Origin: Xanthobacter sp. NM-59
GTDB lineage: Bacteria; Pseudomonadota; Alphaproteobacteria; Rhizobiales; Xanthobacteraceae
Length of the DNA stretch: 64,000 nucleotides
Direction of reading: 5' to 3'
Assembly: GCF_021401125.1 (NCBI RefSeq)
Contig: NZ_JACBFQ010000008.1
Span: forward strand, 124,001-188,000
The translations under genes and the position numbers were made by a program. This document shows positions 1-64,000 of the stretch, in pieces; within the stretch, counting starts at the first letter, position 1; each line of letters opens with the position of its first letter. Below the pieces are notes generated by a model, which worked only from the letters and a program-made list of their open reading frames with translations, searched no databases and was not told the DNA's origin.

Positions 1-1070
1 AAAGGCCCGCCGTCTCCCCCGCGCGCATCCGGCGGTAGGAGGCGAGGATCGTCAGCGCGCAGAACACAAGCGAGAGCACCAGCAGCACCGGCAGCAATTG
101 CGCGTGCTGCCCGAACGGCGCCAGAACCAGCCCCACCAGGCAGAAGGCCAGGAACCCCTGCATGAAGCGCCGCGTCCACGGCATCTGCCTGAAGCCGCGG
201 AAGATGGCCATGATGGTGACGATCATGGAACAGGCGGTGAGATACAGCAGCGCCCCGTGCAGGGTATAGACGACGGTCGGCGAAAAGCCGGACAGAAGCT
301 GCAGGGCAAGGCCGTTGATGACCACCTGCAGCCCCGTCATCAGGCCGGTGCTGACGCCGAGCAGCACCAGCGTGCGCTCCCGCAGCCACGCGCCCACCAC
401 CGCCGCCGCCACGGCCAGCAGCGCGGCCGCCCCCAGCAGCGCCGACAGCACCGTGGTGACGGATACGATACCGCCGACCAGCTCCGGCAGGCGCGACACC
501 TGCACCTGCGCCCGAATGGTGCGGCTGCCGGCGAGACGCACATAGACCACCTGGCCTTCATCGGTCGGCAGATCCATGCGGAACACGAACAGCGACACCG
601 GCAGGTCACGTGCCGCCACCGGCCGGTCGGTGCCAGACATGCGCCACGCATGGGCCGTCCGCCCATCCGCTCCGGCCACCGGCACCAGCGCATCCACCTC
701 CCCCGTCAGCGGATGGGCATCCACCGCGAGCCACCACGCCCCGCCCCTTTGCCCGCCCCCCTGCCCGGTGGCGCGCAGCTCGAACCGCAGCCACCAGGCG
801 CCAGCATTGTCGACGCCTGGATTGAAGGCGCCGGCGACCGGCTCGAAGGCACCGGCGGTGGCCGCGGCTTCCACCGCCGCAAGGTCCATCTCGCCGCCCA
901 CATCGTGGAACGCCGCCAGATGGCCTTCCAGGGAGAAGGTGGATTGCGCATCGCTCAACACCAGCGGGGCGGGTCCTTCGGCGGCGGCGCACAGCCCGCA
1001 CAGCCAGAGAAGGCCCAGCAGGACCAGCAGCCCTCTCACAGCGCCGCTCCGGCCCACCGCTGGCACCATC
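1..1070 (-). CDS. 7TMR-DISM-type membrane sensor, N-terminal part (gene runs off the window)
   Basis: The minus-strand frame is open from an ATG at 1070 to the window edge. It starts with a signal peptide (MVPAVGRSGAVRGLLVLLG, ending near CAAAEG). A periplasmic region follows with the layout of the 7TMR-DISM extracellular 2 domain (SLEGHLAAFHDVGGEMDLAA, later GAWWLRFEL), and then at least five hydrophobic helices (for example VSVTTVLSALLGAAALLAVA and LLPVLLVLSLVFCALTILAS). In this family the membrane unit is normally followed by a histidine kinase or diguanylate cyclase domain, which would lie outside the window, so the output cannot be stated. It is divergent from the biosynthetic-looking operon beginning at 1335 and could sense a signal relevant to it; that link is inference. 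Confidence 0.7.
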
Positions 1071-1334
1071 CCATCCCCCGTCTGTGACCGCGAGAGCCGC
1101 GCGCCCTCGCCCGCCCCTTCATCTGATCGCGCCCAAACCGGGTGTCCGGCGCCGCTCCGAGCGGAGCGACCCTTTCGCATGGACGCGGCGGGCTGCATAG
1201 CCGTGCCGGCCGACAACCGGGAGCGGTGCCACAAAGTGGCCCAACAATCTCCCCGCGCGCACCGTGTGCCCGTAAGCGGCCTGTAAGCTCAGCTTTGCAA
1301 GGTCCGCTCGTTCCTCACGGCAGGACGAGCGGAA
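1071..1334. other. Divergent intergenic region, likely promoters
   Basis: This is the 264-base space between the divergently transcribed sensor gene and the haemolysin-family operon. No convincing ORF is seen. It should hold promoters in both directions. A purine-rich stretch just before the ATG at 1335 (GGACGAGCGGAA) can serve as ribosome binding site. No clear operator was recognised. Confidence 0.4.
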
Positions 1335-1934
1335 ATGAGATTCGTGCACATCGCGGAGCCCGACGACGCCGACCGCGTCGACGTGGAAGCCTTCATTCAG
1401 AACATTTATGGCCGCCAATATGACGCGCGCATCGCGCGCTTCGCCCGCCAGCTCCTCTGTTGCACCGGGGCGGATGGCGAGATCCACTGCGCCGCCGGCC
1501 TGAGGCTGCCCGGCGACGGCTTCTTCTCCGAGCGCTACCTGGACGAGCCGGTGGAAGCCGCGCTTTCCCGCGCCGCCGGCCAGCGGGTCCACCGCGAGGA
1601 CGTGTTCGAGGTGACGACCCTGGCGAGCCGCTCCCCGCGCGAGCTCTCCACCTTCATCGACGACATCATCGCCTTCGGCGCCAGCAACGGCCTGTCATGG
1701 TGCTTCTTCACGCTCACCCGGCGGCTCGCTTTGCTGGTGCAGCGCCGGCACCTCGCCCCCATTCAGCTCGCCGACGCGGACCCCGCGCGCATCCCCGGCG
1801 CCGAGGCCTGGGGCCGCTATTACGAGACCGAACCCAAGGTGTTCGGTGTCTGCGGCGCCCGCGTGGCGCGCGCGTCCTTCTCCCTGGCCACGGGGCCCTC
1901 GCAGCCGGCGGTGTCCCATGCGCTCCTTCCTTGA
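1335..1934 (+). CDS. Thermostable haemolysin family protein (T_hemolysin, GNAT/AHL-synthase-like fold)
   Basis: A 199-residue protein that resembles the thermostable haemolysin family: it opens with a short strand followed by VEAFIQNIYGRQYDARI, has a central AGLRLP strand and FFSERYLDEP, then DVFEVTTLASRSP and a C-terminal strand-helix set. The family name comes from Vibrio delta-VPH, but the fold is related to N-acyltransferases such as LuxI-type synthases, so an acyltransferase role is at least as likely as haemolysis. It is the first gene of a coupled operon and overlaps the next gene, an AMP-forming ligase, by 17 bases. That pairing suggests the ligase makes an activated acyl group which this protein transfers. 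The acceptor is unknown. Confidence 0.72.
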   Translation: MRFVHIAEPDDADRVDVEAFIQNIYGRQYDARIARFARQLLCCTGADGEIHCAAGLRLPGDGFFSERYLDEPVEAALSRAAGQRVHREDVFEVTTLASRSPRELSTFIDDIIAFGASNGLSWCFFTLTRRLALLVQRRHLAPIQLADADPARIPGAEAWGRYYETEPKVFGVCGARVARASFSLATGPSQPAVSHALLP

Positions 1935-3393
1935 GGCAGTGACGGGGCTCGCCCGTCGCGATCCGCACAAGATCGCCTTTTCCGATGAGCGGGGCACGCT
2001 CACGCGCTCCTGCCTCCTGGCCAATGCCGCCAGGCTCGCCGCGAACCTGCCCGATGGGGCGCGCGTGGTCGGCCTGCTGCTGCCCAATGGGCGGGAATGG
2101 GCGGTAGCCCAGCTCGCCTGCGTCGCCGCCGGACGCATCGCGGTGCCGCTGCCGCCCTTCTTCAGCCCGCAGCAGCTCGACCATGTGATCCGCGATGCGG
2201 GCATCGAGCTGGTGCTGACGAGCGGGGATGGGGCGCCCGCCGGGCTTCCGGCACGCACCGTCGCCATCACCGGCGACGAGGGGGACGAGCCGGTGTTCCG
2301 CGAGGGCTTCGGCGCGGTCATCTATACGTCCGGCAGCAGCGGCCGGCCGAAGGGCGTGCGGCACGAGAGCGGCCAGCTCGGCTGGGAGGCGGCGGCCCTC
2401 GCCACCGCCATCGGCGCGCGGGAAGCGGACTCCTATCTTTCGGTGCTGCCGCTGTCGCTGCTGCTGGAGAACCTGTGCGCGGTCTTCGTGCCGGCCCTGG
2501 TGGGCGGGCGCACCCACTTCGACACCGCCCTGTCCGACCGGGTGGCGCGGGGCGCCCCGCGCGGCATCGCCACCGCCTTCGCCGCCCACCGCCCCACCAC
2601 CAGCGTGGTGGTGCCCGAGCTGCTGCGGGTATGGGCGGGGGAACTCCTGGCCACCGGCGCCCGGGCTCCGGACAGCCTGCGCTTCGTGGCCGCCGGAGGC
2701 GCGCCGGTGCCGCCGCGCCTGGCGGATGCGGCCTGGCGGCTCGGCATTCCCGTCCATGAAGGCTACGGCCTTTCCGAATGCTGTTCGGTGGTCGCCGTGA
2801 ACCGGCCCGGCCGGCGCGCGGCGGGCACCGTGGGCACGCCCCTGCCCGGCCTCACCGTCACGGTGCGTGATGGCGAGATCCTGGTGGAGGGTCCCTCCGT
2901 CACCGATGGCTATCTGGGCGGCGGCGATGCGGCGCACCCCTGGGCCACCGGCGACCTGGGCGCCTTCGACGCGCACGGCAATCTCATGGTGCACGGCCGC
3001 AAGGATAATCTCATCGTCACCGCCAACGGGCGCAACGTCAGCCCCGAATGGGTGGAAACCGCCATCCTCGACGACCCCGGCATCGCCGCCTGCGCGGTGG
3101 GCGAGGCGGAGGGCCAGCTTGCGGCCCTTATCGTCCCCACCCCGGCCGCCGCCGGCTGGTTCGCCGCGGCCCCGCCCCATGGCCGGGTGGCGCGCCTTGC
3201 CGAAAGCTGCGCGGCCCTGCCCGCTTATGCCCGCCCCGTGCGCGTCGCGGTGCTGGACCTCTCCGAGGCGCGCGCATGCGGGCTCCTCACCGATAACGGC
3301 CGCATCCGCCGCGCCATCGCCCGCGCGCTGCTTCAGCGCGCGGGGGCCGCCTCTTCCTCTCCCACCCCTGCCGAGAGCTGTGTCGAACCATGA
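1918..3393 (+). CDS. AMP-forming acyl/aryl-acid ligase (ANL superfamily)
   Basis: A 491-residue adenylate-forming enzyme. The frame is open further upstream, but the ATG at 1918 fits the domain start and gives a short overlap with the preceding gene. Core motifs are present: the P-loop-like YTSGSSGRPKG from residue 136, EGYGLSE, the ATGD aspartate, and the hinge GRKDNLI from residue 360. The C-terminal catalytic motif, usually a lysine in a (N/G)GK(I/V)xR context, reads DNGRIRR around residue 459, so the lysine is replaced by Arg462. No carrier domain is attached; the product could be an acyl-AMP, an acyl-CoA or an acyl group loaded on a separate carrier. It is coupled to the downstream diiron oxidase by an ATGA overlap. 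Confidence 0.82.
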   Translation: MRSFLEAVTGLARRDPHKIAFSDERGTLTRSCLLANAARLAANLPDGARVVGLLLPNGREWAVAQLACVAAGRIAVPLPPFFSPQQLDHVIRDAGIELVLTSGDGAPAGLPARTVAITGDEGDEPVFREGFGAVIYTSGSSGRPKGVRHESGQLGWEAAALATAIGAREADSYLSVLPLSLLLENLCAVFVPALVGGRTHFDTALSDRVARGAPRGIATAFAAHRPTTSVVVPELLRVWAGELLATGARAPDSLRFVAAGGAPVPPRLADAAWRLGIPVHEGYGLSECCSVVAVNRPGRRAAGTVGTPLPGLTVTVRDGEILVEGPSVTDGYLGGGDAAHPWATGDLGAFDAHGNLMVHGRKDNLIVTANGRNVSPEWVETAILDDPGIAACAVGEAEGQLAALIVPTPAAAGWFAAAPPHGRVARLAESCAALPAYARPVRVAVLDLSEARACGLLTDNGRIRRAIARALLQRAGAASSSPTPAESCVEP

Positions 3394-4058
3394 GCTTCCA
3401 CGACCGTCTTCTTGAGGCAACCGCGCCCGAGCGTGAGCGCTTCCTCTCCATTCCCCTGGTGCAGCAGGCGCTTACCTCCGGCGGGCCGCGCGACCTTTAC
3501 GTCGCCTTCCTGACCGAGGCCTACCACCATGTGAAGCACACCTTCCCCCTGCTGGCACTCGCCGCCGCCCGCACCACCGACGGGCGCTACCAGGCAGCCC
3601 TGCTGGAATACATGGAGGAGGAGCGCGGGCACGAAGCCTGGATCCTCGACGACATCACCGCCATGGGGGGCGATGCGCAGGCGGTGCGCAACGGCCCGCC
3701 GGGGCCGGCCTGCCGCATCATGGTCGCCTTCGCCTATCACGCCATCGAGCATGTGAGCCCCTATGCCATGCTGGGTTCCGTCCATGTCCTCGAAGGCATG
3801 TCGGTGCGCCTTGCCGACCGGCTGGCGGATATTCTCCAGCGCCAGTTCGGCGCCGGCGGGCAAGGCGGCTTTTCCTACCTCACCACCCACGGCAGCCTCG
3901 ACCAGGAGCATGTCGCCTTCTTCCGCACCCTGGTGGACAGCTTCAACGATCCGGTCATCGAAGACATCATCATCGATCACTCGAAGATGTTCTATCGCCT
4001 CTACGGCGACATCTTCCGCGATCTCGGCGCCGGCGTGGAGCTGAGCCATGCGGCTTGA
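3390..4058 (+). CDS. Haem-oxygenase-like diiron oxidase (HDO / TenA-PqqC-fold iron-containing redox enzyme)
   Basis: A 222-residue all-helical protein. The visible putative metal ligands match the HDO pattern: Glu43, Glu78-x2-His81 (in EERGHEAW), Glu135, and His167-x3-Asp171-x2-His174 (in THGSLDQEH). HDOs assemble an Fe2 site and carry out reactions such as fatty-acid decarboxylation to terminal alkenes (UndA), N-oxygenation (SznF) and C-C cleavage or desaturation. The acid-activating ligase just upstream, joined by ATGA, hints that the substrate is an acyl group or acyl amide. An SDR follows with an 11-base overlap. A cofactor-free TenA/PqqC-like role is less likely given the full ligand set. 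The reaction itself cannot be named from sequence. Confidence 0.78.
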   Translation: MSFHDRLLEATAPERERFLSIPLVQQALTSGGPRDLYVAFLTEAYHHVKHTFPLLALAAARTTDGRYQAALLEYMEEERGHEAWILDDITAMGGDAQAVRNGPPGPACRIMVAFAYHAIEHVSPYAMLGSVHVLEGMSVRLADRLADILQRQFGAGGQGGFSYLTTHGSLDQEHVAFFRTLVDSFNDPVIEDIIIDHSKMFYRLYGDIFRDLGAGVELSHAA

Positions 4059-4818
4059 AGGCAAGCGCGTCCTCATCACCGGCGGCGGCTCGGGCATCGG
4101 CCGGGCCCTGGCGGAGGAAGCGGCCCGGCGCGGAATGGACGTGGCCCTGTGCGGCCGCCGGCCCGCCGCGCTGCGGGACACCGCCGCCGCCCTGCCGGGC
4201 GCGACGCCGCCGCTCCTGATCCCCGCCGACATCACCTGCGCCGCCGATCGCGCCCGCATCGCCGCGAGCCTTGATGCTGAATGGGGCGGCCTCGACGTGC
4301 TGGTGAACAATGCCGGCGTGGTGGAGGGCGGCCCCGTGGAGCAGGTGGGCGATGCGGCGCTGGACACGCTGTTCCACACCAATGTGACCGCGCCCATCGC
4401 CCTGACGCGGGAACTAGCGCCCCTGCTCGCCGCCGCGCGGCCGGCACGGGTGGTGAATGTGGGCTCCATGTTCGGCGACATCGCCTATCCCGGCTTTGCC
4501 GCCTATTCCGCCTCAAAGTTCGCGCTGCGGGGCTTTTCCAGCGCCCTGCGGCGGGAATGGAAGGGGCTCGGCATCGGCGTCACCTATGCGGCGCCGCGCG
4601 CCACCCGCACCGATGCCGCCTCCGCCTTCGACGGGCTCATCGCTGCCACGGGCATGACCCTCGACGCGCCGGAGCGGGTCGCCGCCGGCATCTGGCGTGC
4701 GGTGGAACGGGAGCGGGACGAAGCCTATCCGCCGGGCGCCGAACGCCTGTTCGTGCTGGTCCAGCGCCTCGCCCCCAAACTCATCGACCGCGCCCTGTCC
4801 CGCACCGCCGCCGCCTGA
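4048..4818 (+). CDS. Short-chain dehydrogenase/reductase
   Basis: A 256-residue classical SDR. It has the nucleotide-binding TGGGSGIG motif near the N terminus, NNAG, a catalytic serine in NVGSMFG and the YSASK catalytic pair. The segment after the catalytic lysine reads APRATRTD instead of the usual PG motif, which may alter the substrate lid. The long C-terminal extension (residues about 215-256) ends with hydrophobic and basic helices (LFVLVQRLAPKLIDRAL), typical of SDRs acting on lipid-like substrates at the membrane. It overlaps the diiron oxidase gene by 11 bases, so it probably oxidises or reduces an intermediate of the same pathway. NAD or NADP preference is not decided. Confidence 0.85.
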   Translation: MRLEGKRVLITGGGSGIGRALAEEAARRGMDVALCGRRPAALRDTAAALPGATPPLLIPADITCAADRARIAASLDAEWGGLDVLVNNAGVVEGGPVEQVGDAALDTLFHTNVTAPIALTRELAPLLAAARPARVVNVGSMFGDIAYPGFAAYSASKFALRGFSSALRREWKGLGIGVTYAAPRATRTDAASAFDGLIAATGMTLDAPERVAAGIWRAVERERDEAYPPGAERLFVLVQRLAPKLIDRALSRTAAA

Positions 4819-4866
4819 GACGGCCGCCCGGACATCCTCCCCCACTTCATTCCAAGGACAAGATCC

Positions 4867-5544
4867 ATGCGAACCTCTTCGCACACCCGGCTTCACGCCG
4901 GCCTCACCGCCCTTATGCTGCTGGCCGCCCCGGCCGCCTGGACCACCGCCGCCCGGGCGGACGATGCCCTGGGCGCCCAGGTGAAGCAGCTCCAGATCAA
5001 ATGGGAAACCATCAAGTTCACCGTGCCCGAGGGCGACAAGCAGACCGAGCAGATGAACGCCCTCGGCACCGAGGCCGACGCCCTCGCCGCCAAGTATCCG
5101 GACCGGGTGGAGGCGCTCATCTGGGATGGCGTCGTGACCAGCGAGCGGGCGTCCATGGTCAATCCCATTTCCGCTTTGTCGCTGGCGACGCGCGCCCGCG
5201 ACACGCTGGAGAAGGCCTACAAGATGAACCCGGACGCCCTGGAGGCCGGCGCCCCCACCAGCCTCGGCGTGCTCTATTATCGCGTGCCCAGCTTCCCGGT
5301 GGCGTTCGGCGACAAGGCGAAGGCCCGCCACCTGCTGGAGCAGGCCACTGCGGCCGCCCCCAACGGCCTGGACGCCTGGTACTTCTACGGCGACTTCCTG
5401 CTGAGCCAGGGCGAATACGCGAAGGCGCGCGAAGCCTTCACCCATGCCCTTGCCATCCCCACCCATCCGGATCGGCCGCTGTGGGATGAAAACCGCCGCC
5501 TCGTGATCCGCGAGAAGCTCGACACCATCAAGGCCAAGCTATGA
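4867..5544 (+). CDS. Exported tetratricopeptide-type protein
   Basis: A 225-residue protein with a signal peptide (hydrophobic LTALMLLAAPAAW, cleavage near ARADDA). The mature part is helical and TPR-like: ARDTLEKAYKMNPDALEAG and the pairs KARHLLEQATAAAPNGLDAW and YAKAREAFTHAL. It resembles small periplasmic TPR proteins such as the TatT group, but I do not assign it to a transporter because no TRAP genes are nearby. It lies 48 bases after the SDR and overlaps the methyltransferase gene by ATGA. An exported scaffold protein in this operon suggests that the product, or its assembly, reaches the envelope. Confidence 0.65.
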   Translation: MRTSSHTRLHAGLTALMLLAAPAAWTTAARADDALGAQVKQLQIKWETIKFTVPEGDKQTEQMNALGTEADALAAKYPDRVEALIWDGVVTSERASMVNPISALSLATRARDTLEKAYKMNPDALEAGAPTSLGVLYYRVPSFPVAFGDKAKARHLLEQATAAAPNGLDAWYFYGDFLLSQGEYAKAREAFTHALAIPTHPDRPLWDENRRLVIREKLDTIKAKL

Positions 5545-6236
5545 CCCGTCCCGAACCCGGCGCCCCGGCGGCGCCGACGGCGGCGCTCGATCCGGACCGG
5601 AGCCTGTGGCACCGGCTCGGCGCCCAGCTCGCCCATCCGGAAGGCCCGTGGGGCGCGCTCACGGGCCGCCTCATGGCCCGCATCAATGCCCGGCCGTACC
5701 GCCACGCCATCGCCGCGCTCGGGCCCTATCCGGACCACCGGGTGCTGGAGATCGGCTTCGGCCCCGGGGCCGGGCTCGCGGAGCTGGCCCGGCGGGTGAC
5801 GCGCGGCCATGTGGCGGGCCTGGAAGGCTCGCAGGCCATGCTGGAGCTCGCCCGCGCCCGCAATGCCGAGGCCATTGCCGGTGGACGGGTGTCCCTCGCG
5901 GCCGGTGACTTCCGCCACCTGCCCTGGGCGGATGGGAGCTTCGACCGGGTGCTTGCCGTCAATGTCGCCTACTTCTTCGACCCGGCCGGCCGGGCGGTCA
6001 GCGAGATCGCCCGCGTGCTGAGGCCGGGCGGGCGTGCGGTTCTGTATGTCACCGATCGCGCCACCATGGCCCGCTGGCCCTTCGCCGGACCGCAAACCCA
6101 TGTGACATATGATGAAGACGACCTGCGTCGCCTGCTGGTGAACGGCTTTCCGCCATCGGCCGTCAGTGTGCGGCCGCTCGCGCTGCCGTTCGGCATGAAG
6201 GGGCTGGTCGCGATCGCGCGGCGGACGGAAGATTGA
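5541..6236 (+). CDS. Class I SAM-dependent methyltransferase
   Basis: A 231-residue methyltransferase of the UbiE/Methyltransf_11 type. Motif I is VLEIGFGPGAGLAELA, the acidic adenosine-binding loop is AGDFRHLPWADGSFDRV, and the post-motif region reads EIARVLRPGGRAVLYV. There is no membrane segment, and the substrate is not evident. Its start overlaps the TPR gene stop (ATGA), and it is the last gene of the operon; the convergent histidine kinase gene ends 6 bases beyond it. It could methylate the product of the ligase, HDO and SDR steps, which is inference from context only. Confidence 0.85.
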   Translation: MTRPEPGAPAAPTAALDPDRSLWHRLGAQLAHPEGPWGALTGRLMARINARPYRHAIAALGPYPDHRVLEIGFGPGAGLAELARRVTRGHVAGLEGSQAMLELARARNAEAIAGGRVSLAAGDFRHLPWADGSFDRVLAVNVAYFFDPAGRAVSEIARVLRPGGRAVLYVTDRATMARWPFAGPQTHVTYDEDDLRRLLVNGFPPSAVSVRPLALPFGMKGLVAIARRTED

Positions 6237-6242
6237 GGCGCC

Positions 6243-7598
6243 TCACGCCCCATGGCCCGGCGCAAGGGCGGTGAAGATCATCTCCGCGCAGGCGCCGCCG
6301 GTCGCGGGGTTGGTGAGCTCCAGGCGGCCGCCGTGCACCTGCATGGTGCGCTCGACGATGGCGAGGCCCAGCCCCACCCCCTCGCGCCGATCGCTGCGCA
6401 CCAGCCGGCGCCGCCGCCCCTCGGCATCCAGCAGCGGGCAGGGAAAGCCGGGCCCGCGATCGATCACCCTGATGGCCGGTCGCGGGGTGACCTCCAAGGT
6501 GATGAGACTGTTTTCGGGGGCATGCTCCAGCGCGTTTTCCGCAAGGTTGCGGACGGCCCGGAACAGATCGTCGCGGCCGCCGGGCACGATCACCGGCTCA
6601 GCGCCGGCGAGAACCTCGATGTGCCGCCCCCGCGCGATCACCCGCGGCGCCAGGAAGGCGGCCGCCTCCCGCGTCACCTCCCGGAGGTCCACCTCATCGC
6701 CGGGCTCGATGCGGAAGCGGCCGAGGCGCACCCGGTCCAGAAGCTGTTCCACCAGCCGTTCCATGCCCGCCAGCTCGCGTTCGAGCACCCGCGCATAGGG
6801 CGCATCCACCACCGCGAGCTGCGCCTTCATGACCGCCAGCGGCGTGCGCAGCTCATGCGCCATGTCGCCGGAAAACTCCTCCTGGGCGCGATAGCCCTCG
6901 CGCAGGCGCTCCAGTGCCAGGTTCACCGCCCGCACCAAAGCCAGCACATCGTCGGGCAGCCCCTTTTCGCTCAGAGCGACGGAAACCCCGCCCGGCTGGA
7001 TCGCCTCGGCCTCGGTGACGGTCTGCTCCAGGGGGCGCAGCGCGAGGCGAGCCACCAGGAGATTGGTGCCGAGCATCAGCAGCATGAACGGAATCCAGAG
7101 CCAGGCGATGTCCTGCAGGAACTCCTCCAGCACTGAATCGAACACCACATCGCTGCTGGGAAAGGCCACCTGCACATAAGCCGGCGGCGAAAAGCCATCG
7201 AGCCGCAGCGAGACGCCATAGAGCGTTTCCGGCGAATTGCCCCTGGGCAGCTCGAAATAATGCTCCTCCACGTCCTCCACCGGCATGAGCGCCTCACGGG
7301 TGTCGGCGGAGCCGGCGAGGCGTGCGCCACTGGGGCCGAGGACGATGAAGTGGCCCCCTTCCTGGTTCATCCGCCGGGTCGTGGACTGGCGGATCGTAGC
7401 CACCGCCTCGCCTCCCGCCATGTGCACGTCCTTGGCGATGCTCACGGCGAAGCTGTGCAGCGTGCCCTCGCGAAAGCGCGTGTTGATGGCGTCGAAGCGG
7501 ATGTAAAGGAAGACGGCGGTGATGCAGACCGCCAGCACGCTGACCGCGATCATGCCCAGCATCAGACGCCCGAACAGGCCGCGGAAAACGCGCCTCAC
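6243..7598 (-). CDS. Two-component sensor histidine kinase
   Basis: A 451-residue membrane kinase. Transmembrane helices lie near residues 12-33 and 163-184, enclosing a periplasmic sensor of about 130 residues. A HAMP-like linker follows, then the dimerisation H-box DMAHELRTPLAVM with phosphoacceptor His248. The ATPase domain has an N-box (RNLAENALEHA), a G1 box (DRGPGF) and a G2 box (GVGLGLAI). The gene is downstream of, and overlaps by ATGA, an OmpR-type response regulator, so the two form a pair. The sensor ligand is unknown. The pair is convergent with the HDO operon and may or may not regulate it. Confidence 0.93.
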   Translation of the reverse strand: MRRVFRGLFGRLMLGMIAVSVLAVCITAVFLYIRFDAINTRFREGTLHSFAVSIAKDVHMAGGEAVATIRQSTTRRMNQEGGHFIVLGPSGARLAGSADTREALMPVEDVEEHYFELPRGNSPETLYGVSLRLDGFSPPAYVQVAFPSSDVVFDSVLEEFLQDIAWLWIPFMLLMLGTNLLVARLALRPLEQTVTEAEAIQPGGVSVALSEKGLPDDVLALVRAVNLALERLREGYRAQEEFSGDMAHELRTPLAVMKAQLAVVDAPYARVLERELAGMERLVEQLLDRVRLGRFRIEPGDEVDLREVTREAAAFLAPRVIARGRHIEVLAGAEPVIVPGGRDDLFRAVRNLAENALEHAPENSLITLEVTPRPAIRVIDRGPGFPCPLLDAEGRRRRLVRSDRREGVGLGLAIVERTMQVHGGRLELTNPATGGACAEMIFTALAPGHGA

Positions 7599-8272
7599 GC
7601 CTGCCGCCCCGCCAGCAGATAGCCGATGCCCCGCAGGGTGTGGATCTCAACGTCGGCGCCGATGCTGGCGAGCTTGCGGCGCAGACGATGAATAAGCACC
7701 TCGATGGCGTTGGAGCTCACTTCCTCGCCGAACCCATACAGCGTGTCCTCCAGCGCCGGCTTTGAAATGACGGTGCCCGCCCGCCGCATCAGCAGTTCCA
7801 GGGCGGCGGTTTCGCGGCGGCTCAAGTCGAGCACGCTGCTGCCAATGCGGACGCGCCGCGCCGCCGCGTCCAGCTCCACATTGCCTTCGTGCAGCACCGG
7901 GCTGACCGCGGCGCGCGGCCGCCGCAGCAGGGCTCGCACCCGCGCGATCAGCTCATCCATGTCAAACGGCTTGCGCAGATAGTCATCTGCGCCGCCATTC
8001 AGGCCGGCCACAACCGAGGACGCATCGTCGCGCGCCGTCAAAAGCAGAATGGGCGTCGACACGCCGCGCTGCCGGGCGATCTCCAGCAGTTCCATGCCAT
8101 CGCGGTCCGGAAGGCCGAGATCCAGCACCACCGCATCGTAGGTCGCGACCGCTATCGCAGCTTCCCCATCGGAAACATTACTCACGGCGTCGACGGTAAA
8201 ACCCGCCCCGCGCAGCGCGCCGGCGACCAGAAGATTCAAGTGCCTGTTGTCTTCGACCAGCAGCAATCGCAT
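7595..8272 (-). CDS. OmpR-family response regulator (QseB/TctD-like)
   Basis: A 225-residue regulator. The receiver domain occupies the first 115 residues with acidic pocket Glu7-Asp8, phosphoacceptor Asp51 (VVLDLGLPD) and the conserved lysine in DDYLRKPF. The C-terminal winged helix ends with EVLIHRLRRKL and TLRGIGYLL, typical of this family. ATG 8272 is chosen; the codon before it is an in-frame TTG. It is first in the pair, with the kinase start overlapping its stop. It would bind DNA upstream of envelope-related targets, possibly in the divergent space 8273-8575. Confidence 0.94.
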   Translation of the reverse strand: MRLLLVEDNRHLNLLVAGALRGAGFTVDAVSNVSDGEAAIAVATYDAVVLDLGLPDRDGMELLEIARQRGVSTPILLLTARDDASSVVAGLNGGADDYLRKPFDMDELIARVRALLRRPRAAVSPVLHEGNVELDAAARRVRIGSSVLDLSRRETAALELLMRRAGTVISKPALEDTLYGFGEEVSSNAIEVLIHRLRRKLASIGADVEIHTLRGIGYLLAGRQA

Positions 8273-8575
8273 CAATGAAACTCGATGAGCTCGCCACTTC
8301 AGAAATATAATTGTGGCGGAATCGCGCTTCCCCCGCGCCAGATTGCCGGGGAGACCTGATCAACATCGATAAAATTATCCGGTGCGCTTGGCGGCATGCG
8401 CGCGAGAGGCGCCATGGCCGGAGCGCAGGCACGGGCCGCGGGCGCCAGCGGTTGCCTCTTGGCGGCCTCTCAGGGGGCTCGCGCGGCGACGTAACGAAAA
8501 ATAAACAACTTGATCGCGCGTATTCACCATTGCACAATCATTACGGGTATCGGCCATGATCGGGTGTGCAGGAAC
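8273..8575. other. Divergent intergenic region with likely promoters
   Basis: About 300 bases between the response regulator and the peptidoglycan-binding protein gene. It is clearly more AT-rich in parts (TAATTGTGGCGG, GATAAAATTATCCGG, AACGAAAAATAAACAACTTG) than its surroundings, as expected of promoters. The segment GATAAAATTATC near 8368 is an imperfect inverted repeat and a possible binding site for the adjacent response regulator. No gene is seen. Confidence 0.35.
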
Positions 8576-9703
8576 ATGGGGCGGCGTGGCTTTTCGGGGG
8601 TGGCAATCCTCCTCTCCACCATGATGGTGGCAAACTCCGCCGAGGCGGGATCGCGGGACGTTCTGCTTGGCATCGGCGCGGGCATCATCGGCGGCGCGGT
8701 GCTGCACGGGCTCGCTCACCCGCCGCAGCCACAGTATCAGGCGCCAGCGCGCCAGCGCGCGCCGGCCAGCGCACCGCGCCGCCAGCAGCCCTCGGCCGAG
8801 GACCAGGCGGCGCGCCAGCGCGCGGCCACGGAGCGTGAGCGGGTGGCCGATATCCAGGCCCGCCTCAACACCCTGGAGTTCGACGCCGGAACGCCCGACG
8901 GCGTTGCCGGCAGCCAGACCCGCGCCGCCATCCGCGCGTTTCAGATGAGCCTCGGCCACCCCCAGACCGGGGAGATGACCACCGAGCAATATGAGACGCT
9001 GAAAGTGACGACCAGCGCGACCCCGCTGCCGGTGCAGCAGGCCGCGCCGCTTCCACCCGCTCAGGATTCACCATCCGCACCGCTGCTCTCGGCGTCGACC
9101 ACGGCGGCTTCCGTCCCCGGGCGTGTCTCCTTCGGAACGCCTGAGCGCGTCATGCCCGACCTCGACGTGTTCGGCATCCGCCCGCTGGACAGCCGGAGCG
9201 ACATCCAGGCGAAGCTGGCGCAGGCCGGCTTCAGTGACTGCCGCGAGCAGGGCTCCACCGTGTCGTGCAGCATGGCCACGGACACCATGTCCGACACCGT
9301 GCTGGTGGCCCTCTCCGGCGCACCGGAGGCCTCCGCCTATCTGGTGATGCGCACCGTGCGCCTGAAGATCGCAGCCGAGCGCGGCGGCGTCGTCAACCGC
9401 ATGCGCGAGCGCTACGCCGCGCTGGTGGACGCGCCAGACACCCTGCTCGCGTCCGGCGAAGCCTGCCGCCAGCAGGCGCTGCCCGTCGTGCGCGCCGGCA
9501 TGGGCTCCTTCACGCGGGACGCCGCCAATGGCGGCCCCGGCGAGCAGACCCTGGCGCTTGCCAGCGTCTGCGACACCTTCGCCGCCATCAGCGTGCCGAC
9601 TGGCGAGCGGGTGGACCAGATCTCGCTGGCCCTGTTCTCTGGACGCCCGTTGCAGCCGCCAGCCGCCAATGCGGCCTCGGCCGTCAACGACATTCGCTTC
9701 TGA
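8576..9703 (+). CDS. Exported protein with a peptidoglycan-binding domain
   Basis: A 375-residue protein. ATG 8576 is preferred because it starts directly before the signal peptide (VAILLSTMMVANSAEAG); an in-frame GTG at 8564 and a TTG at 8510 are alternatives. A Gln/Arg/Ala-rich linker (residues about 45-85) is followed by a PG_binding_1 domain (VADIQARLNTLEFDAGTPDG, then TRAAIRAFQ). The C-terminal 200 residues are not recognised; they contain cysteines (SDCREQG, VSCSM, EACRQQ, SVCDTF) that could form two disulphides. It may anchor the neighbouring envelope system to the cell wall, since it lies just upstream of the SrfB/SrfC cluster in the same orientation, but a gap of about 316 bases separates them. 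Confidence 0.75.
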   Translation: MGRRGFSGVAILLSTMMVANSAEAGSRDVLLGIGAGIIGGAVLHGLAHPPQPQYQAPARQRAPASAPRRQQPSAEDQAARQRAATERERVADIQARLNTLEFDAGTPDGVAGSQTRAAIRAFQMSLGHPQTGEMTTEQYETLKVTTSATPLPVQQAAPLPPAQDSPSAPLLSASTTAASVPGRVSFGTPERVMPDLDVFGIRPLDSRSDIQAKLAQAGFSDCREQGSTVSCSMATDTMSDTVLVALSGAPEASAYLVMRTVRLKIAAERGGVVNRMRERYAALVDAPDTLLASGEACRQQALPVVRAGMGSFTRDAANGGPGEQTLALASVCDTFAAISVPTGERVDQISLALFSGRPLQPPAANAASAVNDIRF

Positions 9704-10019
9704 CGCTGCGGCCATGGACGCAGCACGGCCCTGGGGACCGCGCCGCCGGATCAGGGCCCTGAGGCCATGGTCCCCCGCAATCTCATGACGACATTCGGCG
9801 CGCCGGATCGCGGAGACGGGTGGGCGGATCGAGGCGGAAACGCGTGGGGCATTCAGGCAGGATCGCGGGGGCACCGGTGAGCGACAGGAAGGCATCAAGG
9901 TCGGGCGACCGGCGCATCGCCGCGCCGTGCGTGTGGGCATGGAGCACCGGGGCGGCCCGTCGGCACGCGTTCCGGAGCGCCGGGGCGGCGCGCGGCGCGC
10001 ACCCGCGAACGGGTGCGTC
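9704..10019. other. Intergenic region upstream of the SrfBC cluster, with palindromes
   Basis: Right after the upstream stop codon lies a 6-bp-arm hairpin, GCTGCG/CGCAGC (9705-9724). A perfect 12-bp palindrome, TCAGGGCCCTGA, occupies 9751-9762. Neither is followed by a T-run, so termination is uncertain; the palindrome could equally be an operator for the long operon that starts at 10020. The reading frame of the protease is open through much of this stretch, but the upstream residues are Arg/Gly/Pro-rich and look non-coding. Confidence 0.35.
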
Positions 10020-11939
10020 ATGGTGAAGGCGAGCGGTCAGATCTCCGTTCTGGCCTCCACCGCGTTCGGGCCGCAGGAGGTCGCGCATTGCGACGGGCAG
10101 GCGGTTCTGGCGCAGTTCGGCCGCCTGTTCGACTATCTGGGCGACTATCGCGGCGGTGAGCTGGCGGGTTTCTTCGCCATTCCGGAAGTCCGGTTCAGCG
10201 CCGCGCGCAACCTCACCCTGGTGACCTGGTACACCGATCGCGGCGGCGCGTTCCGCCCGTTCGGCGAACTTTCCGAACACGAGCGCGCCGGCGCGCGCCA
10301 GATGCTGGCCGAACGCCTTCAAGCCCTCGCGGACGTCCCCGACCCGGCCATCCTGGCGCTGCTGCGGCTGGCGCTCAACGTGCCGGACGAGAATGATATT
10401 TTCTTCAATGGCGAGGATGTGGCCCTCACCCGCTGGGGTCATCTGAGCGGGGGCGAGGCCGGGGCGGCGCTGGCCCCCTTGCTGCCACCCGGTTTCCTCG
10501 AAACCCGTGCGCCGGAAGCCGCGCCCCCAACCGCCGACCAGCTCGACGGCACGCCCCCAGCCGCCGTCGCCATGGAGGCCCAGCCTTCCTCACCACAGGA
10601 AACCTTGCGTGTCGCGCAGGCCCCCCTTGGCGCGACTGCGTGCGAGGCGGCTGGCGCTTTCAGGGAGCCGGTGGTCGTCGCCGTCGACGAACGCCCGCGC
10701 TGGTGGTCGGGTCCCCTCGCCCCGATGCTGGCCTTCGTGATCTTCCTGGCGCTTTTCCTGGCGTACATTCTATGGCCGGGCAATCTCATCTATCCCGTCG
10801 CGGGAAGCCTGACGGCGGGGCAAGCTCAACCTGCCGCGGAGGCCGGCCTCACCGATGAGATCCGGCGGCTCCATGGCGCCCTCAGGGGCGATGTCTGCGC
10901 CATCCAGGACGTGCCGTCCGGCCTGGCGGGCGAGATCGCACCGTCGACGCCGCAGACGGGCACGCCGCCCCTCACACCCCCGCGTGCCGACACGCCCGCC
11001 CCCGCGCCCCGCGCCGGCTCCGCAATCCCTCCCGAGCAGCGCGCCCCGGCCGCCAACGGCGCGCCCGCGCCAGCGGCACCCGCGGCCCCGCGCACGGAGC
11101 GGAGCGGACCGCGCTCCGGCGTGGCGGACACTCCGAACCATCCGAATCCCGTCCCCGCCGGCGCCGCACCGCAGCCGCCCGCGAGCCCGGTGCCGCCGGG
11201 CACGTCGCTGGTGCAGCGGCTGGACCAGAGCACGGTTTTCCTCATCGGCAACACCGCCGACGGTGTCGCCATGGGCAGCGGCATCCTTTTGGGACCGCGT
11301 CACGTGCTCACCAATTTCCATGTGGTGGAGGGCATTTCCGGCCAGGTGATGGCCACCAACCAGCATCTGGCCGCCATCGTCCCCGCCCGGGTGGTGGCGC
11401 GTTCCGCCTCTTCCGACATCTCCACCCAGGATTTTGCCCTGCTGGAGCTGTCGCGGCCGGTGGAAGCGCCCGCGGTGGCCTTCAGCACCGCCGCCGAGCG
11501 GCTCGACGGCGTGGTGGCCGCGGGCTTCCCCTCATTCGTCATCTCCAGCGATCCGAGCTTCATCGCCGCCTTCCGCGACGGCGATGCGGAACGCATTTCG
11601 GATCTGCAGCTCGCCCTCACCCGGGGCGAGATCACCGCCAAGCAAGCCGGCGCCACCGGCACCACCCTCATCGCCCATTCCGCCACCATCTCACAGGGCA
11701 ATAGCGGCGGGCCGCTAGTGGATTCCTGCGGGCGCATCGTGGGCATCAACACCTTCGTGCGCACCGATGCGGAAAACTCGCTCCGGCTCAATTACGCCCT
11801 GAGCGCGACCGACGCCGTCGCCTTCCTCCGGCAGAACGGCTTCGAGCCACAGGTGGAGCCCACGCCCTGCGCGCCCGCCCCGGCCCTGCCGGCAACAGCC
11901 AATGGGGGCGGAGCGCAGCAAGGGAGCGGCCCGCAATGA
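10020..11939 (+). CDS. Membrane-anchored trypsin-like serine protease of the SrfBC cluster
   Basis: A 639-residue protein in three parts. Residues 1-145 form a cytosolic domain ending in a WGH triplet (139-141) that looks related to the N terminus of the next protein. A long Pro/Ala-rich linker surrounds one transmembrane helix (about 233-253). Residues 395-610 form a trypsin-like domain with His434 (LTNFHVVEG), Asp471 (STQDFALLEL) and Ser562 (SQGNSGGPLVDS), so the triad is complete and the protease faces the periplasm. ATG 10020 is preferred over the upstream in-frame starts, which only add Arg/Gly-rich residues. Its stop overlaps the next ATG (ATGA). It may process envelope proteins, or the exported parts of this system. 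Confidence 0.83.
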   Translation: MVKASGQISVLASTAFGPQEVAHCDGQAVLAQFGRLFDYLGDYRGGELAGFFAIPEVRFSAARNLTLVTWYTDRGGAFRPFGELSEHERAGARQMLAERLQALADVPDPAILALLRLALNVPDENDIFFNGEDVALTRWGHLSGGEAGAALAPLLPPGFLETRAPEAAPPTADQLDGTPPAAVAMEAQPSSPQETLRVAQAPLGATACEAAGAFREPVVVAVDERPRWWSGPLAPMLAFVIFLALFLAYILWPGNLIYPVAGSLTAGQAQPAAEAGLTDEIRRLHGALRGDVCAIQDVPSGLAGEIAPSTPQTGTPPLTPPRADTPAPAPRAGSAIPPEQRAPAANGAPAPAAPAAPRTERSGPRSGVADTPNHPNPVPAGAAPQPPASPVPPGTSLVQRLDQSTVFLIGNTADGVAMGSGILLGPRHVLTNFHVVEGISGQVMATNQHLAAIVPARVVARSASSDISTQDFALLELSRPVEAPAVAFSTAAERLDGVVAAGFPSFVISSDPSFIAAFRDGDAERISDLQLALTRGEITAKQAGATGTTLIAHSATISQGNSGGPLVDSCGRIVGINTFVRTDAENSLRLNYALSATDAVAFLRQNGFEPQVEPTPCAPAPALPATANGGGAQQGSGPQ

Positions 11940-13276
11940 GCACCTTCATCGTCTCGACGCCCCTCGCCCGCATGCAGCCGGTGGGGTCTGAGGGCGAACG
12001 CTCCCACGCGCGGCTGGCATCCCTGCTGAAGGCCCATCTCACGCCGGCGCACGCCGCCCTGTTCGCGGACCCGGTTCCGCTGCGCGACGGCAGCGGTATC
12101 GACTGGTATGTGGAGGAAGACGGCATCGCGCGGCCGCTGTCCTCGCTGCCCCCGGACCAGGCGCAGGCGGTGGGGGCGGAGGCGGAGCGCCTGCTGGCGG
12201 AAATCCGCGCCAAGGCGGACGAGATCGCGGGTCAGCCCGGCGGCCGCAGCGCCGCCGCCATCGCCCTGCGCAACGCCACGCTCCATCCCGACGCCGCGGA
12301 CCTCTTCGCACTTGATACCGCGGGGAAGCTGAAGCCCGTTTTGGTGGCGTGGGGGCACCAGGCGCACGAAAGCGATGTGCCCCCGGACTTCCACATGGCC
12401 GCGCCCGGCGCCGCGCCACAGACACCGCGGCCGAACACCCCCGCGGACGCGCCTTCCCCGCGACCCGAGCAGACACCTCAGACGCCGCCGGCGGACTCCT
12501 CCCGGCCGCAGGCCCGGAACGAGACGCCCCACGCCGCCGACGCGCAGACAGCCGCACCGCCGTCGAGCCGCACCGCCATTTTCACGCGGGTGGCCGGCGC
12601 CGGGCTCTGGAGTCGCGGCTTCCTCGCCTCGCTGCTGCTGTTGCTGGCGGCGCTGGTGCTGTTCGGGCTGATCGTCGGCTATCTGGTTCCGGCCTGCGGC
12701 CTGCGCACGCCGTTCGGCACCTTCGCCTTCGGCTTCTCCCCGGCCGGCGCCTGCGGCGGCCCGGTCGCGCGCCTCTCCCTCGATCGCGAGCTGGCGGTGC
12801 TGCGGGAGCAGGTGGCAACGCGCCGCCAGGCTTGCGCCGCGCCCGCCGCTTCGCCTCCTACCGCTCCACGTTCCCAGGATTTCGAGCAGCGCATCGACCG
12901 GCGCGGCCAGGTTCAGGTCACCCTGATCTGGGACGGGACCGACGATCTCGACCTGATGATCAAGTGCCCCAGGGGGCCGCTCATCCATTTCGCGCGCGGC
13001 GAGCGGCAGCACTGCGGGGGCTCGCTCGACGTGGACCGCAACGACACGCCCGACAACCTGACCACCCGCCCGGTGGAGAACATCACCTTCCAGAACGGCC
13101 TGAGCGAGGCCGGAACCTATCCGATCTACGTCAAGCTCTACCGCAAGCGCGAGCCGAACATGCCCGTTCCCTTCCGCCTGAGGGTGCGCGAGGGCGAGCA
13201 GATTCGCGAGATCGAAGGCCAGCTCACGGAACCCAACCAACTGCTGCCCGTCACGGAGCTGAAGCATGCCCGCTGA
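11936..13276 (+). CDS. Single-pass membrane protein with C-terminal DUF2135 (YfaP-like) domain
   Basis: A 446-residue protein built like its upstream neighbour. Its N-terminal cytosolic domain has WY at 57-58 and WGH at 139-141; a Pro-rich linker, a transmembrane helix (about 227-252) and an outer domain follow. The outer domain (about 324-440) matches DUF2135 in its landmarks: VTLIWDGTDDLDLMIKCPRG, CGGSLDVDRND, a VENITF strand and AGTYPIYVKLY. DUF2135 is a beta-sandwich often found beside vWA domains, and a vWA protein is encoded at 20197. In Salmonella the srfB and srfC genes are preceded by srfA; whether this protein is its counterpart cannot be decided by eye. Confidence 0.75.
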   Translation: MSTFIVSTPLARMQPVGSEGERSHARLASLLKAHLTPAHAALFADPVPLRDGSGIDWYVEEDGIARPLSSLPPDQAQAVGAEAERLLAEIRAKADEIAGQPGGRSAAAIALRNATLHPDAADLFALDTAGKLKPVLVAWGHQAHESDVPPDFHMAAPGAAPQTPRPNTPADAPSPRPEQTPQTPPADSSRPQARNETPHAADAQTAAPPSSRTAIFTRVAGAGLWSRGFLASLLLLLAALVLFGLIVGYLVPACGLRTPFGTFAFGFSPAGACGGPVARLSLDRELAVLREQVATRRQACAAPAASPPTAPRSQDFEQRIDRRGQVQVTLIWDGTDDLDLMIKCPRGPLIHFARGERQHCGGSLDVDRNDTPDNLTTRPVENITFQNGLSEAGTYPIYVKLYRKREPNMPVPFRLRVREGEQIREIEGQLTEPNQLLPVTELKHAR

Positions 13277-13300
13277 CACGGCCATGAAGAGGTCCACACT

Positions 13301-16300
13301 GTGCTCAACCGGACGATGAACGGGGTCGAAGCCCTCACCCTCATCCCGCAAAGCGGGATCCAGTTTGTCGAATATGGCTTCGACCTCCAGGGTTCGGGAC
13401 AATTCTCGCGCGCCTTCATCGAACGGCCGCAGCCGCCGGCCGCCGATGGGTCCATTGAAGCCACGCTCCTGCCCAACTGGAACGAATTCCAGCCCAGTGC
13501 GGAGCCGCCCATCGACGAACGCGATGGGGACGACGCCTATTCCCTCTCGAAGACCCGCGCCATCGAGGTTTTCCTCAACCGATGGGTGCCGGTTCCGTTC
13601 CTGAAGATCCAGCCGGGGCGGGACGCGCTCGGCAACGAGACCTATGCCAACGGGCCGGTGGACTGGGTGCGGGTGCGGGTGGTGGAAACCCGCAAGACCC
13701 ATGGCGACACCGAGTTCAGCCACCGCGCCGTGTTCGCCTTCGACACCACCTTGGTGAACGAGGTACCCGGCCGCCCCTATCTCGGCATCAGCCCCACAGA
13801 CGCGGTGCAGAGCGAGGCCTTCCGTTTCGTGCACCGCCCGCGCGACATCGCCGGCTTTCTCAAGAACGAAACCTTTCCGCAGGGGCCAGGCACGCCGGCC
13901 GTGGACAGCCAGGCCTGGCTCGTCGCCTGGCTGAAGGAGATCTTCCGCGACGCCCGCCAGCGGCAGTTTCCCCACCGCGACCTGCGGCCGGACGACTTTC
14001 CCCACGTGCTGGAGCACGTGGCCGCCTACATGACCTTCCTGGGCTATCTGGCCGAGGTGACACGCCCCGCGCGGGTGACGCTGGTGGACACGGTGAGCCG
14101 CGACCCACGGGTCGCGCCCATCGACGTGGACCTGGTGCTCGACGTCGGCAACAGCCGCACCTGCGGGCTGCTCATTCAGAGCTTTCCCAACGACCAGGGC
14201 GTCGATCTCAACCGCTCCCTGGTGCTGGAGCTGCGCGACCTCGGCAACCCCATCCTCGCCTATCGCGACCCGTTTGAGAGCAAGGTTGAGCTGGTGCACG
14301 CAGAGTTCGGCGCCGAGGATTTCGCCAAGCGCTCCGGCCGCAGCCGCGCCTTCTTCTGGCCGAGCCTGGTGCGGCTCGGCCCGGAGGCGGCACGCTATCG
14401 CAGCCAGTCGGAAGGCACCGAGGCCACCACCGGCCTGTCCTCCCCCAAGCGCTATCTGTGGGATGTGGACCCGGTGCCGCAGAGCTGGCAATTCCGCAAT
14501 GCCGAGGGACACGGACCGGACATCCATCCCCTCATCGAACGATCCATCTACCGCTATGTGAACAATCGCGGAGATGTTCTCGACCAGCTGGAAGACGACC
14601 GGAAGAACTACGGCCTGAACGTGCGCGCCGCCGATCGCGACAGTGCGGAGATGCTGCGCTTTTCCCGCTCGTCCTTCTTCACCTTCATGCTGGTGGAGAT
14701 CATCAGCCAGGCGCTGATGATGATCAACAATCCCGGCACCCGCCGCAAGGACCGGGAAAAGGACACGCCGCGCCGGCTGCGCTCCATCGTGATGACCATT
14801 CCTTCCGCCACCCCCGTGCAGGAGCAGCGCATCATCCGCTCGCGCACGGAGGCGGCCATCAAGCTGCTGTGGTCGCTGATGGGCTGGACCGCCGAGGTAC
14901 CCGGCGCCCCCAAGCCGCCGGTGCTGCACACCTTCTGGGACGAGGCCAGCTCGGTCCACCTCGTCTATCTCTATGGCGAGGTCACGCAGAAGCTCGGCGG
15001 CGACATCCAGCGCCTGTTCGAGGTGCTGGGGCGGGAGCGGCCACGGCTGGACCAGGACGGCAAGGTGATCTCCGAACGCCCCGAGAAAAGCCTTAGAATT
15101 GCCAGCGTGGATATTGGCGGCGGCACCACGGACGTCATGGTGACGACCTATCACCAGGTGGACAACCGCGCCCTCATCCCGGTGCAGAACTTCCGCGAGG
15201 GGTTCCGGCGCGCCGGCGACGACCTGGTGCGGCTGGTCATCGAGCGGCTGGTGATGTCCGCCATCGAGGTGCAGCTCACGGCCTGCGGCCTGGCTTATGC
15301 CCGCAGCCTCCTGCGCGACCGCTTCTCCGACGACAGCCCCGGCATGTCGGAGGCGGACAAGCACTTGCGCCGGCAGTTCGTGCAGGGCCTGCTGCGTCCG
15401 GTGGCCCTTGCCATCCTGGAGGCCGCGGAAAATGCCGCGGGCCCCGCGCAGGTGCCGGAAACGCGGCGCTTCGCCGATTTCTTTCCGCCGCTGGAACCGC
15501 TGCTTCAGCCCGGCAACCCGATCCTGGCGTATCTGGAAGCCGATGTGCGCCGGCGCGGGGCAGTGGGCTTCAGCCTCGCGGATGTGCCAGTCGCCCTCGA
15601 CTTCCAGGCGCTGGACGACTGCATCCGCGCCACTTTCGACACCATCTTCCGGAACATCGCCGACGCCATCTACAAGCTGGAAGCCGATGTGGTGCTGCTG
15701 ACCGGCCGCCCCTCCTGCCAGCCCGGCCTGGTGCGGCTGTTCCGTAACCACCACGCCGTCACGGTGGACCGGGTGGTGGCCATCGCCGACTACCGGGTGG
15801 GCAACTGGTATCCATTCCGGCGCGCGGCCCAGAGCGTCATCAGCGATCCCAAGACCACGGCGGTGGTGGGCGGCATGCTGCTGACCCTGGCCTCGAGCCA
15901 GCTCGTCAACTTCACGCTCTACACCTCCGGCATCGTCATGCGCTCCACCGCCCGTTTCATCGGCGAGATGGAGACCGATGGCATGATCAAAACGGAGAAG
16001 ATCTACTTCTCCGACATCGAGCTCGATGAAAAGCCCAGCGGCGAGGAAAGCTTCACCTTCACCTATCACTCGCCCCTTCGCATCGGCTACCGCCAGCTTG
16101 CGCGCGAAGACTGGGTGGCGGCCCCGCTCTACCGGCTGCGCATGATCCCCAGCGAGAGGATCAAGCTCGCCCCGCCCATCCAGGTGATCATCGCCCGCAA
16201 GCCGGCGGAGGTGGAGCCCGACGCCTCCGCCCTCGCCCTGCTGAAGAGCGAGGCCACCCGCGAGGAATTCATGATCGAGGAGGCGACCGACGCCCAGGAC

Positions 16301-16399
16301 CGATCCGTGACCGCCCTCATGGAGCTGAAGCTCGATACCTCGCCACCGGATACGGACGGGACCTACTGGCTCGATTCCGGCATCCTCAAGATCGCTTAG
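13301..16399 (+). CDS. srfB: SrfB-family protein (actin/Hsp70-fold ATPase-like)
   Basis: A 1032-residue protein recognised as the SrfB family. It carries the signatures of the actin-like ATPase fold: phosphate-1 motif LVLDVGNSRTCGLLI with Asp281, phosphate-2 motif VDIGGGTTDVMV near residue 604, and a late adenosine-type motif VVLLTGRPSC. The first 270 residues are an unrecognised N-terminal region. GTG 13301 is chosen because AAGAGG lies eight bases upstream; ATG 13316 is an alternative. SrfB was named as an SsrB-regulated factor in Salmonella and described as a virulence factor, but its biochemistry is not established. It sits 24 bases after the DUF2135 gene and just before srfC. Confidence 0.87.
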   Translation: MLNRTMNGVEALTLIPQSGIQFVEYGFDLQGSGQFSRAFIERPQPPAADGSIEATLLPNWNEFQPSAEPPIDERDGDDAYSLSKTRAIEVFLNRWVPVPFLKIQPGRDALGNETYANGPVDWVRVRVVETRKTHGDTEFSHRAVFAFDTTLVNEVPGRPYLGISPTDAVQSEAFRFVHRPRDIAGFLKNETFPQGPGTPAVDSQAWLVAWLKEIFRDARQRQFPHRDLRPDDFPHVLEHVAAYMTFLGYLAEVTRPARVTLVDTVSRDPRVAPIDVDLVLDVGNSRTCGLLIQSFPNDQGVDLNRSLVLELRDLGNPILAYRDPFESKVELVHAEFGAEDFAKRSGRSRAFFWPSLVRLGPEAARYRSQSEGTEATTGLSSPKRYLWDVDPVPQSWQFRNAEGHGPDIHPLIERSIYRYVNNRGDVLDQLEDDRKNYGLNVRAADRDSAEMLRFSRSSFFTFMLVEIISQALMMINNPGTRRKDREKDTPRRLRSIVMTIPSATPVQEQRIIRSRTEAAIKLLWSLMGWTAEVPGAPKPPVLHTFWDEASSVHLVYLYGEVTQKLGGDIQRLFEVLGRERPRLDQDGKVISERPEKSLRIASVDIGGGTTDVMVTTYHQVDNRALIPVQNFREGFRRAGDDLVRLVIERLVMSAIEVQLTACGLAYARSLLRDRFSDDSPGMSEADKHLRRQFVQGLLRPVALAILEAAENAAGPAQVPETRRFADFFPPLEPLLQPGNPILAYLEADVRRRGAVGFSLADVPVALDFQALDDCIRATFDTIFRNIADAIYKLEADVVLLTGRPSCQPGLVRLFRNHHAVTVDRVVAIADYRVGNWYPFRRAAQSVISDPKTTAVVGGMLLTLASSQLVNFTLYTSGIVMRSTARFIGEMETDGMIKTEKIYFSDIELDEKPSGEESFTFTYHSPLRIGYRQLAREDWVAAPLYRLRMIPSERIKLAPPIQVIIARKPAEVEPDASALALLKSEATREEFMIEEATDAQDRSVTALMELKLDTSPPDTDGTYWLDSGILKIA

Positions 16400-16407
16400 G
16401 TGTGGTG

Positions 16408-19137
16408 ATGCAGCACGATTGGCATTCCGAGTGCGGGCAGCTCCTCGACGAAGCGAGGCAGGCCATCGCCTGGGTGAAAGATCCGGGAAACGAGCGCGTG
16501 CTCGGCCCGGAGCGCGGGGGGACGGAAAAGGGCCTGCGCCGGCTGGTGACCGAGGTGGCGAAGCTCGACCGCGCGGTCGACCGGCCAGCCTGCGTCGGCA
16601 TCTTCGGGCCAAGCCAGGCGGGCAAGTCGTACCTCGTCTCGGTGCTGGCGAGCGGCACCGGGCAATCGCTCCGGGCCAGCTTCGCCGGACAGGCCGAGCC
16701 CATCGATTTCCTGAAGGAGATCAATCCCGGCGGCGAGCGGGAATCCACCGGCGTCGTCACGCGCTTTTCCTGCCGTCCCCGCACCACGCCCGAGGGCTTC
16801 CCGGTCTGTCTGCGGCTGCTGTCCGAGGCCGACATCATCAAGATCCTCGGCAATTCCGCCTTCCTCGACAGCGCCCCAGGCAAGGGCCCAGTGCCGGACA
16901 CCGAGGCCATTCGCGCCGCCTTGGCGGCCGCCGAGGCACGCCGCCAGCCGGCCGCGCCGGACGACAATCGCCTGACGACGGAAGACATCTGGGACATCCA
17001 GGACTATTTCGAGCGCAGTTTCGAGGGGGTCCGCGCCCTCGAGGGCTTACGCAGCCTATGGGACGAGCTCGCCGAGCTCGCCCCGCGCCTCAGCCTCGCC
17101 GACCGGGCGGAGCTGTTCGCCTTCCTGTGGGGCGGGCTGCCGCAGTTCACCGCCGTCTATCGCGAGCTGGTGGGGGCGCTGGCGCGTCTTGGGTTCGCGG
17201 CCGAAGCCTATTGCCCCATGGATGCGCTGCTGCCGCGCAGCGAGAGCATCATCGATGTGCAGACCCTGGCGGGGCTCGGCCGACCGGGCCAGCAGGACTT
17301 GCGCATCACCTCCGCCGGCGGCACGCCGATCACGCTGCCGCGCCCGGTGGTGACAGCGCTGGTGGCCGAGCTGCACATCACCATGACGAGCCGCCCCTGG
17401 CCGTTCCTGGAACACACCGACCTGCTGGACTTCCCCGGCGCCCGCGCGCGCCAGCGGCTGGACCTTGCGGAATTCCTGGCCGACGAGAGCCGCAACCCGC
17501 TGAAGGAAACCTTCCTGCGCGGCAAGGTGGCCTACCTGTTCGACCGCTACGTGGCCGAACAGGAGCTGACCACCATGCTCCTGTGCATCAAGCCCTCCAC
17601 CCAGGAGGTCACCGACCTTCCGGACATGATCGACCGCTGGATCTCCATGACCCACGGCTCCACCCCGCAGAAACGCGCCGGCAAGGCGGTGGCCCTGTTC
17701 CTGGTTCTCACCTGGTTCGACACCCATTTCGTGGACAAGGCCGGCGAGGAGCTCGCCGATCCCGGCGACCGCTTCAAGGGCCGCCTGTCCTCCTCCATCG
17801 AAGGCTTCTTCGCCAAGGCGCACGATTGGCCCAACAATTGGGTGCCCGGCGCCGCGTTCACCAATGTCTTCTGGTTCCGCAATCCCAGCTATCCGGCGGA
17901 ATCGATCATGCAATATGACGACCGGCGCCGGGAGATCGGCCTGCGGGCGGACCGGGCGGAGTACGTGGAGCGGCTGCGGGCCGGCTACCTCAACGTGCCA
18001 AGCGTGCGGCGCTATTTCGCCGATCCCGGCCGCGCCTTTGACGAGGGGCTGCGGCCCAATGACGGCGGTGTCAGCTATCTGGCCGAGCGCCTGGAGCCCA
18101 TCTGCCGGCCGGAGCTGAAGCAACAGCAGGTCGCCGCGCGGTTCGAAACCCTGTGCGAACAGCTTCTCGACCTGGTCGGCCGCTTCCATGTCAGCACCGA
18201 TGTGGAAAAGCGGCTGGAGGAGCGCCGGGCGGTGGCCCAGCAGATCCTGACCCATGTGGGCCAGCTCTTCCAGGAGGCGCGCTTCGGCGACCTGCTCACC
18301 GCGCTGCTGTGCTCCGAGCACCTGTTCTCCGAGGTGCTGTACAGCGCTTATACCCGCCGCTCCAAGGCCCCGGAGCACACCACCGCGGCCAGCACCGCCG
18401 AGCCGCCCCACCCGCCCGCGATTCCACGGCCGACACCCGGGCTTCCCCCCCTGCCCGGCCTTCCACCCATGCCGGGCCTGCCCCCGCGCCCCGGCCACCC
18501 GGCAGCGAACCCGGCGCACGGCACGGGTGCGAACGGCCGGCCGACCGGCGCGGGTCGGTCCATCCCCGCCCTGCTGGCGCGTGCCGCCGTGGAATTCTGG
18601 ATCAATGGCCTGCGCGCCGCGAGCGAGAGCGATGCGCTCGGGCAATACTTCCACGGCGACCCCAGAATGGCGCGTGAGCTGGTGAACGAGCTGACCGCCA
18701 CCGCCCGCCGCACCGGCCTTGAGGACGCGGTGGCCGCGGCCATGGAGCGCCTCGCCGGCAACATCAGCGAGAGCGCGGACATGGTGCTGGAAAAAGCGGC
18801 CTTCGCCTGCGCCACCACCATCAATGGCTTCGTCACCCATTTCCGGTTCGGCGAGACGGCCCCCGCGGCACGCCCCCTGGCCCCCAATGGCGATGGCCAA
18901 CAGGTGCCCCTCTTCACCCGGCCGGCGGCCGCCAATTGCGCCCGCGAGCTGGCCCTGCCCCCCGGACATCAGGAGTACGACGCATTGTCGTTCTGGATGT
19001 ACGGCTTCCACGCCGTGGTGGAGGACAACGCCAAGTCCCAGGACGGGCTCGACATCGACATCACCCGTAACGCCGCCCTCGGCAGCATCCTCGACCATGT
19101 GCGCCGCCTCGGCGCCCCGAGCGCGCAGCGAGGCTGA
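16408..19137 (+). CDS. srfC: SrfC-family protein (P-loop NTPase)
   Basis: A 909-residue SrfC/Virul_Fac family protein. A Walker A motif (GIFGPSQAGKSYLV, Gly67-Ser74) is followed by a dynamin/GTPase-like switch (TDLLDFPGARAR) and VLTWFDTHFVDK, which occupies the place of a base-recognition loop. The middle and C-terminal parts are helical. A Pro-rich spacer at about residues 665-700 has LPPxPG repeats; it separates the NTPase half from a C-terminal helical module (AVEFWINGLRAA and later). ATG 16408 is taken; GTG codons at 16402 and 16405 are in frame. It starts nine bases after srfB ends, and the next gene begins two bases after its stop. Likely cytosolic partner of SrfB. Confidence 0.87.
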   Translation: MQHDWHSECGQLLDEARQAIAWVKDPGNERVLGPERGGTEKGLRRLVTEVAKLDRAVDRPACVGIFGPSQAGKSYLVSVLASGTGQSLRASFAGQAEPIDFLKEINPGGERESTGVVTRFSCRPRTTPEGFPVCLRLLSEADIIKILGNSAFLDSAPGKGPVPDTEAIRAALAAAEARRQPAAPDDNRLTTEDIWDIQDYFERSFEGVRALEGLRSLWDELAELAPRLSLADRAELFAFLWGGLPQFTAVYRELVGALARLGFAAEAYCPMDALLPRSESIIDVQTLAGLGRPGQQDLRITSAGGTPITLPRPVVTALVAELHITMTSRPWPFLEHTDLLDFPGARARQRLDLAEFLADESRNPLKETFLRGKVAYLFDRYVAEQELTTMLLCIKPSTQEVTDLPDMIDRWISMTHGSTPQKRAGKAVALFLVLTWFDTHFVDKAGEELADPGDRFKGRLSSSIEGFFAKAHDWPNNWVPGAAFTNVFWFRNPSYPAESIMQYDDRRREIGLRADRAEYVERLRAGYLNVPSVRRYFADPGRAFDEGLRPNDGGVSYLAERLEPICRPELKQQQVAARFETLCEQLLDLVGRFHVSTDVEKRLEERRAVAQQILTHVGQLFQEARFGDLLTALLCSEHLFSEVLYSAYTRRSKAPEHTTAASTAEPPHPPAIPRPTPGLPPLPGLPPMPGLPPRPGHPAANPAHGTGANGRPTGAGRSIPALLARAAVEFWINGLRAASESDALGQYFHGDPRMARELVNELTATARRTGLEDAVAAAMERLAGNISESADMVLEKAAFACATTINGFVTHFRFGETAPAARPLAPNGDGQQVPLFTRPAAANCARELALPPGHQEYDALSFWMYGFHAVVEDNAKSQDGLDIDITRNAALGSILDHVRRLGAPSAQRG

Positions 19138-19138
19138 C

Positions 19139-20200
19139 GTGACGCGACGCCTGACCATCCGCGAAGACCAGAGCCTGCCCCCCGGCTGGGCGGCAATCAC
19201 CATCAGCGCGCCGCCGGCAGGCCTGGCGCCGCTTTTGTCCATCACCCGCCGCGGCTATGCGGACACGCCCCATCTCGGCCCGGCCGGCTGGCAGTCCGCC
19301 GAATGCCTCATTGAGGCGTCCCGTGTCCGCGCCATCGACGGTGCGCAGGAATGGCTGTTCGGGCCCCAGGTGACGCAGCATCTGTCCCTGGAAATGGACG
19401 TGCTGATCAAGGTGCCCGGCGCCGGCATCGAGGAACGGCACTTCTGGCCAGAGGTGAGCCATGGAGCCGCCGTCGCCATCGCCCCCCTCACGACCACGGG
19501 CGCGGGGCCGGCACCGGTCCCGCCGGCGCCCTTCGCAGCCAGGAGGGAAACGGCCGCCCCGGGCGAGGCTGCGCCCGCGAGCGGCCCCGTGGGCGCCCCC
19601 ATGGATGCCCCGGCGTCGCCGGAGCCCGAGGCATCCGCCCCCTCATTGGGGCCGGAGTCCGACCACGCGGCGGCGGTGCCCCATCCACGCGGGCAACGCG
19701 CCTGGTGGCGGAGCCGGCGCGGCATGCTGACATTGACGGGCCTCGCGGCGATCGTGGTGCTGTGCGTCCTGTTCGCCACGCAGATGCTCCCGCTGGCGGA
19801 CACCACCGCCACCGCCTCCTTCCAGGAGCGCTATGAGAGCTACAGCCGGCAGGGCGGCCACGCGGACGAGCTTTACACTCTCGCGCGCGAAGCCATGGGC
19901 ACGGGCGAAGACGAAATCGCGTTCAAGGCCCTCACCCTGTCCGCCGACAGGGGTGGGGCCGCGGCCGCCCTCCAGCTCGCCCGCTGGTACGATCCGAACG
20001 CAGCCGACCACGGCCGCCTGAGGCCCGACGCCGCCAGCGCCGCCATCTACTATCTGGAGCTGAGCCAGCGGGGCGACCCTGCGGCGCAGGACAGCCTGCG
20101 CGCCTTGTGCCGCGCCGCGTCCGATCCGGAGCGAAGCCGCGATGAGGCCTTCGCATCCTTTGATTTCGCCAGCTTCTGCACTCCGGAGGTTCGCCGATGA
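19139..20200 (+). CDS. Single-pass membrane protein with C-terminal Sel1/TPR-like repeats
   Basis: A 353-residue protein starting at GTG 19139, two bases after srfC; the frame is open into srfC but that part is a shadow. The N-terminal 105 residues form a beta-rich cytosolic domain (ITISAPPAGLAPLLSITRRG, EWLFGPQVTQHL). A Pro/Ala-rich linker follows, then a basic flank (RAWWRSRRG) and a transmembrane helix (LTLTGLAAIVVLCVLFATQM). The outer part contains Sel1-like helical repeats (EIAFKALTLSADRGGAAAAL, SAAIYYLELSQRGDPAAQDS). It is the third protein in the cluster with a cytosolic domain, linker, one helix and an outer module. The cytosolic domain could dock onto SrfC or SrfB. Confidence 0.72.
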   Translation: MTRRLTIREDQSLPPGWAAITISAPPAGLAPLLSITRRGYADTPHLGPAGWQSAECLIEASRVRAIDGAQEWLFGPQVTQHLSLEMDVLIKVPGAGIEERHFWPEVSHGAAVAIAPLTTTGAGPAPVPPAPFAARRETAAPGEAAPASGPVGAPMDAPASPEPEASAPSLGPESDHAAAVPHPRGQRAWWRSRRGMLTLTGLAAIVVLCVLFATQMLPLADTTATASFQERYESYSRQGGHADELYTLAREAMGTGEDEIAFKALTLSADRGGAAAALQLARWYDPNAADHGRLRPDAASAAIYYLELSQRGDPAAQDSLRALCRAASDPERSRDEAFASFDFASFCTPEVRR

Positions 20201-22143
20201 GCGCCATCCGCATTCGCGCATTTCCATCGGCCTTGGCCGGTCTCGTGATGGCCGTAGCGGCAGCTTTTGGAGGCGGGCCGGCTGCGCACGCGCGTGAGCC
20301 GCTTCCGGTTCCGGGAAAGACCTCGCTCTATCAGCGGGTTCTCACCCGCCCCGATACCCCGCTGACCACCGCGCCCGGCGCCGGCCGGCCGAGCGAGCTG
20401 CTGCCCGCCTTCAGCATCCTCTATGTCTATGGCCGCTTGAACGAGGCCGGCGCAGGCTATCTGGAGGTAGGCCGCACCCTGCAGGGGGGCAGCGAAGGCT
20501 GGATTCCCGCTGACAAGGCCATCGAATGGCGCCAGTCCATCGTCCTCGGCTTCAACAATCCGGCGGACGGGGCCCGCAGCCTCATCTTCAACACGTCCGA
20601 CGCGCTGGAGCAGACCTACGCCACGCCCGACATCGCCGCCCGCCTCGCCGAGCTGCGCCAGCAGGCGGACCAGCGCACACTTCCGCCGGGCAGTCCGGTC
20701 ATCTCCATCGCACCGTCGCGGTTCGTGGATATCACCCGCGAATTCTACATCCTGCCCATTCTGGAAGCGCGGCGGATCCGCCTTCCCGGCAACCCCGCCG
20801 CCAAGCTGCTGCGCATTGCCTCGGTGTCGGAGCGCGCGCAGGCGTCGCGGGCCGACATGGGCGCGGAGGACGCGCTGCGCGACTTCAAGATCGGCATCAC
20901 CTTCGTCATCGACACCACGCAGTCCATGCAGCCCTACATTGACGAGGTTCAGGCCGCCATCCGGCGGCTGCGTGATCGCATCGCCGGCAGCCCGCAGGCC
21001 GACCGCTTCCGGTTCGGCCTGGTGGCCTTTCGCGACAGCACGCGGATCGTGCCACAGCTCGATTACGTGACCCGCGTCTTCCTGCCGCTCAGTGAGACTT
21101 CCACCGCCGACCGCTTCCTGGACGCGATCCGGCAGGTCCAAGCGGCCCACGTCAGCAGCGACGGCTTCACGGAGGATTCCATCGGCGGCGTGGCCACCGC
21201 CATGGAGCAGATGAACTGGGCGCCGTTCGGCGGCCGCTACATCATCCTCATCACCGATGCCGGGCCGCGCCCGGCCGACGCGGACGCCCTGAAAGGCGCC
21301 CTCGCCCCCCGCGAGCTCCAGACCATGCTGGAGCGCCAGCACCAGCTCGCCCTGTTCACGCTGCACCTGAAGACGCCGCCCGGCCGGGCCGACCACGCCA
21401 GCGCGGAGAACGCCTATCGCCAGCTCTCCTTCTACGCCGAAACCCCGCTTTATTTTCCCATCGAGGGCGGCGAACAACAGGCCTTTGCCCGGCAGATCGA
21501 CGCCCTGGCCAACGAACTCGAACTCATGGTGAAGGGCGCCATGGACGGGCGCCTGCAACAGGCGCGCGCGGGCCGCGGCGCGGATATTTCCGGCACGGCG
21601 GGGCGGGTCGGCCTAGCCATGCAGCTCGCCTATCTCGGCAGCCGCACCTCCACGGCCGCCCCACCCGTGTTCGAGGGCTGGCTCACCGATCGTGACCCGG
21701 CGGACCGCATGGCGCTGCCGGTGACGCCCTATCTGCTGATGTCGAAGAATGAGCTGGCAGCCCTCCGCGACGTCATCAAGCGGGCCGTCGATATCGCCAC
21801 CGATCCCATGCGATCCAGTCGCGGCGACTTCTTTCGCCAGCTCCGCGAGTCCGTCGCCCTCGCGGCGCGGCGCCCCGAGGCGGTGCAGAGCGCCGGCACG
21901 CTCGGCGCCCTGCTCGGCGAATACTTGCAGGACCTTCCCTACAACAGCCAGGTGATCAATCTCACCATGGAAGACTTCCGCAACATGTCGCCGGAGCGGG
22001 AGCGCCAGTTGACCGACGCGCTGAAGTCCAAGCTCCGGGCGCTGGATGGCCTCCACCAGGACAGCACCCGCTGGCATGCGCTCGCGCCCGGGGCCCCTCC
22101 CGGCGAGAGCGTCACCATCGTGCCCATGACTTTGCTGCCATGA
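20197..22143 (+). CDS. Exported von Willebrand factor A domain protein
   Basis: A 648-residue protein with a signal peptide (LAGLVMAVAAAFGGGPAAHA). Residues 35-110 resemble an SH3-like module (LYQRVLTRPDTPLTTAPGAG, GWIPADKAIEW). The vWA domain begins near residue 233 with an intact MIDAS (ITFVIDTTQSM, Asp239-x-Thr-x-Ser243), a threonine loop (GFTEDSIGGVATAM) and ILITDAGPRP. The C-terminal 200 residues are helical and unassigned. The start overlaps the preceding stop (ATGA). With DUF2135 and the protease it would sit on the outer face of the membrane, where a metal-dependent vWA domain can bind protein partners. Whether it is released or lipid-anchored is not clear; no lipobox is seen. Confidence 0.83.
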   Translation: MSAIRIRAFPSALAGLVMAVAAAFGGGPAAHAREPLPVPGKTSLYQRVLTRPDTPLTTAPGAGRPSELLPAFSILYVYGRLNEAGAGYLEVGRTLQGGSEGWIPADKAIEWRQSIVLGFNNPADGARSLIFNTSDALEQTYATPDIAARLAELRQQADQRTLPPGSPVISIAPSRFVDITREFYILPILEARRIRLPGNPAAKLLRIASVSERAQASRADMGAEDALRDFKIGITFVIDTTQSMQPYIDEVQAAIRRLRDRIAGSPQADRFRFGLVAFRDSTRIVPQLDYVTRVFLPLSETSTADRFLDAIRQVQAAHVSSDGFTEDSIGGVATAMEQMNWAPFGGRYIILITDAGPRPADADALKGALAPRELQTMLERQHQLALFTLHLKTPPGRADHASAENAYRQLSFYAETPLYFPIEGGEQQAFARQIDALANELELMVKGAMDGRLQQARAGRGADISGTAGRVGLAMQLAYLGSRTSTAAPPVFEGWLTDRDPADRMALPVTPYLLMSKNELAALRDVIKRAVDIATDPMRSSRGDFFRQLRESVALAARRPEAVQSAGTLGALLGEYLQDLPYNSQVINLTMEDFRNMSPERERQLTDALKSKLRALDGLHQDSTRWHALAPGAPPGESVTIVPMTLLP

Positions 22144-22145
22144 CC

Positions 22146-22175
22146 CCGCTTGCCATCTCCCCGCTTGCCATCTCC
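22146..22175 (+). repeat. Perfect 15-bp tandem duplication
   Basis: Two perfect copies of CCGCTTGCCATCTCC lie side by side directly after the vWA stop codon, in the 54-base space before the ABC ATPase gene. A third, decayed copy (CTGCTGCCGTGAG) seems to follow, and the end of the vWA gene (TTGCTGCCATGA) is similar. It looks like recent replication slippage that lengthened the only gap in this stretch of otherwise overlapping genes. Confidence 0.8.
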
Positions 22176-22197
22176 CTGCTGCCGTGAGCGTCCCGCG

Positions 22198-23007
22198 ATG
22201 ACCGCCCCCTCTGCGCTCCTGCCAGCCTCCGCGCCGCTGCTCAGCGTGGAATGGGCGCGGCGCCGCCTGTCCGACCGCGAGCGCGCGACACATATCGTGC
22301 TCAGCGACATTCGCCTGGAGCCGGGTATCGCCTATGCGCTGTGCGGGCCCACCGGCATCGGCAAGACCACTGCGCTGGAAATGCTCTCCCTGGCGGCGCC
22401 CCCCCAGGGCGTCGAAACCGCGCGCATGCGGGTGCGCGACGGCGGCCGCGACATCGATGTTTCCGCACTGATCGCCGCCCGACGGCGGGCGGCCATCGCC
22501 GCCCTGCGCGGACGCCTGTTCGGCTACATCGCGCAGACCAGCCGCCTGCTGCCCTTCCTCACCGCGGCCGAGAACATCCGCGTGTCGCAGGACATCGCCG
22601 GGACCCGCGACAGCGAGGAGGTCGGCCGCCTCATGGAACGGCTGCAAATCTCCCGCCTCGCGAAAAGCTATCCGTCCAAGCTGTCGGGCGGACAACGCCA
22701 GCGGGTCTGCATCGCCCGCGCGCTGGCCCACCGGCCACCTCTGGTGTTTGCCGACGAACCCACCAGTGCCTTGGACGAAACCACGGCGGACACTGTCCTG
22801 CGCCTGCTCGTGGACTATGCGCGCGCGGCAGCGGCGGCGGTGCTCATCATCACCCATGACACCACCTACGTGGAGCGCTTCGGGCTGCGCCTGCTAAGGA
22901 TGGAGGGCTCCGGAACGGGCAGCACCTCGCGCACCCTCATCCGTGGCGCGGACGAAGAGCCGGGCCGGCTCCCCTCCCTGCCGCAGGCCCTGGAAGAGCA
23001 GCCATGA
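22198..23007 (+). CDS. ABC transporter ATPase (LolD/MacB type)
   Basis: A 269-residue nucleotide-binding protein; ATG 22198 is preferred over an in-frame start at 22150 that lies in the tandem repeat. Walker A is GPTGIGKT (50-57), the Q-loop is YIAQTSRLLPF, the signature is LSGGQRQRVCIARAL, Walker B is PLVFADEPTSALD and the switch histidine lies in ITHDTTYV. The closest group is the LolD/MacB/FtsE class, whose members drive periplasmic mechanics rather than simple membrane translocation. It is coupled by ATGA to an FtsX-type permease. No periplasmic acceptor such as LolA is encoded here. Confidence 0.93.
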   Translation: MTAPSALLPASAPLLSVEWARRRLSDRERATHIVLSDIRLEPGIAYALCGPTGIGKTTALEMLSLAAPPQGVETARMRVRDGGRDIDVSALIAARRRAAIAALRGRLFGYIAQTSRLLPFLTAAENIRVSQDIAGTRDSEEVGRLMERLQISRLAKSYPSKLSGGQRQRVCIARALAHRPPLVFADEPTSALDETTADTVLRLLVDYARAAAAAVLIITHDTTYVERFGLRLLRMEGSGTGSTSRTLIRGADEEPGRLPSLPQALEEQP

Positions 23008-24185
23008 TCCGCGCGCTCGCACTGGCCATCCGGGCCCTGCACCACTCGATCCTCACCAATGTCCTGGGCGCCGTCACCCTGGCGGCCGTCCTCACGCCCC
23101 TGCTGGTGCTCTATGGGCTGAAGCTGGGGGTGATCGAGGGCCTGCTCGACAAGCTGCGGGCCGACCCCTCCATTCTGGCGGTGAGCGTCAGCGGCTACCG
23201 GACGATCTCGGAAGCCGAGCTCGCCGCCATTCGCGCATGGCCGGAAACCGGCTTCGCCGCCGGCGCCCCGCGCAGCATCGTCGCCTCGGCCGAGATGCGC
23301 CCCTCGCCCCAGAGCCGGGAATATGTGGACGCCGACTGGCTGCCCTCAGCCGCGGGCGAGCCACTGCTGCCCGCCGGCGCCCCGCCCCTCGGCGACAACG
23401 ACATCGCCCTGTCCGAACCGCTCGCGGAGAAGCTCGGGGCCAAGGTGGGCGACATGGTCCAGGCCGCCATCTACCGCGACGGCAGCGCCCACGAGCTCAC
23501 CATGGACATGCGGGTGGCCGCGGTGCTGCCCCGGGCTGCGCTGGGCGGCAGCCGGGCGCTCGTCAGCGAGGGGCGGCTCGTCACCATGGCGCGCTTCTCG
23601 GATGGCCTGGACGAGGGCCAGGCGTCCGCAACCGCGCCACGCACCTTTGACAGCCTGCGCCTTTATGCGCGCGACCTCGACGCCGTCGCCCCCCTGGAGC
23701 GGCGCATCGCCCAGCGCGGCTTCCGGACCGGCAGCGCCGCCGAGAACATCGCCTGGGTGCGGAACCTCGAGGCCATCATGACCGGCATATTCGCCATCGT
23801 CTGCGTGGGCGGCATCGTGGGCTATCTCGTGTCCCTCTGGGCGATGATCCAGGCCACGGTGCGCCAGGCGCGCCCCTCCCTCGCCCTGCTGCGGCTGATG
23901 GGGATGCCGGGGCGCGCGCTGCTCGCCTTTCCTCTGGTGCAGGCGGTCGCGGTGACCGCCGCCGGGATCGCCGGCGCGCTGCTGCTCGCCGGCGCCGCCG
24001 CCTTCGCGCTGAACCATTTCTACCGCATCGAGGGCACCAGCGGCGACATCTGCCGCTTGGAGCCGGCATCGCTCGCGATCGTGGCCGCAGCCTCGCTCAT
24101 CACCGCGCTGCTGGTGGCGCTCACCCAGACCTTTCAGATCCGGTCGATCGTGCCCTCCGAGGCCCTGGCGGAGTCCCTCGCATGA
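23004..24185 (+). CDS. FtsX/MacB-type ABC permease
   Basis: A 393-residue permease with the four-helix MacB layout: one N-terminal helix (LTNVLGAVTLAAVLTPLLVL), a periplasmic domain of about 200 residues, then three C-terminal helices (IFAIVCVGGIVGYLVSLWAM, AVTAAGIAGALLLAGAAAF, LAIVAAASLITALLVALTQT). The segment VRQARPSLALLRLMGMPGRA between them is the usual coupling-helix region. It is joined to the ATPase upstream and the FGE-like gene downstream by ATGA overlaps. Such transporters extract lipoproteins or transmit force to periplasmic partners; in this cluster the PAN, FGE-like and vWA proteins are candidate clients. Confidence 0.9.
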   Translation: MIRALALAIRALHHSILTNVLGAVTLAAVLTPLLVLYGLKLGVIEGLLDKLRADPSILAVSVSGYRTISEAELAAIRAWPETGFAAGAPRSIVASAEMRPSPQSREYVDADWLPSAAGEPLLPAGAPPLGDNDIALSEPLAEKLGAKVGDMVQAAIYRDGSAHELTMDMRVAAVLPRAALGGSRALVSEGRLVTMARFSDGLDEGQASATAPRTFDSLRLYARDLDAVAPLERRIAQRGFRTGSAAENIAWVRNLEAIMTGIFAIVCVGGIVGYLVSLWAMIQATVRQARPSLALLRLMGMPGRALLAFPLVQAVAVTAAGIAGALLLAGAAAFALNHFYRIEGTSGDICRLEPASLAIVAAASLITALLVALTQTFQIRSIVPSEALAESLA

Positions 24186-25747
24186 CCTCATCCCGCCGCG
24201 CCACGCCGTGCCCACGGCATCGCCTGCCTATCGGCCCATGGGTCCTGCTCGCCCTCGGCCTCCTCGCAGCGCAGCCGGCGGCGGCGGACGATGGATGGAA
24301 CCCGAGGCCGGCGGCGGGCGACGTCATCTTCCCTCTGCCCTGCGACCAGAAGATCGTGTTCCGGCAGGTGGTGACCAGCGAAGGCGCGGGCGGGGCAAAC
24401 GATGTTCTGGCCGACACGCCCATCCGCCTCGGCTCCCCGGCCCGCGAGGCGGCCTATCTCAATTATCTGCGCAACGACTTCGTCGCCGGTAATTTCCAGC
24501 AGGGGCGCCGCCGCTTCTACCTCATCGGCAAGTATGAGGTGACACTGGCCCAGTACAAATCGCTCATGACCGAGGGCTGCGCCCGCGCGGCTGACGACGA
24601 CATCATGCCGGCCGCGCGAGTGAGTTGGTATGACGCGGAGAATTTCGCCCGGCGCCTCACCTCCCACCTCATCCGCAACGCCAAGGAGCAGCTGACCCGC
24701 GAGACCGGCACGCCGAAGGCCTTCGCACGGCTGCCCACGGAGACGGAATGGGAATTCGCGGCGCGGGGCGGCCTCGCGGTCTCGGTCGCCGATTTCCAGG
24801 CCGAGCGCTTCCCCATGCAGGGGCCACTCGTCAACTATGCCTGGGTCAACGACCCCATGAGCGCGACGAACGTCAACCCCATCGGCACCCGCGACCCCAA
24901 TCCCCTCAAGCTCTATGACATCTACGGCAATCTGGCGGAGATGATGTTCGAGCCGTTCCGGCTCAACCGGGCCGGACGGCTGCACGGCCTCGCCGGCGGC
25001 GTCATTCTCAAGGGTGGCTCGTTCCAGCACGACCCGGCCTTCGCCACCTCGTCCGGACGGGAGGAGGACACCCTGTTCGACCCCGAGAGCGGCGATGAGC
25101 GCCGCCTGCCCAACACCGGCTTCCGGCTCGTCCTGGCTGGCCCAGCCGTGCCCGCCCGGGCCAGCGACGCGCTGCAACGTGAATGGTTGCGACAGGGCGA
25201 AAGCCGGACCCCGGGCGGTGACGCGCCCCTCGCCATCATCGCCAAGGTGCGCGAATCCGTCTCCGACCTCCAGATGCTGAACGCACTCGCCTCGGTGGAG
25301 CGGGCGGTTCGCAGCCAGGCCGCCGGCGACCGCGAGCAGCAGAAGCAGCTGCTGGGCGCCCTCCTCACCAACCTCGGCGCCACCATTCAGGACATTCGCG
25401 AGCTGAAACGGCGGATCGACCACCGCGAGGGGCTGCGCCAGGACCTGCTGAGGCGCGGCAATACCAGCCAGGCAAAGGGGCTCGCCGACGAGAATGAAGA
25501 GGACGCGCACAGGATGTACGGCCTCGTGCCGTTCGCGGCCGACACCATCGTCCTGGCGGCCAACCTCTTCTTGCCGCAGACCATTACCGACCAGGCGCGG
25601 GCCACATCCGGCGCGCTGAAGCAGCGCGGCTTCGAGAGGATCGCAGACGCCACCCTGCTCGGCGGGTCCATCGCCGCGGACGTCGCACGCGGGAACCAGA
25701 CCTTCAGCCGCCAGGATTTGCTCAACCGGTTCGGGAGGGAGCCATGA
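24182..25747 (+). CDS. Exported SUMF1/FGE-sulfatase-domain protein
   Basis: A 521-residue protein with an N-terminal hydrophobic signal (VLLALGLLAAQPAAAD). Residues about 105-320 form a formylglycine-generating-enzyme-like domain: KYEVTLAQYKSLM, ARVSWYDAENFARRL, RLPTETEWEFAARGG, a changed core motif YGNLAEMM where the family usually has GNVWEW, then VILKGGSF and NTGFRLVLA. The copper-binding cysteine pair of true FGE is not seen, so a catalytic role is doubtful and a binding or carbohydrate/peptide recognition role is possible. The C-terminal 200 residues are helical with coiled-coil character (RTVRSQAAGDREQQK-like, DIRELKRRIDHREGLRQDLL). It overlaps both neighbours by ATGA. Confidence 0.83.
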   Translation: MTSSRRATPCPRHRLPIGPWVLLALGLLAAQPAAADDGWNPRPAAGDVIFPLPCDQKIVFRQVVTSEGAGGANDVLADTPIRLGSPAREAAYLNYLRNDFVAGNFQQGRRRFYLIGKYEVTLAQYKSLMTEGCARAADDDIMPAARVSWYDAENFARRLTSHLIRNAKEQLTRETGTPKAFARLPTETEWEFAARGGLAVSVADFQAERFPMQGPLVNYAWVNDPMSATNVNPIGTRDPNPLKLYDIYGNLAEMMFEPFRLNRAGRLHGLAGGVILKGGSFQHDPAFATSSGREEDTLFDPESGDERRLPNTGFRLVLAGPAVPARASDALQREWLRQGESRTPGGDAPLAIIAKVRESVSDLQMLNALASVERAVRSQAAGDREQQKQLLGALLTNLGATIQDIRELKRRIDHREGLRQDLLRRGNTSQAKGLADENEEDAHRMYGLVPFAADTIVLAANLFLPQTITDQARATSGALKQRGFERIADATLLGGSIAADVARGNQTFSRQDLLNRFGREP

Positions 25748-26601
25748 TGTCCCATCCCACCATACGGCTGCTGCTGGCGGCGCTGCTGCTCGCCACCATG
25801 GCCCTCCCCGCCGGGGCGCAGACCTGTTCCGCCGGAAACGAGAGCGCGTGGCGCGCGAAAGCCCTCGCCTCCAACGACCCGGCCGCGTGCGAACGCTATC
25901 TCGCCTGCTTCCAGCTGGAGGACGGCGCCGCTTCCGTGCGCCAGCGCTTGCAGGACTTGAAGAACGATCTCGCCTGCCGGCAGGCCCTGGCGGCCACCGA
26001 CGCCAACGTGCTGCAGGACTTCATCGTCCGCCACGGCGATCTGGCCTGCGCCCGGCAGGTGGCCGGGCGCCTGGAACAGCTGCGCGCCCGGCGCCAGTAC
26101 GTGCCCTATCCCAACATGATCCTCGCCGGGAGCCCGCTCTCACGCGGTGCGGCCGACAGCACCGACACCTGCCAGCTGCGATGCGATGCGACCCAGCGCT
26201 GTACGGCCTACTCTTTCGAGATCACCAACCGCGCCTGCACCCTCTGGTCCACTGCCACCACGCGGATGCCAAACGGCAAAGTGAATTCCGGAGCCCTCGC
26301 CGCCGTGCCCCTGCTGACAGCGCGCGTTGAAAAGCCGCGCGTTCAGAACGACACCCAACCCACGCCCGACCCTCCCATCTTTCGGCGGATCGACGTGGGG
26401 CTGGAATATACCAACGATACGGATCGCGGCGCCGACTACAGAACGCGGCCCAGCTCCCAGCAAGGCTGCATCGATGCCTGTGCGCGGGACCCGCGCTGCC
26501 GCATGTTCTCTTACTACAGGGGCCTCACCACTTGCGTTCTCAAAAGCCGGGCGCAGGGTGCGCGGCCGAGCCGGAACGTGGTCAGCGGCATCAAGCGCTG
26601 A
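25744..26601 (+). CDS. Exported protein with two PAN/Apple-like domains
   Basis: A 285-residue protein with a signal peptide (LLLAALLLATMALPAGAQ). The N-terminal part has cysteines spaced as in a small helical domain (ACERYLACFQLEDG, NDLACRQAL). Two PAN/Apple-type units follow: TDTCQLRCDATQRCTAYSFE with TNRACTLW, and GCIDACARDPRCRMFSYYRG with TTCVLKS. PAN domains bind proteins or carbohydrates and depend on disulphides, which agrees with export. It is the last gene of the cluster, overlapping the FGE-like gene by ATGA; ATG 25747 is the alternative start. Confidence 0.8.
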   Translation: MMSHPTIRLLLAALLLATMALPAGAQTCSAGNESAWRAKALASNDPAACERYLACFQLEDGAASVRQRLQDLKNDLACRQALAATDANVLQDFIVRHGDLACARQVAGRLEQLRARRQYVPYPNMILAGSPLSRGAADSTDTCQLRCDATQRCTAYSFEITNRACTLWSTATTRMPNGKVNSGALAAVPLLTARVEKPRVQNDTQPTPDPPIFRRIDVGLEYTNDTDRGADYRTRPSSQQGCIDACARDPRCRMFSYYRGLTTCVLKSRAQGARPSRNVVSGIKR

Positions 26602-26969
26602 GAGGCCCCCGCATCCGCCATGGCTTTCGGAGGAACACGGGCCACGAGCCCGTCACCACCGCCTCCGCGCTTACGAGCCCGGGGGCACGCCCCACGGCCG
26701 CCTGCAGCATGGCCGCTGGAGGACGACCGATTTCGGGGCGTGCTGACGCGAGATGGAAGCCAGCTCGCATGAAGAAGACGCGTTGAATCAATCATTCGGA
26801 GCATGCCCAGGGGCACGAAACGAGGGTGAGCCCCGTCGCGCGGACGGTACGGTCCCGGCGACCAGAGCGGGATTGACCGCTCACGCCCGCAACCGACCGG
26901 CTTGCGTCTCAACGCAGCCCGCCATGCGGATGTTATTTTGGTGAATTCCACCGGATCTCGGGGAGAGAG
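26602..26969. other. Gene-free stretch between the SrfBC cluster and tRNA-Lys
   Basis: I see no gene in these 368 bases. An ACGGGC/GCCCGT inverted repeat near 26638 could form a short hairpin after the operon, but there is no T-run. The right half (26780-26960) becomes more AT-rich. No direct repeat of the tRNA 3' end, which would mark an integration site, was seen. Confidence 0.4.
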
Positions 26970-27045
<76 letters not shown>

Positions 27046-27368
27046 GTTCCGAGTTGCCCCGGAAGAGGTGGCCCGTGTAACAAACCACCCGGGGGCTGGC
27101 AACCCCTTTCATTCGAAAAATGGACAAACCGGAAAATCCGCCTGGGGATAACTCAACCCCACTTTCCCCCCTACCGGACGACCGGCGCCACACTCCCGGC
27201 GGCGCCAGTGCCTCGGGAAGCCCGACGGCGCAGGGCGCCGCGCACCGGGCCGCCGGAACGGGACCCACACCCACTCGAGCGCTTTCATGACCCCTCGGCC
27301 CGCTCCTCCCGCGCACCGCAGGCAGCGCCAGAGCATGCGGAAGTGCAGGCGCCCCTCCCGGGGAGACG
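27046..27368. other. Intergenic region upstream of tRNA-Lys
   Basis: About 320 bases upstream of the tRNA and after the convergent-side end of the SDR gene. It should contain the tRNA promoter; an AT-rich segment (TTTCATTCGAAAAATGGAC, near 27108) is the best candidate. No gene is supported. Confidence 0.35.
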
Positions 27369-28133
27369 CTACAGGGAGGAGACGAGGTGACCGCCGTCCA
27401 CCACCAGCGAGGTGCCGTTCATGTAGGCGGCCGCCTCCGAGCAAAGGAACAGCAGCGGCCCGGACAGATCCTCAAGCCGGCCCAGCCGCCGGCTGGGAAT
27501 GCGCTTCACCAAGGCCTGGCCGGCCTCGGTGGCGAAGAAGTCGCGGTTGATGTCCGTTTCCACATAGCCGGGGCAGAGCGCATTGGCGCGGATGCCGAAG
27601 CGCGCCCATTCCAGCGCCATGGAGCGGGTAAGCTGCACCAGCCCCGCCTTCGATGCCGCGTAGGCAGCCACCTGCCCCGCCACCCGGTGGCCGAGAATGG
27701 ACGCCACATTCACGATGACACCCTCCCCCTGCCCTTTCATGTGCCGGGCCGCCGCCTGAGCGGTGAGGAAGGCGCCCTTGAGATTGGTGTCGACAATGCG
27801 ATCCCAGCTCTCCTCGCTCATGTCGAGCAGCGGAACGGTGGCGGTGACGCCGGCATTGTTGACCAGCACGTCCAGCCGCCCGAAGGACGCGACCACCGCC
27901 TCCATGCCCGCTTCCACCGACCGCGGATCGGTCACGTCGAGCGCCACCGGCAGGGCGGTGCCGCCGGCCTGCGCGATCCGAGCAGCGAGCGCGCTACACG
28001 CCTCCAGGTTGCGGGCGCCCAGCGCCACCCGGGCCCCCGCCTTCGCCAGCTCCCCGGCAAAAAAGGCGCCCAGCCCCTGCGAGGCACCGGTGACCAAAAC
28101 CACGCGCTGATCCAGCGATACCTGAAACCCCAT
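27369..28133 (-). CDS. SDR-family oxidoreductase (3-oxoacyl-ACP reductase-like)
   Basis: A 254-residue SDR. ATG 28133 is chosen because AGGGAGG lies seven bases upstream; the frame extends further but without codon support. It has TGASQGLG, NNAG, catalytic Ser in VNVASILG and YAASK. The end, LFLCSEAAAYMNGTSLVVDG, is the standard FabG-like terminus. The substrate is probably a 3-oxo/3-hydroxy acyl or a secondary alcohol. It is divergent from fabI, with a 10-bp palindrome in front of its own start, so it may be regulated by a TetR-type repressor. No other gene is in its operon. Confidence 0.9.
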   Translation of the reverse strand: MGFQVSLDQRVVLVTGASQGLGAFFAGELAKAGARVALGARNLEACSALAARIAQAGGTALPVALDVTDPRSVEAGMEAVVASFGRLDVLVNNAGVTATVPLLDMSEESWDRIVDTNLKGAFLTAQAAARHMKGQGEGVIVNVASILGHRVAGQVAAYAASKAGLVQLTRSMALEWARFGIRANALCPGYVETDINRDFFATEAGQALVKRIPSRRLGRLEDLSGPLLFLCSEAAAYMNGTSLVVDGGHLVSSL

Positions 28134-28180
28134 GACCGCCTCCCTGACATCACCACCCGCCCGCCGTCTTGTTTTCTGAG

Positions 28181-28190
28181 CGAGCGCTCG
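28181..28190. promoter_or_regulatory. 10-bp palindrome, possible TetR-type operator
   Basis: CGAGCGCTCG is a perfect palindrome 47 bases upstream of the SDR start, flanked by AG and a T-run (minus-strand AAAACGAGCGCTCGCTCAG). Operators of this GAGCGCTC type are common for TetR-family repressors of fatty-acid genes. No repressor gene is adjacent. Confidence 0.4.
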
Positions 28191-28346
28191 TTTTTTTAAT
28201 CGAGGTGGCGGGCCGCGACAAGCTTTCGGCGCGCCCCGGGCTGCCAGCTGGCGGCGCGAGTGTGGCCATGGACATATCCCCATGCCGCGCGCGCTTCTTC
28301 TTCGCGCGCCATGAGCAATCCGCCGACGTTCAAGCTTTCGCGAATT

Positions 28347-28361
28347 TTGTGCTACGCACAA
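28347..28361. promoter_or_regulatory. Inverted repeat upstream of fabI
   Basis: TTGTGC-TAC-GCACAA is a perfect 6+3+6 inverted repeat in an AT-rich stretch 97 bases before the fabI start. It is placed where a promoter for fabI would lie. The regulator is not identifiable. Confidence 0.4.
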
Positions 28362-28457
28362 TTCCGTAATTGAGTATGCTGCAGCGCCGTCATCGATTTG
28401 CAGTGGATTTGCTCTAGGCGTTCGGCTGGCGCACAGCGATTGGGGAGAGGTGCTCTC

Positions 28458-29222
28458 ATGTTTTCACTGGCGGGTCAAAAGGCTCTCGTCGTGGGCGTGG
28501 CGAATGATCAATCCATCGCCTGGGGCTGCGCCAAGGCTTTCCGCGAGCAGGGTGCGGACCTCGCCATCACCTATCTCAACCCGAAGGCCGAGCCGCATGT
28601 GCGCCCGCTGGCCGAATCCCTCGGCGCTGAGCTGATTCTGCCCCTGGACGTGACCGACGACGCGCAGATGGATCAGGTCTACGCGACCATCGCCGAAAAA
28701 TGGGGCCGGTTGGACACGGTTCTGCACTCCATCGCCTTCTGCCCGCGGGAGGACCTGCACGGGCGGGTGGTGGATTCTTCCCGTCAGGGCTTCGCCATGG
28801 CCATGGATGTGTCGGTGCACTCCTTCCTGCGCATGGTGCGGCGGGCCGAACCGCTGATGCCCGCCGGCGGGACCTGCATGACCGTCTCCTTCTACGGTTC
28901 CGAGAAGGTGGTGGAGAATTACAACATCATGGGTCCCGTGAAGGCGGCCCTTGAGGCCTCGGTGCGGTACGCGGCCGCCGAGCTGGGCGAGAAGCGCATC
29001 TCCGTGCACGCCCTCTCGCCCGGGCCGCTGAAGACCCGGGCCGCCTCGGGCATCGCCGAGTTCGACGAACTGCTGGAGCTGGCCGCCGAGCGCGCCCCGA
29101 CCCACCTTCTGGCCACCATCGAGGACGTGGGCGCCTACGCCGCCTTCCTCGCCAGCCGCGAGGCCGCCAACGTGACCGGCGGCGTTCACCTCATCGACGG
29201 CGGCTACAGCATCATCGGCTGA
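28458..29222 (+). CDS. fabI: Enoyl-[acyl-carrier-protein] reductase (NADH)
   Basis: A 254-residue FabI, the enzyme that reduces trans-2-enoyl-ACP in each cycle of fatty-acid elongation. ATG 28458 is supported by a GGGAGAGG ribosome binding site. The nucleotide motif is the FabI variant VVGVANDQSIAWG, the strand after it ends SIAFCPRE, and the active site shows Tyr146 (SFYGSEK) and the Tyr155-x6-Lys162 pair in YNIMGPVK. Most FabI proteins are slightly longer (about 260-270); the termini here look complete. Rhizobiales commonly carry more than one fabI. It lies upstream of the MaoC-Pta/AckA genes in the same direction, 107 bases away. Confidence 0.94.
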   Translation: MFSLAGQKALVVGVANDQSIAWGCAKAFREQGADLAITYLNPKAEPHVRPLAESLGAELILPLDVTDDAQMDQVYATIAEKWGRLDTVLHSIAFCPREDLHGRVVDSSRQGFAMAMDVSVHSFLRMVRRAEPLMPAGGTCMTVSFYGSEKVVENYNIMGPVKAALEASVRYAAAELGEKRISVHALSPGPLKTRAASGIAEFDELLELAAERAPTHLLATIEDVGAYAAFLASREAANVTGGVHLIDGGYSIIG

Positions 29223-29329
29223 AGGCGCCGTCCGCGCGCATTCGCCTCATCCGTTTTCGTGGGTACACCCGCGCCAGGCATGGGAAGCTGGATTCCCTCC
29301 CGGACAACTCCAAGGTAAGGTTCCACCGC

Positions 29330-30727
29330 ATGATGCGCGAAAACAAGACCTTTGACGAGCTCAAGCCGGGCGATAGCGCCGAGCTGCGCCGCTCCTGCAC
29401 CACTGACGACCTGATCGTCTTCGCCAACGTCTCCGGCAACCACAACCCGATGCACCTGCCGAACCAGGACATCGACCACGACGGCAAGGAAGACGTGGTG
29501 GTGGCCCCCTCCATGTGGGTGGGCTCGCTGATTTCCGCAGTGCTCGGCAATGTGCTGCCTGGTCCCGGCACGCTCTATCGTACCCAGATGTTCCGGTTCC
29601 ACGCCCGCGCCTCCGCCGGCGACGAGCTGAATGCCAAGGTGACCGTGCTCGACAAGGCATTGGACGGCTCCGTGCGCCTCTCCACCGAGGTCCGGCGCGT
29701 GAGCGACGACGCCCTGCTGCTGGAAGGCGAAGCGGTGGTCGAGGCGCCCAAGGTGAAGTTCACCTATGAAGAACAGGAACTGCCCGGCCTCATCGTGCAG
29801 CGCCATCGCCACTTCGACGCCCTGCTGGAGCGGGCCGAGACCCTGCCGCCCCTCTCGGTGGCGGTGGTGGCACCGGAAGAGCCTGCCTCCCTCGGCGGCG
29901 CCCTGCTGGCCATGCGCGAAAAGCTCATCACCCCCATCCTGGTGGGCAGCGCCCGCAAGATGGAGGCGGCCGCCAAGACGCTGGGCCTGAGCCTCGACGG
30001 CGTCGAGATCATCGACATGCCGGAGAACGCCGCCGCCGCCAACACCGCGGTGGACGTGGTGGCGGACGGCCGCGCCCAGGCCCTCATGAAGGGCCACCTG
30101 CACACCGACGAGCTGCTGAAGGCGGCCCTGCGCAAGGAGCGGGGCCTGCGCATCGGCCGGCGCTTCACCCACATCTTCGTCATGGACGTGCCCGGGCTCT
30201 CCCACCCGCTGCTGGTGACCGACGCCGCGATCAACATCGCGCCCGATTTGCTCACCAAGGTGGACATCTGCCAGAACGCCATCGATCTCGCCATCTCGCT
30301 GGGCATTGAGACGCCCAAGGTGGGCGTGCTTTCGGCGGTGGAGACGGTGAACCCGGCCATCGCCTCCTCGGTGGATGCCGCCTTGCTCTCCAAGATGGCC
30401 GAGCGCGGGCAGATCACCGGCGGGCTTGTGGACGGGCCGCTGGCCATGGACAATGCGGTGGACATCACCGCCGCCCGCATCAAGGGCATCCGCTCGCCGG
30501 TGGCGGGCAGCGCCGAGGTGCTGGTGGTGCCGGACCTGGACGCCGGCAACATGCTGGCCAAGCAGCTCACCTTCATTTCCCACGCCGAGGCCGCCGGCCT
30601 GGTCATGGGCGCCAAGGTGCCGATCATCCTCACCTCGCGCGCCGATGGCGAGAAGGCCCGTCTCGCCTCCTGCGCGGTGGCGGTGGTCCATCAGGCCCGC
30701 ATGGCGGCCGAGAAAGAGGGAGCGTGA
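29330..30727 (+). CDS. MaoC-like hydratase / phosphate acyltransferase fusion protein
   Basis: A 465-residue two-domain protein. Residues 1-150 are a MaoC/hot-dog hydratase domain (GDSAELRRSCTTDDLIVFAN, NHNPMHLPNQDID). Residues 165-465 form a phosphate acetyl/butyryl-transferase domain (AVVAPEEPASLGGAL, LMKGHLHTDELLKAAL, FVMDVPGLSHPLLVTDAAI, GLVDGPLAMDNAVD). The fused form is widespread in alphaproteobacteria. The acyltransferase converts acyl-CoA and phosphate to acyl phosphate, which acetate kinase, encoded directly downstream, uses to make ATP. The hydratase part suggests that the natural substrate may be longer than acetyl, such as crotonyl or butyryl. Confidence 0.92.
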   Translation: MMRENKTFDELKPGDSAELRRSCTTDDLIVFANVSGNHNPMHLPNQDIDHDGKEDVVVAPSMWVGSLISAVLGNVLPGPGTLYRTQMFRFHARASAGDELNAKVTVLDKALDGSVRLSTEVRRVSDDALLLEGEAVVEAPKVKFTYEEQELPGLIVQRHRHFDALLERAETLPPLSVAVVAPEEPASLGGALLAMREKLITPILVGSARKMEAAAKTLGLSLDGVEIIDMPENAAAANTAVDVVADGRAQALMKGHLHTDELLKAALRKERGLRIGRRFTHIFVMDVPGLSHPLLVTDAAINIAPDLLTKVDICQNAIDLAISLGIETPKVGVLSAVETVNPAIASSVDAALLSKMAERGQITGGLVDGPLAMDNAVDITAARIKGIRSPVAGSAEVLVVPDLDAGNMLAKQLTFISHAEAAGLVMGAKVPIILTSRADGEKARLASCAVAVVHQARMAAEKEGA

Positions 30728-30729
30728 CC

Positions 30730-31941
30730 ATGACGCGTCCCGTCGCGCTGACGCTGAACGCCGGCTCTTCCTCGCTGAAGTTCAGCCTTTACGACATCGC
30801 GGAAGGCACCGCGGAACCGACCCTGATGGCGGTCGGCCAGGTGGACAGCATCGGCGGCAAGCCGAAGCTGAAGGCCACCCTCTCCCCGGCCACGCCGGCC
30901 ATGTCCCGCGAGCTTTCCGCCTCCGAGGCATCCGACCACACGAGCGCGCTCGCCACCGCCCTGGGCGTGCTGCGGGCCCAGTATCCGGAAGCGCGGGCCT
31001 GCGTCGTGGGCCACCGCGTGGTGCATGGCGGCCCGCATTTCTCCGCCCCGGTGGTGATCACCGATGCGGTGATGCAGGAGATGCGCGAGCTTTCGCCCTT
31101 CGCGCCCATCCACCAGCCGCACAATCTGGCCGGGGTCGAGGCCGCCAAGGCCGCCTTCCCCGAGGCGCTGCAGGTGGCATGCTTCGACACCGCCTTTCAC
31201 CGCGCCCACCCCAAGGTGAACGACACCTTCGCCCTGCCGCGCGAATATTACGACAAGGGCGTGCGCCGCTACGGCTTCCACGGCCTCTCCTACGAATACA
31301 TCACCGGTGAGTTGCAGCGCATCGCCCCACTGCTGCATGACGGCCGCGTGGTGGTGGCGCACCTGGGCAATGGCGCATCCATGTGTGCCATCCTGGGCGG
31401 GCGCTCGGTGGCGTCCACCATGGGCTTCACCGCCCTCGACGGCCTGCCCATGGGCACGCGCTGCGGCCAGATCGACCCCGGCGTGATCTTCTACATGGTG
31501 CAGCAGGAGGGGAAGACCATCGACGAGGTCCGCGACCTTTTCTACTACAAGAGCGGCCTGCTCGGCATGTCGGGCATCTCCAACGACATGCGCACCCTGG
31601 AAGCGGCGGACGTTCCGGAGGCCCATGAGGCCATCGACTATTTCGTGTTCCGCATCCGCCGCGAGCTCGGCGGTCTGGCCGCCGCTCTGGGCGGGCTCGA
31701 CGCGCTCATCTTCTGCGGCGGCATCGGCGAGAATTCCCGCAAGATCCGCCGCCGCATCTGCGAGGGCATGAGCTGGATCGGCCTTGAGCTCGACCACGAC
31801 CAGAACGACGTGGGCGCCCGCGTGATCTCCACCGAGTTCAGCCGTGCCCGCATCATGGTGATTCCCACCAACGAAGAGCTGGTGATCGCCCGCGCCTGCA
31901 AGAGCCTGCTGGCCCGGCAGCGTGCGCAGGCGGCTGAATAA
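30730..31941 (+). CDS. ackA: Acetate kinase (acetate/propionate/butyrate kinase family)
   Basis: A 403-residue acetokinase. The family signature LTLNAGSSSLKFSLYD opens the protein; GHRVVHGG, DTAFH, YGFHGLSY, HLGNGAS and FCGGIGENS follow in the usual order. ATG 30730 is preferred (AGAGGGAG upstream); GTG 30724 overlaps the upstream stop as GTGA and is possible. It makes ATP from acyl phosphate or activates acetate in reverse. It forms an operon with the MaoC-phosphotransacylase, and the CoA-transferase genes follow after 57 bases. Confidence 0.95.
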   Translation: MTRPVALTLNAGSSSLKFSLYDIAEGTAEPTLMAVGQVDSIGGKPKLKATLSPATPAMSRELSASEASDHTSALATALGVLRAQYPEARACVVGHRVVHGGPHFSAPVVITDAVMQEMRELSPFAPIHQPHNLAGVEAAKAAFPEALQVACFDTAFHRAHPKVNDTFALPREYYDKGVRRYGFHGLSYEYITGELQRIAPLLHDGRVVVAHLGNGASMCAILGGRSVASTMGFTALDGLPMGTRCGQIDPGVIFYMVQQEGKTIDEVRDLFYYKSGLLGMSGISNDMRTLEAADVPEAHEAIDYFVFRIRRELGGLAAALGGLDALIFCGGIGENSRKIRRRICEGMSWIGLELDHDQNDVGARVISTEFSRARIMVIPTNEELVIARACKSLLARQRAQAAE

Positions 31942-31998
31942 CCATTGCTGGATGACGCCGCGACCTTTCCAAGGTTCGGCGAGAGACGAGGAAACTCC

Positions 31999-32652
31999 AT
32001 GAAGAAGGCCATCAAAGCTGAGGCCGCCGCAGCGCTCATCCCCGATGGGGCAAGCCTGATGATCGGCGGCTTCATGGCCGTTGGCAGCCCGCTGCGCCTG
32101 ATTGAGGCGCTGGTGGAACGCGGCGCGCGCGACCTGACCATCATCGCCAATGATGCCGGCCTGCCCACCAAGGGCATCGGCCGGCTGGTGCATGCGGGCG
32201 CGGTGAAGCACGCCATCATGTCCCATATTGGCCTCAACCCCGAGATCCAGCAGAAGATGATCTCCGGCGAAGTCACGGTGGAGCTGGTGCCCCAGGGCAC
32301 GCTGGTGGAGCGCATCCGCGCCGCCGGCATGGGCCTGGGCGGCGTGCTCACCCCCACCGGCCTCGGCACCTCCGTGGAAGAGGGCAAGCCGGTGATCGAG
32401 GTGGACGGCAAGCGCTATTTGCTGGAAAAGCCCATTCATGCCGACTTCGCGCTCATCGGCGCGCGCCAGGCGGACTATGTGGGCAATCTCGAATATTCGC
32501 TCACCGCGCAGAACTTCAATCCCATCATGGCGCTCGCCGGCAAGACCGTGATCGCCGAGCCGGACGTGATCGTGCCCGTGGGCGTCATCCCGCCCGACGA
32601 GGTGCGCACCCCCGGTGTGCTGGTGGACCATCTTCTGGCGAGGGCTGCGTGA
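31999..32652 (+). CDS. 3-oxoacid CoA-transferase, subunit A
   Basis: A 217-residue family I CoA-transferase alpha subunit (AtoD/ScoA type). It has IPDGASLMIGGFMAVGSP near the start, then GRLVHAGAVKHAIMSHIGL, GLGTSVEEGK and LTAQNFNPIMALAGKTVIAE. ATG 31999 follows GACGAGGAAA. Together with subunit B it moves CoA between acetoacetate or short-chain acids and succinate or acetate. This suits the acyl-phosphate genes upstream and poly-hydroxybutyrate turnover, which is common in these bacteria. The exact CoA donor cannot be told. Confidence 0.92.
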   Translation: MKKAIKAEAAAALIPDGASLMIGGFMAVGSPLRLIEALVERGARDLTIIANDAGLPTKGIGRLVHAGAVKHAIMSHIGLNPEIQQKMISGEVTVELVPQGTLVERIRAAGMGLGGVLTPTGLGTSVEEGKPVIEVDGKRYLLEKPIHADFALIGARQADYVGNLEYSLTAQNFNPIMALAGKTVIAEPDVIVPVGVIPPDEVRTPGVLVDHLLARAA

Positions 32653-33350
32653 TGCACGATAAGACCCATGCTCCGGCCGGCGCTGCCGCCCCCGAGTGGA
32701 ACCCCAAATCCATCATCGCCGCCCGCGTCGCGCAGGAGCTGAAGCCCGGCATGCTGGTGAATCTGGGCATCGGCCTGCCGAGCCTGGTCGCCAACTTCCT
32801 GTCTCCGGGCTCGGACGTGTTCTTCCAGGCGGAAAACGGCGTGATCGGGCTCGGCGCCCACCCGCCGGAAGGCATGGAAGACCCCTATCTCACCGATGCC
32901 GGCGGCGGCTTCGTCTCCGCCGTGCCGGGCGCGGCCTCCATCGACAGCGCCATGAGCTTCGGCCTCATCCGCGGCGGCCATCTGGACCTCACCGTGCTGG
33001 GCGGCCTGCAGGTGGACGAGCGCGGCTACCTCGCCAACTGGATGGTGCCCGGCCAGAAGGTGCCCGGCATGGGCGGCGCCATGGATCTTGTGGCCGGCGC
33101 GAAATCGGTGATCGTCGCCATGGTGCATGCGGCCAAGGGCGATCCCAAGATCGTGCCCGAATGCACCCTGCCCCTCACCGCCGCCCGACGCGTGACGCTG
33201 GTGGTGACGGAGATGGCGGTCATCAAGCCCACCGACGACGGCCTCGTGCTGCTGGAGCGCGGGCCCGGCGTTTCGGTGGAGCAGATTCTCGCCGCCACCT
33301 CGGCCAAGCTTATCATCCCCGACGATGTGCCGGAAATGGTGCTCGACTGA
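32652..33350 (+). CDS. 3-oxoacid CoA-transferase, subunit B
   Basis: A 232-residue beta subunit (AtoA/ScoB type). The catalytic glutamate lies in the conserved ENG triplet of FFQAENGVIGLGAHP. Other family marks are GMLVNLGIGLPSLVANF, LVAGAKSVIVAMVHAAKGDPKI-like sequence and ADD-like VIKPTDDGLVLLE. The ATG at 32652 shares one base with the stop of subunit A (TGATG); the GTG at 32649 is also in frame. Both subunits are needed for the covalent acyl-enzyme mechanism, so translation is coupled. Last gene of the run. Confidence 0.93.
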   Translation: MHDKTHAPAGAAAPEWNPKSIIAARVAQELKPGMLVNLGIGLPSLVANFLSPGSDVFFQAENGVIGLGAHPPEGMEDPYLTDAGGGFVSAVPGAASIDSAMSFGLIRGGHLDLTVLGGLQVDERGYLANWMVPGQKVPGMGGAMDLVAGAKSVIVAMVHAAKGDPKIVPECTLPLTAARRVTLVVTEMAVIKPTDDGLVLLERGPGVSVEQILAATSAKLIIPDDVPEMVLD

Positions 33351-33359
33351 CGGCTACCC

Positions 33360-34550
33360 TCAGGCGCCCGAACCCACGGGCGCCTGTTCCACCTTTCGGG
33401 CGGAGCGTTCCACCGCCGGCTCGGCCCCCTTGCCGATGGCCCCCACCCGCGCCTTGAAGATGGCGAGCAGCGGCCCGTCGATCTCGGCGAGGCCCTGCAC
33501 CGTGACATCGCCGGGAACGAGCCCGCTCTCTTCCGGAAAGATGAAGCGGTAACCGGGATTGGTCTTCGATTCGACGAACTCGAACAGCCGCCCCTTGCGC
33601 TCCATCTTGTAGAACACCACGAACTTGCCCTGGTAGTCGCGATATTCCACCGCGTCGATCTCCGCGAACAAGGCGTCCTCGCGCACGAGGAAGGCGAGGC
33701 GCTGCAGGGTCCAGTTGAACACCGCGAGCTCCCGTTCCGTGGTCACGATGGCCTCGGGCGCAGGTGGCGCCGTGGGCACATCCTGGACCGCGGCGGCGGC
33801 AGCGGCCGGTTTCGGCAAATCGAGCCGATGCAGGATCTGCCGGCTGATGAATTCGCGCAGCGCCCCCTGGATCACAGGCCGGTATTCCTCCAGCGCCTTC
33901 TGGGAGATGTGGCCGATTCCGGCCTTCTTCAGCAGGGGGCGGGAGAATTCCTCCGGCGGGTCGGCGAAGATGGCGGCCACCTGCGTCAGCACCGAATTGT
34001 AGATGTGTTTGCGCTTGGCCTCGGCGCCAATATTGTCGGGGTCGAAGACCGCCTTGCCCAGGCTGTTCAGCCCCTCCAGCGCAGAATCATCCACCTTGCC
34101 GCGCGCCACATCCTTCAGGTCGAAGCGCAGGAAGGGATTGGCGTCCATCATATTGGGCTCGTCGGAATCGGCGTAGAATTCCCACACCAGCCCGTCGGTG
34201 AGAATGCCCATCTTCACCGTGCGCGCGGCATTGAAATAGCTGCGCAGCTGGCCGCGGTCATCCCGCAGGCTCGGCGCGTTGGCGGGCTTGGTCTCGATGG
34301 CGATCACCGGCTCGCCGCCCTTGAAGATCGCGAAATCCACGCGGTTCTTGTATTTCTCCGAGAAGTCGCAATGGTGCTCGGGGAAGACCTCATTGGGGTC
34401 CATATGGTCGTAGCCCAGGAACGAAATCATGGGCACCACCAGAAACATCTTGGTGGATTCCTCATTCTGGCATCGCGGCGCGGCCGCCACCGCCCGCTTG
34501 GCGAACTCGGTCAGCTTGTCGCGAAACTCCGATAACGCCCCCGCGTCCAT
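33360..34550 (-). CDS. Orphan PD-(D/E)XK nuclease-like protein (type I restriction HsdR N-terminal-like)
   Basis: A 396-residue protein; ATG 34550 follows GGGAGGG. The first 130 residues resemble the nuclease domain of type I restriction R subunits: Asp72 in RVDFAIFKGGE, then Glu86-x-Lys88 in PVIAIETKP, the expected D...ExK core. The remainder, about residues 150-396, is not recognised and includes an Ala/Pro-rich linker near 255-275. No helicase, methylase or specificity genes are nearby, so this is not a complete restriction system. It may be a stand-alone defence or DNA-repair nuclease; such proteins are often annotated only as restriction endonuclease-like. Confidence 0.75.
   Translation of the reverse strand: MDAGALSEFRDKLTEFAKRAVAAAPRCQNEESTKMFLVVPMISFLGYDHMDPNEVFPEHHCDFSEKYKNRVDFAIFKGGEPVIAIETKPANAPSLRDDRGQLRSYFNAARTVKMGILTDGLVWEFYADSDEPNMMDANPFLRFDLKDVARGKVDDSALEGLNSLGKAVFDPDNIGAEAKRKHIYNSVLTQVAAIFADPPEEFSRPLLKKAGIGHISQKALEEYRPVIQGALREFISRQILHRLDLPKPAAAAAAVQDVPTAPPAPEAIVTTERELAVFNWTLQRLAFLVREDALFAEIDAVEYRDYQGKFVVFYKMERKGRLFEFVESKTNPGYRFIFPEESGLVPGDVTVQGLAEIDGPLLAIFKARVGAIGKGAEPAVERSARKVEQAPVGSGA
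33361..33386. terminator. Hairpin at the convergent gene ends
   Basis: CAGGCGCCCG-aaccca-CGGGCGCCTG is a perfect 10-bp stem, 11 bases after the CoA-transferase stop. It also encodes the last codons of the convergent minus-strand gene. The T-run is weak, so this may slow transcription or be Rho-assisted. Confidence 0.45.
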
Positions 34551-34668
34551 GGCAGCCCTCCCATCACGGCCAACCTTCAGTTGCGCGATGATGGGAGCGT
34601 GTTCAGCGCGGAAATACAATTAAAAATATTACACCGCACCGCGCAACCCCCTGGGTTGCACCGCGACA

Positions 34669-34983
34669 TCACAGATCCACATAGACGAACTTGTCAGCCT
34701 TCAGCGCCGGATAGTTGGCGCGCAGGGCCGTTGCCAGCTTGCCGATCAGCGTTTTGTCGCCGGCAGCCGAGGGGCCGACGAAATCCGTGCCGGCCATCCA
34801 AGTTTCGAAATAGCAATGCAGACCCTCGTCATAGTCCGCACCCGTGGGATTGGCGGTCTTGTCGGCGAGGGCGGCGAGGCCAGCGGCGCTCACCTCCAGG
34901 CGCCAGTCGCGGTCATCCACGACGGAGGCGATGAGGCCCGCCAGATCAGCGTCGGTCCATTCGGTGTTGAGGTCGAGCGGCAT
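34669..34983 (-). CDS. Small hypothetical protein
   Basis: A 104-residue acidic protein starting MPLDLNTEWTDADLAGLIAS and ending YPALKADKFVYVDL. ATG 34983 has a GGAG (CCTGGAGATTGCC) upstream. Codon use matches the neighbours and it stops cleanly, so I take it as real. It has aromatic residues mid-way (HCYFETWMAGTDFVGPS) but no recognised motif. It lies between the nuclease-like gene and the Bat operon, 83 bases from the latter, on the same strand. No function is proposed. Confidence 0.6.
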   Translation of the reverse strand: MPLDLNTEWTDADLAGLIASVVDDRDWRLEVSAAGLAALADKTANPTGADYDEGLHCYFETWMAGTDFVGPSAAGDKTLIGKLATALRANYPALKADKFVYVDL

Positions 34984-35066
34984 GGCAATCTCCAGGGCAG
35001 GACGCGCAAATGCCCGTGACGCGCGTCGGCAATGGAGAGAGACAAAGCAAGATCCGGTCCAGCGCC

Positions 35067-36839
35067 TCAGCGCGGATAGAGGGGTGCCAACCGCGCGCCC
35101 CGAGCCGGTCGGCTGGCGCGGGCATGACGCCGCTCCGCCCGGCGTACAGCGGCCAGCAGCGCCCGGCCATTCCACGAGCGACCTTCGCCCCGATAGAGAT
35201 GGCGCGCCAGCGCGTCCGCCGCCTCGGCGAGATCCGGCGGGGGCGGAGCGAAGGCGCCCAGCCGCACCAGCGCGCCATAGGCTTCGTGCGCGGCCAGCGC
35301 CTCGCCTTTCCGGCAGGCGGAAACCAGGCTCGCCATGGCCTGCTCTCGATCCGGCCCCTGCCGGCGCAACGGACCGCGGCGCCGGCGCCCGGGGCCCGCC
35401 CCCAATGTCGGATTCACCGCGGTCGGGTTCGCGCCGCGCCTGCGACGGCGCAGCCATAGCCCGGCAACCGCCGCGCCGGCCACCACGGCCGCGCCAAGGC
35501 TCACCGCAAGCCGGTTCTCCTGCAGCAGGGAGAGCAGATCGCCGCTACCCACGCTCTCGCGCGCCGCATCCTCCAGAGGCGTCGGCGCGGTCGTCGCCAT
35601 GGGTGCCGGCGTGGGGGTTGCGGGCAGCAGCGGCTCGGCGCCGGGGCGCACATTCAGCGTCACTGCCGGCAATACAGCCTTTTCCTCTCGATTGGTGGCC
35701 AGGTTCCACCACGGCACCTCAATGGCGGGCAGCGTCACCGGTCCCGGCTGCGTGGGCACCACCGCGAAGCTCTTGGTGAGCACCGCCGCCGATGCGCCAT
35801 CGATGAGGGTGGCGTCCGAGCGGCTGTCCTCCGCATATTGGCGCAGGCCCTCCACCGGCGCCGCCTCCAGGGGCGGCAGCTGGTTCGGGCTCGCGCCCTT
35901 GGCCGCGACGGTGATGGTGCGGGTCACCGTGTCGCCCACCTTGATCTGATCCACCGGCATCGACCATTCCTGGGAAAGGGTCACGCCGCGCGCGGGCAGG
36001 AACCACCCCGTGACCCCCGCCGGCCGCGGCTGCACGGTGATGGACACCGGCTGCGACTGCACCGTGAGGGTGCGTTCCCCCAGCCGGTCGAGGCCCGACA
36101 TGCCGCCACGCCCCAGGACGTTCGCCAAATCCGACGCCGCCGAACTGCCCTTGAAGCCCGGCACCACCGCATTGAGCGCGACCGGGGGAATGGTGATGAC
36201 GCCGCTCTTCTGCGGCCGCATCAGATAGCTTTGCTCGATGACCCGGTAGCGGCGCTTGCCGATGGTCTTCACATAGCTGCGCTGCCCGCCCTCGGCGGTG
36301 AAGGTGGCGCTGTCGGACACCGGCTTCTCCATGGCGCCGCCGCGCATGCCCAGGGCGTCATAGATACGAATGGTGACCGGCACGTCACTCTGCACGAAGG
36401 CGGGGGTGCGGGCGGCCTCGAGGCGCACGAACAGCGGCTCCTCGCTGGTCTCCGCCGGGTCGGATGCGGCAGCCGGCACCACCTGCACCTGGGCGGCGGG
36501 TGTGGTCATTCCCCCCACCGCGAGCGACGGCAGGGTGAGGGTGCCGGTGCGCTTGGGCAGCAGCGTCATCACCCACTGGTCCACATGCACGGGCTTGCCG
36601 TCCACCATCTCCGCATGGCTGGCGCGGCGCCGGTCCACAATATCGAAATCGCGGGTGAGCGCGCTCACGTCCGGCGGTTGCCAGCTTTCGCCGTCGGTCA
36701 GGCTCACCACGAAATCGAAGGTCTCGCCCGCCGGCACCACGAAGCGGTCCGGCGCGGCCGTCACGCTCGCGGCCTCGGCCGGCCCCGCGAGGCAGAGGGC
36801 CAGCGCCAGGAGGAAAGAGAGGCGGCTAATTGTCTTCAT
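35067..36839 (-). CDS. BatD-like membrane protein (oxygen tolerance)
   Basis: A 590-residue protein with a signal peptide (LSFLLALALCLAGPAEAA), several beta-rich periplasmic repeats (SVTAAPDRFVVPAGETFDF, PVTIRIYDALGMRGG, GDTVTRTITVAAKG), one transmembrane helix (LAVSLGAAVVAGAAVAGLWL) and a basic cytosolic tail. This is the BatD layout. ATG 36839 overlaps the BatB stop by 14 bases. Bat proteins work with a MoxR ATPase as an envelope-associated vWA complex implicated in stress tolerance in several bacteria; the exact chemistry is not settled. Last gene of the operon. Confidence 0.85.
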   Translation of the reverse strand: MKTISRLSFLLALALCLAGPAEAASVTAAPDRFVVPAGETFDFVVSLTDGESWQPPDVSALTRDFDIVDRRRASHAEMVDGKPVHVDQWVMTLLPKRTGTLTLPSLAVGGMTTPAAQVQVVPAAASDPAETSEEPLFVRLEAARTPAFVQSDVPVTIRIYDALGMRGGAMEKPVSDSATFTAEGGQRSYVKTIGKRRYRVIEQSYLMRPQKSGVITIPPVALNAVVPGFKGSSAASDLANVLGRGGMSGLDRLGERTLTVQSQPVSITVQPRPAGVTGWFLPARGVTLSQEWSMPVDQIKVGDTVTRTITVAAKGASPNQLPPLEAAPVEGLRQYAEDSRSDATLIDGASAAVLTKSFAVVPTQPGPVTLPAIEVPWWNLATNREEKAVLPAVTLNVRPGAEPLLPATPTPAPMATTAPTPLEDAARESVGSGDLLSLLQENRLAVSLGAAVVAGAAVAGLWLRRRRRGANPTAVNPTLGAGPGRRRRGPLRRQGPDREQAMASLVSACRKGEALAAHEAYGALVRLGAFAPPPPDLAEAADALARHLYRGEGRSWNGRALLAAVRRAERRHARASRPARGARLAPLYPR

Positions 36840-39006
36840 CCTGCACCGCTGCGCCATTGCCGCCATAATAGGCCCTGATGCGGGCGCGCAGCAGTCCGGC
36901 CGGATCGTCCGGCACCATGCGCAGCGCCTGCTCGCTGTTCTGATCCTGCTCGCTCATGGGCCGAAGCGCCGTGGCGGGCTGCCCCTTCTCCTCATCCTTG
37001 CCGGCTTCTTCACCGGAGCCCGGCCCCACCGGCCGGGCCGGCTCGGGCTTGGGCTTGGGCGCAGCCGGCTGCTGGCCAGGGCCCTGGGGCGCATTGGCGC
37101 CCTCGTCCTTCGGCGGCTCCGGGCGGGCAGGCGCCGACGGCTGGCGCGGGGGAGCGGCCGGCGGCTGCGGCCTGGGCGCGCCCTGCGCAGGATCAGCGGG
37201 CTTGGGTGCCTTGCCATCCGGGCCGCTGTCCGGCTTGGATTCGGGCTTGGGCGCATTGGGCTTTTCGCCCTGGCCCTTGCCGTCGTCCGGCTTGTTCTGC
37301 TCCTGCTTGCCGGAATCCTGTTTCTTCGGGTCCTGCTTGCCCTGATCGGGCTTGGCCTGATCCTTGTTGCCGTCCTTCGGCTTCGCGTCGTTCTGTTTGC
37401 CGGAATCCGGCTTCTGCTCGGACGTGTTGTCGCCCTTGCCGCCGGATTGGCCCTTGCCGGATGACTTCTGGTCGTTCTGCTGGCCCCCGCCCTGGCCGCC
37501 GCCACCCTGTCCGGCGCCGCCACCGGATTGGTTCTTCTTCTGCTCGTCCTTCTGGCGCTTGAGAATCTGCTGCACCAGATCGCGATTGAAGAGGGCGTCC
37601 TTGTCGGCGGGATCGGCCTTCAGCGCCGCGTCATAGGCCGAGATGGCGTCCTCCAGCTTGCCGGCGCGGGCCAGCGCATTGCCGCGATTATAGTCGCCGC
37701 CCGGCACCCCGGCATAGGCGGACGCCGCATCCTCGTACCGGCCAGCCTTATAGAGGGCACTCGCCTTCCATTGCGGATCCTCGAAGCGCGTCGCCGCGCC
37801 CGCATAATCGCCGGCGGCATAGGCGTCCGCGCCCTGCTGGTCCGGACGCCGCCACAGGTCGGCCCACCGCGTGTCACCGGCCGGGGCCAAGGCGGGGGTG
37901 GAAGCGGGGGCGGCGGACGAGGGGGGCGCGTCGAAATCCTGTGCCCGCGCCGTCTCGTGCGACACGGAGAGCACCGCGCCGAGCAGCGCCAGGATGAGGC
38001 CGCGCCGGAAGGCCAGCGGCGCCACCACCAGCAGCAGAACCAGGAGATAGGGACCCATGTCCGCCCACTGGTCCGCCGTCATGCCGCTGTCCTGTACCGG
38101 GTTGCGGCCGCGCGGGTCGATGGCGGAGGCGAGCACAGCGTCGAGGTCGCGTCCGTCCACGCTCAGCGGCGTGAAGGCGCCATGGCCCTCAGCAGCCAAC
38201 TGGGTCAGGCGGGCCTTGTCCATGCGGGTGAGCACGGGGGCACCGCCGGCGCCGCGCACCACCTCGCCGTCCGGCCCCTTGAGCGCCGCGCCCGTGACGG
38301 TGCCGACGCCGATCACGCTCAGCCGGTAGCCCGCCTTCGCGGCCGCCTCGGCGGCAGCCAGGGTCTTGTCGGGATCATCCCCCAGGCCATCGGTGACGAG
38401 CACGATGCGGCCTTCCCGCGCGCCCGCCCCCTGCAGCAGCTCCATCGCCTTGTGAATGGCGAGATCCGGCCGGTTTGCGGCCACCGGCATCAGGTCGGTG
38501 GCAAGCTCGGGCAGCATCTGGGCGATGATGCGCCCGTCCTCGGTGAGCGGCGCCGCGACGAACGGGACATCGGCATAGACGATGAGCCCCACCTGCCCGC
38601 CGCGCATCCGGCCGAGCACGTCGTCCATCTTGTGGCGGGCGGCGGTGAGACGGCTCGGCGCCTGGTCCGTGGCATCCATGGAGCGGCCGAGATTGAGCAC
38701 CATCACCGTGGGGTCGAGCCGGCCGAGGGCCGGGGTCGGCAGACGCTGCCAGGTGGGACCGGCCATGGCGAGGCTCGCCAGCACCCAGCCGGCCAGCAAC
38801 AGCAGCAGCGGCCCCCGCTGGCCGCCGCTCTCGCCCCGCACCGCCAGGTGGCGCAGAAGGTGGGCATCCACCAGCCCGCGCCAATCGTCGCGACCCGCCC
38901 GCAGCGCGCGCCAGCCCATGAGCGCGAGCACCGCCGCCGGCACCAGCGCCAGCAGCCACAGCGGGCGCAGGAAATGGAAATCGCCCAAGGCCGCGATGCC
39001 GCTCAT
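36826..39006 (-). CDS. BatB/BatC-like fusion: membrane vWA domain plus TPR and low-complexity tail
   Basis: A 726-residue protein. N-terminal helices (residues about 12-32 and 66-83) flank a vWA domain. Its MIDAS reads VLNLGRSMD (Asn105-x-Gly107-x-Ser109) instead of D-x-S-x-S, so metal binding may be lost. A further helix (YLLVLLLVVAPLAFRRGLIL) precedes a periplasmic TPR region (ASALYKAGRYEDAASAYAGV, LEDAISAYDAALKADPADKD). A long hydrophilic stretch follows, rich in Gly, Gln, Lys, Asp and Pro, with repeats such as KQDSGKQ, and a short conserved end (PAGLLRARIRAYY). This combines BatB and BatC in one chain. Confidence 0.85.
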   Translation of the reverse strand: MSGIAALGDFHFLRPLWLLALVPAAVLALMGWRALRAGRDDWRGLVDAHLLRHLAVRGESGGQRGPLLLLLAGWVLASLAMAGPTWQRLPTPALGRLDPTVMVLNLGRSMDATDQAPSRLTAARHKMDDVLGRMRGGQVGLIVYADVPFVAAPLTEDGRIIAQMLPELATDLMPVAANRPDLAIHKAMELLQGAGAREGRIVLVTDGLGDDPDKTLAAAEAAAKAGYRLSVIGVGTVTGAALKGPDGEVVRGAGGAPVLTRMDKARLTQLAAEGHGAFTPLSVDGRDLDAVLASAIDPRGRNPVQDSGMTADQWADMGPYLLVLLLVVAPLAFRRGLILALLGAVLSVSHETARAQDFDAPPSSAAPASTPALAPAGDTRWADLWRRPDQQGADAYAAGDYAGAATRFEDPQWKASALYKAGRYEDAASAYAGVPGGDYNRGNALARAGKLEDAISAYDAALKADPADKDALFNRDLVQQILKRQKDEQKKNQSGGGAGQGGGGQGGGQQNDQKSSGKGQSGGKGDNTSEQKPDSGKQNDAKPKDGNKDQAKPDQGKQDPKKQDSGKQEQNKPDDGKGQGEKPNAPKPESKPDSGPDGKAPKPADPAQGAPRPQPPAAPPRQPSAPARPEPPKDEGANAPQGPGQQPAAPKPKPEPARPVGPGSGEEAGKDEEKGQPATALRPMSEQDQNSEQALRMVPDDPAGLLRARIRAYYGGNGAAVQDEDN

Positions 39007-40022
39007 GGCCGCGCCTCCTCCGCCACTGCCTTCGGGACGCGGGCAGGGCGGACCGGCAGCAGCAGCGCCGCGCCGGTGAGAAGGGAGAGCAGCAACGCCG
39101 CGCCGAGCGGCCACTGGAACAGGGCCTGGGTGGCGTTGAGGTAGAGCGGATCACCCGCCACCGGCTCCAGCCGGTCGATATCGGCATAGATGCCGGCGAG
39201 GCCCTGCACGTCGCGGGCGCGGAAATAGCGGCCACCGGTAATGGTGGCGATCTTGCGCAGGGCGTCCTCGTCGAGATCGCTGGGCGTGTTGAGCATCCAG
39301 GGATTCATGGTGCGCGGGTCGGCGCCCACGCCGATGGTGTAGATCTTCACATGCTCCCGCCGCGCCAGCTCCGCCGCCTGGATGGGGTCCAGCATGCCCG
39401 AGGTGTTCGCGCCGTCGGTGAGCAAAATCAGCACCCGCTGATCGTCCGGCCGGTTGCGCAGGGTCTTGATGGCGAGGCCGATGGCGTCGCCGATGGCGGT
39501 CTCCTGCCCGGTCATGCCGATGCTGGAGGCCGCCAGCAGCTCGCGCACCACGTTGCGGTCAAAGGTGAGCGGCGCCTGCACATAGGCCCGCGTGCCGAAC
39601 AGGATGAGCCCCACCCGGTCGCCCTTGCGGCGGGCAATGAAGTCGTCGGCCACCGCCTTCACCACCGACAGGCGGTCCATGGGGATGCCGCTCACGGCGA
39701 AATCCTGCCGCGCCATGGAACCGGAGAGGTCCACCGCCAGCATCAAATCGCGCCCCTCCACGGGCACGGCGATGGGCGGGCCTACATAAGTGGGCCGGGC
39801 CGCCGCCGTCACCAGCAACAGCCAGATCAGCGCCAGCGACAGCACCCGCCACAGGCGCCCGTGGCGGCCCCGGCCGCCGATCAGCCCCTCATCCTCCAGC
39901 TCGTGGAAAAAGGGCACCTTCAGCGCCCCCGCCTTGGGGGTGGGGGCGGCCGGCAGCAGCAGCCAGGCGACCAGGGGCAGCGGCAGGAAGGCAAACGCCC
40001 AGAGCCATTGGAAAGTGATCAT
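39003..40022 (-). CDS. BatA-like membrane vWA protein
   Basis: A 339-residue protein. Two N-terminal helices (WLWAFAFLPLPLVAWLLLP, LWRVLSLALIWLLLVTAAA) precede a vWA domain with an intact MIDAS, MLAVDLSGSM (Asp98-x-Ser-x-Ser), then TGQETAIGDAIGLA and LLTDGANTSG. A C-terminal helix closes the protein. ATG 40022 overlaps the DUF4381 stop by four bases; its own end overlaps BatB by four. The intact MIDAS here contrasts with the changed one in BatB, so BatA is likely the metal-dependent partner of the MoxR chaperone. Confidence 0.92.
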   Translation of the reverse strand: MITFQWLWAFAFLPLPLVAWLLLPAAPTPKAGALKVPFFHELEDEGLIGGRGRHGRLWRVLSLALIWLLLVTAAARPTYVGPPIAVPVEGRDLMLAVDLSGSMARQDFAVSGIPMDRLSVVKAVADDFIARRKGDRVGLILFGTRAYVQAPLTFDRNVVRELLAASSIGMTGQETAIGDAIGLAIKTLRNRPDDQRVLILLTDGANTSGMLDPIQAAELARREHVKIYTIGVGADPRTMNPWMLNTPSDLDEDALRKIATITGGRYFRARDVQGLAGIYADIDRLEPVAGDPLYLNATQALFQWPLGAALLLSLLTGAALLLPVRPARVPKAVAEEARP

Positions 40023-40528
40023 GCGTGGCTCCGGATCCAGCGCCGCACCGCCGAGACCAGGGCCCGCCGGTCCACATCGTCGGCCTCCGGCGCGCCGGGC
40101 GGCAGATAGGGCGCCATGGCGAGGAAGCGGCCGATCTCCGGCGGCATCCCCTTGGGCCCGGCCGCCATGAAACGCGCGAAGGCCTCGCCGGTGAAGGCGG
40201 CGGCGGCGGCGTGGGGATCCCGGCTCAGTAGCACCCGACGCACCAGGATCGCGGCAGCGGCCCCAACGGCACGGGTGTCGCCGCTGCCCGCGGTGGCCTT
40301 GAACTCCTGCAAGGCGCGATAGGCCAGGGTCTGCCGCCGCCGCCATTCGAGGAACAGGCCGACCAGCACTAGGGCCACCACCAGGCCGGCCAGCGCGAAC
40401 CAACCCGGCGCCGGGGGCCAGAAGGCCACGGCGTGGGGCAAATGGATGTCGCGCAGGGTGGCCAGCGGGTCCGCCGCCGGATCGAGAGTGACCGGCGCGT
40501 GCTGCGGCAGAACGAGATCCTGCGCCAT
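40019..40528 (-). CDS. DUF4381 membrane protein
   Basis: A 169-residue protein with the DUF4381 order: LRDIHLPHAVAFWPPAPGW, one transmembrane helix (ALAGLVVALVLVGLFLEWRR), and a cytosolic helical part with YRALQEFKA and FTGEAFARFM. It is regularly found between DUF58 and BatA in MoxR operons. Start and stop overlap both neighbours (one and four bases), so it is made together with them. Its individual role is unknown. Confidence 0.88.
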   Translation of the reverse strand: MAQDLVLPQHAPVTLDPAADPLATLRDIHLPHAVAFWPPAPGWFALAGLVVALVLVGLFLEWRRRQTLAYRALQEFKATAGSGDTRAVGAAAAILVRRVLLSRDPHAAAAAFTGEAFARFMAAGPKGMPPEIGRFLAMAPYLPPGAPEADDVDRRALVSAVRRWIRSHA

Positions 40529-41535
40529 CAGGCCACCGCCCGGTGCGCCTTGCGCCCCGAAGTGCCGCCCCCATCGCCCCGCGAAGCCCGCCCCTTGCCG
40601 ATGCGCTCGGGGTGCAGGATGTCGGAGGCATCCTGGCCGGTCTGCAACGGCACGAAGGCCATGCCGTGCTGGCGGGCGAACAGCTCGATGCGCGACCGCC
40701 GGGCCGCAAACCGCTCGGCATAGCCGGCGGCAAGATCGCCGCGCCCGGTGTCGAGCCGCGCCACATCCTCGCCATCGCTGATGCGGTAGCTGCCGCGCGG
40801 CGGCAGGCGCGCTTCCAAGGGGTCGTAGGTGAAGATGGCCGTGACCTGGCTGGCGTGGGAAAGGCGGTTCAGCTCCCGCGCCGCGGCCATGTCGAAATCC
40901 GCGAAATCGCTGGCGAGGAACACCAGCGTGCCGGGCCGGGCGGCGCTGCGCAGGCGCGCCAGGGCCTCGGTCAGGCTGGGTTCCGGCTCCTCCCCCTCGG
41001 CGCCGAGGCCATCGGCGGTGGCCGCCGCCACCGCCTTCACGAAATGCAGGATGCGCCGGCGGCTGCGTTCGGGCCGGAAAGCGGCGATCTCAAATGGGGT
41101 CAGAACCACGCCGCCCACCCGGTCGCCACCGGTGATGGCCACCCAGGTGAGCACCGCCGCCACCCGTGCCGCCAGCACCGACTTGAAGCAGTCGCGGGTG
41201 CCGAAGCGCATGGAGCGCCGCGCATCCACCAGCAACAGCACCGGCCGCTCGCGCTCCTCCTGGAACAGTTTGGTGTGAGCCTTGCCGGTGCGGGCGGTCA
41301 CCCGCCAGTCGATGGTGCGGATGTCGTCGCCGGGCTGGTAGGCGCGCACCTCGTCGAACTCCATGCCGCGCCCGCGGAAAGAGGAGCGGTGCCCGCCGAA
41401 CTGGTGCGTACGCACCTTGCCGCCAGGCGCAAAGCCCCCCACCCCGTCGGCGGGCCGCGCCGCCACCAGCTCTTCCAGGCTGGCGACGAGGCCATAAAGG
41501 GGATCGGTCGCGGGTGCGGCGGGGCTCTGCGGCAT
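40528..41535 (-). CDS. DUF58 protein (vWA-like)
   Basis: A 335-residue protein. The DUF58 core is clear: HRSSFRGRGMEFDEVRAYQP followed by DDIRTIDWRVTARTG and KLFQEERERPVLLLVDARRSMRFG. The last part is the modified MIDAS, with Asp-x-Arg-x-Ser, typical of the family. No membrane helix is visible, so it is probably cytosolic or peripheral. It follows moxR by 24 bases and shares one base with the DUF4381 gene. DUF58 proteins are standard partners of MoxR ATPases. Confidence 0.93.
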   Translation of the reverse strand: MPQSPAAPATDPLYGLVASLEELVAARPADGVGGFAPGGKVRTHQFGGHRSSFRGRGMEFDEVRAYQPGDDIRTIDWRVTARTGKAHTKLFQEERERPVLLLVDARRSMRFGTRDCFKSVLAARVAAVLTWVAITGGDRVGGVVLTPFEIAAFRPERSRRRILHFVKAVAAATADGLGAEGEEPEPSLTEALARLRSAARPGTLVFLASDFADFDMAAARELNRLSHASQVTAIFTYDPLEARLPPRGSYRISDGEDVARLDTGRGDLAAGYAERFAARRSRIELFARQHGMAFVPLQTGQDASDILHPERIGKGRASRGDGGGTSGRKAHRAVA

Positions 41536-41559
41536 GGGACGGCAGTCAACTCTCGAAGG

Positions 41560-42582
41560 TCAGCTCACGGGGACGCGGGCGATCAGGGCATCCAGGAAAT
41601 CGTCGGTGCCCATGCCGTCCGCCTCGGCCTCGAAGGTCATCAGCACCCGGTGCCGCAGCACCGGCTTGGCCACCGCCTGCACATCCTCGGGCGTCACGAA
41701 GTCCCGGCCGCGCAGCCAGGCATAGGCGCGGGCGCAGCGGTCGAGGGCAATGGAGCCGCGGGGGCTGGCGCCGAACGAAACCAGCCCCTCCAGATCGTCG
41801 CCATAAAGGGTGGGGTTGCGGGTGGCGAACACGAACTGCAGCAGATATTCCTCCACCGCGTCCGACATATAGGTGGAGAGCGCGGCGCGCCGGGCGGCGA
41901 AGATGGTGCTTTGGGAGAGCGGCTCGCCGAAGCCCACCGTCTCGCCATTCGCCTCCCCGCGCACTAGGCGCAGGATGCGCCGCTCGGCCTCCAGGTTCGG
42001 ATAGTCGATCTTCACATGCAGCAGGAACCGGTCGAGCTGCGCCTCCGGCAGGGGATAGGTACCCTCCTGCTCGATGGGGTTCTGGGTGGCCATCACCAGG
42101 AACAGCTTGGGCAGGGCATAGGTGACGCCGCCCACGGTCACCTGCCGCTCGGCCATGGCCTCTAGCAGCGCCGCCTGCACCTTGGCGGGGGCGCGGTTGA
42201 TCTCGTCCGCCAGGATGAAGTTGTGAAACACCGGGCCCGGCTGGAAGCGGAAGGAGCCATCCTCCGGCCGGAAGATGTCGGTGCCGGTGAGGTCGGAGGG
42301 CAGAAGGTCCGGCGTGAACTGGATGCGCTGCTCGTCGCAGTCGATGGCCTTCGACAGGGCCTTGATGGCCTTGGTCTTGGCAAGGCCCGGCGCGCCTTCC
42401 ACCAGAAGGTGCCCATCCGCCAGCACCGCCACCAGCAGCAGGTCCACGAATGCCGGCTGCCCCAGAATGGCGGTGTTCATATAGTCCGCGAGGCGGGCGA
42501 AGGCGCCGGGGAGATCCGGAGCGGCAGGGCTCGCGGCGGCACGGGCACTGATGTCGAAAGCGGCTTCGGGGGTCGAGGACAT
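41560..42582 (-). CDS. moxR: MoxR-family AAA+ ATPase
   Basis: A 340-residue AAA+ protein; ATG 42582 is chosen over an upstream in-frame start lacking family sequence. Walker A reads GAPGLAKTKA (with Ala before the Lys, normal in MoxR), then a conserved FTPDLLPSDLTGTDIF, Walker B FILADEINRAPAK, sensor 1 MATQNPIEQEGTYPLPEAQ and LDRFLL. It acts as a chaperone that remodels or inserts metals into vWA partners. It is the first gene of the operon moxR-DUF58-DUF4381-batA-batBC-batD, all with gaps of 24 bases or less or with overlaps. Confidence 0.95.
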   Translation of the reverse strand: MSSTPEAAFDISARAAASPAAPDLPGAFARLADYMNTAILGQPAFVDLLLVAVLADGHLLVEGAPGLAKTKAIKALSKAIDCDEQRIQFTPDLLPSDLTGTDIFRPEDGSFRFQPGPVFHNFILADEINRAPAKVQAALLEAMAERQVTVGGVTYALPKLFLVMATQNPIEQEGTYPLPEAQLDRFLLHVKIDYPNLEAERRILRLVRGEANGETVGFGEPLSQSTIFAARRAALSTYMSDAVEEYLLQFVFATRNPTLYGDDLEGLVSFGASPRGSIALDRCARAYAWLRGRDFVTPEDVQAVAKPVLRHRVLMTFEAEADGMGTDDFLDALIARVPVS

Positions 42583-43411
42583 CGCGGGGTCGGTTCCAGT
42601 TCGGGCCGTCTGATGGGACCTTATAGCGCCAGTGCGGCGCAATACGCATCGTTGTGTTCGTCATACTTCGCGCGTGAAAAGGGGCACGGCATGGCTGCGC
42701 GCCCCCCTGCGGCAAGAGTACGCATGGGCTGCCCGCACGGGCCCGGGCCCATGCCGCAAACCCGCATGGCCGCGCACTTCCCCGCGGCGCCCCTCTGCTT
42801 CGGGGACGGTTACCGCGGGGGAGAACGCCTTGTGGAGGCGCCCGCGCACACCCAGTTGTGAAGCTGAAGGCAGCTTTCGGTGCCAGGCGGACGTGTATGA
42901 CTCGCCCTGGGAGCGGGGCCAGCCCTCAAGGCAGCGGAGGCGTGCGGGTATGACCTTGCGTCACGTTAACCAGATGGTGCAATGCCACAGGCCGCGCGGC
43001 ACGGCTGGTAGCCGGTTCCCAGCGCCGGAAGCGGGACCGGCCAAGGACCGCCGCCATCGCACCTTAATCTTGCCTTTTCAATCTGTTCCGGTGCCCGTAA
43101 AGACATTGGTTACGAAACCGGCCTAGGGTTCCGGGCGAAACGTCGAAGCGGACCGCCGCAGTGCGGCAGGACTTCAGGCGCACGGCCCTTCCCTGGCCCG
43201 AGGGAAGAGCATCACGAGATTCGGCGGGCGTCCGAGCGGATCGGGTGTGGTGATCGTGGGCTGGCGTCAGAACAACGGACCGCAATCTGCGGAGGCTTCC
43301 GGCAAGGCAGGCTTCCAGACGGCCGACCTGAACCATCCCGGCATGAATGACGGGTACCCGGAAGACCGGGACCGGCAGCAAAACGAGGCAGCGTTTCGAG
43401 CATCGAGGGTC
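42583..43411. other. Gene-poor stretch between moxR and the DUF2778 gene
   Basis: About 830 bases with divergent promoters expected at both ends. A short in-frame extension upstream of 43412 (to GTG 43247) exists but reads as non-coding. GC is lower around 43050-43125 (CTTAATCTTGCCTTTTCAATC, GTAAAGACATTGGTTACG), a plausible promoter zone for the downstream gene. I see no other gene. Confidence 0.4.
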
Positions 43412-44521
43412 ATGGCGGAACCGGACTACACAACAGACCCGTATTTTGACGATACGGAACCGCGCCGGCGGTGGCGCGCGCCCCATTTCGTGGCGGCGGG
43501 TCTGCTGGGCTTTTCGGTGGTTGGCGCCGCGGCGATCGCGGCCACGACTGGCTTCGGCCCGAGCGGACCGGCCCCGAGTCTCGACCGCATTCCCGCGCCG
43601 GTAACGGGAACCACCCTGAGCACCGGGCCGCGCAGCTTCAACCTCGCCAGCGCCGCCGACGCTATGAGCCGGACCGATCGTCTGCCCGCATCGGGCTCGC
43701 TGGCGGTGGATTCCTATTGGATCTTGAGCCCCCGCCTCGCCATGGCGCCGCAGGGCTTTGTGATGGCTGGCGGAGCGGTGAGCTCCAATCCGGACCGCGA
43801 TGCGCGCATTGCCGCCATCATCATTGAGAGTGTGCCGACGCCCTCGCGCAATCCGCTGATGGCCGGACGCCTGCCGGAGGTGGAGCCGCGCGCGGTGCCG
43901 CTGCCCCTGGGCAATCCCCTGCTGCGGGGTCGCCGCCAGCTCGCATCCCTCACGCCCACAGACGTGCCGTCGGTGGCACCGCCGCCTGCAAGCCGGCCCG
44001 CCGAGCCCGCGCCGCAGGCGCCCTCGGCGCCAAGCTCGGCCGCCCAGGAGGTGCCCCTGCCCACGCCCGGCAGCGGCTTCGCGCTGTACGATATCGAGGG
44101 CCGTATCCTCTACATGCCCAATGGCGAGAAGCTGGAGGCCCATTCCGGCTACGGCGACGCCATGGACGACATTCGCCAGGTGGCGCTGAAGATGCGCGGC
44201 CCCACGCCGCCCAACGTCTATACGCTGCGCCCGCGTGAAGCCCTATTCCACGGGGTGGAAACGCTGCGCATGTCACCGGTGGGCGGCGGCAAGATGTACG
44301 GCCGCGACGGCTTCCTGGTGCACCCCTTCATGATGGGACCGCGCGGGGATTCCAACGGCTGCGTCTCGGTGAAGGACCACGAGAAGGTGCTGGCCGCCTA
44401 TCGCCGTGGCGAGTTGAAGAAGATCGTGGTGGTCGCGCGCCTGCCCAACAGCCAGAAGCCCGCGCCGAACCTGCTCTCCTGGCTGCTGCCCAAGCAGCAG
44501 AACGAAACGCCGGCCCAATAG
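43412..44521 (+). CDS. Membrane-anchored DUF2778 (Tlde1-like) protein
   Basis: A 369-residue protein from ATG 43412, preferred because the next residues (MAEPDYTTDPYFDD) start a compact cytosolic segment before one transmembrane helix (about 26-46); a GTG at 43247 and an ATG at 43343 are alternatives. A Pro/Ala-rich periplasmic linker leads to a C-terminal DUF2778 domain: FALYDIEGRILYMPNGEKLE, then the His-Cys pair in FLVHPFMMGPRGDSNGCVSV (His304, Cys317). DUF2778/Tlde1 proteins act on peptidoglycan as L,D-transpeptidase-type enzymes, best known as type VI effectors; here the anchored, lone gene suggests cell-wall remodelling rather than toxin use. Confidence 0.8.
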   Translation: MAEPDYTTDPYFDDTEPRRRWRAPHFVAAGLLGFSVVGAAAIAATTGFGPSGPAPSLDRIPAPVTGTTLSTGPRSFNLASAADAMSRTDRLPASGSLAVDSYWILSPRLAMAPQGFVMAGGAVSSNPDRDARIAAIIIESVPTPSRNPLMAGRLPEVEPRAVPLPLGNPLLRGRRQLASLTPTDVPSVAPPPASRPAEPAPQAPSAPSSAAQEVPLPTPGSGFALYDIEGRILYMPNGEKLEAHSGYGDAMDDIRQVALKMRGPTPPNVYTLRPREALFHGVETLRMSPVGGGKMYGRDGFLVHPFMMGPRGDSNGCVSVKDHEKVLAAYRRGELKKIVVVARLPNSQKPAPNLLSWLLPKQQNETPAQ

Positions 44522-45200
44522 GCGCGGCGAGGCACCCGCATTCACTCCGCGCGTCCTGCGTCTGAGGCACGTCCGCCGCTGCGTGTTCGCGAGCGGCGTG
44601 GGCACAGTTCGCGCCAGAAACGCACATAAGATCAATACGCTGCAGCATCTCGTCCGCGCCGCAGGTGCGGGCGAGATGCGCCGTCCGTCAAGCGCTACCG
44701 AACGCCGATACCGGCGCACGGCGAACACCCATGAAATCCGCGATCTCACACCGGTCCCCGATCGCGGGTGACACGGTCGTGCTCCGAAGGCGAGCCACAC
44801 CCAAGACATGATAGCTGGCCGGAGGCGCGTCCTCACTCCTCCTTGGGCTTGAGAAGGCGGCTGGACGGCTTTCCGGCTGCGAAGCACCGGTGTTCAAAGC
44901 GTTGCCCGCCAACGCGCTGCCCGGCCCCGCCCCCAATGCTTCGCCCCCCCGCTCTCCCCGTCAGCACGAACGGCGGCGCGTGGCGCCCCTTTGCGCTTGG
45001 CAGCAGCCTCGCCAGGCTCGGGGGCCGGCAACTTCATCCCCGCCGTGGCGCTGTTGCGACCGGCGGGTGTGCCCGAGCCCGGCAGGTGGCGTCGGGCAAT
45101 CGCGGCGAGATTATTTAATAAAATCAAAATTATCCGGCTCAGGTGGGGGCAGGCGCCGGATTTTGGGCGCGGGCGGGCCGTGAACGCTTGACGCGAGATA
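44522..45200. other. Gene-poor stretch before the PadR gene
   Basis: About 680 bases without a gene I would support. A minus-strand frame from about 45030 to a stop at 44833 ends with a plausible peptide (CFAAGKPSSRLLKPKEE) but has no convincing start and is Gly/Arg-rich upstream; it could be a gene remnant. The segment 45108-45138 (GATTATTTAATAAAATCAAAA) is strikingly AT-rich. Confidence 0.4.
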
Positions 45201-45240
45201 TATCTAAAGATACAAACGACTCAGGTCATATCGAAAGATA
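45201..45240. promoter_or_regulatory. Two TATC-N4-GATA palindromes, likely PadR operator
   Basis: TATCTAAAGATA (45201-45212) and TATCGAAAGATA (45229-45240) have the same TATC/GATA arms and are 28 bases apart, nearly three helical turns. They lie 19 to 58 bases upstream of the PadR start, over the expected promoter, so autoregulation by the encoded PadR protein is likely. Confidence 0.7.
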
Positions 45241-45258
45241 CATCTTAGGAGTCTAAAA

Positions 45259-45909
45259 ATGTTTGGATGCAGATCCCATCGAGAAGGTCGCCGCTTTGGT
45301 GAGGACCATTTTGCCGAAGCGCGTTTCGCCGACATGGGCGACCGGGGTGAGATGCGCGGCCCGCGCGGTGGCCGGGGGCGTGGGGGCGGCGGAGGCGGCG
45401 ATATGTTCCGCATCGGCCGCATGCTCGCCCATGGCGACCTGAAGGTTCTGGCGCTCGCGCTCATCGCCGAGCAGCCGCGCCACGGCTATGAGATCATCAA
45501 GGTGATCGAGGAGAAGACCGGCGGCTGGTATTCCCCGAGCCCGGGCGTGGTTTATCCCACTCTTACCTTCCTGGAGGAGGCGGGCTACGTGACCGCGACG
45601 CCGGACGGGGCCAAGAAGCTCTATTCCATCACCGAGGAAGGCACCGCCTATCTCGACCAGAACCGCGACTTCGCCGACGCCATCCTGGCCCGCCTGTCCC
45701 AGCTCGGCGAGAAAATGAGCCGCGTGCGCAAGTGGATGGGCTGGAGCGAGAACGGCCCTAATGGCGGCGCCGAGCTTCCCCGCCTGGTGGAAGCGGCGGT
45801 GGAGAACCTGCGGGACGTGGCCCAGCAGAAGCTGGGGCAAAGCCGCTCGGCTGAAACCCGCATCGTCGAGATCCTGGCCCGCGCCGCCAACGACATTCGC
45901 GAGGCCTGA
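45259..45909 (+). CDS. PadR-family transcriptional regulator
   Basis: A 216-residue regulator; ATG 45259 follows TTAGGAG. The first 48 residues are Arg/Gly/His-rich (RGPRGGRGRGGGGGGD) and probably disordered. The winged helix runs from GDLKVLALALIAEQPRHGYE through SPSPGVVYPTLTFLEEAGYV to KLYSITEEG. A C-terminal helical dimerisation part follows (ILARLSQLGEKMSRV onward). The His/Cys content near the N terminus (FGCRSHREG) could bind a ligand or metal. Single gene with its own terminator; targets are unknown but must include the palindromes upstream. Confidence 0.92.
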   Translation: MFGCRSHREGRRFGEDHFAEARFADMGDRGEMRGPRGGRGRGGGGGGDMFRIGRMLAHGDLKVLALALIAEQPRHGYEIIKVIEEKTGGWYSPSPGVVYPTLTFLEEAGYVTATPDGAKKLYSITEEGTAYLDQNRDFADAILARLSQLGEKMSRVRKWMGWSENGPNGGAELPRLVEAAVENLRDVAQQKLGQSRSAETRIVEILARAANDIREA

Positions 45910-45953
45910 CGCAGGGTCCGGAGCTCGGCGCTCCGGTTCCCCGCCCGTGAAAC

Positions 45954-45993
45954 GCCCCGCGCGCCATTTGCGATGTGGCGCGCGGGGCTTTAT
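45954..45993 (+). terminator. Rho-independent terminator after the PadR gene
   Basis: A perfect 13-bp stem, GCCCCGCGCGCCA (45954-45966) with TGGCGCGCGGGGC (45976-45988), and a 9-base loop, followed by TTTATT. It lies 45 bases after the PadR stop and before cobT. Confidence 0.8.
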
Positions 45994-46058
45994 TGAGCGC
46001 GCATGTTCGCGCGGTTCCGCGCCCCGCTTTTTTCCGCGCGCTGCTCCTGGACCCTTCC

Positions 46059-47084
46059 ATGTATCCTCCCGAGACCGGCCTTCCCTTCGACGACATCCGC
46101 GCCCTCATCGCCACCATGCCCGGCCCCGATGAGGGGGCCCGCGGCGCGGCGCTGAAGCGCCAGGGCGAACTGGTGAAGCCGCCGGGCGCGCTGGGCCGGC
46201 TGGAGGAGATCGCCATCCATGTGGCGACCTGGCAGGGCAATTCCATGCCGCAGGTCAACCGGCCCATGGTGGCGGTGTTCGCCGCCACCCACGGCGTGGC
46301 CGACCGCGGCGTGTCGCCCTATCCGGGCGCGGTGACGCGGCAGATGCTGGACACCTTCACCGCCGGCAAGGCCGCCGTGAACCAGATCTGCGCCACATTC
46401 GACGCCGGCTTGCGCGTCTTTGACCTCGCCCTTGATTTTCCCACCCCCGACATCAGCCGCGAGGCGGCGCTGGACGAGAAGGCCTGCGCCGCCACCATGG
46501 CATTCGGCATGGAGGCTATCGCCGGCGGCTCGGACCTGCTGTGCCTGGGCGAGATGGGCATCGGCAACACCACCATCGCGGCGGCCATCTGCCATGGTCT
46601 TTATGGCGGGACGGCCGAGGAGTGGGTGGGCGCGGGCACCGGCTCCACCGGCGAAGTGCTGGCCCGCAAGATCGAGGTGGTGCGCGAGGCTGTGGCCCTG
46701 CACAAGGACCACCTGAAGGACCCGCTCGAACTGCTGCGCCGGCTCGGCGGGCGCGAGATCGCGGCCATGGCGGGCGCCATTCTCGCGGCCCGGCACGAGA
46801 AGGTGCCGGTGATCCTCGACGGCTATGTGGTGACCGCCGCCGCCGCCGTGCTCCACGCCATCGACCCTACCACCCTCGACCACTGCCTGGCCGGCCACGT
46901 GTCGGCGGAGAAGGCCCACCGTGCGGTGCTGGACCGGCTGGGCCTGAAGCCCATCCTCGATCTTGGCATGCGGCTCGGGGAAGGCTCCGGCGCAGCACTG
47001 GCCATCGGCGTGGTGAAGGCGGCGGTGGCCTGCCATCGCGGCATGGCCACCTTCGCGGAAGCCGGCGTTTCCGGCGAGGAGTGA
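46059..47084 (+). CDS. cobT: Nicotinate-nucleotide--dimethylbenzimidazole phosphoribosyltransferase
   Basis: A 341-residue CobT, which makes alpha-ribazole 5'-phosphate for the lower ligand of cobalamin. ATG 46059 is chosen; the frame is open further upstream, but that part lies against the terminator. Landmarks: LKRQGELVKPPGALGRLEEI, VFAATHGVADRGVSPYP, LCLGEMGIGNTTIAAA, EEWVGAGTGS, ILDGYVVTAAAAVLHAI and, near the end, LDLGMRLGEGSGAALAI. The catalytic glutamate of the family lies in the latter motif. Other cobalamin genes are not in the window. Confidence 0.94.
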   Translation: MYPPETGLPFDDIRALIATMPGPDEGARGAALKRQGELVKPPGALGRLEEIAIHVATWQGNSMPQVNRPMVAVFAATHGVADRGVSPYPGAVTRQMLDTFTAGKAAVNQICATFDAGLRVFDLALDFPTPDISREAALDEKACAATMAFGMEAIAGGSDLLCLGEMGIGNTTIAAAICHGLYGGTAEEWVGAGTGSTGEVLARKIEVVREAVALHKDHLKDPLELLRRLGGREIAAMAGAILAARHEKVPVILDGYVVTAAAAVLHAIDPTTLDHCLAGHVSAEKAHRAVLDRLGLKPILDLGMRLGEGSGAALAIGVVKAAVACHRGMATFAEAGVSGEE

Positions 47085-47247
47085 TCGCGCGCTGATCACC
47101 GCCCTCGCCCCTCAGGTCCGCAGTTCCCAAACCCCCTGTTTGCCGGTAGGATCATTCCATCCAACGTCAACCAGGGGGCGAACCGATCCGGCGTCACGAT
47201 CACGTCGCGCCCATGTGCGATGACTTGACCCGGCAGAACACGCGACA

Positions 47248-48636
<1,389 letters not shown>

Positions 48637-48639
48637 AGC

Positions 48640-49725
48640 TTGCGCAGACCCGGCAGCGACCGTGATCGTCCGGACCGACCCGCGCCCGGCCCCGCCCGCG
48701 CGGCGGTGACCGCCCCCTGGGCCCTGAGGGAAGACGAGACCCCCACCCATGTGGTGCTCGCCTTCGATGACAACCAGCTGGCGACCCAGCTCTTTGGCCA
48801 TTACGGCCGCAACCTCGCTTTGCTTGAGCGCAAGCTGGGCGTGAAGGCGGATTCGCGCGGCAACCACGTGACCCTCGAAGGGGGCCAGGAAGGCTGCGAA
48901 CAGGCCAGAGCGGTTCTGGAGCACCTCTACGACGCCCTAAAGAAGGGCCGCGACATCTCCCAGGGCGATGTGGACGGAGCGATTCGCGAGGTCACGTCCC
49001 AGGGCTCGCTGTTCGATTTCGACCCCGCCGCCCAGCGCCAGACCTTTGACGAGATCCAGCTGCGCCGCCGCCCGGTGCGCGCCCGCACCCCCGCGCAGGA
49101 TGCCTATATCCGCGCGCTCAAGCGGCATACCCTGGTGTTCGGCGTGGGCCCGGCGGGCACCGGCAAGACCTGGCTCGCGGTGGCCTATGCGGTGCACCTC
49201 CTGGAACGCCGCATGGTGGACCGCATCATCCTGTCGCGGCCGGCGGTGGAGGCGGGCGAGCGGCTCGGCTTCCTGCCCGGCGACATGAAGGACAAGGTGG
49301 ACCCCTATCTGCGCCCCATCTATGACGCGCTCTATGATCTGATGGACCGGCCGTTCGTGGAGCGGGCGCTGCAATCGGGCGAGATCGAGATCGCGCCGCT
49401 CGCCTTCATGCGCGGGCGCACGCTCTCCAACGCCGCCGTCATCCTGGACGAGGCACAGAACGCCACCTCCATGCAGATGAAGATGTTCCTGACCCGCCTG
49501 GGTGAGAACTCCCACATGATCGTCACCGGCGATCCCAGCCAGACCGACCTGCCCGGCGCCCAAACCTCGGGCCTTGCCGAGGCGGTGGGCCTGCTCGGCA
49601 ATGTGGAAGGGGTGGGCGTGTGCACCTTCAAGGCCGAGGACGTGGTGCGCCATGAGCTGGTGGGGCGTATCGTCGCCGCCTATGAACAGGCGGGCGCGCA
49701 GCGCAGCCTGCGCGCGGAGGGCTGA
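48640..49725 (+). CDS. phoH: PhoH-family ATPase
   Basis: A 361-residue protein if TTG 48640 is the start; GTG 48706 is the main alternative and would remove a Pro/Arg-rich leader. An N-terminal KH-like part (DETPTHVVLAFDDNQLATQL, LERKLGVKADSRGNHV) precedes the PhoH ATPase with Walker A in GVGPAGTGKTWLA, SRPAVEAGERLGFLPGD and Walker B in VILDEAQNATSMQMK, then VTGDPSQTDLP. PhoH proteins of this ybeY-linked type are thought to act in RNA metabolism with the endoribonuclease YbeY. The ybeY start is three bases after its stop. Confidence 0.94.
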   Translation: MRRPGSDRDRPDRPAPGPARAAVTAPWALREDETPTHVVLAFDDNQLATQLFGHYGRNLALLERKLGVKADSRGNHVTLEGGQEGCEQARAVLEHLYDALKKGRDISQGDVDGAIREVTSQGSLFDFDPAAQRQTFDEIQLRRRPVRARTPAQDAYIRALKRHTLVFGVGPAGTGKTWLAVAYAVHLLERRMVDRIILSRPAVEAGERLGFLPGDMKDKVDPYLRPIYDALYDLMDRPFVERALQSGEIEIAPLAFMRGRTLSNAAVILDEAQNATSMQMKMFLTRLGENSHMIVTGDPSQTDLPGAQTSGLAEAVGLLGNVEGVGVCTFKAEDVVRHELVGRIVAAYEQAGAQRSLRAEG

Positions 49726-49728
49726 GCC

Positions 49729-50265
49729 ATGCCGGACGACACCACGCTCACGGCCGCAGCCCTGCCCCCCGACGCCATCGAAATCGACGTGCAGGTGGAA
49801 GCCGCCCTCTGGTCCGAGCTGCCCGACGCCGAGAGCATCGCCGTGGGCGCCGCGCTGGCGGCCCTCGCGGCCGTGAGTGAGGAAGTGCCTTCCCCGGCGG
49901 AAATGAGCATCACCCTCACCGACGACGCCCACATCCAGGTGCTGAACCGCGAGTGGCGCGAGATCGACAAGGCCACCAACGTGCTCTCCTTCCCGGCACC
50001 CGAGCTGCCGGAGGACCTTGACGAGGCCGCCCAGCCCCTAGGCGACGTGATCGTTGCCTATGAAACGCTGAAGCGCGAGGCGGAGCTGGAACAAAAGCCC
50101 ATCGCGCACCATCTCACCCATCTGGTGGTGCATGGGACCCTGCATTTGCTAGGGTATGATCACCTCGAAGACGACGAAGCAGAAGAAATGGAGGGCTTGG
50201 AGCGCCAGATCCTCGCCGGGCTTGGGATCGATGATCCCTATCGCCTGCCGCAGGACGGTGGCTGA
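49729..50265 (+). CDS. ybeY: Endoribonuclease YbeY (16S rRNA maturation)
   Basis: A 178-residue YbeY with the family zinc motif HLVVHGTLHLLGYDH (three histidines) and LNREWREIDKATNVLSFPAP earlier. YbeY takes part in 16S rRNA 3'-end processing and ribosome quality control. The N-terminal 45 residues are acidic and variable. It lies between phoH and the CorC-like gene with gaps of 3 and 15 bases, the standard bacterial gene order. Confidence 0.96.
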   Translation: MPDDTTLTAAALPPDAIEIDVQVEAALWSELPDAESIAVGAALAALAAVSEEVPSPAEMSITLTDDAHIQVLNREWREIDKATNVLSFPAPELPEDLDEAAQPLGDVIVAYETLKREAELEQKPIAHHLTHLVVHGTLHLLGYDHLEDDEAEEMEGLERQILAGLGIDDPYRLPQDGG

Positions 50266-50280
50266 AGCTGAAGAGAGGCC

Positions 50281-51255
50281 ATGGCCAATACCGACCAACC
50301 GACCGAGACCAGCTCCTCGGAGCCGCAAAGTTTTCTCGATCGATTGCGTGCCCTCCTCGGCACGTTCCGACCGCACGGTTCGCTCCGCACTGACCTGACG
50401 GAGGTGCTGGACGCGTCGAGCGCACCCGGGGAGGAGAGCGAATTCACGCCCGCTGAGCGCAAGATGCTGCGCAACATCCTTCACCTGAAGGAAGTGGGCA
50501 TCGGCGATATCATGGTGCCCCGCGCCGAGATCGTCGCCGTGCGCAAGGACATTTCCCTGGGCGAGCTCCTGAAGGTGTTCGTCTCAGATGCCCATTCTCG
50601 GCTGGTGGTCTATGATGACACACTGGACGATCCGGTAGGCATGGTGCATCTGCGCGACCTGATCGGCTTCCTGGCCAGCGGCATCACCTCGAGCCCGCCC
50701 GGCGCCAAGCTGGACCTGTCCAGTGTCGATCTCGACAGCACCCTGGAAGAGGCCGGCCTCACCCGTCGCCTGCTCTATGTGCCGCCCTCCATGCCGGCGG
50801 TGGACCTGCTGGTGTCCATGCAGGCTGCGCGCACCCACCTCGCCCTCGTCATCGACGAATACGGCGGCACCGATGGCCTCGTTTCCATCGAGGACGTGGT
50901 GGAGGAGATTGTCGGCGAGATCGAGGACGAGCACGACGAGGCCGCCGAGAGCCTTCTGGAAGCCCAGGAGGACGGCAGCTATCTGGTCGATGCCCGTGCC
51001 CCGCTTGAATCCATCGTCGAGGTCCTGGGCCCCGGCTTCGCCTCGGAAGACGAGCTGGAGGAGGTCGACAGCATGGGCGGCCTGGCGGTGCGCCTGGCTG
51101 CGCGCGTTCCCGAAACGGGAGAGGTCATCACCCTGCCCGGGCAGTACCAACTGGAAGTGGTGGAGGCCGACCCGCGCCGGGTGAAGAAGCTCCGCATCAT
51201 TCCGCCGCCAAAATCGAGCGGCACTGAAGACACCGTCGCCGCCGGAGAGGCATAA
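50281..51255 (+). CDS. CBS-domain protein with transporter-associated domain (CorC/YbeX-like)
   Basis: A 324-residue cytosolic protein. Two CBS units ([40 protein letters not shown] and [20 protein letters not shown]) are followed by a CorC_HlyC domain ([37 protein letters not shown]). The membrane DUF21 part of longer homologues is absent, as usual for the CorC/YbeX group. It is coupled with ybeY and lnt. A role in Mg2+/Co2+ handling or ribosome quality control is inferred from the family. Confidence 0.93.
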
Positions 51256-51338
51256 CCGGCGGCGGCCGCCCGGCGGGGTTGGCTGAAGCCATCGCCGCCG
51301 GCTTCCACGCCGCGCCAGCGGCCCATTCAGGGTCTCCC

Positions 51339-52994
51339 ATGACATCCACCACTACGGCCGCGCCTCTGGGGTCACCTCGCGCGCGCAGCTGGCGCGGGCG
51401 TCTTGCCGAACGCCTGCGGAGCCTGCGCGACCTGAGCGGTTGGCGGCGCCTGCTGGCGGCGATGGCCGCCGGGGCCAGCGGCGCGCTGGCCATGCCGCCG
51501 TTCGGGCTGTGGCCCGTGCTCGCCCTCGCCTTCCCGGCCCTGGTGTTGATGATTGACGGCATTCAGGGCCGTCCATGGGCGCGCCTGCGGACGGCCGCCG
51601 CCGTGGGGTGGGCATTCGGCTTCGGCTATTTCCTGGCCTCCCTGTGGTGGATCGGCGCCGCCTTCCTGGTGGAAGCGGACGTGTTCGCCTGGCTGCTGCC
51701 ATTCGCGGTGCTCGCCATGCCGGCCGGGCTCGGCCTGTTCACCGCGTTCGGTGCGGTCGTGGCCCGGTTGCTGTGGTCGCACGGGCCGCTGCGGCTGTTT
51801 GCGTTCGCCTTCGCGTTCACAGCTGCCGAATGGCTGCGAGGCCACGTGCTCACCGGGTTTCCCTGGAACACGTTCGGCTACGCCTTCGCGCAATCGTTGC
51901 CGCTGATGCAGAGCGCGTCGCTCATCGGCGTTTACGGGCTCACCTTCTTCGCCCTGCTGCTGCTGTCGACACCTGTTCTCGGCCTCGCTGGCGGGCGCCG
52001 GAACCTCATGGGCATCGCCGCAGCGGCGCTGGTGATCGCGGGTGCCGCCGTGTGGGGCGAGGCGCGCCTCAACGCCAACCCCAGCCGCTTTGTCGCGGAT
52101 GCGCATCTGCGGATCATGCAGCCGGCCCTGCCGCAGGACCAGAAATTCAACTACGGACGCCGCGAGGAGATCTTCGCGAGCTACCTGCAGCAGAGCGCGG
52201 AGGCCTCGCCCACCTATCCGGGCGGGCTGAAGGACGTGAGCGTGCTGATCTGGCCCGAAAGCGCCCTGCCCTTCATCTATGAACGCGAGCCGTGGGCCGG
52301 CGCGGCGATCGCAGCCACCCTGCCGCAGAATGTCACGCTGGTGACCGGCGCCGTGCGTTATGGCGCCCCGCCCAGGGGCCAGCATTCGCCCTTCTTCAAT
52401 TCTGTCCGCGTGATCGACCACGACGGGAACGTCTTGCTGAGCACCGACAAGTCCCACCTCGTTCCGTTCGGTGAATACTTGCCGTTCCAGGATGTCCTGG
52501 AGAGCTTAGGAATAGAACAACTCACGCGTGTGCGCGGCGGATTTTCCTCCGCAGCGTCGCTGCGGGCGCTGGAGGTCCCCGGCCTGCCCCTCGCAGCGCC
52601 GCTGGTATGTTATGAAATTATCTTTCCTGGAAACGTGATTCCGGAAGGCAAAAGACCACGTCTGCTGCTGAATCTGACCAATGATGCATGGTTCGGCACC
52701 ACGCCGGGACCCTACCAGCACTTTGTCCAGGCAAGGTTGCGCGCGGTTGAGGAAGGCCTGCCTCTGGTACGCGCAGCCAATACGGGCATTTCCGCCATCG
52801 TCGACCCAGTGGGGCGAATCGTCGCATACGGAGCGCTGGGCGAGCGGGTGGTGGTGGACGGGCCGTTGCCCCAACCGCTGGAAACGGTTCCCCTTGCTGC
52901 ACTGCATGCAGGATCGTTCCTGTTTTGGGTGCAATTTTTCAGTCTTCTCCTTGCGCTATTACCTCTTGCGAGGCGTATTACACGCAAAAGTTGA
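51339..52994 (+). CDS. lnt: Apolipoprotein N-acyltransferase
   Basis: A 551-residue integral membrane enzyme that adds the third acyl chain to lipoproteins. ATG 51339 is preferred; the frame is open to 51279. At least six helices fill residues 40-235. The periplasmic nitrilase-like domain has the catalytic triad Glu307 (LIWPESALPF), Lys371 (STDKSHLVPFGEY) and Cys424 (LVCYEIIFPG). A C-terminal helix (FWVQFFSLLLALLPLA) ends the protein. It is preceded by the corC-like gene and followed, after 98 bases, by an XRE regulator. Confidence 0.96.
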   Translation: MTSTTTAAPLGSPRARSWRGRLAERLRSLRDLSGWRRLLAAMAAGASGALAMPPFGLWPVLALAFPALVLMIDGIQGRPWARLRTAAAVGWAFGFGYFLASLWWIGAAFLVEADVFAWLLPFAVLAMPAGLGLFTAFGAVVARLLWSHGPLRLFAFAFAFTAAEWLRGHVLTGFPWNTFGYAFAQSLPLMQSASLIGVYGLTFFALLLLSTPVLGLAGGRRNLMGIAAAALVIAGAAVWGEARLNANPSRFVADAHLRIMQPALPQDQKFNYGRREEIFASYLQQSAEASPTYPGGLKDVSVLIWPESALPFIYEREPWAGAAIAATLPQNVTLVTGAVRYGAPPRGQHSPFFNSVRVIDHDGNVLLSTDKSHLVPFGEYLPFQDVLESLGIEQLTRVRGGFSSAASLRALEVPGLPLAAPLVCYEIIFPGNVIPEGKRPRLLLNLTNDAWFGTTPGPYQHFVQARLRAVEEGLPLVRAANTGISAIVDPVGRIVAYGALGERVVVDGPLPQPLETVPLAALHAGSFLFWVQFFSLLLALLPLARRITRKS

Positions 52995-53092
52995 TCGACG
53001 CTCACCCGTTGTATGCCTATGTTCGCGCTCAATCAGGGCAGCCTTCGCATTGCGAAGTAACAATACTCTTTTCCGACATAGCCGGAGAGACC

Positions 53093-53500
53093 ATGGCCAA
53101 GAAGGCGCCGAACCCTATCGATAAGCATGTTGGCTCACGTGTACGCATGCGTCGCATGATGATCAGCATGAGCCAAGAGAAACTGGGTGAGCACCTCGGC
53201 ATCACGTTTCAGCAGATTCAGAAGTACGAAAAGGGGACCAACCGCATCGGGGCGAGCCGATTGCAGCAGATCTCCATAGTGCTGGGCGTGCCCGTGGCGT
53301 TCTTTTTCGAGGGAGCTCCCACCGTGGGGCCGGAACCCGACGGTTTTGCGGAGGCCCAGTCCCCCGCTTACGTGTCGGACTTTCTCGCCACTTCGGATGG
53401 ACTTGCCCTTACCCGCAACTTCATGCGCATCCAGGATGCCCGCGTTCGTCGCCGCATCGTGGATCTCGTCATCGCCATCGCTGGCGAGGCGGAAGGCTGA
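53093..53500 (+). CDS. XRE-family helix-turn-helix regulator
   Basis: A 135-residue DNA-binding protein; ATG 53093 follows GGAGAG. Its HTH (MMISMSQEKLGEHLGITFQQ, then QKYEKGTNRIGASRLQQIS) is of the type found next to metK in Rhizobiales; the tail is helical (LTRNFMRIQDARVRRRIVDL). The position between lnt and metK is conserved in relatives, so it may control metK or the operon. No operator is evident. Confidence 0.93.
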   Translation: MAKKAPNPIDKHVGSRVRMRRMMISMSQEKLGEHLGITFQQIQKYEKGTNRIGASRLQQISIVLGVPVAFFFEGAPTVGPEPDGFAEAQSPAYVSDFLATSDGLALTRNFMRIQDARVRRRIVDLVIAIAGEAEG

Positions 53501-53539
53501 CGTTCGATTTGACGAACGCTGTTCCCTCGGTGATCTTGA

Positions 53540-53604
53540 CCGCACCCCGCCGCGTTGCGAAAAGCAACACCCGTAACGCGGTGCGGGCGCAAGAAAGGCC
53601 GAAA
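53540..53604 (+). ncRNA. Structured leader upstream of metK (candidate regulatory RNA)
   Basis: The space before metK can fold into two stacked stems: CCGCAC (53540-53545) with GTGCGG (53581-53586), and CGCGTT (53551-53556) with AACGCG (53575-53580). A hairpin GTTGC-GAAAA-GCAAC (53554-53568) competes for the same bases. The ribosome binding site AAGAAAGG follows at once. This may be a switch, but no known riboswitch class is matched with confidence. Confidence 0.4.
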
Positions 53605-53605
53605 C

Positions 53606-54799
53606 ATGGCGCGTCAATCCTACCTGTTCACGAGTGAATCCGTCTCCGAGGGGCATCCGGACAAGGTGTGCGACCGCATCTCCGACGAGGTGGTCGATAC
53701 GTTCTTCCGAACTGCCGAGGCCGAAGGCTTCGACCCGACCCAGGTCCGTGTCGCCTGCGAGACCCTCGCGACCACGAACAAGGTGGTGATTGCCGGCGAA
53801 ACCCGCGGCCCGGCCTCCATCACCCATGACCTGATCGCCCATGTGGCGCGCCTTGCCATCCGCGACATCGGCTACGAGCAGGCCGGCTTCCACTGGCAGA
53901 CCGCCGACATCGACGTGGTGCTGCACTCCCAGTCGGCCGACATCGCCCAGGGCGTGGACATCGCCGGCAACAAGGACGAAGGCGCCGGCGACCAGGGCAT
54001 CATGTTCGGTTACGCCGTGCGTGAGACCCCGGAGCTGATGCCCGCTCCCATCTATTACGCCCACAAGATCCTGAAGACCCTGGCGGAAGCGCGCCATTCG
54101 GGTGCCACCACCGCGCTGGGTCCGGATGCCAAGAGTCAGGTCACCGTGCGCTACGAGAACGGCAAGCCCGCCGGCGTGACGCAGATCGTGCTCTCCACCC
54201 AGCACCTGGACGAGCACCTGTCCTCTCAGGACGTGCGCGCCATCGTCGAACCCTACATCCGCGCGACCCTGCCCGATGGCTGGATCTCCAAGGACACGGT
54301 GTGGCACGTCAATCCCACCGGCAAGTTCGTGATCGGCGGGCCTGATGGCGATACTGGCCTGACCGGCCGCAAGATCATCGTGGACACCTACGGCGGCGCG
54401 GCGCCCCATGGCGGCGGCGCCTTCTCCGGCAAGGATCCCACCAAGGTTGACCGCTCCGCCGCCTATGCCGCGCGCTACCTGGCGAAGAACGTGGTTGCCG
54501 CCGGCCTTGCCGATCGCGCCACCATCCAGCTCGCCTACGCCATCGGCGTGTCGGATCCGCTGGCGGTCTATGTGGACCTGCACGGCACCGGGCAGGTGGA
54601 CGAGGCCAAGCTGGAGACAGTTCTGCGCGAGGCGGTCAATCTGCGTCCGCGGGGCATCCGCGAGCATTTCGGCCTGTGCAAGCCCATCTATGCGCGCACC
54701 GCGGCCTACGGCCATTTCGGTCGCCCGCCGGAGGCCGATGGCGGCTTCTCCTGGGAGAAGACCGACATCGTGGACGCACTGAAGTCTGCCTTCGCCTGA
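53606..54799 (+). CDS. metK: S-adenosylmethionine synthase
   Basis: A 397-residue MetK, which makes SAM from methionine and ATP. ATG 53606 is chosen over an upstream in-frame start in the structured leader. Standard motifs are present: [37 protein letters not shown], the P-loop-like [19 protein letters not shown] and RDIGY. The substrate aspartates and lysines of the family are in these segments. SAM from this enzyme feeds trmB directly downstream as well as miaB, hemE-independent methylations and the methyltransferase at 5541. Confidence 0.98.
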
Positions 54800-54840
54800 G
54801 CGCGAAGCGTCTGGTGACCGGCGCGCGATGCCAAACGTGT

Positions 54841-54872
54841 CATGGCCGGGTCCGTCCCGGCCATGTGCTTTT
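54841..54872 (+). terminator. Rho-independent terminator after metK
   Basis: A perfect 10-bp stem, CATGGCCGGG-tccgt-CCCGGCCATG (54841-54865), followed by TGCTTTT. It sits 42 bases after the metK stop and separates metK from trmB, which therefore needs its own promoter. Confidence 0.85.
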
Positions 54873-55034
54873 CAGCCCGGCGGTTGCGCCTTCCCCACAA
54901 CGCCTTACCCAGGCATCGGGAACGAAACCGGCGCGGTGCTATTTTCAACCCTGACCGCTTGTGGAGTCGCGAACGGAGGCTCCGCTGGCATCCTCGCAAA
55001 CTTCCATGCCCTGCGGCATGACGAGTGCTCCAGC

Positions 55035-55745
55035 TTGGCCAATCCCAATATCCGCCCCTCCGCCGCCGACCCCTTGAGCCCCGGCGCCTTCTATGGACGC
55101 CGCATCGGCAAGGCCCTGCGCGCGACCCAGCAGGACGCCATGGGCCGCCTGCTGCCCCGCTATCGCTTCAGCCTGGACGAGGCAGAGCGGCCCGCATCCC
55201 TGTTTCCCTTCGTTCCGGAGGACCTGTGGCTGGAGATCGGGTTCGGCGGCGGCGAGCATCTCATCGACCATGCGGCGCGCCGCCCGCGCACCGGCTTTCT
55301 CGGCGTCGAGCCGTTCATCAACGGCATGGCGCGCATGCTGGTGGATCTGGAGAAGAGCGAGCGCGACAATATTCGCCTGTTCGATGCCGATGCCGCCCTC
55401 TTGCTGGAACGCCTGCCCACAGGCGTGCTCGCGGGCGCCGATCTCTTCTATCCCGACCCCTGGCCTAAGAAGCGGCATTGGAAACGCCGTTTCGTGCGGC
55501 CGGACAATCTCGATCGCCTTGCCCGCGTGATCCGGCCCGGCGGCCTGTTCCGGGTCGCGTCCGACGTCACCGATTATGTGGGCTGGACGCTGGCCACGGT
55601 GCGCGCCCACGGCGCCTTCCGCTGGACCGCCCGCGCCGCGGCCGACTGGACCCAGCCCTATGCCGACTGGCCCGGCACCCGCTACGAGGCGAAAGCCCTC
55701 CAGGACGGGCGCATTCCCAGCTATTTGACGTTTGAGCGCATCTAG
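55035..55745 (+). CDS. trmB: tRNA (guanine-N7)-methyltransferase
   Basis: A 236-residue TrmB, which makes m7G46 in tRNAs. TTG 55035 is chosen because the sequence after it (ANPNIRPSAADPLSPGAFYG) matches the family start and the upstream part of the frame overlaps the metK terminator. Motifs: FGRR-like FYGRRIGKALR, SAM-binding LWLEIGFGGGEHLI, GVEPFINGMA, LFYPDPWPKKRHWKRR and, at the end, PGTRYEAKALQDGR. No ATG is available in frame near this point. Confidence 0.93.
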   Translation: MANPNIRPSAADPLSPGAFYGRRIGKALRATQQDAMGRLLPRYRFSLDEAERPASLFPFVPEDLWLEIGFGGGEHLIDHAARRPRTGFLGVEPFINGMARMLVDLEKSERDNIRLFDADAALLLERLPTGVLAGADLFYPDPWPKKRHWKRRFVRPDNLDRLARVIRPGGLFRVASDVTDYVGWTLATVRAHGAFRWTARAAADWTQPYADWPGTRYEAKALQDGRIPSYLTFERI

Positions 55746-55802
55746 GCCGTTTCGGTTTCCATCGAGACACCGAACCGGTCCGTACGTCCCCCAGAGGTGC
55801 CC

Positions 55803-56681
55803 CTAGACCGCGCGGCCTTCGCCAGCGGAGGCCAGGGCATCGAGCCCTTCGCGATAGGTGGGGAAGGCCAGCTCCACGCCCAGCTCGTCCTTCAGCCGCC
55901 GATTGGACACCCTCTTGCTCGCACCCCAGAAGCTGAGCGCCATGGGCGACATGGTGCGGGCAGCCTCCTCGAACGGCACGATCGGCGGTGGCTCGCACCC
56001 CAGCAGCTTCGCGCCATAGATCACCGGTTCGCCGGGCGCGGTGGGCAGGTCGTCCGCCACGTTCAGCACACCGGTGAAGTTTTGCGCCATCACCGCCTCA
56101 ATCGCGCGGCTGATGTCCTCCACATGGATGCGGTTGAAGACCTGGCCGGCGCGCGCGATGATTTTCGCCTCTCCGGCCGCGAGCTGCGCAAGCACATTGC
56201 GACCGGGGCCATAGATGCCCGCGAGACGCAGCACCGCCACGGCCTTGCCGTACCGGCGGCCGAACTCGAACCATGCCGCTTCCGCCTGCAGGCGGCGCTC
56301 GAGACGGCCCGTGCCCGCGCGCGGGGGCGTGGCCTCGTCGACCCAGGCGCCGCCATGGTCGCCATAAACACCAAGGGTGGTAAGATAAATCACCTGCCGC
56401 AGGCGGCCGCTGCCCAGCACTTCGGCAGCCAGGCGGAGCAGCGGATCGCCAGCTGCATCGGGCGGCGCCGAGGCGATGAGCACATCAGCAGTCGCGAGCG
56501 CTTCCGCCAGTTGCGGAGAAAGGGTCTCGCCGTCAAACTGGAAGGCCTGCACATCGCGCGGCATCCGCGCCATGCCCTCCGGTCCACGGGCTGTCGCGAT
56601 GACACCGGAAAAGGCCGCGCCACGCGTGGTGACGAGGTGGCGGGCGCAATAGCCAAGGCCAACTGCCGCTAGAATGGTCAA
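55803..56681 (-). CDS. NAD-dependent epimerase/dehydratase-like SDR
   Basis: A 292-residue extended SDR. TTG 56681 is chosen because GGGGAG lies five bases upstream and the next residues (TILAAVGLGYCARHLV) give the usual start with its glycine-rich loop; an ATG at 56744 would overlap plsC. Further marks: YLTTLGVYGDHGGAWVDE, LRLAGIYGPGRN, RIHVEDISRAI. The canonical YxxxK is not obvious, which is common in this subgroup, so catalysis is uncertain. It follows plsC by 43 bases and is convergent with trmB. Confidence 0.82.
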   Translation of the reverse strand: MTILAAVGLGYCARHLVTTRGAAFSGVIATARGPEGMARMPRDVQAFQFDGETLSPQLAEALATADVLIASAPPDAAGDPLLRLAAEVLGSGRLRQVIYLTTLGVYGDHGGAWVDEATPPRAGTGRLERRLQAEAAWFEFGRRYGKAVAVLRLAGIYGPGRNVLAQLAAGEAKIIARAGQVFNRIHVEDISRAIEAVMAQNFTGVLNVADDLPTAPGEPVIYGAKLLGCEPPPIVPFEEAARTMSPMALSFWGASKRVSNRRLKDELGVELAFPTYREGLDALASAGEGRAV

Positions 56682-56724
56682 GGCCGCTCCCCATTTTCCA
56701 AAGGAAATGATTTTATTTTGCCGT

Positions 56725-57645
56725 CTATATATCCCGGCCGGCAAGGGTCATTGCCAGCTGGCGGCGCACCTGTTCCTCGGCCCCGCGGGTCACGCTCTTG
56801 CGGTCGTGGCTCGCGTCGAGCCGCAGCGGCTCCGTAAAGGTCACCTCCACGTCGAGGGCCCCCTGGCGGAGCACCTCGAGGAGATGGGGCGCCAGATCCA
56901 TATCCCCGAACCAGGTGGCGAGGTGACGCCGGCTGCGCCCCAAAGGCAGCCCCTGCAGCCGCGTGTACGCGACCACCAGCGGCTGAACCACCACTTCGTC
57001 GTGGGTCGCGAACACGTCGCGCACCGCCCCCACCAGCGCGGTGCGGAAGGGCAGCACGCGGTTTCCATCGCCGGACGTGCCCTCGGCGAACAACACCACC
57101 GGATCGCCATCCACCAGCCGCTCGGCGATCTCCCGATTGACGTCACCGGTGGCGTGTCGCTTCTGCCGGTCGACAAACACGGTGCGCTGGAACTTGGCCA
57201 GCAGCCCGATGAGCGGCCAGCTGGCCACCTCGCTCTTGGCCACGAAGAACAGCGGCGTCAGCGACCCGATCACCGAGATATCGAGCCAGGACGTATGGTT
57301 GGACAGGATCAGAAGGGGCCGGTGCGGATCCGCGGCGCCCTTCACCTTGACCCGCACGCCGAGGGCCCGCAGCACGATGCGGTGGTAGAGCATGGGAATG
57401 ACGCGCCGGCTCGGCAGGCCCATGCGCAGCGACAGCCACTGCAGCGGAATGCCAATGGCGGTCACGACCCCGATGCCGGCCATCACCGCGCCCATGCGCA
57501 GGCCATCCAGCAGCCGCGTGGCGATCGGGCATTCCGGGCCGAGATCCGGCACACCTTCGCGTTTCCGGCGTGCCCGGGCGGGTGGATCGAGCTCGGGCAG
57601 TGCCTGTGGCACAACGGCGGAAGGGCCCCGCCTGCGTTCCATCAT
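56725..57645 (-). CDS. plsC: 1-acyl-sn-glycerol-3-phosphate acyltransferase
   Basis: A 306-residue PlsC-type enzyme that acylates lysophosphatidate to phosphatidate. Motif I is ILSNHTSWLD (H-x4-D), the glycerol-3-phosphate motif is FVDRQKRHAT, motif III is VVLFAEGTSGDGNRVLPF and motif IV has VQPLVVAYTR. A hydrophobic segment (LRMGAVMAGIGVVTAIGIPL) anchors it. In Rhizobiales it sits beside mur and tsaB-rimI, as here. The two ATG codons at 57645 and 57642 are both possible starts. Confidence 0.93.
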   Translation of the reverse strand: MMERRRGPSAVVPQALPELDPPARARRKREGVPDLGPECPIATRLLDGLRMGAVMAGIGVVTAIGIPLQWLSLRMGLPSRRVIPMLYHRIVLRALGVRVKVKGAADPHRPLLILSNHTSWLDISVIGSLTPLFFVAKSEVASWPLIGLLAKFQRTVFVDRQKRHATGDVNREIAERLVDGDPVVLFAEGTSGDGNRVLPFRTALVGAVRDVFATHDEVVVQPLVVAYTRLQGLPLGRSRRHLATWFGDMDLAPHLLEVLRQGALDVEVTFTEPLRLDASHDRKSVTRGAEEQVRRQLAMTLAGRDI

Positions 57646-57869
57646 TTTCGCCTCGCCGCGCCGGTGCAGCCTGAAGCGTGCGTGAATCGCCTGGAAAAAG
57701 GCGTTTCAGCGCTTCATCACGCTGCAATGCCCGGTGCAAAAGCCGCAATTCGGCTTGCCTGAAAACTCACGAGAGCAGCCCCGACTTCACTGCAGCAGGG
57801 CCCTGCTCCAACTTGGTGAAGTGCGCGTTTTTCCCGTGCGATCCGCACCCCGCTTCGCGCGAAAGCGCT

Positions 57870-58295
57870 CTATTTGTCGTCATCCAGCGGCACGGCATAA
57901 AGCTCTAGCCGGTGGCCCCGCAGCTTGAAGCCCAGCTTGCGGGCAATTTCTTCCTGCAGCTTCTCGATTTCCTCCGAGCGGAATTCGATCACCTTGCCGG
58001 TTTTCATGTCGATGAGGTGGTCGTGATGCTCGTCGGGCATCTGCTCGTAACGAGCACGGCCATCGCCGAAGTCGTGCCGCTCGATGATGCCGGCATCCTC
58101 CAGCATCTTCACTGTCCGATAGACCGTGGAGATGGAGATGTTGTCGTCGATGGCCGAGGCGCGCCGATGCAGCTCTTCCACGTCCGGATGATCTTCCGCG
58201 CCGGAGAGAACCCGCGCGATCACGCGACGCTGCTCGGTCATCCGCATGCCCTTGGCCAGGCACGCTTCCTCGATGACACTGATTTTTCCGCTCAA
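57870..58295 (-). CDS. Fur/Mur-family metal-responsive regulator
   Basis: A 141-residue Fur-fold protein. It has the N-terminal winged helix (RMTEQRRVIARVLSGAEDHP, ISISTVYRTVKMLEDAGIIE) and the metal and dimerisation part with YEQMPDEHHDHLIDMKTGKV. In alphaproteobacteria the Fur homologue in this tsaB-rimI-plsC context usually acts as Mur, responding to manganese; the exact metal cannot be read from sequence. The C-terminal CxxC pair of many Fur proteins is absent. It is between rimI and plsC on the same strand. Confidence 0.93.
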   Translation of the reverse strand: MSGKISVIEEACLAKGMRMTEQRRVIARVLSGAEDHPDVEELHRRASAIDDNISISTVYRTVKMLEDAGIIERHDFGDGRARYEQMPDEHHDHLIDMKTGKVIEFRSEEIEKLQEEIARKLGFKLRGHRLELYAVPLDDDK

Positions 58296-58399
58296 GCGGC
58301 ACCTCCGGGATGTCGGCGCGACATGAACGCCTTATCGCCCTGCGAACGCTTTGCCGCAAGAGGGTCTCGCCCGTCGCGATGCGCCTGCGACCGAAGCCC

Positions 58400-58870
58400 T
58401 CAGAAGTCGCGCCGCAGCAACAGGGCGTCGGTTCCCCGATAATAGCCCTTGCGGCGGCCGACCTGTTGATAACCCGTCCGCGCATAGAGTTTTAGCGCGG
58501 GCTCGTTGCCTTCCTCAACCTCAAGGAAGGAGGTCGTCACGCCTTCCGCGGCGAGGCGCGCGAGGTGGTAGCCCAAAAGCTCGCGCCCAAGGCCCCGATT
58601 ACGGGCGTCACTCGTCACCGCGATGGAGAGAACCTCCGCTTCGGGCACCACCACATGGGAGAGCACGAAACCCAGCAGCGCGCCGCGACCGCCGGCGCTC
58701 GCCACATGGGCGCGGGCGGCCTGCTCCGACAGCAGGCGCTCGAACTCCTGCTGTGCCCAGCCCTGGGCGAAGCAGGCGCCATGGAGCGTCGCGAGGTCCG
58801 CTGCGTCGTCCACCGTGGCGGCGCGCAGCGAAGGCGGAGTTGCGGGGAAGAAATAGTCGATCAGGGACAT
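58400..58870 (-). CDS. rimI: Ribosomal-protein-alanine N-acetyltransferase (RimI-like GNAT)
   Basis: A 156-residue GNAT enzyme. The acetyl-CoA binding motif is VTSDARNRGLGRELLGYHLA, followed by TSFLEVEEGNEPALKLYART and YQQVGRRKGYY. The RimI group acetylates ribosomal protein S18 or other N termini. The ATG shares a base with the tsaB stop, so the two are translated together, a common pairing with universal t6A synthesis genes. Confidence 0.93.
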   Translation of the reverse strand: MSLIDYFFPATPPSLRAATVDDAADLATLHGACFAQGWAQQEFERLLSEQAARAHVASAGGRGALLGFVLSHVVVPEAEVLSIAVTSDARNRGLGRELLGYHLARLAAEGVTTSFLEVEEGNEPALKLYARTGYQQVGRRKGYYRGTDALLLRRDF

Positions 58871-59553
58871 TATCGGCGCGCGATGCGGGCTTTGTCCTGC
58901 GGCTTGGCATCCGGCGGCCGCAAATAGAGGGGTTTGGCTTCCGCCGCCTCCGGGTTCGCCGCCACGCCAAGGCGCGCCACCCAGGCCACATCGGGAGCGG
59001 GCACCTCATCCACCGAAACCGGGGCAGCTTCCCCCGCGGGCCACGCCTCGGCCAGAACTGCGGCGCCAGAACCCACCAGCCGGGCCGGGCCGATGGCCAC
59101 CGCCCGCGCCGCCTCGCGCACCGAAGTCACCTTGGGTGCGATAAGGGTTCGTCCGCCAACCCCGAACATCTGCAAGAACACGTGGCCATGCTTGGCATCA
59201 ATGGCGCTCACCACCGGCACGGCATCATCCATGGCCAGGAACGGCGCGGCGAGCGCGGCAAGGGTCGTCACGCCCACCACCGGGCGGTTCACGGTGAGCC
59301 CGAAGCCGCGGGCGGCCGAAAGGCCGACGCGCAACCCGGTGAAGCTGCCCGGACCTACGGTGACCGCGATGCGCCCGAGATGCTCGAAATCGAGCCCGGC
59401 ATCACCCATCACCCGTTCCACCAGAGGAATGAGGTGCTCGGCGTGCCCGCGTTCCATGAGCAGCGAATCACCGGCCACGATGCTGTCGCTCTCGGCGTCG
59501 AGCACCGCTGCGGAACACGCTGAAAGCGCTGTATCTATGGCCAGGACGAACAT
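58870..59553 (-). CDS. tsaB: tRNA threonylcarbamoyladenosine biosynthesis protein TsaB
   Basis: A 227-residue TsaB; ATG 59553 is chosen because the family begins with MFVLAIDTALSACSAAVLD. The ASKHA-type core continues with GHAEHLIPLVERVM, TVGPGSFTGLRVGLSAARG and VVSAIDAKHGHVFLQMF. TsaB acts with TsaD and TsaE to make t6A37 in tRNAs. It is an inactive homologue of TsaD, so the lack of strong ATP-binding residues is expected. First gene of tsaB-rimI on the minus strand. Confidence 0.95.
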   Translation of the reverse strand: MFVLAIDTALSACSAAVLDAESDSIVAGDSLLMERGHAEHLIPLVERVMGDAGLDFEHLGRIAVTVGPGSFTGLRVGLSAARGFGLTVNRPVVGVTTLAALAAPFLAMDDAVPVVSAIDAKHGHVFLQMFGVGGRTLIAPKVTSVREAARAVAIGPARLVGSGAAVLAEAWPAGEAAPVSVDEVPAPDVAWVARLGVAANPEAAEAKPLYLRPPDAKPQDKARIARR

Positions 59554-59704
59554 GAACGCAAAAGCCCCTCTTGCCGCCACGATTGCCTGAATCCGGCGCA
59601 AACGGAAGGGGACCCGCCCCGCTCACCTTGCCAAAAGGTTAATTTCGGAGCCGGACGGCAACACCCGGCTCCCTCCGACGCGAACAGGATACCGGCGCGC
59701 CCGC

Positions 59705-60268
59705 TCAGGCCGCCTGCACTTCGCGGATTTCCGGCACGAAGTGCTTCAGCAAATTTTCCACGCCGTTCTTCAGCGTGGCGGTGGACGACGGGCAGCCGGA
59801 GCAGGAGCCCTTCATGTTGAGGTACACCACGCCATCCTTGAAGCCGCGGAAGGTGATATCCCCGCCGTCATTGGCCACCGCCGGGCGCACGCGCGTATCC
59901 AGCAGCTCCTTGATGGTGGCGACGATTTCCTCGTCGGCGCGGTCGTAGAACTCATCGCCGTGGTCGTTGGCGTCAAGGGCCACGCCCTCCGCCACGATGG
60001 GCGCGCCAGACATGAAGTGCTCCATGATGGCGCCGAGAATGGCCGGCTTCATCTGCCGCCAATCACCCTGCGTCTTGGTCACCGTCACGAAATCCGGGCC
60101 CAGCATCACGCCATCCACGCCTCGCACCTCGAACAGGCGCTGCGCCAGCGGCGACATGCCGGCATCTTCGGCGCTGCGCACGTCAAGCACGCCCTCGCCC
60201 AAAACCGGGCGGCCGGGCAGGAACTTGAGGGTGGCGGGATTGGGGGTGGCTTCAGTCTGAATGAACAT
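59705..60268 (-). CDS. NifU/Nfu-type iron-sulfur cluster scaffold
   Basis: A 187-residue Nfu protein; ATG 60268 begins the typical N-terminal domain (FIQTEATPNPATLKFLPGRP). The C-terminal NifU-like domain (RPAVANDGGDITFRGFKDGV, then YLNMKGSCSGCPSSTATLKN) has the CxxC that carries the Fe-S cluster. It probably delivers clusters to proteins such as MiaB. The frame is open upstream of 60268 but without support. A strong hairpin separates it from rho. Confidence 0.94.
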   Translation of the reverse strand: MFIQTEATPNPATLKFLPGRPVLGEGVLDVRSAEDAGMSPLAQRLFEVRGVDGVMLGPDFVTVTKTQGDWRQMKPAILGAIMEHFMSGAPIVAEGVALDANDHGDEFYDRADEEIVATIKELLDTRVRPAVANDGGDITFRGFKDGVVYLNMKGSCSGCPSSTATLKNGVENLLKHFVPEIREVQAA

Positions 60269-60345
60269 GGCCTGATCCTGAAAAAACGGGGGGCCGGCAA
60301 CGCCGGCTTCTGAGGATGAAGATAGGTCTTCCCCCCGCAATGCGA

Positions 60346-60395
60346 AAGGCCGGCCTCGGGGGATGTCCGGAGTTGACAATCCCGAGGCCGGCCTT
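60346..60395 (-). terminator. Terminator-like hairpin between rho and the nfu gene
   Basis: A perfect 15-bp inverted repeat, AAGGCCGGCCTCGGG (60346-60360) and CCCGAGGCCGGCCTT (60381-60395), with a 20-base loop. On the minus strand it follows the rho stop by 62 bases and ends CCTTTCGCATT, so it probably terminates the rho transcript. Confidence 0.7.
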
Positions 60396-60457
60396 GGTTC
60401 GCGACAGCCCGGCACGTCCGTGCCGGACGGCCAAGTGTTCATCTGAGGTCTTAATCC

Positions 60458-61729
60458 TCAGGTGTTCATGGAGTCGAAGAAGTCCTGGTTGGTCTTCGTC
60501 TGCCGCAGCTTGTCGAGCAGGAACTCGATAGCGTCCACGGTGCCCATGGGGTTCAGGATGCGGCGCAGCACATACATCTTCTTGAGCGTGTCGCTGGGAA
60601 CCAGCAGCTCTTCCTTGCGGGTGCCGGACCGGGTGATGTCGATGGCCGGGAACACGCGCTTGTCGGACACCTTGCGGTCGAGGATGACCTCGGAATTGCC
60701 GGTGCCCTTGAACTCTTCGAAGATCACCTCATCCATGCGCGACCCGGTCTCGATGAGCGCCGTGGCGATGATGGTGAGGGAGCCGCCTTCCTCGATATTG
60801 CGCGCGGCGCCGAAGAAGCGCTTGGGGCGCTGCAAAGCGTTGGCGTCCACACCGCCGGTGAGCACCTTGCCCGAGGACGGCACGACCGTGTTGTAGGCAC
60901 GGCCCAGGCGTGTGATGGAATCCAGCAGGATCACCACATCGCGGCCATGCTCCACCAGCCGCTTGGCCTTCTCGATGACCATTTCCGCCACCTGCACATG
61001 GCGGGCGGCGGGCTCGTCGAAGGTGGAGGAGATCACCTCGCCCTTCACCGAGCGCTGCATGTCCGTCACTTCCTCCGGCCGCTCGTCGATGAGCAGCACG
61101 ATGAGGTAGCATTCGGGATGGTTGGCGGTGATGGACTTGGCGATGTTCTGCAGCAGCACCGTCTTGCCGGTGCGCGGCGGCGCCACGATGAGGCCGCGCT
61201 GGCCCTTACCGATGGGCGCCACCACATCGATGATGCGCGGCGAGAAGTCCTTCTTGCCGCCGCCGGTATCCTCGTGCTCGAGCTTGAGCCGCTCGTCGGG
61301 ATAAAGTGGCGTGAGATTGTCGAAATTGATCTTGTGGCGGGTCTTCTCAGGGTCTTCGAAATTGATCGTATTGACCTTGAGCAGCGCGAAATAGCGCTCG
61401 CCCTCCTTGGGAGAGCGGATCTGCCCTTCCACCGTGTCGCCCGTGCGCAGGCCGAAGCGGCGGATCTGCGAGGGGGAGACGTAAATGTCGTCCGGACCCG
61501 GCAGGTAATTGGCTTCCGGAGAACGCAGGAAGCCGAAGCCGTCCTGCAGCACCTCCACCACGCCTTCGCCGATGATCTCGGTTTCGCTCAATGCCAGCTG
61601 CTTCAGGATGGCGAACAGCAGCTCCTGCTTGCGCAGAGTGCTCGCATTCTCCACCTCGTTCTCCTCGGCAAAGGCGAGCAGCTCGACAGGCGTTTTGGAT
61701 TTCAGGTCTTGAAGTTTTACTTCCCGCAT
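60458..61729 (-). CDS. rho: Transcription termination factor Rho
   Basis: A 423-residue Rho hexameric RNA helicase. The N-terminal RNA-binding part includes [20 protein letters not shown] (cold-shock-like) and [19 protein letters not shown]. Walker A is APPRTGKT, Walker B lies in [18 protein letters not shown], the Q-loop and R-loop regions read [10 protein letters not shown] and [20 protein letters not shown]. The length and all motifs fit an ordinary Rho. It lies on the hemE-hemJ-rho block next to the origin, as in related genomes. Confidence 0.98.
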
Positions 61730-61988
61730 ATGGGAAAGCCTCGATTAAGGTCTTGATGAGTCGGTTCGCGAGGGCCCGCGAGCCAGACATGTGAGGAAGG
61801 AAACGGGGAATCGCAGGTCTTCAGGAGTCGCCGGAGCGAGGGCTTCCGCCTGACGCGCGCGCTTGAGCCACGATGGATGAACCCAGGACCCAAGCCTCAG
61901 CCAGCGCGTTTGCCTGCGTTGAGGAAAGTACCGGGAGGATAGGCACACCACGCGCGGTGTGCAAGTCCCTCCTTCGGATAAAGCATCA
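61730..61988. other. Gap between hemJ and rho with a hairpin
   Basis: About 260 bases, presumably the long rho leader (Rho often autoregulates through it) and the hemJ end. GCACACC-acgcgc-GGTGTGC (61943-61962) is a 7-bp stem after the hemJ stop on the minus strand, a weak terminator candidate without T-run. No gene is seen. Confidence 0.4.
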
Positions 61989-62414
61989 TCAAAACGGCTT
62001 AACCACCACAAGGATGACGATGCCGATCATCAGCAGCGTCGGCACTTCGTTGGCGATGCGGTAGAATTTCGCCGGCCGCTGGTTCGCATCGGCGGCGAAG
62101 TCGCGCACCCAGCGGGCCTGGAAGCCGTGCACCGCCGACATGGCCAGCACCAATGCCAGCTTGGCGTGGAACCAGCCGTCCGTATACCAGCCCCCCTCAT
62201 AGGCCAAAAACAAGCCGGCCAGCCAGGTGACCACCATGGCGGGGGTGGAGATGGCCTTCAAAAGCCGCCGTTCCATGACCTTGAAGGTCTCGGACTGGGC
62301 CGAACCCTTCGGGGCCATGGCGTGATAGACGAACAGGCGCGGCATGTAGAGCAGCGCCGCCATCCAGGCGATGACGGCCATGATGTGCAAGGCCTTGATC
62401 CACAGATAGAGCAT
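61989..62414 (-). CDS. hemJ: Protoporphyrinogen IX oxidase HemJ
   Basis: A 141-residue membrane protein of the HemJ/UPF0093 family, with four helices (WIKALHIMAVIAWMAALLYM, TPAMVVTWLAGLFLAYEG, AKLALVLAMSAVHGFQARWV, VPTLLMIGIVILVVV). His10 and the conserved lysine in GWFHAKLALVL match the residues considered essential in the family. HemJ replaces HemG or HemY in most alphaproteobacteria and makes protoporphyrin IX. It is between hemE and rho on the same strand. Confidence 0.94.
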   Translation of the reverse strand: MLYLWIKALHIMAVIAWMAALLYMPRLFVYHAMAPKGSAQSETFKVMERRLLKAISTPAMVVTWLAGLFLAYEGGWYTDGWFHAKLALVLAMSAVHGFQARWVRDFAADANQRPAKFYRIANEVPTLLMIGIVILVVVKPF

Positions 62415-62542
62415 GGCTGCTCCTCGATTGCTTGGCCAACTGAGACCGCTTCAGCCGTTCATGGAAACGCAGAAGCGATCGATCCGTTTGTTCCGGCGCG
62501 TGTCCTTCACGCAAACCGGCTCCCGCGCCGCTTGGAAGCGCT

Positions 62543-63589
62543 TCAGAACGCCGCGCGCACCGCGGCCACCAGCGCGTCCACATGGGCGAGCGGGGTTTCG
62601 GGGCGGATGCCGTGGCCGAGATTGAAGATGTGACGGCAGCCGGCAAAATCCGCGCGGATCCGCCGGACTTCATCCTCCAGGGCCGCGCCGCCGGCGATCA
62701 GGCGCAGCGGGTCCAGATTGCCTTGCAGTGCCACGCGGGCGCCGAGCCGAGCGCGGGCGGCAGAGCGATCCGCGGTCCAGTCGAGCCCCACGGCGGTGAT
62801 ACCCACCTGGGCAAGGCGTTCCAGGGCTTCCATGCTGGCGCCCTTGGGGAAGGCGATGACCCGCACATGGGGGTGCTCCGCCTTCAGCCCTTCAACGATG
62901 CGCTTCAGCGGCTCCACGCACCACAGCTCGAAGGAGAGGGGATCGAGCACGCCGGACCAGGTGTCGAAAATCTGCACCGCGTCGGCACCCGCGCGCACCT
63001 GAGCCGACAGATGGGTGATGGACGCTTCCACCAGCCGGTCGATGAGCGCCTGGAACACCGCCGGCTCGCGCAGCGCCAATAGCCGGGCCGGCGCCTGGTC
63101 GGCAGTGCCCTGCCCCGCCACCATGTAGGTGGCCACCGTCCATGGCGCGCCGCAGAAGCCGATCAGCGCCACTTCCAGAGGGAGCTCGGCGCGCACCGCC
63201 GCGACCGCTTCGTAGACCGGCTCGGTCCGCGCGGGGTCGAGCCGATCGGGCAAGGCGGCAATGCGCGCGGCATTGTCCACCGGCTCCAGGCGCGGCCCCT
63301 CTCCGGCGGTAAAGGTGAGGCCGACGCCGAGCGCGTGGGGCACCACCAGAATGTCCGAAAAGATGATGGCCGCGTCGAAACCGTAGCGGCGGATGGGCTG
63401 GAGCGTCACCTCGGCGGCGAGCTTGGGCGTGTAGCACAGGGTGAGGAAGTCCCCGGCTATGGCCCGCACCTCGCGATATTCGGGAAGGTAGCGGCCGGCC
63501 TGTCGCATCATCCAGAGCGGAGGCGGGTTCAGCGGAGTTCCGTCCAGGACGGCGAGAAAGGGCGATCGCGTCGCCGGAGAGCGGCTCAT
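62543..63589 (-). CDS. hemE: Uroporphyrinogen decarboxylase
   Basis: A 348-residue HemE, which converts uroporphyrinogen III to coproporphyrinogen III in haem synthesis. The family signature [20 protein letters not shown] is near the start with its two essential arginines. Further marks: [14 protein letters not shown] (the aspartate of the active site), [14 protein letters not shown] and [20 protein letters not shown]. In several alphaproteobacteria hemE borders the chromosomal origin and its promoter lies in it; the same arrangement is seen here. Confidence 0.97.
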
Positions 63590-63608
63590 CCCATGCCTAC
63601 AATCAATG

Positions 63609-63643
63609 AGAGTCTTATTTAAAGAGAGAGTCTTTAGAGTCTT
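63609..63643 (+). repeat. Three AGAGTCTT repeats in the AT-rich part of the origin
   Basis: AGAGTCTT occurs at 63609, 63627 and 63636, spaced 18 and 9 bases apart. Each copy contains a GAGTC (GANTC) site for CcrM methylation. They lie in the most AT-rich part of the putative origin, next to hemE. Confidence 0.8.
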
Positions 63644-63656
63644 TACGGTTGATTAA
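63642..63656 (+). promoter_or_regulatory. CtrA box (one mismatch)
   Basis: TTTA-CGGTTGA-TTAA differs from the CtrA consensus TTAA-N7-TTAA at one base and has the exact seven-base spacing. It lies inside the putative origin, 53 bases upstream of the hemE start on the opposite strand, so it could also control hemE. Confidence 0.6.
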
Positions 63657-63745
63657 CCAGTCGCAGCGCCATCGACAACCAATCCACACGCCATCCCGAT
63701 TCAGATACCGCATTTGCCGCACCCGCGAGGGCCGGCGGAGGCCGG

Positions 63746-63760
63746 TTAACAAAGGATTAA
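63746..63760 (+). promoter_or_regulatory. CtrA box (full consensus)
   Basis: TTAA-CAAAGGA-TTAA matches the CtrA binding consensus TTAA-N7-TTAA exactly. It lies centrally in the hemE to DUF299 space, 18 bases before the DnaA-box-like ATATTCACA, as expected for a CtrA-repressed origin. Confidence 0.75.
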
Positions 63761-63925
63761 CGCGGGAGGTGGCATGAGATATTCACATTGGCCCACAGGA
63801 GGGGTTCTGAATCTCTCCTTTCGAGTCGAAATGTGGATGGCGATGCCCCCTTTCCCCAGGCCGATCTTGCGTCGGCGAAGGGAGCGTGCCTTCTTCAACA
63901 GCCTTCCACAGCGGTGGTGGATAAA

Positions 63926-64000
63926 GTGACGCCCACGAGAGCTCCGAGCGAAAGCTATTTTCACCTGCATCTGGTGTCCGACGCGACGGGCGAGACCCTC
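63926..64000 (+). CDS. PEP synthase / pyruvate,phosphate dikinase regulatory protein (DUF299), N-terminal fragment
   Basis: The last 75 bases encode the start of a DUF299 protein (SYFHLHLVSDATGETL), a bifunctional kinase/pyrophosphorylase that controls PPDK or PEP synthase. GTG 63926 is taken; in-frame GTG codons at 63917 and 63914 are alternatives. The gene runs off the window. It is the homologue of Rickettsia RP001, which borders the origin there, and is divergent from hemE. Confidence 0.85.
   Translation, partial: MTPTRAPSESYFHLHLVSDATGETL

What the first reader, a model, noticed from the sequence alone, without database searches (positions are those of the whole stretch)
10020..26601. 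Ten-gene SrfB/SrfC cluster with protease, DUF2135, vWA, LolDE-like transporter, FGE-like and PAN proteins
Seen: ten same-strand genes, seven of nine junctions overlapping or within a few bases, the others 24 and 54 bases. Known: SrfB and SrfC were named in Salmonella as SsrB-regulated virulence factors, and SrfB has an actin/Hsp70-type fold. Inference: cytosolic NTPases (SrfB, SrfC) are linked by three single-pass adaptors to an outer apparatus of protease, DUF2135, vWA, FGE-like and PAN modules, powered or supplied by a MacB/LolCDE-type transporter. No described function covers this combination, and it is in a probably free-living alphaproteobacterium, so a role in envelope conflict, surface assembly or signalling rather than animal virulence seems likely.
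Basis: partly seen in the sequence, partly recalled or inferred. Interest (0 to 1): 0.88.

Follow-up and report, generated by a model that had tools for sequence, protein, structure and literature searches.

The report
Envelope-damage sensor wired to SrfBC machine
Ten adjacent bacterial genes appear to form one machine in which a sensor of cell-envelope damage, otherwise known for triggering a bacterial harpoon weapon, is wired instead to an Hsp70-like and a dynamin-like protein that probably reshape the membrane.

Summary
The ten-gene run is real: same strand, five junctions overlap by 4 bases, two are 1-2 bases apart, the others 24 and 54. Nine genes recur elsewhere in this order: of 58 related loci with enough downstream DNA, 37 carry vWA, ABC, permease and FGE genes after SrfB-SrfC. 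The tenth gene (PAN) is not conserved.

Genes 6-9 look like a sensor, not a MacB/LolCDE supply system. Gene 6 matches the part of PpkA-type proteins behind the kinase, and genes 6-9 keep the order PpkA-TagT-TagS-TagR, the damage-sensing cassette of type VI secretion. Two kinase queries found no kinase in any Srf locus searched. Gene 5 fills that slot: its membrane and C-terminal part matches that of type VI kinases in two genomes; its cytosolic part differs. The same cassette also sits beside a tubulin-like protein. SrfC models as dynamin/mitofusin-like, SrfB as Hsp70-like.

Most likely: envelope damage drives an Hsp70-dynamin membrane-remodelling machine. Parts are shown, function is inferred. 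srfABC beside tagQRST and 'ppkA' is already in print for host-associated Deltaproteobacteria.

The parts
8510..9703 (+). Candidate eleventh part (uncertain): secreted, glycine-rich, peptidoglycan-binding protein upstream
   Evidence: PG_binding_1 E 3.5e-15. Weak relatives lie just after the FGE gene, where TagQ usually sits, in L044, L047, L049, L061 (E 5e-10 to 6e-6), and upstream in L067. Glycine-rich stretch and signal peptide by eye. 316 bases from gene 1.
10020..11939 (+). Gene 1: SrfA-like N-half, one TM (233-251), trypsin-like protease domain
   Evidence: Trypsin_2 E 4e-19; SrfA_fam E 5e-10, below its cut-off; motifs TNFHVVEG, DFALLEL, GNSGGPL present at 431, 471, 560, read as the triad from recall; TM.
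11936..13276 (+). Gene 2: SrfA-like N-half, one TM (229-247), C-terminal domain (reader: DUF2135-like, not confirmed)
   Evidence: SrfA_fam E 8e-13, 48.6 bits vs cut-off 150; its family profile aligns to an annotated SrfA over about 240 residues, E 3e-43; TM.
13301..16399 (+). Gene 3: SrfB, Hsp70-like ATPase
16402..19137 (+). Gene 4: SrfC, dynamin/mitofusin-like GTPase
19139..20200 (+). Gene 5: probable transducer: variable cytosolic part, one TM (195-213), Sel1-like C-terminal part (by eye)
   Evidence: Profile positions 131-323 and 151-323 match the TM plus C-terminal part of kinases in L158/L155 (E 4e-22, 3e-21); weaker match to single-pass proteins of the tubulin loci (E 1e-13, 7e-6). No Pfam family.
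20197..22143 (+). Gene 6: secreted vWA protein, like the periplasmic region of PpkA without kinase
   Evidence: VWA_2 E 4e-7; its 641-position profile matches PpkA-type ORFs from position 24-29 to 641, E <= 8.2e-188; kinase domain in two of those ORFs by Pfam; signal peptide by eye.
22198..23007 (+). Gene 7: ABC ATPase, TagT counterpart (ORF opens at 22150)
   Evidence: ABC_tran E 2.6e-23; same place in T6SS cassettes.
23004..24185 (+). Gene 8: FtsX/LolE-type permease, TagS counterpart
   Evidence: FtsX E 1e-4, below cut-off; four TM; profile relatives in the same place in T6SS cassettes.
24182..25747 (+). Gene 9: FGE-fold secreted protein, TagR counterpart, probably not an enzyme
   Evidence: FGE-sulfatase E 2.3e-26; only Cys54 and Cys133 conserved, 14 of 14; same place in T6SS cassettes.
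25744..26601 (+). Gene 10: secreted PAN protein in the TagQ slot; lineage-specific
   Evidence: PAN_1 E 3e-16; no TagQ match in the window; PAN genes also in Srf loci L027, L029, L198.

Best explanation
This is an SrfABC machine joined to the envelope-damage sensor of the type VI 'tit-for-tat' pathway. In the envelope, the ABC pair (genes 7, 8), the FGE-fold protein (9) and the vWA protein (6), with PAN or the upstream peptidoglycan-binding protein perhaps replacing the usual outer-membrane lipoprotein TagQ, detect damage. In type VI systems this cassette switches on the PpkA kinase. Here there is no kinase: gene 5, with a related membrane and C-terminal part but another cytosolic head, passes the signal to SrfB and SrfC. 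SrfB (Hsp70-like ATPase) would load or release SrfC (dynamin/mitofusin-like GTPase) at the inner membrane, where the SrfA-type single-pass proteins (genes 1, 2) anchor it and carry periplasmic tools, one a protease. The likely output is local membrane remodelling or resealing at the damaged site. Shown: the genes, their order and recurrence, cassette homology, no kinase found, the differing head of gene 5, both folds (predicted models). Inferred: damage as signal, SrfB acting on SrfC, repair as outcome.
For: Recurrence: genes 6-9 downstream in 37 of 58 loci with room, order. Class survey of 289 genomes: SrfB and gene 6 profile both in 13, SrfB only 2, gene 6 only 4, neither 270; Fisher p 2e-17, relatedness not corrected. 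Cassette identity: gene 6 profile hits ORFs of 1017-1189 residues in four genomes in which one search found no SrfB; in G544 the order is IcmF-TagF-phosphatase-kinase/vWA-ABC-permease-FGE-TagQ. TagQ relatives lie within about 2 kb of the FGE gene in 16 of 25 Srf-linked loci with >=750 bases of room. Differing head of gene 5. Tubulin-like partner in two loci. No kinase hit in Srf loci. 5 of 14 tested genomes with SrfB plus gene 6 have no TssC. Folds. Published: outer-membrane damage is sensed through TagQRST-PpkA (PMC11881912, passages); SrfA, SrfB and SrfC form a complex (PMC6950479, abstract). Pairwise distances of SrfB and SrfC correlate at r 0.96, SrfB with genes 6, 7, 8, 9 at 0.82-0.86, over 36 chosen loci, not corrected for the species tree.
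Against: 20 of 58 loci (15 of them Reyranella-like, 11 so titled) have SrfBC without the cassette, and 7 of 13 SrfB-positive genomes in the phylum draw lack gene 6, so the sensor is not obligatory. Nor are SrfA-type genes: 7 of 55 loci have none upstream, four of them (L070, L072, L075, L102) with the cassette. The window has no TagQ. SrfC's G4 lysine is Trp here. One review passage (PMC6543913) says polymyxin B acting through RcsF represses srfABC, while PmrAB activates it. Printed assays describe SrfABC as cytotoxic to animal cells. G041 and G339 carry the cassette with neither SrfB nor TssC. The kinase search used only two queries and the flanks held.
Confidence: 0.5

Rival explanations
1. 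The cassette regulates a type VI system encoded elsewhere; SrfABC only sits beside it or is a T6SS client.
For: The window's genome has one TssC, on another contig, and just one copy of gene 6. 9 of 14 tested genomes with SrfB and gene 6 have TssC. The 2013 paper suggested PpkA might trigger SrfC export.
Against: 5 of 14 such genomes have no TssC. No kinase hit in the Srf loci. Type VI loci have their own cassette beside IcmF-TagF-phosphatase (Pfam on two loci); G073 carries two, one with a kinase gene 22 kb from TssC and one beside a tubulin-like gene.
Confidence: 0.15
2. SrfABC is a secreted toxin or effector complex, released when the cassette senses a neighbour or host.
For: Cytotoxicity of expressed SrfABC to insect and mammalian cells (PMC6950479, part 1 of 4 read).
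Against: SrfB and SrfC have Hsp70-like and dynamin-like folds and no N-terminal hydrophobic segment; SrfA-type proteins have a TM segment. The reported cytotoxicity used lysates, added proteins and expression inside cells. Named carriers include many environmental genera.
Confidence: 0.12
3. The ABC pair is a MacB/LolCDE-like transporter that moves lipoproteins or substrates to an outer apparatus.
For: ATPase and permease are of the LolD/FtsE/MacB superfamily.
Against: Profile relatives with the same order and partners lie in type VI signalling cassettes. I saw no conserved cargo gene, but did not search for one specifically.
Confidence: 0.1
4. An anti-phage or anti-predator defence island in which the protease and dynamin act when the envelope is breached.
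For: Sporadic distribution (SrfB in 2 of 14 genomes of its own genus) and many plasmid copies (142 plasmid records with SrfB).
Against: PADLOC gives only generic protease and ABC hits. Overlaps with the best explanation.
Confidence: 0.1

Closest known systems
TagQRST-PpkA threonine phosphorylation pathway of type VI secretion
   Same: Gene order vWA region-ABC-permease-FGE(-TagQ); match of gene 6 to the part of PpkA-type ORFs behind the kinase.
   Different: No kinase, phosphatase, TagF or T6SS genes beside it; the transducer has another cytosolic part; no TagQ in the window.
srfABC-tagQRST-'ppkA' neighbourhood of host-associated Deltaproteobacteria (PMC3608642)
   Same: Same two halves together in a 10-gene neighbourhood, in all but one without T6SS machinery.
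   Different: Those authors read one gene as the PpkA kinase and the set as host-associated. Here no kinase is found, two SrfA-type genes carry a protease and another domain, and named carriers include many environmental genera. Their genomes were not examined here.
srfABC operon alone (enterobacterial type; recalled for Salmonella)
   Same: One SrfA-like gene, SrfB, SrfC (L131, L132, L164, L165).
   Different: No gene 5 or cassette seen in those four loci, and no gene 6 in their genomes or in G507 and G564.
FtsZl1/vWA/GTPase membrane-remodelling system (Makarova and Koonin 2010, PMC2875224, parts 1-2 of 5 read)
   Same: Cytoskeleton-type NTPase plus GTPase plus vWA protein plus membrane proteins; a tubulin-like gene carries this very cassette in L156/L157.
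   Different: The window uses an Hsp70-like SrfB and its genome has no Tubulin_2 match. That FtsZl1 equals Pfam Tubulin_2 is my inference.
Bacterial dynamins and IniA (by fold)
   Same: Predicted fold of SrfC.
   Different: Different partners; membrane activity untested.

Membership tests
SrfB (PF07520) | Pfam match above cut-off | tested here: met
   850.7 bits, cut-off 27.1, full length.
SrfC (PF10139) | Pfam match above cut-off | tested here: met
   752.7 bits, cut-off 28.1, full length.
SrfA family (NF040486) | Match above curated cut-off of 150 bits | tested here: not met
   39.3 and 48.6 bits for genes 1 and 2; their family profiles still align to an annotated SrfA, E 3e-40 and 3e-43.
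PpkA / TPP pathway | Ser/Thr kinase domain joined to or beside the vWA protein | tested here: not met
   Two kinase queries hit only T6SS loci; Pfam finds no kinase in the ten genes.
PpkA / TPP pathway | vWA region with TagT, TagS, TagR in that order | tested here: met
   against window genes 6-9; the Tag names rest on order and literature.
PpkA / TPP pathway | TagQ lipoprotein | tested here: not met
   No match in the window; present in 24 of 35 related loci with room.
Type VI secretion system | T6SS core genes in the locus | tested here: not met
   No T6SS Pfam family among the ten genes and ten flanking ORFs; TssC lies on another contig.
Dynamin superfamily (SrfC) | Dynamin-type fold | tested here: met
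Dynamin superfamily (SrfC) | Intact G1, G3, G4 motifs (motifs recalled) | tested here: inconclusive
   G1 and G3 kept; G4 TKxD is TWFD in the window; Lys in 8 of the 14 sequences printed, of 30.
Hsp70/actin ATPase (SrfB) | Hsp70-type nucleotide-binding fold | tested here: met
Formylglycine-generating enzyme (gene 9) | Conserved catalytic cysteines in the C-terminal half (recalled) | tested here: not met
   Only Cys54 and Cys133 conserved, 14 of 14.
DUF2135 (gene 2) | Pfam match | tested here: not met
   No Pfam family at E<=0.01.
FtsZl1/Tubulin_2 system | Tubulin-like gene | tested here: not met
   No PF13809 match in G000.
SrfABC machine as damage responder | Activation by envelope damage | not testable with these tools
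   Needs experiment.

The most novel reading that the evidence does not exclude
The TagQRST-vWA cassette is a general plug-in damage sensor of Gram-negative bacteria. By changing the cytosolic head of one single-pass protein it drives at least three machines: the type VI harpoon (kinase head), an Hsp70-dynamin membrane-resealing machine (SrfB/SrfC) and a tubulin-like one (cysteine-rich head). SrfABC, long filed as a virulence factor, would be an envelope-repair machine.
Probability: 0.38. Interest if true: 0.87.

Novelty: new variant of a known kind. Interest (0 to 1): 0.74.

Why it matters
SrfB and SrfC are annotated as virulence factors, and the paper seen calls their function unclear. Linking them to a studied damage sensor gives a testable input, and two predicted folds (Hsp70-like, dynamin-like) give a testable output. 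It would also make the 'tit-for-tat' sensor a reusable module rather than a type VI accessory, and the different heads offer a natural way to find out how the signal crosses the membrane. Clusters of this kind also sit on plasmids: SrfB is in 142 plasmid records, 114 from Klebsiella.

Tried and rejected
PAN as a core part: rejected; PAN-profile hits in only 2 of 106 loci, plus L198. MacB/LolCDE supply: see rivals. Direct sequence link to solved structures: none for SrfB or gene 6, two chance-level hits for SrfC. SrfB against an HSP70 profile: 11% probability, E 0.0027 over 761-862; SrfC as control 0.07%; the fold comparison was clearer. PADLOC: generic hits only. Promoter and terminator scan: no promoter-like site, four terminator-like against a shuffled mean of 7.5; uninformative. 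Folds not listed for SrfC or SrfB are not excluded. A structure of gene 5 was wanted, but the second prediction went to SrfB. Kinase, phosphatase or TagF beside the window genome's own T6SS: in a 20-kb stretch only an ORF matching TssM was hit, near the contig end, so undecided.

ORFs were called mechanically, with over-long starts in some. Loci with too little flank were dropped before counts: 22 of 80 for the cassette, 13 for SrfC, 17 for gene 5, 25 for upstream genes. One search tests presence on the strand, not order; order is read. The tree warns of long branches. G076 and G111 were left out of the TssC test. L119-L121 and L155 were not run against Pfam apart from the L119 kinase ORF.
Full report
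OBSERVATION. The ten genes stand as described. Five junctions overlap by 4 bases, SrfB/SrfC and SrfC/gene 5 lie 2 and 1 bases apart, 24 bases precede SrfB, and 54 precede gene 7 if it starts at ATG 22198. The run ends before a short-chain dehydrogenase on the other strand (27372-28361). Upstream on the same strand lies a peptidoglycan-binding protein (8510-9703), and beyond it a two-component pair on the minus strand.

RECURRENCE. Iterated profiles from each window gene were run over these and 26 earlier loci; counts were made on the 80: SrfC next to SrfB in 67 of 67 with room; gene 5 in 62 of 63; both a gene 1-like and a gene 2-like ORF upstream in 45 of 55, one of them in 3, neither in 7; genes 6-9 downstream in 37 of 58, genes 6-8 only in one, none in 20. 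Loci with the cassette include Rhodobacterales, Azospirillum, Roseomonas-type, Cohaesibacter and Devosia. In the window's own genus 2 of 14 genomes have SrfB; the other, G007, shows no cassette in the 20 kb held (L129). Independently annotated plasmids agree: Cereibacter azotoformans pORIO1 has serine protease-hypothetical-SrfB-SrfC-hypothetical-vWA-ABC-permease-SUMF1, and a Klebsiella pneumoniae plasmid has a glycine-zipper protein, two further genes, then SrfA-SrfB-SrfC-hypothetical-vWA-ABC-permease-SUMF1. Over the plasmid collection gene 6 finds 125 records and SrfB 142, 114 of each from Klebsiella.

WHAT GENES 6-9 ARE. A profile of gene 6 (14 sequences, 641 positions) run over 298 genomes of the phylum hit 11. 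Six also have SrfB. Four others (G377, G441, G544, G591) carry the match, from position 24-29 to 641, inside ORFs of 1017-1189 residues. In G544 (L118) the locus reads IcmF/TssM, TagF, PP2C phosphatase, Ser/Thr kinase fused to the gene 6 region, then ABC ATPase, permease, FGE protein, then a TagQ-like lipoprotein (lipobox by eye). The names TagT, TagS, TagR, TagQ and PpkA are put on by this order and the literature; that TagR is an FGE-fold protein and the Pseudomonas aeruginosa gene order are recalled. In G300 of the window's class (L158, Pfam) the order is IcmF-TagF-phosphatase, then the kinase as a separate single-pass protein, then genes 6-9; G073 (L155) has the same kinase type by phmmer. 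TagQ relatives lie within about 2 kb of gene 9 in 24 of 35 loci with at least 750 bases of room: 16 of 25 Srf-linked ones (two of them, L125 and L163, on contigs without SrfB; in L077 and L102 on the opposite strand), 4 of 6 T6SS ones, both tubulin ones and both orphans. The window has none; there the PAN gene overlaps the end of gene 9 in that slot.

THE DIFFERING HEAD. Gene 5's profile matches the kinases of G300 and G073 only over its TM and C-terminal part (positions 131-323 and 151-323, E 4e-22 and 3e-21), and likewise the single-pass proteins before gene 6 in the tubulin loci of G073 and G202 (E 1e-13 and 7e-6); those begin with a cysteine-rich, zinc-ribbon-like stretch (by eye). In these two loci the gene before is Tubulin_2 (E 2e-56 and 5e-57). 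Two kinase queries (from L118 and L158) hit only T6SS loci of six genomes, none of the Srf loci, and none of four named plasmid loci. So the envelope half stays and the cytosolic part changes with the partner. A tree of 64 gene 6 sequences keeps the two T6SS groups apart, which suggests more than one exchange, with long-branch warnings. G041 has the cassette with a gene 5-like protein but neither SrfB nor TssC; G339 has a distant cassette with neither: unexplained.

ASSOCIATION TEST. Of 289 genomes drawn from the class, SrfB is in 15 and gene 6 in 17, both in 13; Fisher p 2e-17, not corrected for relatedness. In G271 and G111 the best gene 6 match lies on another contig than SrfB, and in G076 gene 6 is cut by a contig end. 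In the phylum draw SrfB passes its cut-off in 13 of 299, with gene 6 in 6 of them; the other seven are six genomes of one family (f198, probably enterobacterial) and a Reyranella-type. TssC is present in 9 of 14 tested genomes that have SrfB and gene 6, and not found in 5, so the cassette does not exist only to run a distant T6SS. The window's genome does have a TssC on another contig and a single gene 6.

MECHANISM. In P. aeruginosa, AFM indentation or polymyxin B nonapeptide triggers H1-T6SS, and strains without tagQ or ppkA do not respond (PMC11881912, passages); a review places TagQRST as sensors of membrane damage that act on PpkA (PMC10482370, passages). SrfA, SrfB and SrfC co-precipitate (PMC6950479, abstract). 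Putting these together: damage is sensed by genes 6-9, passed across the membrane by gene 5, and answered by SrfB and SrfC, held at the membrane by the SrfA-type proteins. An Hsp70-like ATPase that loads and unloads a dynamin-like GTPase at the inner membrane is my inference, by analogy with Hsp70 action on protein coats and with bacterial dynamins (recalled). Resealing or reshaping is the likeliest result; the periplasmic protease may trim damaged or signalling proteins. Contrary evidence: many SrfBC loci have no cassette, some cassette loci have no SrfA-type gene upstream, and one review passage has srfABC repressed through RcsF on polymyxin B.

PRIOR WORK. PMC3608642 (passages) reported srfB, srfC, tagQ, 'ppkA' and in most genomes tagRST together in host-associated Deltaproteobacteria, only one of which has T6SS machinery genes. 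Xenorhabdus workers noted T6SS control genes near srfABC. Makarova and Koonin (PMC2875224, parts 1-2 of 5) proposed a membrane-remodelling system of a tubulin-like protein, a vWA protein, a GTPase and OmpA proteins. I found no paper that states the absent kinase, the differing head, the dynamin and Hsp70 folds, or the tubulin variant of the cassette; the searches were made, in open-licence PMC papers only, mostly seen as listings. Hence 'new variant of a known kind'.

Noticed in passing
L156 6121-17398; L157 5562-17423: A Tubulin_2 protein, a cysteine-rich single-pass protein and the complete vWA-ABC-permease-FGE-TagQ cassette stand together; G073 also has a second cassette with a kinase gene (L155).
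   Followed up: partly
L198 (Mesorhizobium japonicum pMLa) 16875-22046; L029 16869-23119: SrfBC loci without the cassette carry several PAN genes and a glycoside hydrolase family 3 gene downstream instead: perhaps an alternative outer module.
   Followed up: no
L129 1564-11812 (G007, same genus as the window): Srf locus with three gene 5-like proteins in a row followed by a 1534-residue autotransporter.
   Followed up: no
L196 7959-10452: On the Klebsiella plasmid the TagQ-like gene lies upstream of SrfA, with a gene annotated 'tellurite resistance domain protein' that weakly matches the gene 1 and gene 2 profiles.
   Followed up: no
L154 5772-17211; L200 7418-13672: Cassettes without SrfB lie near a P-type ATPase (G041, also a Usp gene; Thiodictyon plasmid, where only the vWA and ABC genes are annotated).
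   Followed up: no
L046 4725-5852 and 5849-6589; L044 6659-7372; L064 6166-6927: Some loci have an extra protein upstream of gene 1 that matches the TM and following part of gene 2; one carries a vWA domain.
   Followed up: no
window 6243-8275 (-): Histidine kinase and response regulator pair upstream, opposite strand; could be a regulator.
   Followed up: no
PMC5683332: The paper reads srfABC of Erwinia as surfactin synthesis genes, apparently a name confusion (passages).
   Followed up: no
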